This document shows positions 1 to 47,712 of a stretch of DNA of 47,712 nucleotides, one piece after another; position 1 is the first letter of the stretch; each line of letters opens with the position of its first letter. The DNA is from Candidatus Omnitrophota bacterium (GTDB taxonomy: Bacteria; Omnitrophota; Gorgyraeia; Gygaellales; Profunditerraquicolaceae), in NCBI GenBank assembly GCA_028715415.1, contig JAQURX010000002.1, forward strand, positions 71,432 through 119,143, written 5' to 3'. A program made the translations under genes and the position numbers. A model generated the notes under the pieces. The model was not told where the DNA came from and did no database searches. It saw only the letters and a list, made by a program, of their open reading frames with translations.

Positions 1-3000
1 TTAAGGCCTTCGACGTTAAATTGCGCCTTGTAAGAAAATTAATGAATAGCGGAGATGCTAATGCGCAGAGCGAGCGCACAACTCTTATCGCTGATATCTG
101 GGCGCATCCACAGGTTGCAGATATGCAGGATAAGACACTTGATCTTAAAAACGATAAGTTAACAGATGCGCAGGTTTATATTTATGAGGAATTAAATAAA
201 GCAAGCAAGGATGGTTCTACCCAAAAAGTTAATAAAGCCATTACCGACCGTTTTCTCTGTAAAGACAAGATTATCGCAGGCATAGAAGACATATTGGATA
301 GATTGCTACAGTTGAAGAAATTGACTAGTCAAGGCGCAAAGAATGCCCGGGAGTTTCGTATAGCGATTATTAATGATATCTGGTCGCATCCTGAGACAGT
401 AAAGATTCAAGACGCGCTTCTTGATATAAATAATGATAATGTGCATGAGGCACAAGTTTATTTCTATAATATATTGACGAACCGGTTGCTGCCATGCGCA
501 GTCCCATTAACCGGCATTGCATTTAATTATGAGTGGCTTAGGATTAAGCAGTCTTCTAGGAGAGGCGTGGTTAAAGCCTGGGCGAAAGCTTTCCACAATC
601 TAGTTGAATTTGAGAAAAAAGAATATTCCCCTGAAGAATTCATGCGTGAGTGTTTAAGGGATTTGAAAGCATTATGGCAAGAGCATAAATTAAAAGATAA
701 GCTTTCCGAAGAGCTTATAGAAAGGGTGGCGGGGGAATTATCGGATACGGATAGAGAAATATTCTTTAAACTTGTAGGTATCGTTGTGGAATCTGCCGAG
801 GTAAAAGATGGTAATGCCGAAGTAGTTGTAAAATTTGTTAATACCTCTCTTCAAGCTAAATTACAAGCTGCTCCTTCAGATGCTGCGCGCACAGAGACTT
901 TGAAGGGAAGTATTACTGCAAAAGCTTCTAAAGCCGATGGTTCAACTACTGATGCTCAAGTTAAATTCATCAAGTTTGGCTCTATCTATATAAAGGTTAT
1001 CTTTACGGGAGAGGGCAAATATACAAAGCTCACTCTTACTGAAAAAGACACTTCAAAATCTACAGAATTCGCAATAAACGTAACTCTTCCTAAGGCTGTT
1101 GCAGCATCAGAAAATCATGCTCAGGCTCCGCCAGCACCTACTTCTTCCACAGTTTCTTCCGAAGCAGATACAATGGCTCAAGAATTTGAGCTTACCGAAA
1201 TAGAAGCCGCTTATTTTAGGCAATTGCGTGGTAAATTTGATGCGCAAATTAAGGTTGAAAAAGAAGCCAAAGAAAAAGAAGCTCAAGGTGAAAAAGTTAC
1301 TGCACCTAAGACTAATGTTATTGGTGTTGATTTCTTCCCGTCAGCAATGCTCAGCGCTGAAGAGCGTAGAAAACAACTTGGTGCAGTAGAATATACTGAG
1401 ATTGCTTCAGATGCGTCCAATGCTCAAGCTTCAGGCAAAGTGCATCTTATGCTCTTCCCATTAAACGGTGGTATCGGCAAAAAAGTTGGACGTGTAGGTT
1501 CTTTAGCATCTATCTGGGATAGGTTAGTTAAATCCGGGGCGAAGAAGGGCGCGTTCCAGGGAGAAAAATCATTAGGTGCTAAGGCTATGGATTTATATTT
1601 TGAAGTTGAATTAAATGGCAAGAAAGAATTAGTTTCTATCGCTGAGGCAAAGCTTTTAAGGAGCTTAGTTGAAGCAAGGTCTCGTAAATACGCAACTATC
1701 ACTGTCCAGGAATTAGTTTCTACTGAGACAGTAGATTCTATTAATGAACTTTTTGACACTATTTGTCTTTTTGATAGAGTTGATGATAATATCCCGCAGG
1801 ATAAAAAGAGAACCTATCGTCAACTCTTTGCAGAATTAGCACAGAAAGAATCAATCAAGATTAGTTTGGTTAATTCAAACTGCGAGCATACCTTCCCGAT
1901 AATTGATAAGGCTACCGGAGATTTCAAATCAAGATTTGTTGAGGATAATGGCAAGAAAAAAGAACAGTGTGCTCCAGGCGGACACGGTTTGTCCGGTTTC
2001 TGGGCAATTATGCATCGTTTATTATCTAATTCAAATGAAACTCCTGTTGATGAACCTACGATTGCCGCGCTTTACAATGAAGACGGTATGAATAACTTGC
2101 CGGATGAAGTTATCTGCGGATGGATGGCTAAAAATAAAGTGGCTATAGTTATGGTTACGACTGAGAAGACGGGCCTTGATATGAAAGGCGGCCAGATTGG
2201 TATTGTTAGGCTTGCCGGAAAGATTAAGAAGGCAATTTTAGAGATTAAGCAGGCATCTAATAATGGACAAGAAGATCTCTTTAAGAAAATGGGTCTTAGT
2301 GAGGGTCAGGCAAGGACGCAGTATTTTAATACCAATATGGCTTTAATTAATTATAGTGTTTTAATCCCATTCTTAAAGGCTTTAATTAAATTAATCGGAA
2401 AAGATGAATTTGAGAAAATATCCGCTCCTGATTTAATTAGGGAAGACACCAAGGATAAGAAGTCTTATTCTTTAGGTGGTGCTATGGGTTCAGTATTGCT
2501 TAACTTAGCAAGCTATGTAGAGACTTCCGATAATGCAGCTGTTATTGCTTTAGCTAAAGAATACGGTTTGGTTGATGAACATGGGCAGGTTTCTATCTTA
2601 AGAATCGTTAACGCAGATAAGAGTAATCGTACTCGTTTTTTTACTCCAGTAAAGACATCATTTGATTATTGGTTACAATATCATTCCGGATTTTATAGGG
2701 TAGACCAAGATAATTGGCAATTAGTTCAAGTTGGGAAAGAAATACCTTCTGTTGAGTTAAAAGAAGCTTATTATGATGAAGCAACTAATGTTATGGAGGC
2801 TTTTAATGGAGTAGATGTTAATGAGCTTAAAGATTTAACTGTGGCTGGAGTGGTAAAAGCAGAAAGAGCTATAGTTAAGGGGCAGAGCAAGATTAATTCT
2901 AAAGCAAAAGGCTTAATAGATTTGAATACTATTTCTGAGTTGTTGCGTACAGCAGAAGGTAGGCTTCTTTTAGAAAACATTACCATAACCATAGATGAAA

Positions 3001-6000
3001 ATGGTAATTGGGTTGAGAAGTCAAGAGCTCCTCCAGTACAGGAAGAAAAAAGCGCTTCTAATGTTGATGAAGCGAAAATGAATAAAATAGGAAGCTGGCT
3101 GTTTTCCAAGTTAGGTGCTATTTCAAGAATGCTCGGCAAGCCGAAAATAATTGTTCTATCTTTAACTGTAGCGATTTTACTATTTATACCTGGTTGTACC
3201 ATGGATCAAATTGCTCAGGGAATTGAAATAAGCTCTATTACACTTTTTGTATTCTTTATGATTGTAAATACATTGAAGGATATGAGAAATAAAAGCAAAG
3301 CAAACCAGAAACTTGGTTCTATCGGAGAAGAAAGTTCTGAACGTAGAGGAGAGTATAATGGATTCGGTGTTGAAGGTGGAAGTGATCCTAATGAATCTGG
3401 GTCACGTTACGCCCATAGCGTGATCAGCATGGAAGAGCTCGAAAGATATTACGAGCAAGGAGGAGAAAATCTTGATAGTCTAAACCAACCGCAGGCAGAA
3501 ACCGGTCCAACTACAATAACTATTCCACAGGTACCGGTAGATACAAAAGCTGACAATCAAACAGTAGAAAAAGAGCATCAAGAAAATAGAAACTCTAGCC
3601 CGGATCAAAATCAGGTAGTTACAGAGCAAGTACATTATGTCCTTGGAAATGAACCGCTACCCGAAATAGGCAGTGTCTATAAAGGTGGGATTGTTACTAG
3701 GATAGAAGAAGAAATCAAAGATTCTTATGAGCCTGCGCGTTTTGATTGGCCAGGATCGACAGATTATGTTCTACCAATACCCACAGGTAATTATTGGGTG
3801 TATTGCAAAACAAATTTACTATTTTTAGTTTCTTGTTTAGCTGCGATACTTCTTTCCGGTTGCGCTGGAAAATCTGTCAAGGCGTCTTCAACTGGATTCT
3901 GGACGAATGTCGGTGGATTCTTTGTAGCGCATTGGGATAGTGTAGTAGGAGTTGTTGCTATTGTTGTATTGGCAACTTTATTAATCTGGAATAGGAGTAG
4001 AAGTAATAAAGAAGAAAAGCAGGAATACGTAGAAGAAATTTATACTTCAGAGCATAAGCTTGCAGCAATGGTAGCCAGAATAGGCGTTGACATAAAGGGA
4101 AGATTTGTCCCGCTCACGAGCGATGCAAATCTACAATTACAAATAGCTATCAACCAAGGCAAGAAAGGCGATGTCGGTAAAACGGTACATTATCATACAC
4201 CAGCTCCTGGCCAAACCAATCCTCGTCAGGAGATTATTTATGTAATTAGTGGCAAAATAAAAGCCATGATTTATACAGAAGAAGGCGATTTAGTTGCTGA
4301 ACGAGTTATAGATGAAGGAAGTTTAGTTTTATTTACGAAAGCCCATAACATTGAATTCTTAGAAGACTCAAAATTATTAGAGATAAAGCAGGGGCCATAT
4401 CCTGGATTAGAAAAAGATAAGATTGTACTGGCGAATAATTCTACTTCCTTCCAGGGCCGCCACACACCGCAAGACATTCAAGAATATCGCCAGCGCGTAG
4501 CTAAAGCAAGGCAAGAGAATAAATGCGCAGACGTGAATCAGGCACCGGTGATTAATGAAGCCTTAATGCTTATAAGGGGACTTAATATAGACTTACCAGA
4601 TAACCCTGGCAAGTTGCAAGTCGCAGATGCATTAACCGGAAAGCAAATTTACCTTATTACTGTTTCTGAACGCGGACCTCCAGATGGTTTTGCCGAAGGA
4701 AATGAAATCTTCGTTTTCCTCTCCAAAGAAGACCAAACCACAAATACTATCGCTACAGTAGTTTCGCATGAAGTTATTGAACAAGCCATCCTTGCAAAAG
4801 GAATAGTAATAGATGAAGCACATCAATTAACCCAAAAAATAGTTAAAACCATTCAAAGTGCTGCGCCTTCTGTTTCAAGTAAGCCTTCTCCAGTTGAAAC
4901 TTCATATTCGTTTACCTATCAGCTGCGCAATATTCCTTTAGAGTTGGAAGCTACCTTGGAAGAGTTGAAAGAATCCGGAACGTTTGTAGATAGCACATTA
5001 TCAGGCTTGAATTTAGGCGGATACCATATTAATGCAAGAGTTGCTTTAGGTTCACAGGATACAAAGCAAAATCCTATAGCAATTGTGAGTATTGAAACAC
5101 TAAGTTTATTAGTTACTGGATACCTTGCTAAGAAGGTCTTTGAAAAGAATGAAAATGCAGAAGTAATCTCTTACCTATATATGCTCTCATATTTGAGGAG
5201 CCTGCCGATTACGCAACGCCGCCAGGTCAGCACAGAATTAAATAAACTTACTGAAACTTCGGCCCAGCCTTTAGGAGATCGCCTTTCCAAGGAAGTTAAT
5301 TCTGATTTAAGTGAAGTAATCAAAGATTATCCCCAATTAAAGAATTTAGTGGTTTTAAGAGATAGAGTGGTTAGCCGTGTAAGGGCGCTGCGTATCGCAA
5401 TAGAAACAACCGGATTAACCATGGAAGATTTAGCGCTTATTAATAGAAATGAGAATTTACTTAATGTTGTTTTAGGATTAGCTCCTGCTGCAGTAATAGA
5501 AAATAATTTTTCCGCTGAAGAATTAGAAAAAATTGCCAAAATATTAAATATTTTTGATCATATTGAAGGTGCGGCTATAAATTTAGTTACATTAATTGAT
5601 GGCAGAATTTATGTATATGATGAATATGCCGCGAAGCAAATCGTCTTCGGAATAGATAATTATAAAAAACAACAGCTCCATTTAACTAATGCTGCAGTTG
5701 AGCATCTTATTCGCTTGCATATGGCAGCTGGGCGAGGAGTATTCTTTGATTTTGCTGCAGTTAAAGCGGTTGATGCTGAATTAACTAGACTATTAATTAC
5801 GGGTATAGCTGTTCCTCTATTAACCAAGCATAAATATGACAAATTTACCCGCTGGGATATGGAAAAGCGCATTTGGCGTTCAGCCGGGTTAGGCAGCAGA
5901 TTCTATGAGTTAGAACGTATCAATGTGGATGTAGTGGCAATGGCAACAATAGACAGGCCTACTGCTACTTTAAATCAGATTGAAGTAGAGTTAGAGAACT

Positions 6001-9000
6001 GGAGGATATTTAACCGCCGCGCTGTGTTTATGCTGATTGATGATTCAGGCGTAACCCGCCTCGGAAAGCCAAATTCACCTAATCAAAATTTGGATATCAA
6101 TTGTAAGAACTTAGCATTTTTAAATTCTGTTTATGGCGATAGCTTTGTCCACCTTACATATGAAAATAGAGATAAAGATCAAGACGCCTGGTCGCTAGCT
6201 ACTTTGCGTGTTGTTGAAGCTAAGTTAAATAATGGTACTTTGGAGCCAGTGTTTAAGACAATATTAGTTGATAATAAACTTTTGAATGAAGACGGAATTT
6301 CAATTAATGAAAAGGCATTTAAGGCATATGTTTCGGGAAATATATTCAGGCATATTTCTGGTGTGCGTAATTACACCTTCTTGAAAGCATTAGGATACCG
6401 CGTAATGAGCGAGGATGACGATGCTCCTTCAGAAACTTATGTGTTATTGCCTGATGAGCTTCAAGCCATAAGAACAGAGCGCAGCACAGCAAGCAATACG
6501 GCTTTTGAAAAGTTATTTACAGATGCTTCCGCTATATTCGGCAGACAGATAACATCTTTAAATGAACTGTATATTCTTTGGTCTCAGGAATCCGATGCAG
6601 AGAAAGCCTCAAAATTGGAAGAATTAGAAAGGATTTATTTTGGTTATAGCGAAGATGGAAAATACGGTTTAATCCCTCAGGCAGCTGGTCAAATCCGTAC
6701 GTATTCCAGCCATTATATGGATCCTCGTTATAAGAGAACACATCAACGCTATGAAGGATTGAATCGTCCGCAGGCAGGGCATGATCCCGATGGCAGGATA
6801 CTTTACAATGATATGCCGGAACATCTGGTAGTTATATCTGATTTCAATTATCGCCGCGGCCGTATTGAGAAAACTGATGGAGAATCATTGGTTTACCCTG
6901 TAAATGTTACCGGAAGCGCTCGTGATTTGGGGAGAAAAATCGGGGAGACTAATCTAAATGTATTTGCAAATAGTTTGCGCGGTACAGTTGCAATACCTGC
7001 CAGTTCAGATTTCGCTGCGGCAGTAGGGGAGAAGACAGTAGAGTATATCGCCTATCCTTTTATCAACGATCATGACACATCTGGCATGGCGCAATTCATC
7101 AGGTATTTATTAAGCGATACTAAATTCTGGTATGATTTGCAGCATACCCATCAGTCAGCATTGATTGTTAATTCGGTAAGAGGGTATGCAACATCAGGGT
7201 ATGTAATCTTTAACCGTTCAATATTCCAGAATTTTATTCCGGGAGTATCTATTGGAAGAGAGTTAAGGTTAGAAGAGCCTCCATATATCGTCTGGGTAAA
7301 ATCTCCGATATTTAATGGGGTTTTGGCAATGTCTATGGGAAAAGTAGCAGGTGCGCAGCAGCGACAGGTTAATGAACGTAATTATTGCATCAGCGAACAG
7401 GACCGCACGGAAATCCTCGGTACGTTTGCCCGCAGGATCTATGAAAAAGCAGTTGAGAACTTTTACGCGGAATTAACAGCTTTAAATCCGGATCATCCTT
7501 TACGCCAAGATGATAATTATTATGGCAGATCTTTGCTTTTAGGCCAAAAATATGTGGAAGAAGCAAAGAGATTTATATTAACTGCCGAAGAAGCCGCTCA
7601 AGCTGATAGCGAACGCAATTTCCGTGCTCAAATGGCCACTACTTTGGGTATACAGATTGCGCAAATGCAAAGGAAAGCATTGTTAGCTTCTGATCCGAAA
7701 GAACAAAAAGCATTGCAAGCTCAATTGCAGGATATGTCTCTGATTTTGGCGCAAATCGCCGATGATTTTGATTTATACAAAGCAACTGACAGAAAGAAGA
7801 ATAACTATTCGCCAAAGAATCCGGAAACCGATTATTTCTACCGAGTAAAGATAGAAAGAGGCAAATTCTTCTTTAAGAAATCAGTCCCTGAAATTACAGT
7901 GCAGAAGATAAAGGGTATTGATATTGCAGTAGGAGTAAATTGGATTGAAGAGGCTGATTGGCATGAAATAAGTTTAGTTTCTGTAGAAGTAAAAGATGCG
8001 CTTTGTGATGCTTTGCGTCTTGAAGTAGAAGCAGGGCGTTTTGTATTTGTAGAAAAAGCACGCATGCCTCAAGAAGGGCAAGAATTTTTGGCTGTAGCTT
8101 GCCCGGCAAACTACAGAGATAATTTTGTTAAGTCCAACGTTGAAAACAAAGTTAAAGATTATGTCCAGAAAGACGGAGAGGCAATTGCATTATGGGCTAT
8201 TTTAGCTAATGTTGCCCAGAAGCAGGATTGCGCTAAAGAAATGGATGCTTTGCTTGGCCCCGGAGCCAACCATGCTCCAGCAGAGGTTTATAAAGAAATT
8301 TCAGCTCCTCGCGCTCCTCCTCAAAAGACAGAAAAGACAGTTTTAGTTACCGGTGGAGCAGGATATGTTGGTGGTTTCTGCGTAAGGACGTTGCTTCAAA
8401 AAGGATATAAGGTAGTTATTTATGATAATCTTTCTTCCGGTAATAGGAAATTACTCCCTGATGGAGCCGTGTTTATACAGGGTAGCCTCGATGATACAGA
8501 AAAGTTAGAAAAAGAGGTTTTCACAAAATATGACGTCTCTGTAGTAATGAATTTTGCTGCTAGTATCGAAGTTGGTGAATCTCGCCGCAACCCCGCCAAA
8601 TATTTCTACAATAATGCCGTAAATACAATTAATCTTATGGTAATTGCCGCAAATCATGGCGTGAGGAGCTTTATTCATTCTTCAACTGCTGCTGTGTATG
8701 GGGAACCAGAAGTTGTTCCGATAGTTGAAACTGCTCCTTTAAATGCATGCAACGCATATGGAGAATCAAAGTTAATGATTGAGCGTGCGATGGAATTATT
8801 CGAAGCTAAATATGGAATGCACTTTGTAAGATTCAGGTATTTTAATGTTGCCGGAGCTTCAGAAGATGGGAAATTAGGCGAATTCCATACACAAAAAGAA
8901 ACTCATATTATCCCTAGGCTAATTTTTGTTATTTATGGTTGGCTGGCTAAGTTTAATATCAAAGGATTCCAGGTAGAAAATGAAGCATTGAAAGAATATT

Positions 9001-12000
9001 TCTTAAGCAAAGAAAGGGCATTACCTGATCCTACTCCATTTAGAGATTATATTAATGTTGTAGATTTAGCAGAAGCCCATGAGTTAGCTATTGGTTATTT
9101 GGAAAATGGCGGAGTAACCAACGCATTTAACCTCGGCACAGGCGAAGGCAGCTCATTAAAGCAGGTTGTTGATGCCGTACAGAATTATACCGGCAAGCCG
9201 CTTCCGTTTATCGTCCAGCAAAGTGGCCGCGAAGGGGAGCCATCGAGATTGGTTGCGTCTTCAGATAAAGCAAAACAAACTTTAGGCTGGGCTCCTTCAA
9301 GAAGCTTGGATGATTCAGTGAGAAATTCTGTTGAATGGTATAATTCGGATAATTTCAAGGGGATTTACGATGGCAAGACGACCCCAGCTGATCCTTATTC
9401 ACCAGTAGAATATGCGCTTAAAGTAGTAAGCAGTATTACCGCCAATAAGGTAATTTCTGGAGATTTAAAATTTGAGTTATTATTCAGGATGTTGGTTGAT
9501 ACAGCGGAAGCTGTTTTATTAAGAGGAGAAGCAAATAAGGGTTCAGAATTATGGAATGCAAGCCAGGATTTAGTCGCAAGAGCCCGTAAGTTATTTACGG
9601 ATTGCGCCAAAATTACTGCATCAGCAGGAAACGTAACTATTTCCAAGACAAGCACTTTGATTCGAGAGGCAGCAAGAAATAATAAGGAATTTGTGGATGC
9701 TATAAAACGAGTGATTGCGTTAACCGAATCCAGAGAAGAAAAGATTATTTATGCCGCTCTTATTTCCAATCTTGATATAAGCCCTGAATTGGTTTCAGGA
9801 GTTGTTTTATTAAGAAAACCAAATGATTTTAAGGTAAGCGACGATTGGCAAAAGACAACAAATACTTCCGATGAGCTTGCTGGTAAAAATGATAATCGCA
9901 GCCGTGCTATCAGCAGAATGTGGAATAATTTCGCAACTGCTATGAATGGCGGTGCAAGATTTGATGCCATTGTCTTTACCACAAAGGTAAGCGGATTAAT
10001 CGATAATATAGATGAAGTTGAGTCTTACAGGGGCATATATTTCCCTGCAGAAACACCTGTATTTGTCGTTACGGAACGCGATGGTAAATATAAAGATAAT
10101 TTTAGCGGTGTAGTTAATTTAGCTAAGCATCTTCCCGAAAGATTTACAGAAGTAGGATTAGATTTCTTCAATTCAAAGATTTTATTGGTGCATCTCGCCG
10201 GACAAGGTAAACGCAACAATCCTTTGACGGTTGCTGATGGCCGCGGGAAAAAGCATTTTATTACACGTGCTTCCGGAAAGAGTTATTTGGCTCAGACTAT
10301 GATTGAAAGCTACCAGTTATTTGATGCCAATGTGAATGGTATGATTGAGAGAAATAATGATCAGATACTTTGCGTAGATAATGATAATGTTTTTAGCGGC
10401 AACCAGGGATACATTACTGGCGGGGATATTGTTCCGGCATCTGAATTTGATTTAAATAATGCGGCTCTAAAAGTTGATGAAAATGGGAACATAATCTTAG
10501 CACTTGAGAAGCCGCGTCCATCTAAGGATCAATCAAAAGAAGATTTTCTAAAAGTTTATTGCGATAATCAGGGAAGAGTAGCTGCCAGTTGGTCTGTAAT
10601 TTTACATAGAGCAGCCTCTTTAAAAGGCCTAGTAGAATTTGCCAAAGAATTAAGCGAAGCAGGCGAGCCTTTGCATGAGAAATACGCTCTTAAAGTCAAT
10701 TCCCACATAATTACTGGCGCAACTCAAGACGGCGCAACTTGGGCTGCATTAAAGGCTGTATATGACCCGAAAAATGACGTAACTGCAGAAGATTGGAAAA
10801 GAGTGCAATATGCAGCTAAGAAATTCGCAGCTACTTCCGGAATAGGTTTTGGAAATTTAGGCACAGACAGAATAATTCTTGATACCGGACAAAATAAAGA
10901 TTACTTCGCATATTATATGATGTTGTTTGTTGATCCATATTTAAGAGCTTTGGAAGGCATAAAATTAAATGAAAACGGGAATATTGTTGTAAATTCAATA
11001 TTAAGCGAAGCATATAAAGAGGATTTGAAGAATAGAAAGAATGTTATTATTGTTAATTCTATTCTGGATGGCAATGGCACAATTTCCGATGAAAGCGTAA
11101 TTATCAATGTCTCCGCTACAAACCTGAAAACAGAAGCAAAAAGCACAGTGTCTTGTATTATTGCAGAGCCGAATGAAACTATAATTGGAAAATCCGGAAT
11201 TATAATGGCGGATATTTATTTGGCTGATGGTGGGAAGGTAAGAGTTGAGTATTCTTTAGATAGAAATCCGGATGATGATTTCACTAAGAAAATCTTTGGC
11301 GGAGAAAAATACTCTTTTGCTGATTTATATGTTGTGCAGGACTTAAAGAAGACAATAGATGTAAGAAAGAAGCTTTTGGAAAGAATTGGTGCGCTTACTA
11401 TTGAATCAAAAGACAGTGACTCAGCTACACTAAAATGCGTCCTTTTCCCAATCCCATTAGGTGGCATACTTGGAATTAAGAATTTCGCTAAAAGCCTCAT
11501 CAAAATATTCGTTACCTTATTAGTTATGTCTTTTGTTTTTGCCTTGCCTGGCTGCGGCGCAGGCAATCCTTTGCCTACCGATACAAGAATCTCTATCAAC
11601 GATTACAATGATGATACAACTATGCGTGTTAACTTTAGCGCAGACTTGTTGCAGCAGATGAAAGATGCCGGATACACCTGGATTGAAATTCTTCCTATGA
11701 AAAATAACGGGAAGAATGCTTATGTCTCAGGAGGAGATGGAAAATACGTTTCTGTCAATGATGTTATAAATCTTTTAGGCGGTGGTGTTGATGTTTCAGT
11801 TAAAACTACCGGAGATTATCAGGCAAAGGTGCGTTTCTACGTGCCGGGGATTAAAGAAACTCCAGCCCGCGCTACAGAATATTTTATGACAGACGGCCTT
11901 GATTATCACGTTGCGAATTTAGGAAGTTATCTTCCCGATATTTCATTAGATGTTAACAATAGTGATCACGATAATACGATAGAGTTCTACATACCCGATA

Positions 12001-15000
12001 GCTTCAACTTGCCGGGAAATATTTCTGCAAAAGAAGTCTACGTTGAAATTGGTGCCACAAAAGATGAGAACCTTATCCAAAAACTTGGGCGTTCATTATT
12101 AGTTACAATTGGCGTTCTTGAACCTGAAGCTGGAACAAAATATTATTATAGAAATCTTGAAGAAGTTATCGGTACAAGAGATATTCCGATGAGCAGGAAA
12201 TTCAGCGTTACTCTTCCGGGAGAGGGTAATTGGTATCTTTCTGCAAGGTTAGTTGGTATAGGGATGACTCCGAACACCAACCCTCAGCAAATTCAGGTTT
12301 CTGCAGCTCAAGCTGCGGTTGTCCTTCCCGAATATACACATAAACCACAGTTCATTCAAATAGGTAATAGCAGAATTGTCGTTTTCTATTTTGATTCTCT
12401 TCTTGAAGAATTAGCTAATCTACGCAGCAAATTTACTATTAACAATTATTATCAATCCGTAATCGGCAATGCCACAAATGATATTTTTGTAGAAGTTTCC
12501 GCAAAAAGTGATAATGGCAAGAGTATCGATTCATGGTTTAAATTGAATAGCTTGCTTTGGTGGAATAACGATACGAAGCAAGATGTTGTAACTGGGGCGT
12601 ATCAGGGGATGTGGATTCCCGATAATATGCTTAATTCTAACATAACATTCTCAGTGCGTTATTCTGTGCAAGGATTAAGCCAGCCGAATGCAGTACAGTT
12701 TGGCAGTGGTTATGCAACTGCAGAGGGTTCAATCATTCCTAAAATGCAACAAAACGTTATCACTGAGATTTCTAATCCGAAAGAGTCAAGGCGTTTCTTG
12801 ATTTTAGTAGATAAAAACTCGCTACAGACAGAAGTTAATAGATTTATGGGCGCATTTAACAATAATAATATTAAAGCAGGGGAGTGGGTAGAAACCAAAG
12901 ATAACAATCAAAATATTACGCACTATTCTGTTTGGGACAATAATAATACTCCTCAGAATATTAATCTTGTGGTTATTGTTACGGCTGGAAACAAGACGCA
13001 TTATCATTATGATTCCGTAGAGAATGTTATTTATAACAATTCGACAATGGTTACAGCGCCAGAAGGATTTGAAGGCGCTGTGGACATTAGCATACGCCTT
13101 GAGGTTGCGGGTGCTCTTCCGGGAGAGGCTTTGGATGCGGCCACTACTAATATTGCCCCATCTGCCGCTGCAGGGAACACCCAAACTTTTAATAATGAAA
13201 ATGAAGTTTACCTTGCAGGCTTTGGTATTACCGAAATAATGCTTTTAGTTATTTTTATCCCAGCATTTTCATTATTAAGCAGGTTGGTTAGCTATGTGAG
13301 AAGAAATAATATAGGTAAGAAGGCAGTAGTTATTATTATTGTTGGATTGGGAGTTATTTCTTTCTTGGCCGGATGTGGTACTGGATTTGTTCCTGATGAA
13401 GATGATACTATCCCCGGTGGCGACACAGGAGGCGGAACTGGACAGACATCAACAGAGCCGACAATTACAACTCCTAAAGAAGGGCTTGTTTCTTACGAAG
13501 AGGGTACAAAAGCAGGGGTATACCAGATTCATTTTTCTCCTGATATTGAACAGGATGCGACATCGAAATCAGCAATAGATGTCCAGATATCCGCAGTATA
13601 TAGTGACAAGACCAGCAAGACTCTTTATTTTAACCTTAATTCCTTCAGGGAGAATGGATGGACGATTGAATTCGATCTTGCTAAAGCAAAAACACCGGAT
13701 AATCGCATACCTTATGGGAGTATCATTAAATTCACGATGACATATCTTAATGGGCCGGAATATAGCAAGTCAGTTGATATTGTGTATGCTGTTACTTTAG
13801 ATGCTCCTTCTCAGAATAATTTTACCTATTCGCATTATGAAGGCGATAAAGATGTGGTTTATTTTAACTACAAAGGTATCCTTGAAGATTGGAAGAGTAA
13901 AGAAGTAGATCTTAATAACGTTTATGTGCAGATTGATAGGGTTTACGATAATGGGGCAGTTTTAACATTAATTAAGCCAGTTAAAGGCGATTATAGCATT
14001 GACGCATTATTAGATTCTGTTTCAGCGGCAGATCCGAATATAGATAAAGATTCTGTTATAAGAGCTGACCTTTTTGATCCGGAATTAAAAGATGCATCAG
14101 GAAAGAAAGTGGTTATGGCAAATGATGTTATCCCTTCGGGTAGTTATAAATATACTGTACGTTATTTTAACGGTATTTATACTGGTAAAAGAGTTGAAGT
14201 TCCCGCAGCGCAGACCATCACCAATCCAACTGCTAATTTCTTTAGCTGGCAGTTAACCGATAAAGGGTTGATCATTCGTTCTTTAAATACTTTAGAGCAA
14301 GAATTAAAGGATCGCGGTATAGAAAATGCAGCCGCATATTCTGTTCATATACGGATAAATGAAAAAAGAAGCTACTTCTTTACATTACAGGCATTCAAGG
14401 ATTGGGGCTTTGCTGTAGGAATTAAGCAAGAAACAGCCATCCCCGCAAAAGTAGAAGTTAGTTATGTTAACGGTAATAATATTTCAGGATTCACAGATGT
14501 TAATGCTGTTAAGGCTATAGATAATCCAACAGCCAACTTCTTTACTTGGCAGTTAAGTGATAAAGGCTTACTAATACATTCTTTAAATACTTTAGGAGAT
14601 GAACTCTCAGCCCGCGGACTTAAGGATTCTTCTGCAGGGGTAATTTATATCCGCATCAATGGAGATCACGGTTATCTTCTCTCATTGGATTTGTTCACGC
14701 AATGGAAATATGTTGTAGGTATTCCTAGCGAAACCACTATTCCCACAAAAGTAGATGTTTGTTATGTCAACGGTCTTGATGTTTCCGGATTTGTGGATGT
14801 TAATGCTTCAGAAACTATTGCCAAACCTACTACTAACTTCTTTACTTGGCAGTTAACAGATAAGGGATTAATGATTCACTCTCTAGACACTTTGGCTAAG
14901 GAGCTTTCAGATCGTAAGCTCGATAATTCCTCGGCAGAGGTAATTTATGTCCGTATCAATGAAGACCACGGATATCTTTTCTCGTTAGATTTATTCAAGA

Positions 15001-18000
15001 AATACGATTATGTAGTCGGTATACCGGATGAGAAAACTATTCCAACGAAAGTAGATATTTGCTATGTCAACGGCAATAACGTTTCAGGATTTGTGGATGT
15101 AAATGTCGCAGAAACAATTGTTAATCCTACCGCTAACTTCTTTACATGGCAGTTAACAGATACTTGCTTAATAATCCATTCTTTAAATACCTTAGAACAA
15201 GAATTAAAAGATCACGGTATAGTAAATTCAGCAGCGTATACAGTGCATATTCGTATTAATGGGAATACAAGTTATTTTATGACCCTGGATCTATTTAAGA
15301 AATATAATTACGCAGTAGGGATATTGCAAGAGAAAACTCTCCCCGTAAAAGTTGAGGTTAGTTATGTTAACGGTAACAACGTTTCCGGATTTATGCCAGT
15401 TCAAGCAGCAGAAAGCATCGATAATCCGACAGCTAACTTCTTTACATGGCAGTTGACGAATGACGGATTGATGATTCATTCTTTGAATGTATTGGCTGAA
15501 GAGCTCTCGCAACATGGGTTAAATAGCCCATCGGCAGAGGTAATTTATGTCCGCATCAATGAAGACCACGGATATCTTTTCTCGTTAGATTTATTCAAGA
15601 AGTACGATTATGTAGTCGGTATTCCTCAGGAAAAGGCCATTCCTACAAAAGTAGATGTTTGCTATGTTAACGGGAACAATGTCTCAAGATTCACAAATAT
15701 AAATGTTGCTGAAACTATTACTAAGCCTACAGCCAACTTCTTTACTTGGCAGTTAACGGATAAAGGGGTAATTATTCGTTCATTAAATACATTAACAAAT
15801 GAATTAAGTAACCACGGGATAACTGACGCAACTACTCGTACAATTCATATCCGTGTCAATGAAAATAAGAGCTATTTCTTTACATTAAATGAATTCATTG
15901 GCTATAACTATGCTGTAGGCATCCAACAAGAAACTGCTATCCCAACTAAAGTAGAAGTGAGTTATGTTAACGGGAATAATGTTTCAAGATTTACAGATGT
16001 AAATGTTGCTGCAACGATCACTAAGCCCGCAACAAACTTCTTCACATGGCAGTTGACAGATAAAGGATTAATCATTCGTTCATTAAATACTTTAGGCCAG
16101 GAATTAAGCAATCGTGGAATTAATGACGCGGAATTGAGAAGTATTCATATCCGTGTAGATGGGGATAAGAGCTATTTCTTTACATTAAATGAATTCATTG
16201 CCTATAACTATGCTGTAGGGATTGGCCAAGAGATGTCATTGCCGACAAGAGTCGAAGCGAGCTTTAATTATGGAAACAATGTTTCGGAATTCACTCCTGT
16301 GAATGTGGCAGAGACAATTACAAAACCCGCGAATAACTCATTCAGCTGGGAGTTAACACCTCAAGGCTTGTTAATCCGTTCTTTGAATAACTTAGAGCAG
16401 GAATTGAATAATCGTGGTATTACGAATGCAACTGCCCGTACAGTGCATATCCGCATAAATGGCGAGACTAGTTATTTCTTTACCTTAAATGAATTTAAGG
16501 CTTACAATTTTGCTTTAGGTATCGCACAGGAAACAACTGCTCCGTCAAAAGTTGAAGCTAGCTTTGTAAATGGAAATTTGATTTCAGGCTGGATAAATGC
16601 AGCTAATGCAGTAGCTTTGCCTTCTCCGGCAGGCGTTGCCATTGCGCCAAAGAATACAAATAACGATGCAATGTATATTGCAGGATTTAATTGGAATAAT
16701 TTAGTTAGCTATGCCAACGCACAAAATATTCCACTTTCAAATAAATTTATTCGGCTTAGAGCTAAACATCAGGATGGGCTGACAGTTTATGATATATACC
16801 TTTCCGGTGAAGAGGTGCACTCGAATGACAATAATCCCGGCATAGATTTAACTAAGGCTCAGAAAATATCCGGGAATGCGACAACAGGTACTTATACAAT
16901 CGCTTTAACAATCGTAAGCGGAGTTTCTATTTCTCCCGAAGTTAATTTAGGCACAATTCAGGTAAATACATGGGCATGGATTGCTCATAATAATTTGATT
17001 ACTCCTTTCCAATGGGAAATTGCCAGAGCTAATTTTGAGAAAATCTTTAGCCATAGAAGCAGGCTTACTTGTACTGCAAAAGAAGCCATAGATTATGCTC
17101 TACAAGCACAGGCAGAATATAATGCTGGCTTTGCAAGCAAGATTTACCGTGCGATTCGCCTTGTAGATAGGTCTGTGGCGCATGTAAACAAATTAGATGC
17201 CGAAACTAGGGCTAAATTCAACACAATGTCTTCTTATAAATTATTAAGTGTCAGCCCAGTTATGTCGTTAATTGCGATAGGAAATCAAAAAATTGTCTTT
17301 GCTTTGATTGTGATAGTTCTTGGAGTTTTGGTTTTAAAAATTGTCGTTATGCTGCTAAATGATGTGAGAAAAGTAAAGCTCGGTGCATTGGTTGCCGGGA
17401 TTATGTCTGTTATTTTATTTTTAGCTGGTTGCGGAGTTACACCTACCACCCCGACAATTCCGGATGACCCTACAGTTATTGAAAATCCTCAAGATAATAG
17501 CGAGAAAATGTATAATTGGCTCCTTAGCCGTCAAAGGATAAGTGGCGTAATTGAAGCGGATGCAAGCGTTGCTTATACCTATGATCAGGCTTTGGCAGCA
17601 GAAGTGTTGTATTTGTTTGGTAGCCGGGCAGAAGAGCCTTTAAAGAAAATGCTTAATTTCTATCAACGCCAATATGAAAACCAGATTGCACAGTATGGGG
17701 CATTTAAGGGATTTTTTGAGGCATATACAGTGTCAGGATCTCCTGATAATCAACATGGCCAAGGGCACGTTGTCGGTCCACACGGATATTTATTACGATT
17801 CTTATCAAAATATACCAAATATCATCCGGAATATAAGCCGCTAGCTAAGGCAATCGCTGATTGGATAATTTCCCAGCAGGATGTTGATGGTTTGATTACT
17901 TTTGGATTTGATGCTAATGGCAATAAACTTAACTGGTATTCTACAGAACATAACTTAGCAGTCTTCGGAGGTTTGGATGGTTATGCGGAATGGGTGGTGG

Positions 18001-21000
18001 GTTACGGAAATTCTGATTATGATTATTATCATGGCGCAGTAGTTAAATTAGAAAATGGGATAAAAACAATCCTTTGGGATGGCCAGCGATTCTTAGCTGG
18101 TAAAAACGATCAGAAATATGTCGCGGATGCATACACATTAGGATATCTTGCTTTTGGTTATGATTACAGCAGTCTTCCGTCTGCTGCAGAGGGAATATTT
18201 ACTACTACGCATTCAGGGATTACCGGGGTGGATAATGGAAAGTCTATTTATCCGGACTTAGATGGAGTGCAATTTGAATTTACTGCCCAGCTTGCTTTGA
18301 CATTCAGGCTTATCGGAGAACAGGGAAAGGGCATGTATTATCTTGGAGAAATCGATAAGGCAATCCAGGTTCAAGACGATATCGCATTCTTGTATCAGGC
18401 GACGAATCCTTCAACTCCTCCATATGGCACTTGGCTTTGGGGGGACAAAACTCCTTCAGTTGCTGCAGTATGCTGGTATGTTTTCGCACAAAAGAGCTAC
18501 AATATTCTTCCGGGTAGGTCGTGGGTAGAAATTAATAAACAAACGTCCAATCGTACTCGCCAAGGTAAAGTTGCTCCAACTCAAGAAGAATTTGAGGTTG
18601 CATTTAACGGAATTAACGTTTCTGGTTTTGACAAGTTGCCGAGCGTTAATCTCGAAAAGCCAAGAAATATGTTGAATTTAATTGGTGAGCATGGCGCTGC
18701 AAGATTTCTACAGGAGCTAGCTTCTACGGGACACATCCGCGCTCCCCCACAAGCTTTGTTAGATTCCAATTCTTTTTTAAAGAAAATATTTGAAAGCGCT
18801 TTCGGTTTAGTTTATTTTGAGAATAATCAGGTTTATATTTTACTTTCCCCGGATATCCTGTCGCAGAACAACCCCGAATTTCTCTTTACTTTAGTCCATG
18901 AAGCTGTCGAGGCATATTATAGGGTAGAAAAACATCTTAATGCAGAAGAAGCACACGCATATGCTTTAAAGACAGAGCAATTCCTTGTTTCTTTAGACCC
19001 ATTTGTTGACCTTTGGAAGAATTTAGCGGAAAAGAACTTGTTAAGTAGTGTGTTAAATGTTCCTGTTAGAGACGAGAAAGGTGTCAAAGAAATTCTTAAC
19101 CAATCCTTAAATACAGTTGTGGTAAATAATAATTTTATACTTACGCGTATCAGCAAGTTAGTATTGACCAATGAATTAATCGATGCAGAGCAATTAGGTA
19201 GAGATATCGCTTTAGAATGGCGTGTATTAAAAAACAGTATTATTGGTTTTGAAGCCTTATATTTTGAAGACAATCACTTTATTATCTTCTATAAGATAGG
19301 TAATAGCCGTATCGCAATAAGAATTGCTCCGGATTATTTCGTAGATTATTTGACTGATACAGAAAAAATTGTTTCTTTCTTAGGCAATGGGGCGAGAGTG
19401 GATATTGTTTTAGATCAGGCAGAAGTAGAAAGCATAAAGAATGATTTAGATTTCTATAAGCAACATCCTGAATTTTATCAATTTGTTTATAGGCTTAATT
19501 CGGATAATTATCAAGATGCGCTTGATGTTTTGACTGAGTTGGAAGCATTGGCAAGGAATCCGGAATTAAGAAGGGAAGCGGAGAGATTAATTCATGCGGC
19601 TTTAGGTATAGACAATCAGGCTGTTCAGCTAAAAGCTCAGTCTATGCTTAATCATTTATATAGTGCAAGGCCCACGGATTTTCCTTACGCTAAAACAACT
19701 AGAATTGCAAAACTTGGCGAAGAGATTAAGTTTGAAGATCTGGTTATTGAAGTTAATGCGGATAGCGTAAGAAACCTTGAGGCATTTGGCGCGCGTTTTG
19801 TAATTTTACAGGAAGGCGTTGTTAAATACTTGGATTTGGCAGTAAGCAGAGAAGATACAAATAAGCTTAGGTTATCAACGAACAATCCAATAATTGCCAA
19901 GAAGGGCATAATCCATGTCGCTTTACAGACGAGGCAGGATAACAATGCTCAGTGGATTTATTCTCAGGATGAAAAAGGCAATATTATAATCTTTTGCCAG
20001 AGAGATTTACAAGGTGAAATGATCTATCAGGCTTGGCCTGCATATATGGGGGTTTATGACCAGGATTGCAAAGTATTTTATGATGAAAATGGCAGGGCAA
20101 TTCCCGGCACATTTAAATCTATAGAAGACATCTTGCCTCGTTTAAAAGAGAAAGATTTCCGTTATATATATGTTATGGGGGTTTATCAGCTTGATAAGCC
20201 GGAAAATATCCAAGGCCAAGCTGGCCCTGATGCTTCGTTATTTTCACCTCTTAGCTTTAGCATTAGCAAGGAATTAGGCGGTGAAGAGGGGCTAAAACGA
20301 TTGGTAAGTAGAGCGAAAGAAGAATTTGGTATTGATATTATTGTTGACCTTATACCGCATGTTAACCAGAATTTTAAAGACCTTCCTGAGTGGGCGATTG
20401 TAAAAGCAAGGGCTTTTGGAAAAATTGTCAAGCGCCTTGCAACAGATGGAAGCTGTAATTATGAGGATGGCAGTGCGGTTGAATGGCATGATTCAGCAAT
20501 GATTAATTGGAGAGACAGCCGCAACATAGAAGCATTTGCAGATTTAGTAAGAAGATTAGCTTCTTTAGGGGTTTCTGGTATAAGAGGCGATGTGTTCCAC
20601 AGGCTCGGGAGCATGTTGCCGGTAGATGCCTCTTTAAATAGTAAACAAAAGTTATTTGGACAGGTTACTTCTTGGGATCGTAACGCATATGGCAAATACA
20701 GAGGCGGATTTAGGATTGTAAATCAATGGGATGCTAATGAGGCTAATCCATTATTGATTTATTTAGTTGCGCAAATTTCAAAAGAATATCCGGAATTTGT
20801 TTTTATTGGGGAAAATTATGAAAGAGACATTCAATTGGTTAAATCCGGTATCGTTCCAATAGATATCGGTACCCATGATGATTTGGAAAACTGTTTATTG
20901 CGCGGTAGCAGCACCCAGGATGTTTTAAACAGCCATTTCCGTTGGCTATTTAGTGCTTTCCCACAAGGAGCTCAGCTTGCCTCAGCCCTGGAGACCCATG

Positions 21001-24000
21001 ATTATTATCGCCTCATGGATAGATGGAACAGCTATGGGCCCGAAAAAGCAAGAGCGGCAATCTGGGCGTGGTTAGCAACAACTCGCGGGCCTGTCATCAT
21101 CTATAATCGTCAAGAAATAGGCGAGGTTCATCGTATCAGAATAGATAATTTTACTTATCATAATTATGATGAAGCTAATAGGCAGAAATATTTTGCTCAG
21201 CTTGATTTTGAAAACAGATTTGGCGAAACAGTGCAGGATTTTTATTCGAGGGCTTTAGGCTTCTATAGAGCAAATCCAGCAATTTATAAAGGAGACAACT
21301 ATATTATCAATACCGGACATAATAGAGTATTTGCTATCGCAAGATACAACGGCAAAAGCAATTATATATTCTTGATTAATATGGGATGGGAGAAGGCGTC
21401 TGTAAATATTGAGTTAGCGCCATTGGTTGCTAGATTGAATATTGATACAACTTCAAATAAAATTTATAAGATAGTTGATTGTGAATCAAAGAAAGAAGAA
21501 CTATTCTCTGGAGCTGAATTAGCTGGAGAGAACTTTAAGTTAACCCTCGATTCATTTAAGACGGCTATTATTTCAATAAGTGATGTTACTGGATCTTGCG
21601 ATCAGAATGATTTGTTAAGACAATCACTCATTCGTTATCAATTACAAGACAAGCTGTTACGTGTTACCTATAATTACGCATTTAAGTATATTGAAGAAGT
21701 AACTAATAATCCAGGGTTGTTCTACGGCCGATTCAAAGAATTAGCTATGGTTGTTACAGATATAAATAATAAAAACAGTATAAGCATTGCAGACTTGACT
21801 ATATTAATGCACGATTTAATTGAGAAATATCCGGTACGTAAGGCTGAAATCTCAAATCAGCTATTAAATGGTTTGGCCGCAAATGAGTTTGATAAAGACG
21901 TTACGATTGTTGTAGGCAAGGTTTTACGCTGGATGGGAGTGGGCGTTGTAGTATTTGTTACCCCTGAAGTAAAGCCGCTTTCTCACGTCGGCGGCATGGC
22001 AGATGTATTAGGTGAGCTTCCAGTAGTTTTAGTCGAATCCGGATTAAAAGTTTATGTTGTTAGCCCGCTTTATACATATTCAGAAACCAATAATGGGATT
22101 ATCAGCCGTAAATATATTAAAGACCAAACAATAACTAAATGGAATATTAAATATACTGGGAAAATTGCTCAGGTTTATTTGGGGCGTCATGGTATTGTTC
22201 AGGCAGCAGTGGCGCATACTAAAATAGCAGGCGTTGAGCACTTATTGTTAGATAACTCTGATTTTGCGGATGCTTTATACGGTGGGTTAAGAGGCAATAC
22301 CACTGATCCTAATCAAAGAGTAACTAAGGAGCATGAGGAGTTAAGGGCGATATTTCTTTCATTGGGTGCTTTGGAAGCAATGAAGGTAATGAATATATAC
22401 CCTGATATAGTTGTCGGTAATGATTGGATGTGCGCTCCTTTATTAGCGCATCTTAATTCAAGCCGTTCTTTATATAGGAATGACCCGCATTTTATGCATA
22501 CGGATAGAATCGGATGGGTGCATAATAATGGGCAGGATTATCAGTTTAAGGTTGGGCGTTTCCAGGAAGGGGTTGATTTATTGGGTAATATTGGATTAGC
22601 ACAAGAAGATTACGGTTGGTTCATAGACCCGCACAATGGCGATACAATAAATTTCATGGCTGCATTTATTAGAAATGCTCATTTTGTTGTTGCAGTAAGC
22701 CCCGGGCAGATGTCTGATTATTTAAGAGGTGATGGTAAGGGTTGTGGTGAAGGTCTTTGCCATATATATCGTCAATTGATGAATGAGCGCAGGCTGTTTG
22801 CTATTACAAACGGGATTTTCTTAAGAGAGATTCAAAGAGGGTGGTTTGGAAAGTCCATGTTTGATGTTAGAGAAGAAGCAGATATAGAGAATCTATTGGC
22901 TATGGTTGCCGAGAAGAAACAAGAAGCCAGAAAGGTTATTGCTGAATATCCTGAATATTGGAGGGCAACTGAAGACAGAAGAAGTAATATTGATGATGGA
23001 AATTTTGTGGTAAACATGGTTTCACGTATTGATTCCCAAAAAGGGATGCAGTTTGTCGCTCCTTTTGTGCGCCGAATAATTACTAGCGGCAGGTATCCTG
23101 ACGTGATGTTTGTTTTTGGAGGGAAAGGGAACCCCGATTTAATGAAAGAATTAGATCGTTTGGTGTTTGATTTTCCTGGCCGCGTTGGTTATTCTAATGG
23201 CTATTTACCCGATCCTCATCCTACCAAGATTTATAATCGAACATTTATGGGGGGAGATTTATTTATCGCCTTTTCAACTTGGGAACCGGGTGGAATTTCG
23301 CCGATGCAGGCACTTGGATTTGGCGTGCCTTGCCTTGTTTCTGATGTCCAAGGCCATAAATCAACAGTGAAGACTATTGCCATTCCGGAATTTTCTTGGG
23401 CTTTTGATGTAACTAGCGATGAACAAGGATGTAATGGTGCACGTTTCCCGATTGACGAAGGTAATTTTGATAATACTATTAATAATATTATGGTTGCTTT
23501 TGACCATTGTTATAACATTTGGAGCCAAAGAAATGTTAATTCTAAGTATTCACAGTTGATAAGAAATGCTTTATTCAGCGATAACAGCTGGGAAACCAGC
23601 ATTAATTTAGTAGAAGCATTGTTTAAATTCTCTGTAACAGGCGAAAATCAACATTATCAAAGATTTTATCCTCCAGCTACTTCGTTTCTCGGTAAGCATT
23701 CAGAAGAACAAATTGACGAGTATAGACAGCGCGTAATTAAAGCTCATGAAGAAGGAAGAGTTGTTGAGCTAGCTCAACAAAATAATAAAGAAATCTTTGA
23801 TATTTTAGACACATTGGAAGTAAAACGCGATGCCAATAAAGAGCCTTTAAGATTACACGATATTTTACAGGCCAAGAGAATATTTCTTGTTACGAATTCA
23901 GAGCGCGGGCCTCCGGATGGATTTGCCGAAGATGACGCAATCTTTGTATTCCTTAATAAAGAAGATCAGATACTTATCCGCATCGCAGTAATTATATTCC

Positions 24001-27000
24001 ATGAAGCTGTAGAGCAACAGTTAGTTGCCGAAGGCCTGCTTGTCAATGAAGCCCATAATTTTGTTAGTTCAATCCACCATTTAGTTGGTAATCTAGATTA
24101 CTGGAGTAATAAATTTAGCCTTACTGGAGCACATGAAGAAGAAGCAGAGTATTTTAAGTCTATTTGGAGCCGTTTCATTCGAGGGGCCAAGGCGTTTCTT
24201 ATTGGGGAAGAAACATCTAGAGGGGAGAATTTTGTTCCTTCCGCATTATTGAATAGCGATGCGCGTAGAAAAAAACTTGGAGCAATAAGCTATGCTGATT
24301 TGTTAGCTGCTGATAAAGCTCAGCATTATTCAGATCAAATTAAACATACCGTAATGACTTTTAATCCGCTAGACGGAGGGTTAGGAGCCAATGTTGCAAG
24401 AATTAGATACCTAAACCTTAGGGCACAAAATGAACCGGAAGAATTTAAGGATCGAGCTAGAGACGAAAAGACAGGAGATGTTAAGCTTGGTGCTAAAGGG
24501 ACCGACCTGGCTTACGATATCAATCTTAATGGCAAATTAATTCGAGTGAGTATTGCGGAAATGAAACTTTTGAGGATAATTTCCGAGCACGATAATGGTA
24601 TTGCTTCTTATGCCGAGGCTAATTATGTGCCTTTGATTAGTTCTGATTCTAAGCCTTCCTATGAAAGGCTTCTAAAGAAATCTTGTTTGTTGGAACCAGC
24701 AAAGACGTATGAACAAGCCCTAAGAGATAGGAATATTATAGTTGGTGATATGGAGAGGTTTAATACTAAAGATCTTCCAACTCTTGATCCTGTCACCGGG
24801 CTTATATGGGATAAAAAGAAAGCAGGCGGCGGGCACGGGCAAATCGGAATGCTTTTTCTTCTGGATGTTTTAAGGTGGGGAATATCAGTAATCAAAGAAG
24901 CTTTTGCTACAATACTAAATGAAAAAATATACATTCGGGCATTCTTTAACGGAGATGGCATTAATAATATGCCGGATCGAGTTATTGTTGGCTGGATGGC
25001 AAGGGATAATATTCCTGTAGTAATGATTACGACTACAAAAGCCGGCATTGATAAGAAAGGCGGCCAGATTGGCATAGAAAGGTTTGAGAGTGATTTAGAC
25101 GAGGCCCCTTCAATCTTAGAGCTTGCTCAAGTACATAAGGACCAAAGGAAGCTTTTTGCAGAAATGGGTTTAACAAAGGGAGAGGCAGGAGCCCAGTATT
25201 TTAATACAAATATAGCACTTATTAATTATAATGCTCTTTCTCAAATACTTAAAGCTCTGGCTCAAATCGTCGGGGAAGATAGGGTCAAAGAAATTATCGC
25301 TCCTACACTTATACCTAATCCTAAAGAAGTAAAGGATAAAGATGGTAATGTGCTATTTAAATTTATCCAGTTGGATGGGGCGCTTGGGTCAGCATTGCTT
25401 AATTTGAATGCATTTTTTGCTCGAAGCACCGATCCAAGAATAAAATCGCTGCTTTCTTTAAGTGGCACAGGGAAATTGTTAAATATCGTTAACGCAGATA
25501 AGAATTATCGCACCCGTTTCTTTACTCCAGTAAAAGAAGCTACGGATTATTGGTTCCAAAATTACACTGATTACTATTCTAAAGACAAGATTTCTTCAAC
25601 ATGGATGCTTGAAGATTCAGAAAGTGACCTTACTCCTCCATTATTTGACTTGATTTCTTATAAGAGAAATGCAGAAGGCGTGTTGCTTCTTGATAAGAAA
25701 GGAGAGCCTGAGGACGATGGATTCTGGAAAGATGTCCAGAATTGCATTGATTGCCTCGGTACTAATGCTTCAACCAAGCATCTTAAATCGTTGGCTATAA
25801 AAGGAAGAGTTAAGCTTCAATGTGCAGTATACGCAGGCGAAGTAGAGATTAACAGTAACTATCCAGGCGTGGTGGATCTCAATGATTATTCTAATTTACC
25901 TCGAACATCTGCGGGAAATCTCAATTTGAATGATATTGCAATTATTATAGATGAGAATAAAGAATTAACATTCAAACAAAAAACAGTTGAAACTAAAACT
26001 AATGACGGCTTCAAACATATAACTTCTGAGAAATCAGCAAAGAATATCAAGATAGTTTCTATTACAGGGCCGAATGCAAGCGGGAAAAGCGAATCCGGTA
26101 AGCATCTTGCTTCCAAAGGTTTCCCGGTTATTGAAATAGATGAAATTTTCCGTAAGCTTAGCAAAGTCGCTCCTGCAGAATTAATAGAAAAGCTTACAGC
26201 AGAATTTGGTTTGGGAGTAATCAATCAAGCAGGTGGCGTGGATAAGAGTGTTGTTTTTAAAAGCTCTGAAACGCTTGCTAGGTATGAACAAATTACTAGG
26301 CCTTTTGTTTTGTTGAAAATATTAGAGCAAATTATAGAGAAGTTGGATTTATCCTCAAGTATTATTTTTGTTGATGGTGCTTATACCCATAAAATCGGAA
26401 TGAATCAATTAATAGATGAAGTTTGGTATTTGGCGAGAGAACGGGAAACACGTGAAGAGTCTATGTATATAAGAGATGCTGCTAAAGGGATTCCTGTTGA
26501 AGCTACTAGGCTTGCTATAGAAAGATTAAATAAAGATTTACCTTCACATGAAGAATATTGCGCCATGGCTTCATTAATTATCGATAATAACGGGGAGTTA
26601 AGTGACGCTTTGAATTTAGTAGATTGGCATGTTAAAAGAATTTTAAATGGATTAGCTAAGCCTACAGCTTTGGATGGAGAAATTCAAAAGAAATGGCAAG
26701 AAGCTTGGAATAAAGGCATATTTATTGTTACTCCAGAACAAATGCAACGTACAAAAATGCAAAAAGGGTTACACAATTTCGTTGCTCGTTTATCTGCTCA
26801 TGAGAGAAAGGCTCGAAAGATGTATTGGCTGGATATGCCTGTTAAGTTGGATTTGCCGCTCGAAGCGGATAAATTTAATTTTTCTAAGATTAAGCCCGAA
26901 GAAGTGTTGGTAGATAATCTTCGCCTCGCAGGAGAAAATTGGAAAGTAGTTATTAATGCTTCGCCTACTGAACAATACGCCTCAATTCTTGTTCCTAAAT

Positions 27001-30000
27001 TGACGACTAACCAGTATATATATAGATTTGACATTAGTGCATTAGTTGAATTTTCAGCTTTAACAAAGGCTACCGTGTTCTATCATAGCTTATTTGCCGG
27101 AGCAAGCGTCAATAGCAAGCATTTCCAATTGTATTATTCAGATTTGCATATATTTAATTTTATTGAATCTTCCGATTTAGCTTGGGAAAGTTACGGTAAT
27201 GTTGCGATTGCCAAGTTGACAGGTTATCCAGGAAACATATTTGCAATAAAAGGCGAAGATCAATCTCAGCTATCTTTAGCTTTATGGTTGGCGGTTAATT
27301 ATTTCCAGGAAAGGAATATTCCTTTTGAGCTTTCAATGAAAGGTAATTTAGCGGTAATAATCCCAACTGCAAATGAATGCCCAACTGCATTTAAAGGAGA
27401 TCCATGGGGATGCCCAGAGAAGATGGGGCTGCTTAATGTAATGAGTAAGGATAATTTTGATAATCTAACTTGGGAAAGTATAGTAGTCTCATTGAAGGAA
27501 ACCACTCTTCCCGATGATAAGTTTGAGGAATCATTAGAAGATTTAAGGGGAATTTTCGAATCAAGGATTAGAGTTATGGATGTTTCGGCAAATGTTCAAA
27601 CAGAAAAAGTTAGTATTATTTCAAAAGATGTATTATCTCCGAACGACTTGGAAAATATTAAAGAAATCAGTCTTACTTTGGAAGAGGGGGCTACTGAGTG
27701 GCCGCTTGGCCGTGTTGAGTATATTCGGAGAATGTTTGAGCATAAGCTTGCAGGTTATGCCTGGTCTCCGGAAGATGGCGAATTTACTGATACCGTGAAA
27801 CTTTTCACAGCAATGGTATCTGACAGAACGGTTGGGTTCTTGGTATATAACGAAACGCACCGGAGTGTTTGTTTCATGGGTGTTCATTCGGCATTTCAGG
27901 GTAAGGGAATTGGAAGAGCTCTTCTTAATGAGATATTTTTGTATGCGGTCAAGACAGGAGATAGTAAGGGAGAGACACATATATCTTCATTTGGTAAATT
28001 GGATAATCCGATAGTAGGGGTAAGGGTTTTGTCTACCAATGAGAAAATGCTGGCGTTAATTCAAAAAATGCAAAGAAAATTAAACTTTAGATTAATACGA
28101 TGGAAAGACGGAGCATATTATAATATTGTTATTAGCTTGAAAGATTGTAATCAGATTAATTCTTACCCTATGTTGGTTGGTGAATCAATCCAGCAGCAAT
28201 CCGAACAGAAATACGGTAAGAATAAAGCTTTAACTTGTATTGAAGTGAATGGTTTTGATTTAAAACAACCAGAAGCATTTGTAGATAGCCATTTTGAAGC
28301 TTTAAATAATAGATTAACAGAACTTGAGCGTTTATTTGGCAGAGCACCTCCAGAACTAGCTAAATGGAAACTAATCATTACCACTGATTTAACTCTCACC
28401 CAAGGCAACGTCGCCGGATGCAACATTGATACAAGAACAGTTTATCTCCATCCGTATTTCTTTAGTCTTCCAGAAGCAAAACAATTAGAGATTCTCTATC
28501 ATGAGCTCATTAGCCATATTGCCAAAGGTATAAGAGATGAAGCTGAGGCAATGAGAGATACGCAGGAATTTGTTAGTAGTATTATTGATAATAAAGAAGG
28601 TAATGCTTCAATTGAGAACACTTTAAACAGGCAGTATCAAGAATATGCTCAGGACAAATGGGTGTATCATCCTGAAGTTAGAGCTGGTGTGTTTGCTGGA
28701 AGATTTAATGAAATTATGCCAGTAAGCGCTGAATTTGTTCCTTCTATTGCCTGCAATTATAATTGTCCAACCTGTACTTATGGCAAGCCTAAAATAGGTT
28801 TTTCCGGTAGCTACGAGAGGGGTTTAAAAATAACTGAGCAAAATCCTGAAAGCCTGCGTGAAATAATTTCAATGATTGAAGAAAATCAGTCTGCTCTTGT
28901 TTCTACTGTGCCTCAATGTCAGAAAATGGATTTTGAAACAATGAAACTTTATATAGATAGGTTACAAACAGCGGGTATAAAAGCGCTTATTTTTACCGGC
29001 GGAGGAGAGCCGTTAACAAATTCGTTTACTATTGCCGGGATGCGTTATGCTAAAGGAAAAGGCCTAAAAGTCGCTCTTTATACAAACGGAAGCTTATTAG
29101 ACGCCAAGAAAATAAAAGAATTAATAGATATTGAGCCAACTTTTATCCGCATAAGTTTAGATTCTGGAACGCAGAGGATATTTAATCTTACCCATGGCCT
29201 TCCGGAAAACAATAATACTTTACAGAAAGTGCTTAGTAACTTGACGGCATTAGCGAAAGAAAAAATAACCAAAGGTTCAAAAACTGTTATTGGAGTGGGA
29301 GTAATTATTAATCCATTGAATGCGCAAGATATTGGAGAGATAGCCAAGGTGGTGACTTTAGCGTATAAGGCAGCCGGGGGAGGAATTAATTATATTGCTT
29401 TCAGGCCTACTGCTAATTATGTCGGAGGCAACCAATTTACGCAAGCAACAGTTAGATTATTTGAGCAATTGTATGTTCAAGATAAGCCAGCATTCGAAGC
29501 TTACTATAATTTCTTTGTTAAGGGCGAGCAATTCCCTGCTTGGGTTTTTGAAAAAGCATTGGAAGGCATAAAGAGCCTTCCGATTGAAGAAGAAGATGTA
29601 AAGGGAGAAAAAGTTAAGTTCTTGCAAGGCACAACAGTAAAAATCTTAGCAATTGAAACAAAGCTTCGCGGAGTAGTTGAGAAAAAAGATTATCCTGTAT
29701 GTTTGGCTAATGCTTTATTCTCCGAGGTTTGGCCAAATGGAGACGTTTTCTTATGTTCAGAGTTTAATGGCAATCCGGAGCATAAGCTTGGAAATTTAAA
29801 AGCACAGGAATTCCGGCAAATTTGGGCTAGTGAAGAAAGAAAGAAAGTAATTGCAAATATATGTTTACACACAAAGTGTCCGCCGGTTTGTAAATTGCAT
29901 GAATATAATCAGACCTTTTATAGGATTGAAAAGGCAAGGCAAAGAGCGCTTCAAGGTGATGCGGTAGAGTTTGAAGCCATTAAAACCCAAATAGAGCAAC

Positions 30001-33000
30001 TCTCTACAGCTGCCGGTTCAAACGAAATGCAGAATTTTCTTTATCCTGCTACTATGCCTACTTCTAATGAGCCTGATAGAATTCCAACTAACGATGAGTT
30101 GGGAATGATTATTTCAGCTTTTGGCGGAAGTGATGCTTTGGTATCGAAGGGTATTACTTTGGATAGTTACAACGTTGTAATCAGTCCTTCCTTAGTTGCA
30201 CCGGCAGAAGTAAGGGGTAGTATTCTATTTGTTAATCCGAATATTCTACGTGGCCCACAGGAGCAATTAAAGGTGATTTTTGAGGGGCATGAGTTATTTC
30301 ATCTTTTGGGTGACGGAGAAGATAGAGCGTTACAACAAACTATTCAGTATCTTTTTGAACATAAATTATTAAATAGCCATATCGCTTTCCTTAAAAATAA
30401 TGAGATAGGCCTTAAGCCAGATCAGGGTTGGTTAAATTCATTAAATAATTTAACTTTACAGCAAGTTGGAAACAATAACGCTTTGTATATGAAAAAGCCT
30501 TGGAAGGATTTATTAGAATCAGATAATTTTGATGAGTTGCATATTGTTACAGCCGGAGGCGGTGGGGATGTCTTAGGAGCTGTGCTTATGGCCAGAGAAA
30601 TGAAGTTTATCCTTGATAATCTTGGCAAGAAGCAAACAAAAGTATCTGTTTTTACTACCAACCTTAAAAGAGGCGAAGAGAATCCATTGGGCGGCCCGAC
30701 TCCGGTAGATAATATCGGGATTGTAAAAGATGGAATATTCCATAAGTTAAATCCGCTCGGCTCTTCACAGCATTTTTATGTTTTAGATGAGCCTAATATT
30801 ATTGCCCGGGTTGGTATTAACGGCCGTTCATTGATGGTTGATATTAAAGAAGGAACGATCATTGACGATATGAAGAGGATGGGTATTGATTTAATTATGA
30901 TGGATGTTTCTGATGGATCAAAAGCCTTGGCAGCCGGTTATAGCCAGTTGATTGAAAACAAAAAAGTTTTGACAATCGGTTTGGATATGGGTGGAGATAT
31001 TTTAGCCAGGTATCCACATAATATAGATTGTGAAAATTGCGCAACCCATCCGGAAAAAGATGTTAAATCTCCGGTTACGGATACAGTTGTTTTAGGAATG
31101 TTTGTTAAACTAAAATCAGAATATGCGCATGATGTTATCTTAGGTATTTCTGCGTTGGGCGGAGACGGCGAGCTCGGGGTTACCCTTATGAAATATCTCA
31201 ACGAATTTGTTTCAACAGGAGAGATTAAAGGCGTTTTGGATAATAGGAAAGAAATTGTATCACAGGGGAATAATGGCTTATCAATGTTAAATGAGGTACT
31301 TTCTTTGGATATAGTCAGTGAAGTTTCGACTAATTTACTTAGGAGATTAAACAGGTCTATAAGAGGTTTAGATTACGCGTATTCTTCAGGAGAGAATCCG
31401 GAGATGGTAATTGGTTGGGAATCCCGAAAATCCGAATTTAATCCTCAAGAAGCAGAAACATTGTATGAACAATTGCCTTTTCCTTTTTCCGGGCAGAAAA
31501 TAAGAAATGGCACTAGAACTGAAGTTCTTCCGTACGCATATCTCCACACAATATTTATTGATCCTGCAACACTGTATCGTCTTATCCCTGCTGAAGTTTT
31601 ATCTAAGCTGGAACAAAATGATACCTGGTTTGGGGTAGAAAAAATATTTAGAGAAATGGGCTATTGTACCGAGATGACGGATTTAAATAATATAGAGGCA
31701 AGAAAGAAAATTACTGGATTCTTGGAAAAATTATCAGAAAATCTCGATTCTGTTAAAAAACATTCAATTCTTTCCGGTGCGGCAAAGATAGCAAGATATT
31801 TTAACGAAGCAGAAGCAAAGCAGAAATGTTTTGATTATCTGGAAGACTTGGAAAAGGCATTTTGGAGTCCTAAGCCAAGCTATTACATTTTTAGATATTT
31901 GATAACCTTTACTTTGGAAGCAGTAGCTAAGAAATCAAACGGTGATATTTGGGTTTTTGTGAATTATTGTGAAGTTCTTCGTAATTTTATATTGCATACT
32001 AATAAAGAAGGTAAAGTTCCCGAAGCTATTCTAGTGATTTATTCTTTACTAAGAAAGCAAATGCTATCAATAATTGAGTCTAGTGCTAGCCCGTCTGATT
32101 GCAGCCGTTTGCTTAATATGTTAGAGATTAAGCTTTTAGAGAAGGCTACAAGCAGGCATTTTAGGTTATACGAAGATGAGAATTTGGATGCTATTGTGAA
32201 AGATGCCATAGCATCGGTTAAGGGTGGGAAAGTCAATGCTTATCCTTTAAGCGTTCCAGATCAGTTTGCACAGCAGGCTCAACCCGCAGATGCCGAAAGT
32301 ATTCTTAAAGATAGATTAATAAAACTAGAAAAGCTCCTTGGCCGCGCACCGCCTGAGGCAAAAAAAATCATTACCACCGATTTAACTCTTACCCAAGGCA
32401 ATGTCGCCGCCTGCAACATTGATACAAAAACAGTCTATCTGCATCCATATTTCTTCAAACTGCCCTCATCTTTACAATTAAAAATTCTTTATCACGAGTT
32501 TATCAGCCACATTATTAAAGGCCTAAGCGATAATAATAACGACGCGATGAATGATACTGAAAGGTTCTTTAGTCTCAAGTATTCTAATCCTCGCGATCCC
32601 GATTTAGATTTAGATGCGTATGACAAAGAGCATTATGCTTGGGATCCCGCTAATAAATATTGGTGTTCAAAAGTTTATCCAAGATTAGTACTAGGCTCTT
32701 GGGATGATATTCTACATTCCGATAGAGTAAAAGCAGCCCCTACAGATATGCAGAATCATGTGGCAATACGCATGGCCTCAGGTTTTTCTATTTATGTTTT
32801 TGATGCGCATTCATATTCTGAAGATTATCTGCAGGAGGCTAGTGAGAGAGGTGAAGTAAGCCGTCATGAAAATTCGGAGATATGGATTGATGAGCATTGT
32901 GATACACAGCGAATAAGTGAACCGGACGCATCTATTGCAAGGACTATTGTTCAGGATGGTTGGGTTAATAAGCATATTTGGGTTAATTTCAATGATCAAC

Positions 33001-36000
33001 TTGGAATGAAAGTTGGAGGTTCTGATCAGGATTTAGCCGAATTTCACATAGAAAATAGAAAATCTCATTACACAAATTATTTTAAAGTCCGCGCTCGCCC
33101 GCGTAACACAAAGGCTATAATCAATGTTGATACTGATGCGGCAGATGCAGAGCCGATAGTTAAGTTTATCCAGCAGGTTAACGAAAAAGATGGGATTGTT
33201 CCTTCAACTGTTCATATCTCAACTTCTCCTCCAAATTGTGATGATACCGAATTAGATAGAGCATATAGCGATTTGGATGGTTTACGTTATCCCGAAGGTT
33301 ATGGGACAATAAACAGGTGTATTGGTATTGCTCAAAATCTTCCTGTTGTTTTCGCGCTTAAAGATAGTGAGATAATAAGCCGTCATACAGCTAAAGATGC
33401 TGTTTGTGATGCATGGGATAATCTTAAAGGTGATATTGAAGCTTTTGATGCGCAAGTAGCACAAAAGAAAGAATCATTCTTATCAAGATTTTATCACGCC
33501 GCAGAAAGGACGTTTAAGGAAATCGCGGCTAAAGCTGAGAATGGAACAATCAATCCATTTGCAAATTTAAAGCTTATGAAATACGGCGCAGAAAGACAAG
33601 ACGAGCGCTTAAATGATACAGAGAATGAAATTAATGTTGGTTTTCTTGCAATTACAGGCAATCCTCTTAACTGGGGGCATGTGTTGATTTCTTTGATGGG
33701 ATTAAATGCTTTAAATCTAAATACCGTAATATTAAGAGTTCAATCTGAAATTAGTTATAAAGGCCTTTTAGCTTCGGAGCGTGTGTCAATTAAAGACAGG
33801 CATTTCATGGTTAATGAGGCTATTAAAGGAATGTTCCCATTAGTCAGATATACGGATATTGGTAGTGAAGAAAATATAAGCTATGAAGGCGCAGAAGACA
33901 TGCATCGTTTCTTGGAGCTTAATGCCGATAGAAAGATGAGGATTTATTATATGCTTGGCGCAGAAAACGAAGCAAGGATGTGGAAGTATATGCGCCAGCA
34001 GTATGAAATGTTCAAGAAATATGGTTTTGGAAAAAATCCCAAACATCATATCACATTCGCGGTTATTCAAAGAGGTGAATACGGCAAGAACGTAACTATA
34101 GAAGAATTAAGAAGCATAGCGCAGACAGTACAAAATGAATTTGCTTCTGAAATGCCATTGGATGTTGTTTTGATAAAGGACCCGGATATAGATTTAAATG
34201 TTTCTTCAACATATTACCGCAACACCCAAGATGGCGCATTTGTCCCTCGAAGTGTCCATGAATTTGCAAAATCGCACGGATATTACGGTCATCCACCAAT
34301 TGACCCAAGGACTGGAAAGCCTCTTACTGATTGTCAGGAAAAATACTTTAGGATGAAGCTTGAGCCTGTTGCCAGAGAAATGAGCAGGCAAATCCAGGGA
34401 AAGATTAGCAACAGAGAGGTTGCAGGAAACACGGCATTAGTTTCTATCGATGGTGGTTCAGGATCAGGAAAAACAACAATCGCTGAAGAGGTGGCAAGGT
34501 ATCTTAAAGAGCAGGGATTGGATTCAATCATTATTCCTCTTGATATGTTCTTAAAAGACAGGATTTGGCGTTTAGCAATACAGAAACTTGTTACCGGAAG
34601 GCTGTTAGCGGAGAATGAAGAGGCTATTGTTGGCGCATTAGTTGGTAAGATTAAAGCGAAACAGCAGTATCTTAAAGAAGAGAATTTCTTTGATAACCAA
34701 TCTATTCTAGAAATGTTAATGGATATTGACCATTTCCGCAGGTCAGGGGAAGAAAATTTTGTTTTAAGCATTCAGAACGCTTATGACCAGAAAACCAAGA
34801 CCATGATGAAAAAGGAATTTAATTTAAAACGTGGAATGGTAATCATCTGTGAGGGTAAATATGCTAATGAAGAAGAATTGCAGCCATATTTTGACTTACG
34901 TTATCGTTTGCACGACGCCCCAGACCGCACTGAAGCGCGTTTCCAAATCCGCTCAAGAAAGCTTAGCCCCAATGATGCTGATATGCAGATAATATTCTAT
35001 GGCATGTCTTTGGTTCCTTCTTATGAAATCTATGATAGGAGAACAGAGAAGCAAATACATGGGTTTATAGATTTAAGAGGCGAAGAATGGTTCTTGAAAG
35101 ATAAACCTAATGGTGGAAATTTAAAGATTGACGTTGCAGCGTATCTTGCACAAATACAGTCTAAATACTTTGAATTAATGCAAAAAGAAGGGTTGTTTGA
35201 AAATCCATATTGTTTATGCATGGTTTGCTGCAAAGTTATCGCACTTGCATTATCTAAGAAGTTTAATTTACCTATAGGTGGCATAACTCCTGACAGATTA
35301 GAAATTGTTCCCGGAATGTTTTTTAAAGAAGGCATTGTAGATAGCGCTCATCAGTGGATTGCAGTTTATCATAACAATGAGTTGGTTTTATATGTGGATG
35401 GCTCATATTGGCAATTTAACGCACAATACAAAGAAATTATTATCGTAACTCCGTATCAATTAATTGTACAGAAATTTGGCTTAAGAGAAACAAGAGAGCT
35501 TTTTAGAGAGAAACTTTTTGCTTGGTGGAAGGATAATGGTGATGCTAGAGCAGAATTTGATTTTTATGAAGCAATTGTTTACTTGGCATCAGAGATAAAA
35601 AGCCCCGAGTTTGCTATGGATAATCTTGATTTAGTAGAAGATTATGAGGAATATTGTGATAATGAAATTATCAGGAGCGGAAAACTTACCGATTTTGGCG
35701 CTGAAATAGAAGCAAAGATTGAGTTGGTTGTTGCGGCTTTAGTTGAGGAAGAAAAGGGTGTTCATAGATTAAATAATTCAGCCCGATCTGTCACCACTAT
35801 GACTTGTTATGATCCTTTTGTGTTAGGCTTAGGTACTGCAGGATTTTGGGTTACACCAGTTCCGCTTCTAATCACTCTTCTTATTATATCAGTCGGCTTG
35901 ATAATTTTATTACTAAGCTATCAGTGTTTTGCGCAATGGGGCCAAGATGCTGTTACCGGATTAAATTCAAGGCCAGCGACACGGGAAGAAGCTGCCAGAA

Positions 36001-39000
36001 TGCGGGATGTTATTAATTATATGCTGCGGAATAATAATTTTAATATGCCGATGTTTGATATTCGTGTGGTAAAAAGCGCCGGTAGAGACTATCTTGCTAT
36101 GCGCAGAGATGATAAAGGGGTTCCGCAGGAGTTATATATTGGCGAAGCGATATTAAGTGATGAATTGGAATTACAATCATTTTTGATGAAACATATCCAT
36201 CGTATCCTTAGCGTTGAGTTTACTGCCCGCGCAATGTATCATGATTGGCAGAAGCTTGATAAGTATTTAGAGACGGCGAAAGCAAACAAACCCGGGACGA
36301 TGGCGCGTTTTGACAGCCTGATTGCGATTTACTTAGGGTTAGAGCCGCTTAGAGCAAAAGTACATGATTTTGCATTACTGTATCCGGAGCATCCAATAGT
36401 TAAATTTATCAACCAGCCGCGGTTATCTGAAATGGGAGAAGTATTAAGGGTGTTGCCAATTGAATTTGGTATTAGCCAGGCAAATCTTCCTTATGTAGCC
36501 CAATTCACGTTGAATATTGATGGGGTAAGAAATGCATGGAAATGCGCTTGTGATCGTCTTTTAAGATTGCGTGCTATATCAAAAGGCGAAAGCGACGAAA
36601 ACAGCCTTGAGGTTTTTAATGAGCTCTCGCGTACTCTTAAGATGTTGGTGCACGAGATGAATTATATTGAAACTGAGACTTCTAAAAGAATCAGGGATTA
36701 CAAGGTCGTCATCTTAAAATTAAAGATGCTTTCTGTTTTCGTGGATTTAGGAGGAAATATCAGGCATGAGGCAAATGAAATTTGTAGCGAATTAGCTCAA
36801 AGAGGCGAGTTTAGGGATTCCTATTACGATGATCATGAGGATTATGATGGTGATGATGATACGACTTGGGGTGTAGCTTCATTTAACCCGCTTCCACTTA
36901 TTTTAGGTGCTGGATATGTCATGAATAATCAGGATTTTGGTTATATCGCAGCGATAGTTTTGGCTATCCTTGCTGTTATATTAGGCGGATTTTATCTTTT
37001 GCCCCAAGTAGCATCGGCGTTTGTCCATTCCGATGAATTAGCAAGTGACAAAACAGTTGAGTTGATGAAACAAGAGAGTACCAAGCGTCTCCGTACAATC
37101 ATGATTTTCTGTGGCGGCTCAGCATCGAATTTCTTCTCTGAAGTAGCCCAAAAATTAGAATGGCAGCTTATCAGAGTTCTGACTCCTTTTGATGAAGGTG
37201 GAAGAACGGGTAAAATCCGTGAATGGATGAATAAAAATAAGCAACTAGCTTTCTTTGCTATCGGAGATTTAACTAAAGTTTTATTGGGCCAGGCGCCTCA
37301 AGCAGTAGTTCAGAAAATCATGGATGAAGAAATTATCTTGGGCCCAGGTAAAGTCCAGGAAAAAATTAACGCAGTAGTTAAAAGTCTATATGATCAATAC
37401 AAGAAGGACAAAAAAGGTTTCCCGAAAGACTATAATATAGATTCTTCGGAATACACAACATTCGTCACCCGGCTTATTAGAATTGGTTCATATTTTGATA
37501 ATAACGCCTTTCTTAGGAAATTTGCAGACGAGAGCCCTAATAGTAATTTTGCTATCCGCCATCTGGTTTATTTTGCTTATTTTTGGGAAGAGTATGATTC
37601 AGGCAGATCGTATCAAGAGGCGATAGAAGAAGCCACAAAAGATTTTATTAAACTGTTAGGTATCAAAGAAGGCCAGGCTTTCTTAAGTAGCGTTGATAAA
37701 GAACTAGGTTTTCTCATTGCTAAACGATATTTAGACGTTGATCGTGAACACCAACATAATATTACAGGTGATAGGAATTTAGGATTAGTGAAAAAGATTT
37801 ATTTTAGCAACAAAAAGGTTCCGGATGCTAATAGCGCGGTAATTAAGCAATTAGAAAAGCTTCAGGCAGGGGATATGGCTGTGTTTGGGCCGGGGAGTTT
37901 CTATACAAGTATTCTTTGTAATTTGATGCCTCGCGGGATTGTTGAAGCTCTTATTAAAGCTAAAAGAAAAGGGGTAATTTGTATTTTTGCTTTTAATCCG
38001 ATTTATTGTAATGAAACCATGTCTATGGGGACACGCCCTAATCCTTTTGTGCACATGGTTGAACAGATAGAAAGTCATGCTGGTATACATTCTTTCGCGG
38101 AACTTTTTGATTATGCTATTGTTAATGATTCTAATAAAAATAGCGAAGAAGCACTGTATCTTATGGGAGAGGAAGGTTCGAAAGAAGGAAGCGATAAATT
38201 TACAAGAGCAGACAAAATCAGGCGTGGGGCTATCGAAGGAAAAGACGGACTTGTGCAATATTTCAAAGAGAGAAAACAACAAGTCACAGTGGTTTCTGGA
38301 AATCTCATGAGCATTAAGAAATCCGGAGGGAAAAAAGAAGCCACATATAATCCGGATTTATTTTCTTCTCTTCTTAAGGCTTTAGCAAAAGATCACACTT
38401 TATCCAGGGTTCCGGAGATGATCGTACTTTCTGACCCGCACGCGACTGTAGATGGGCTGTTGCGTTTTATTAACACTCTAAGCGGAAGAGCAGTTTTCGT
38501 TAATGGAGATTTGATTGACCGCGGGGATGCGTTATGGGAGCTTATGGAATTAGTTGATTATTTTACGCTTGGCGATCATGAGCTCTGGGCGTTAGGCGCT
38601 TGTTTGGGGCATGATTATCTCTTAGCAATGTGGTTGCGATCGCTCTACCGCTATCCGATGACTACTGTGATATTAAAGGATTTGGGAATTGATATGGAAT
38701 GGATAGAAGCAAAGAGTAAAGAAATCTATCATAATAGAGTATGGGAAGATTTAAAGAAAGACTTAGAGAAAGATAAAAAGAAATATAAAGGCCCCGATAC
38801 TGCAGTAGAACAACTTTTCTTTAATATTTGGATTAAGATAGCAATTAGAGAGATAAAGAAACTAGAAGAAAGTGGCAAGAACCTTCCGCCTTCGCTTCAG
38901 CTTGTAAAGGCAACCTTTGGGGGATTAAAAGGAAAGGGCTTTGGCGTTGAGAGCAATGATTTAACCAAAGATGAACAAGAGATATTCAATTATGTAAAGA

Positions 39001-42000
39001 CAGAATTCTTGAAATCAAGGCAGCAGCAGCATTCTGTAGCAAATTTGGCAGCGTATCTTCTTAAGGGAAGAGTTTATCAGATAGTCCGGCCGTTACCTGA
39101 TATAGAGCAGACAAAAGAATTGCGAGATGTAGTCTTTCATAAGCCTGGCGATTATCCAAAGGTAATGCTGCTTCATGGAAATATTCCGATGAATGGTTTA
39201 GGCCAACCCGTAAATTTGCTTGGCCAACCAATAGCTCTAAATACATTAAAAGATTATTTTGATACCATAAATGAGAATTTGGTTTTGATAGAACAGCGTT
39301 TCCAGGAATTTAATAGAGCTGGCGGAATTAGTGGACGCGAAAAGGAATTTTGGGGAGGGATTACTTTAAAAGGTTGCATAACTGATGCGCAAGAATTCTT
39401 GTTGCGTTTAGCTGATAGCGAATACTCTCCGCTTTTTGCCAGAAAACAGAATCGTATTATAACGTATTCTAAAGGTGACAAAGAATTGGATAACGTTGCC
39501 TATGCATTTCTTACCCGAAATAAAGAGCAAGAAATGGAAGAGTCGGGAAATGCTGAGAAAGCACGGTTAAACGATCCTAAAAAGTATGCTGCTGAAGAAG
39601 TAGTTTATACTCCGCAACAAATTAAAGAGAGTTTGAAAAAACTCTACGGGTTAGAGGATAGTGATTTTGGAGATGACAAAGAAGGTGATAAGCTCTACCT
39701 TTGTTTACAGAATGAAGCAGCCAATAGAAAAATTGCCAAAAAGATTTGTGAGGTTTTTGGGGTAGAAACTATTATTCTTGGCCATATTGCAAGAGATGAA
39801 AAGACAGGTAAACCAGCAAAACTGGCTGAAGGGAAAATCTGGATGATTGACGGGTCCTTTGCTAAAAAATCCGGAGAAACAGGAGAATTGGCAGCAGAAG
39901 AAACCGGAGGATTTTTGTTAGTAAGGCAGAAGCAACACCTTGGAGATAGCGGAATAACTTCAGGTAGGTTAGTTAAGGTAGGGGAAGTCTTGAAGAACAA
40001 AGACGGCAAATTTGAAAAAGAGCAGATGATGACTATCTCCTTACTGCGGTTAAAAGAGCTTATTTATTACGATGATGCAATGTTAGAGTGGAAGTTTTTA
40101 TACCGTGCGCCAGCCTTGATGCAGGATTTGTTAGCTGTATTTGGCATAAAGGTTCCTGGTTGTCCGGAAGTTTTGTCTATGGATAGAGAAGTTTGGAGTA
40201 ATTTCTATAGTGAGCTACCTGATGAAATTAAAATAAGCTTAGTCGGAGAGGTTAAGAAGAGTATATCAGCGGAATTCATAAACGTGATTGAAAAGTTGTC
40301 TGAAGAAATTAAACAGGAGAATGACCAGGATAAGAAAGCCAAAAAAGAGAAACAATTGGTTGGATTGCAGAGCGGTATTAAAGATACCAATAAATTTATA
40401 GATCAATATATTAAGCTTTCAGGAGTTTTTGTTAATGCAATTCTTAATTATAATTCATTGTCTAATGATTCAAGGATGCTCTCTCGTATAAATGTTAAAC
40501 CATTGCGGTTTATTTTACCAGTTTGGATTAATAATAAAGTATGTTTGCGCCGTACTGTTCAAGAGCTCGATCCTAGTTTATTTGAAAGTTTAAGAAAAGC
40601 TCCTAGAGCAAGATCATTTCCAGATAATAGAATCTATGCGGAATTAGATAGGCCGGCAGAATCTAATGATACAAATAGAGTAGCAACATATCCTCTTCTT
40701 GTCCCTGAACAATTTGCTCAGCAAGCCCAACCCGTAGATTCCGACACTGTTTTAAAAGATAGATTAGCTAAGTTAGAAAAGCTTTTAGGCAGAGCTCCTC
40801 CAGAAGCAAAAATTGAAATTACCAACGACCTCTCCAAAACAGAAGGCAATGTCGCCGCATGCGACATTGATGCAAAAACAGTTTATCTCCATCCGTATTT
40901 CTTTACACTTCCTGAATCAAAACAAATCGAAATCATTTATCATGAGCTCGTCAGCCACATCGAAAAAGGCATAAGAGATGAAGCTGAAGCAATGGAAGAT
41001 ACTCTTTTGGAGCAAGAAATAATAGGTTTAATTCGGGAATCAAATTATCCGTTTGCTGAAATATCTAGAGAGATTCTTAATCAACATTCTATGCGTTTAA
41101 AAAGAAGAGAAAAAGGTGAATTTAGTGTTAAAGGCGGCAAATGGCCGGAATGGAGAGATCGATTAGAATTAGCAGTAAAATGGTGGTGGACAAAAAGAGG
41201 AGAATATGATTATGAGCTCGTTAATGTCTTTGGTGAAACTAAAAAAGAAGAGGAGTCCAATGTCCAGCAGGTAACATTTGAATTTATCCGTTTGATGAAA
41301 GAGCAAGGAAAGAGATTTTATATTTATTCTGGCGGTTCAGGGGCTGGTAAATCGACTATGTGGGTTGCTCTAGAAAATGACAAGAATGATGGCAAAAAAT
41401 TTCAAAAGTTTGTAATCTATACAGCTCGAAAACGAAGGTCCATTTCTATTAATAAGAATGCAGATCAGTTATATGGTGCGATTAATTTTATTTTGTTAAA
41501 TGGCGCTAAAACGGAACCAGCAGATTTAATCAAACTGCTTAGAGAAAATGGTTTTGATGTAACACAAAAACTTTTGGAACTATTAGAAGCAGGAAATCTT
41601 ACAAGTGAGTTATACGGAATTGATCCAGATACGGGCAAACAAAGGAAAATTGAGTTTAATGAAAAAATTGATAAAGATGGGGATGTTTTACGTATTTATA
41701 CTGAATTTCATGGGGTTCAGTATTATTTTGGCAGTGAAGAAGAGTTATTATTGCTAGAGAAACAAGGAAAAATAAAAACATTTAGAATGGGGAAAAAGCG
41801 TTTATTGCAAGGATATTCATTTGAGCGTGTTCAAGACGCTCTTAGGAATGAAAACGTAATAACTGTTTTAGAGTCTACCCCCGAGATGACATTTGATTTA
41901 AAAGGTATGTATCCAGGAGAAATTGGCACCTTTTTCGTATCCCCATTTTCTACAAAAGAAATGCCAGATGCTTATGCGGTTATAGATGAAATTATTAGAG

Positions 42001-45000
42001 ATGGCGATGCCCCATTATTTGAATTAGTGAAAGGTTACGGGAAAGCTGCTCGGGAACATCTTTTAGTAGCCTTAGAGATATATGCGAATGCAGAATCAAC
42101 TCCAAATATGAAGAAGGCGCGCGCTTCACAACTCTTAGCTGATCTCTATGGCATGAATGAAGATGGTGAGTCTAAAAAATTAAGCTCTGCGTATATCCGG
42201 AGAGTTTATCAGAATATTACAGATGAGATGAAAGAAGAACTTTCTCAGCTTCCAAGCTTGGCAGTTACTGAAGGATTGACTTTTAATGAAGAGATGGAAG
42301 GTGAAGAATTAATACTAACTTCTTCCGCAAGAATAGACTTGCAACACGACTTGGCCTTAGATTTGCCTGTTTATTCTCGTGCAAAACGCGATCGCGAAGT
42401 AGTAAACTTTAGCGTTAATCTTAAAAACTTTGACGAACAAAGATCGATTTGTCCCGCTTTTCGAATTATATTTCGTACCCCAAAAAGAAAACAAGGAGAG
42501 CCGGAGCGTATTACAATAAGCGGTACTCGTTATAATCTTGCAAAGCGCGAGCTTAAAGATGAAAAATCACATATTTTCTCTAGATTTGAAAGACATTATT
42601 ACGATGTTCAAACATTGTTATCTGATCTTTCAAATGATAAGGCACGTTATGTGATAGAGGCCTTAAGGTTAACAGGAATCATTCCAGAAGAAGGCATGTC
42701 TTTGGTTGAAACATTGGGTTCGTTTGGGCATCACTTGGAAATTGAAGTACAAAGTTTTCTACCTCCTCAAAGTGGCTTAGGCGGAAGCGTGACTCTGGCA
42801 GGAGCATTAGTTTACGGATTCTTAACAATTACCAACCGAATTAAGCAGTACGATATTAAGACTATTTCTCTTTATGCTTCATTGATCGAAATGAACCTTG
42901 GTTCTCTGGGTGGATGGCAGGATGCTTTCTTAACTCCAGGATTGCATTATCTAAATATTCCTTCAGGATGCCCGATTACTAAACTTAATGATTCTATCCG
43001 TAAGTATATTCCTAATGATGAATCTCTCAAGCATATTGAAAGACTCTTAGAGGACAATATTGTGCTTTATTATTCAGGTGGCAGGCACACTGCGGCCGAT
43101 ATTTTGGCAGAATTGTTTAAGGGATATCTCAGAAGAGATCCTAAATTTATGAATATTTTAGAACTTGGGAGATCGGATTTAAATTATTCTAAGAAATTAT
43201 TTAAACAATTTGCTATGGAACATAATGAAAAAGCTCTTATTGAGGGAATAGCAAAATTAGCAATAAGAGCAGGCCGCCAATTTAATGAAATTGTCCCGGG
43301 TGTAATTTCTCCAGAGATGACAGAGGTGTTTTCAGACCAACGACTTCAAGAGTTTATTTATGGTTTTAAATTTATGGGAGCAGGCCAGAGTGGCTTTGTT
43401 GCGGTATTTTTGAAAGAGGCTAGATATAAAGAAATTGTAGAGAAAATCTTAAATGAAATCTCCGATGAAAGAGCTATGTTGCAAGAAGCCAAAAGTTCTA
43501 TAGCTATTGGTGGAGTCAAACCGGCAACCTATTCGTTCACAACCGCGCAAACTGGTTTGAAATGTCAATTCAATACTCTTGATTGTCGAGAGGAAGAGTT
43601 GCTTGTGCAAGCAGATGCCAATGGAAACATTATTGGAAGTATCAGCAGAGAAGATGCCCATAAAGAAGGAACATGGCATTTAAGCGTTTCAATATTACCA
43701 GTTATCGTTGGCCAAGATTCGGTTACAGGCCAGATAAAAAAGGAAATTGTTCTTGGAAGAAGGTCGCGTTTTAAAGAGTCTTCTCCTTTATGTAGCGATG
43801 TTTTAGGTGGCCAGGTTAAGTTTGGACAGAGCTATGCAGAGGCTCGAGATGTTCAAGCAAAGGAAGAATTACTTGTAGGTATTCGTGATAATCAATACGA
43901 GTTAGTTAAAACAGAAGGATTCTTTAGAGCGGATGTCAAAGATCCGGGAATCGGGATTAATCGAGAACATAAAGCTGTTTATGTTTGTTTCTTGGATTTA
44001 TCTCAGAAGGAAGAGCTTGAAGAAAAGAATCTGGAACTCAAACGATTTTGGCAAATGGACCCCGATGATCAATATGTTGAGATATTAATGAAAGCTAAGA
44101 CTCTTGCGAATATAGATGATGCAGAGTGGGATAATTTAAAAGAAGATATGCGATCCAGATTTATAAATGAAGCTAGAGCCTATTTTGAAATAGAAGAGTA
44201 TATCTTTATGGATTTAGATGAAGCTATTGGGTTATACAATAGAGATCAAGAACAATTTGCAGACGGATTCTATACGTTATTTGGTACAAATTTTCCAAAT
44301 GGCGAAAAGAATGATAATGCCGAGGAGTATAAAGATTTAATAAAACAAGCTATTAATAATGTGCACGGAGGTAAAACAAATGGACAACGTGAGAATGCTT
44401 ATCCTTTAAGCGTTCCCGATCAATTTGCGCAGCAGGCTCAACCCGCAGATGCAGACAGTATTCTTAAAGATAGATTAATAAAACTAGAAAAACTCCTTGG
44501 CCGTGCTCCACCGCAGGCATCAATAGAGATTACCAACGACCTCTCCAAAACAGAAGGTAACGTCGCCGCATGCGACATTGATGCAAAAACAGTTTATCTC
44601 CATCCGTATTTCTTTAGTCTTCCAGAATCAAAACAAATAGAAATTCTTTACCATGAGCTTATCAGCCATATTGAAAAAGGCATAAGGGATGAAGCTGAAG
44701 CAATGAGGGATACGCAAGAATTTACAAAGGAAAATCTTGCCACCGCCACTTCTGGTCTTCTCTTCTGGCCAAAACATTTTACTCAAGGAAAGCCTTTGGA
44801 TATGAGCCTTATTAAGACAACCCGTTCTGTTGAAGAAGTGCGTAAGCTTTTAGAGCGCGCTAAGACAGAAGGAATCGAATTGTCTATTAAGGGCCATTTA
44901 AGAGGAGTAGATGGTTGTGGTTCAAGTTTGGATTTACCGGAGTTCCAGAAAGCTCTTACTCAATTAGGCGTAACAGATTTATCTAATATTCCTTCCACGC

Positions 45001-47712: not shown

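Follow-up and report, generated by a model that had tools for sequence, protein, structure and literature searches.

The window, by which we mean the whole 47,712-nucleotide stretch of an Omnitrophota contig that was analysed, lies inside a single gene. As the first-pass annotation had claimed, one frame runs through it unbroken: on recomputation over the window, no stop interrupts the 15,903 codons of frame +3 (bases 3-47711), and the other five frames carry 609-1,753 stops each, their longest open runs being 67-168 codons. Chance had also been excluded as the origin of this frame, and the computed probability of meeting no stop, ~10^-524 at the window's base composition (38.3% GC), bears this out. 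The frame is coding in character: GC at its codon positions 1, 2 and 3 is 0.485, 0.352 and 0.313, and when the whole gene is divided into 14 consecutive blocks, the codon usage of each correlates at 0.93-0.99 with that of the ordinary upstream genes. Two wrong frames reach 0.87 and 0.89 on the same scale, so that this last measure discriminates only modestly.

The view that the window is one gene, partial at both ends and with a longer full protein, agrees with a frame that continues past both window edges:

3-47711 (+): stop-free frame, internal part of the gene (residues 16,220-32,122 of a 67,680-codon frame, counting from codon C2:22777)

Followed along the full contig, the frame meets no stop between the window and the contig's 3' end, which it reaches 41,537 gap-free codons (124.6 kb) from window base 3. 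Two exact 127-bp contig overlaps then lead it via contig C21 to a TAA in C23; these are k-mer overlaps, unique among the readable contig ends, with five small contigs left out. Upstream, the frame can be followed to an ATG over a single 100-N gap that adjoins the window's first base. Three things therefore tie the window to the upstream part (16,185 codons): the scaffold itself, a 33-residue repeat present in identical form on either side of the gap, and frame agreement, which is a 1 in 3 matter by chance, the 100-N length being a placeholder. From ATG to TAA, via one scaffold gap and two exact overlaps, there is thus a single open frame of 67,680 codons, 203 kb long and making up 11% of the 1.85-Mb assembly. 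At 67,679 residues, and with one gap, the product does rank, as the first-pass annotation claimed, with the longest proteins that can be named, and both the gap-free part and the total exceed the >20 kb set for a single ORF of the giant-ORF family.

Chimeric or collapsed joins could in principle create such a frame, and the gap beside the window, set within a repeat, together with the k-mer nature of the joins to C21 and C23, tested outside five small contigs, would favour this. However, one contig alone holds 41,537 codons with neither gap nor stop, codon usage is even along the gene, and comparable gap-free giants occur in other assemblies, namely G028 (57,099 codons, ending in a real stop) and G265 (35,009 codons, stop to stop). 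We consider an assembly artefact exceedingly improbable.

Enzyme-like modules and membrane segments

The following features lie in frame +3 of the window:

1320-3008 (+): UTP-glucose-1-phosphate uridylyltransferase-like (UDPGP) module 1; PF01704, 42.8 bits vs cut-off 22
3147-3203 (+): membrane segment ending in lipobox-like ...FIPGC, the Cys being window residue 1065
3813-3989 (+): membrane hairpin, lipobox-like ...LLSGC and then a return segment with K/R-rich flank
8340-9347 (+): UDP-glucose 4-epimerase GalE module; TIGR01179, 304.2 bits vs equivalog cut-off 262.3; Pfam Epimerase, 2.9e-45
11496-11555 (+): lipobox-like membrane segment ...FALPGC
13221-13376 (+): return segment and lipobox-like ...SFLAGC
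14223-16631 (+): eight 100-residue repeats, weakly fibronectin-III-like; best Foldseek E 0.031
17292-17432 (+): return segment and lipobox-like ...LFLAGC
20925-21137 (+): GH13 alpha-amylase-like domain; PF00128, 35.8 vs 22, profile positions 290-360 of 446
21948-23372 (+): glycogen/starch synthase-like GT5 + GT1; PF08323, 5.2e-31; PDB 3vue, 2.5e-17
24948-25547 (+): UDPGP module 2; PF01704, 31.5 vs 22; 41-43% identical to module 1
26052-26603 (+): dephospho-CoA kinase-like module, P-loop kept; PF01121, 45.2 vs 27; 56.2 vs equivalog cut-off 65.55
27783-27974 (+): GNAT acetyltransferase-like domain; PF13508, 28.9 vs 27
28245-28622 (+): minigluzincin-like module, copy 1; HExxxH in place of HExxH
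28740-29891 (+): radical SAM + SPASM; PF04055, 1.6e-14; PF13186, 9.1e-07
30543-31256 (+): DUF1152 domain; Pfam match
32232-32621 (+): minigluzincin-like module, copy 2; from sequence
33660-34565 (+): NadD-like nucleotidyltransferase, then P-loop nucleoside-kinase-like domain; TIGR00482, 22.2 vs 112.45, and NF005807, 36.7 vs 221, both below cut-off; PDB 1rz3, E 5.9e-6
35859-35915 (+): hydrophobic segment, probably membrane
36945-37001 (+): hydrophobic segment, probably membrane
37782-38156 (+): CofD/YvcK-like domain; PF01933, 58.1 vs 30
38418-38795 (+): metallophosphoesterase / FBPase_2-like domain; PF06874, 48.6 vs 27
40680-41072 (+): minigluzincin-like module, copy 3 (the copy folded); from sequence and predicted fold
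42660-43463 (+): GHMP sugar-kinase-like module, fucokinase-like; PF00288, 21.9, just under 22.3; NF009948, 60.2, far below 721
44391-44792 (+): minigluzincin-like module, copy 4; from sequence
45264-45476 (+): second GHMP-kinase-like domain; PF00288, 21.7, just under cut-off

Recognisable domains had been placed in this one frame from 1.3 to 47.5 kb. For the stretch from ~1.9 kb to 38.8 kb this holds, with Pfam matches over their cut-offs; beyond it, two kinase-like matches, at about 42.7 and 45.3 kb, fall just below.

Enzymes of sugar-nucleotide and glucan metabolism stand out, the whole gene encoding UDPGP (twice), GalE, glycogen synthase, phosphorylase, amylase, GT4 and sugar kinase modules. 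GalE, which scores 306.6 against TIGR01179 in the whole-genome search, reads GGAGYVG and YGESK in translation, the motifs of this enzyme being GxxGxxG and YxxxK. UDPGP module 1, whose limits were taken from its match to genome G106, has relatives in 8 other of the 147 class genomes; PDB sequence searches with this module and with the second GHMP/HAD region returned nothing at E<=0.001. The GH13-like region weakly matches PDB 1wza (E 4.3e-4), and the glycogen synthase-like module stays below the NCBIfam glgA cut-offs (best 133.3 vs 328.45) and has a His in place of the KTGG lysine. Judged by eye, the motifs of the enzyme modules mostly look intact. The minigluzincin-like module has no HExxH zinc motif in the window, reading HExxxH in 4/4 copies, and has lost the zinc motif in 3 relatives. 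Adenylation, ketosynthase and carrier domains of the NRPS/PKS type are absent from the gene's Pfam matches (E<=0.01 in the window, 0.001 in the rest).

That the modules might be the genome's sole copies was rejected for CoaE and glycogen synthase, for which ordinary stand-alone genes exist. The latter match their families far better (CoaE, 164 vs 49.6 bits; glycogen synthase, 284.2 vs 112.4 bits), and the giant's copies are therefore divergent second ones of putative activity, which counts against the surface reading that we favour below. CofD also has a separate stand-alone frame, of 415 codons, in the genome.

Such divergent second copies of housekeeping enzymes would suit a slowly growing, largely neutral fusion, in which genes and domains, once captured in frame, are loosely kept, with little function as a whole. 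Long Pfam-free stretches (contig C21, for example, has no match in any of its 8 pieces) point the same way, as does how little giants share even in one family, our gene and the G028 giant having 17 chunk-level blastp hits at E<=1e-4. Yet the amino acids are conserved where giants can be aligned: pN is 0.22-0.47 vs pS 0.74-0.91, with pS saturated, in 8 aligned regions, 4 of which lie in the window, that the gene has in common with three other giants. The DUF1152 region (gene residues 26,350-26,980), for instance, is 64% identical to the G265 giant over 631 codons (pN 0.215 vs pS 0.744). Moreover, 203 kb have stayed free of stops in a 1.85-Mb assembly, and internal starts look avoided (see below). 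Neutral growth is in our judgement improbable; pN well below pS is counted in support of the surface reading.

A probable single chain, its starts and its possible processing

An operon that lost its stops could still yield many proteins from one frame if translated from internal starts. The modules do resemble whole genes, some of them after signal-peptide-like segments, and the giant gene's own start has no clear SD (nor do 4/14 upstream ORFs by a loose pattern), so starts here need not show one. SD-like motifs are nevertheless depleted rather than enriched, standing ahead of 17 of 1,172 in-frame ATGs against a synonymous-shuffle mean of 31.4 (sd 4.9; 0/200 shuffles as low), or 4 vs 10.7 for a strict motif; this test was applied to the giant gene alone. 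The control with Ile codons falls slightly short as well (178 vs 203.8, sd 13.1; 7/200 shuffles as low), and part of the depletion is therefore general SD avoidance. No stops remain, and neither Rfam families nor tRNAs, both sought in the window, were found there. Internal starts look avoided, and after the shuffle we hold them unlikely; separate proteins from this frame are very improbable.

By hydropathy, the first 57,756 residues contain 99 hydrophobic 19-mers, some inside soluble domains. The lipobox cysteines in the window are residues 1065, 1287, 3851, 4458 and 5810. Around 12 lipobox-like segments in the gene, K/R residues total 21 before vs 9 after, and around the segment that follows, 10 before vs 28 after; singly, K/R is higher before in 8/12, higher after in 3/12 and tied in 1/12. 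A looser count finds 13 lipobox windows vs a shuffle mean of 5.97 (maximum 13 in 500) and 5 in the mirror, a moderate enrichment, and the strict count is 7 (one doubtful) vs 1 in the mirror. As a family-wide trait these segments were rejected, the strict count being 0-1 in each of four other giants (one partly unread); the moderate enrichment, not seen in those four, also counts against the surface reading. If the lipobox layout is right, the 100-residue repeat array would lie outside the membrane. The gene further encodes cell-wall and peptidase domains: C39, which lies in its head, M50 (HEAGH), cell-wall hydrolase, M15, M48, M23 and Rce1-like (EExxxR and FxxxH), plus an SPase II-like match that barely passes its cut-off (25.3 vs 25 bits).

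These parts would also suit a metabolic polyprotein, made as one chain and then cut into enzymes and lipoproteins, by signal peptidases acting at the internal signal-like segments and by embedded membrane proteases: the 12 internal lipobox-like segments have, in total, the expected charge orientation, processing or intramembrane protease families (C39, M50, Rce1-like, SPase II-like, M48) are embedded, and several enzyme modules look motif-complete. Against this, no recurring cleavage motif was found, the M48 match reads HEMAE and not HExxH, and the lipobox excess is moderate and not common to the four other giants. A polyprotein is possible but doubtful. RAPP, which occurs 12 times in the first 57,756 residues where 0.3 copies would be expected, was rejected as a universal cleavage signal, its copies lying largely within homologous modules. 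We think it rather unlikely that the 203-kb gene carries a sugar-nucleotide and glucan pathway, lipoproteins, adhesins and its own membrane proteases in a self-processing polyprotein, made in a single passage of the ribosome and afterwards cleaved within the membrane at its internal lipoprotein signals; were this true, a single cistron would replace an operon of dozens of genes.

The reading that we prefer, with a probability of roughly 0.55, is a surface-anchored multi-enzyme and adhesion apparatus formed from one ~68,000-residue chain of an uncultured Omnitrophota bacterium. The ribosome would make this chain in one piece, and it would cross the membrane many times, signal- or lipobox-like segments leading outward and positively flanked segments leading back. 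Outside loops would be repeat-rich, adhesive or cell-wall-acting, and loops with enzyme modules, many probably inside, would make and break sugar nucleotides and glucans. The apparatus would act where the bacterium touches a host or prey cell, coupling attachment to sugar-polymer conversion. The unbroken frame, the kinship of the head, the apparent avoidance of internal starts, the GalE score, the summed K/R orientation and the cell-wall and peptidase domains all speak for this reading. Also counted in its support, peptides of a related giant ORF are up 3-fold in attached cells, according to a passage of PMC10066038. Cytosolic-type enzymes and HTH or sigma-like domains fit awkwardly with a surface location: by a simple in/out count, window residues ~5,811-11,953, with several such domains, would lie outside.

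Place among known giant genes

The gene's head is akin to that of the Omnitrophota giant-ORF family. Its first 337 residues have matches in 104/293 class genomes at E<=1e-6, its own included, and in 22 of these 104 the match lies inside a frame of >=10,000 codons; weaker matches cover the C39 part only and need not be N-terminal. A homologous N-terminal head, which this gene has, is this analysis's own criterion for the family and not a published one. The loci encoding head relatives (n=21) belong to 18 Omnitrophota/Omnitrophica MAGs, 1 'bacterium' MAG and 2 Actinoalloteichus (a short weak match), which points to an Omnitrophota source for this gene. In G028, the head sits in a 1,921-codon frame that is cut off by the end of its contig, and a different contig begins with the 57,099-codon frame; joining them was rejected, since the contigs do not overlap. 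One head match is a 39,687-codon frame in G108 (a single 1,974,201-bp contig), and its length makes it very probably the giant ORF of 'Candidatus Velamenicoccus archaeovorus' LiM (Omnitrophota), given as 39,678 aa in the relevant part of PMC10066038. Our gene can be traced from start to stop, has a head in common with the probable Velamenicoccus protein and has legible active sites, and the purpose of giant bacterial proteins therefore becomes testable.

Compared with known systems, the gene shows both similarities and differences: (i) Some viral polyproteins are processed by signal peptidase, and like them the gene has a single frame, internal signal-like segments and embedded proteases, but it is cellular and far longer, and its cleavage would be hypothetical. 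(ii) The ten best Foldseek hits of the copy 3 model (pLDDT 72.7) are all minigluzincins/selecase (PDB 4qhi, 4jiu, 4jix), which points to a possibly related fold; the window module differs in its HExxxH and its best match has E 6.2e-3 (prob 1.00), none being under 0.001. (iii) The Velamenicoccus giant has its head at the same position (residues 37-269 are 32% identical, E 8e-26), a UDPGP module whose matched pieces are 32-47% identical, many membrane segments and tens of thousands of residues, with 13 chunk hits in all in a partial comparison, 40,000 bases of the G108 stretch being N. In contrast, our gene is 1.7 times longer and has lipobox-like segments and an enzyme set with equivalog-level GalE. 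(iv) Giant ORFs, tens of thousands of codons long, have already been published from Omnitrophota, most with few annotated domains, as passages of PMC10066038 have it. Those of Omnitrophota, Elusimicrobia and relatives reach ~85,800 residues (West-Roberts 2023 preprint, as cited in PMC12057145) and, so far as the summary in PMC12057145 goes, are like ours in size class, phylum, membrane helices and carbohydrate-active domains; that summary differs in stressing carbohydrate and cell-wall degradation. Since giants of this size are known, the gene belongs to a kind already described and sets no size record. Less usual here are its apparent enzyme cargo, the over-cut-off GalE, the lipoprotein-signal-like segments and the apparent avoidance of internal starts. 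It is among the largest of its kind and unusually rich in recognisable enzymes.

An open frame beyond the window

The first-pass annotation had taken the whole window for a single uninterrupted reading frame, and on recomputation this proved right: frame 3 runs without a stop for 15,903 codons, and the other five frames contain from 609 to 1,753 stops. It had also dismissed chance as a cause, justifiably, the probability of such a stop-free run being about 10^-524 at 38.3% GC. GC at the three codon positions of the frame is 0.485, 0.352 and 0.313. The codon usage of 14 consecutive blocks covering the gene correlates with that of ordinary upstream genes at 0.93 to 0.99, a measure that discriminates modestly, since two wrong frames still give 0.87 and 0.89.

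As had been predicted, the full protein is longer than the window, the frame continuing to an ATG upstream and a TAA downstream. The assembly (1,847,204 bp, 39 contigs, completeness 96.98%, contamination 2.45%) places the window at bases 71,432-119,143 of contig C2 (196,044 bp), and extension to the full contig revealed no gap or stop from window base 3 to its end (41,537 codons). The terminal 127 bases of C2 are identical to the initial 127 of contig C21; among the readable contig ends (five small contigs being unread) no rival overlap of at least 60 bases with the C2 end was found. C21 is open from end to end (7,365 codons), and a second 127-base overlap, likewise unique, joins its far end to the reverse strand of contig C23, on which the frame terminates at TAA. 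Upstream, the frame crosses one 100-N scaffold gap adjoining window base 1 (C2:71332-71431), whose length is a placeholder. The gap lies within a tandem repeat and an identical 33-residue stretch stands at both edges, so repeat copies may be missing there, and a single gene spanning it is likely, though not proven. The first ATG is at C2:22,780, another ten codons downstream being a possible alternative start; both lack a clear Shine-Dalgarno (SD)-like motif, and a loose pattern that finds one at 10 of 14 upstream ORFs finds none at the giant's own start. Counted from C2:22777, the frame totals 67,680 codons (203 kb, 11.0% of the assembly) and encodes, from the first ATG, 67,679 residues, 34 of them unknown. 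Two small contigs of the same genome, C33 and C34 (loci L163 and L164), are also open throughout (1,061 and 1,041 codons) and may belong to a different large gene or to the sequence missing at the gap described above.

Eight regions, four of them inside the window, were aligned with three other giants, as we call comparable very long frames in relatives. They gave pN of 0.215-0.470 against pS of 0.744-0.912, ratios that are rough because silent sites are saturated; the aligned regions are constrained at the protein level.

Enzyme cargo and its counterparts

In the window, Pfam families over cut-off comprise UDPGP (UTP-glucose-1-phosphate uridylyltransferase-like, twice), Epimerase, alpha-amylase, starch synthase with glycosyltransferase 1, CoaE, GNAT, radical SAM with SPASM, DUF1152, CofD and phosphoesterase/FBPase, with two GHMP-kinase matches slightly below cut-off. 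MG3, EMC4 and DUF1828 matches in the 100-residue repeats were discounted, as they rested on the whole-protein score and no stretch passed alone.

Features of the giant gene (window coordinates on the forward strand)
1320-3008 and 24948-25547: the UDPGP module, present twice in the chain, mutual identity 41-43%
14223-16631: eight 100-residue repeats, 23 invariant positions
28245, 32232, 40680 and 44391: four copies of a recurring module
Outside the window: C39, M50 (HEAGH), cell-wall hydrolase, M15
Outside the window: glutaredoxin, GH2
Outside the window: two receivers, SPase II-like (borderline match), phosphorylase, TPR
Outside the window: flavin disulphide reductase, M48 (without HExxH), GT4, second amylase, HTH array
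Outside the window: methyltransferase, alpha/beta hydrolase, sigma-70 region 2, M23
Near the C-terminus: Rce1-like protease (EExxxR, FxxxH), methyltransferase, HEAT repeats

At E<=0.001 nothing matched the final 741 residues on C2 or any of the eight C21 pieces. The helix-turn-helix array consists of at least five Cro/CI-type domains (L008:7563-10412, gene residues ~47,900-48,600), and the sigma-70 region 2 match lies farther along (L009:7562-10411).

The epimerase is GalE at NCBIfam equivalog level (304.2 against a cut-off of 262.3), and no other scanned window module exceeded its own NCBIfam cut-off. Judged by eye, GalE has GxxGxxG and YxxxK, and the CoaE P-loop, radical-SAM cysteines and GH13 catalytic residues are all present; glycogen synthase keeps EPxG and has His in place of the KTGG lysine, so most, not all, of the inspected active sites look intact. 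The recurring module, whose other three copies are 55-74% identical to the third, gave a model (pLDDT 72.7) with no PDB match under E 0.001; its ten best matches are selecase-family minigluzincins (E 6e-3 to 0.14). The minigluzincin zinc motif is, however, altered to HExxxH, and is lost in the relatives from G265 and G040; we read the module as a peptidase-derived spacer, perhaps inactive.

Several modules have stand-alone counterparts in the same genome: ordinary genes on contig C16 encode CoaE (222 codons, 164 bits; 49.6 for the giant's copy) and glycogen synthase (470 codons, 284.2 bits; 112.4), and CofD recurs in a separate 415-codon frame. Across this genome and 39 relatives, epimerase-family matches at E<=1e-40 turn up in 33 of the 40, and in three a match exceeds the GalE cut-off: our genome (57,756-codon frame), G008 (7,918) and G019 (1,680), the latter two lengths being as read on contigs and possibly shortened by contig ends. 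As these matches too lie within long frames, giant proteins of the family may typically carry GalE; a further 316-codon epimerase frame in our genome (178.5 bits) falls under the cut-off. UDPGP modules occur in 9 of 147 class genomes, ours included, elsewhere in frames of 1,242 to 39,687 codons except for one 612-codon gene (G106). In another relative, a 5,690-codon frame (L011, G039:C30) repeats the order CofD-like then phosphoesterase, which suggests that this pair stays together.

Proposed membrane layout and the fate of the chain

An SD-like motif precedes 17 of 1,172 in-frame ATGs, against 31.4 (sd 4.9) expected from synonymous-codon shuffles of the giant gene, to which the test was confined; none of 200 shuffles was as low. 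Isoleucine codons, as a control, were less reduced (178 against 203.8), and internal initiation looks selected against, although the lack of an SD-like motif at the giant's own start and at some upstream ORFs limits what the test can show.

Residues 1-57,756 contain 99 strongly hydrophobic 19-mers, some within soluble domains. Across the whole gene 12 hydrophobic segments end in a lipobox-like motif; such motifs are about two-fold over shuffles (13 against 5.97, maximum 13 in 500; mirror motif 5), and four other giants have 0-1 such segments, G108 having been read in part. Flanking K/R total 21 before and 9 after these segments (excess before in eight, after in three, equal in one), and 10 before and 28 after the next hydrophobic segment, as expected of outgoing, then returning segments. 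After the fifth, the next such segment is part of the glycogen-synthase domain and probably does not span the membrane. Under this layout the 100-residue repeats would lie outside the membrane; their model (pLDDT 80) had no structural match under E 0.001, fibronectin-III and giant-adhesin Ig domains matching weakly (best E 0.031).

The evidence best supports a single translated chain that would thread through the membrane many times; loops on the outside would be adhesive or act on the cell wall, and other loops would carry the sugar-nucleotide and glucan enzymes. Its main rival is a polyprotein, in which one chain would subsequently be cleaved; membrane-protease families embedded in the chain, together with its internal lipoprotein-like signals, hint at this. 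Among the open-licence papers listed, no title or abstract opening proposed a bacterial metabolic polyprotein. The cytosolic-type enzymes favour either cleavage or inside loops, and a simple in/out count does not place every one of them inside.

Kinship with other giant proteins

In the head (residues 1-337) a C39 peptidase domain accompanies a signal-like segment. It is matched in 104 of 293 class genomes, ours included (E<=1e-6), although weaker matches span the C39 part only and do not imply an N-terminal position. In at least 22 of the 104 the frame that holds the match stays open for 10,000 codons or more, a lower bound because contig ends may shorten frames. Among 21 named loci of head relatives, 18 are Omnitrophota MAGs, one is titled 'bacterium' and two are weak Actinoalloteichus matches. 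Giants of such length are no quirk of a single assembly, since other genomes hold them. In G028, a member of the same family, one gap-free frame spans 57,099 codons, ending at a true stop and running off the contig at its 5' edge, and a head stands on a different contig. G265 contributes a frame of 35,009 codons, likewise gap-free, that is bounded by stops on both sides and includes the head. In G108, a single contig of 1,974,201 bp, the head match lies in a 39,687-codon frame; Seymour et al. (PMC10066038) report a giant protein of 39,678 residues from Velamenicoccus archaeovorus. A search of PMC13153191 and PMC12583861 for giant-protein terms turned up nothing on such proteins. Genes of this kind are already known (PMC10066038, PMC12057145, PMC11573180), proteins of up to 85,800 residues being cited in PMC12057145; the present gene ranks with the largest of them, and its enzyme cargo is unusually legible.
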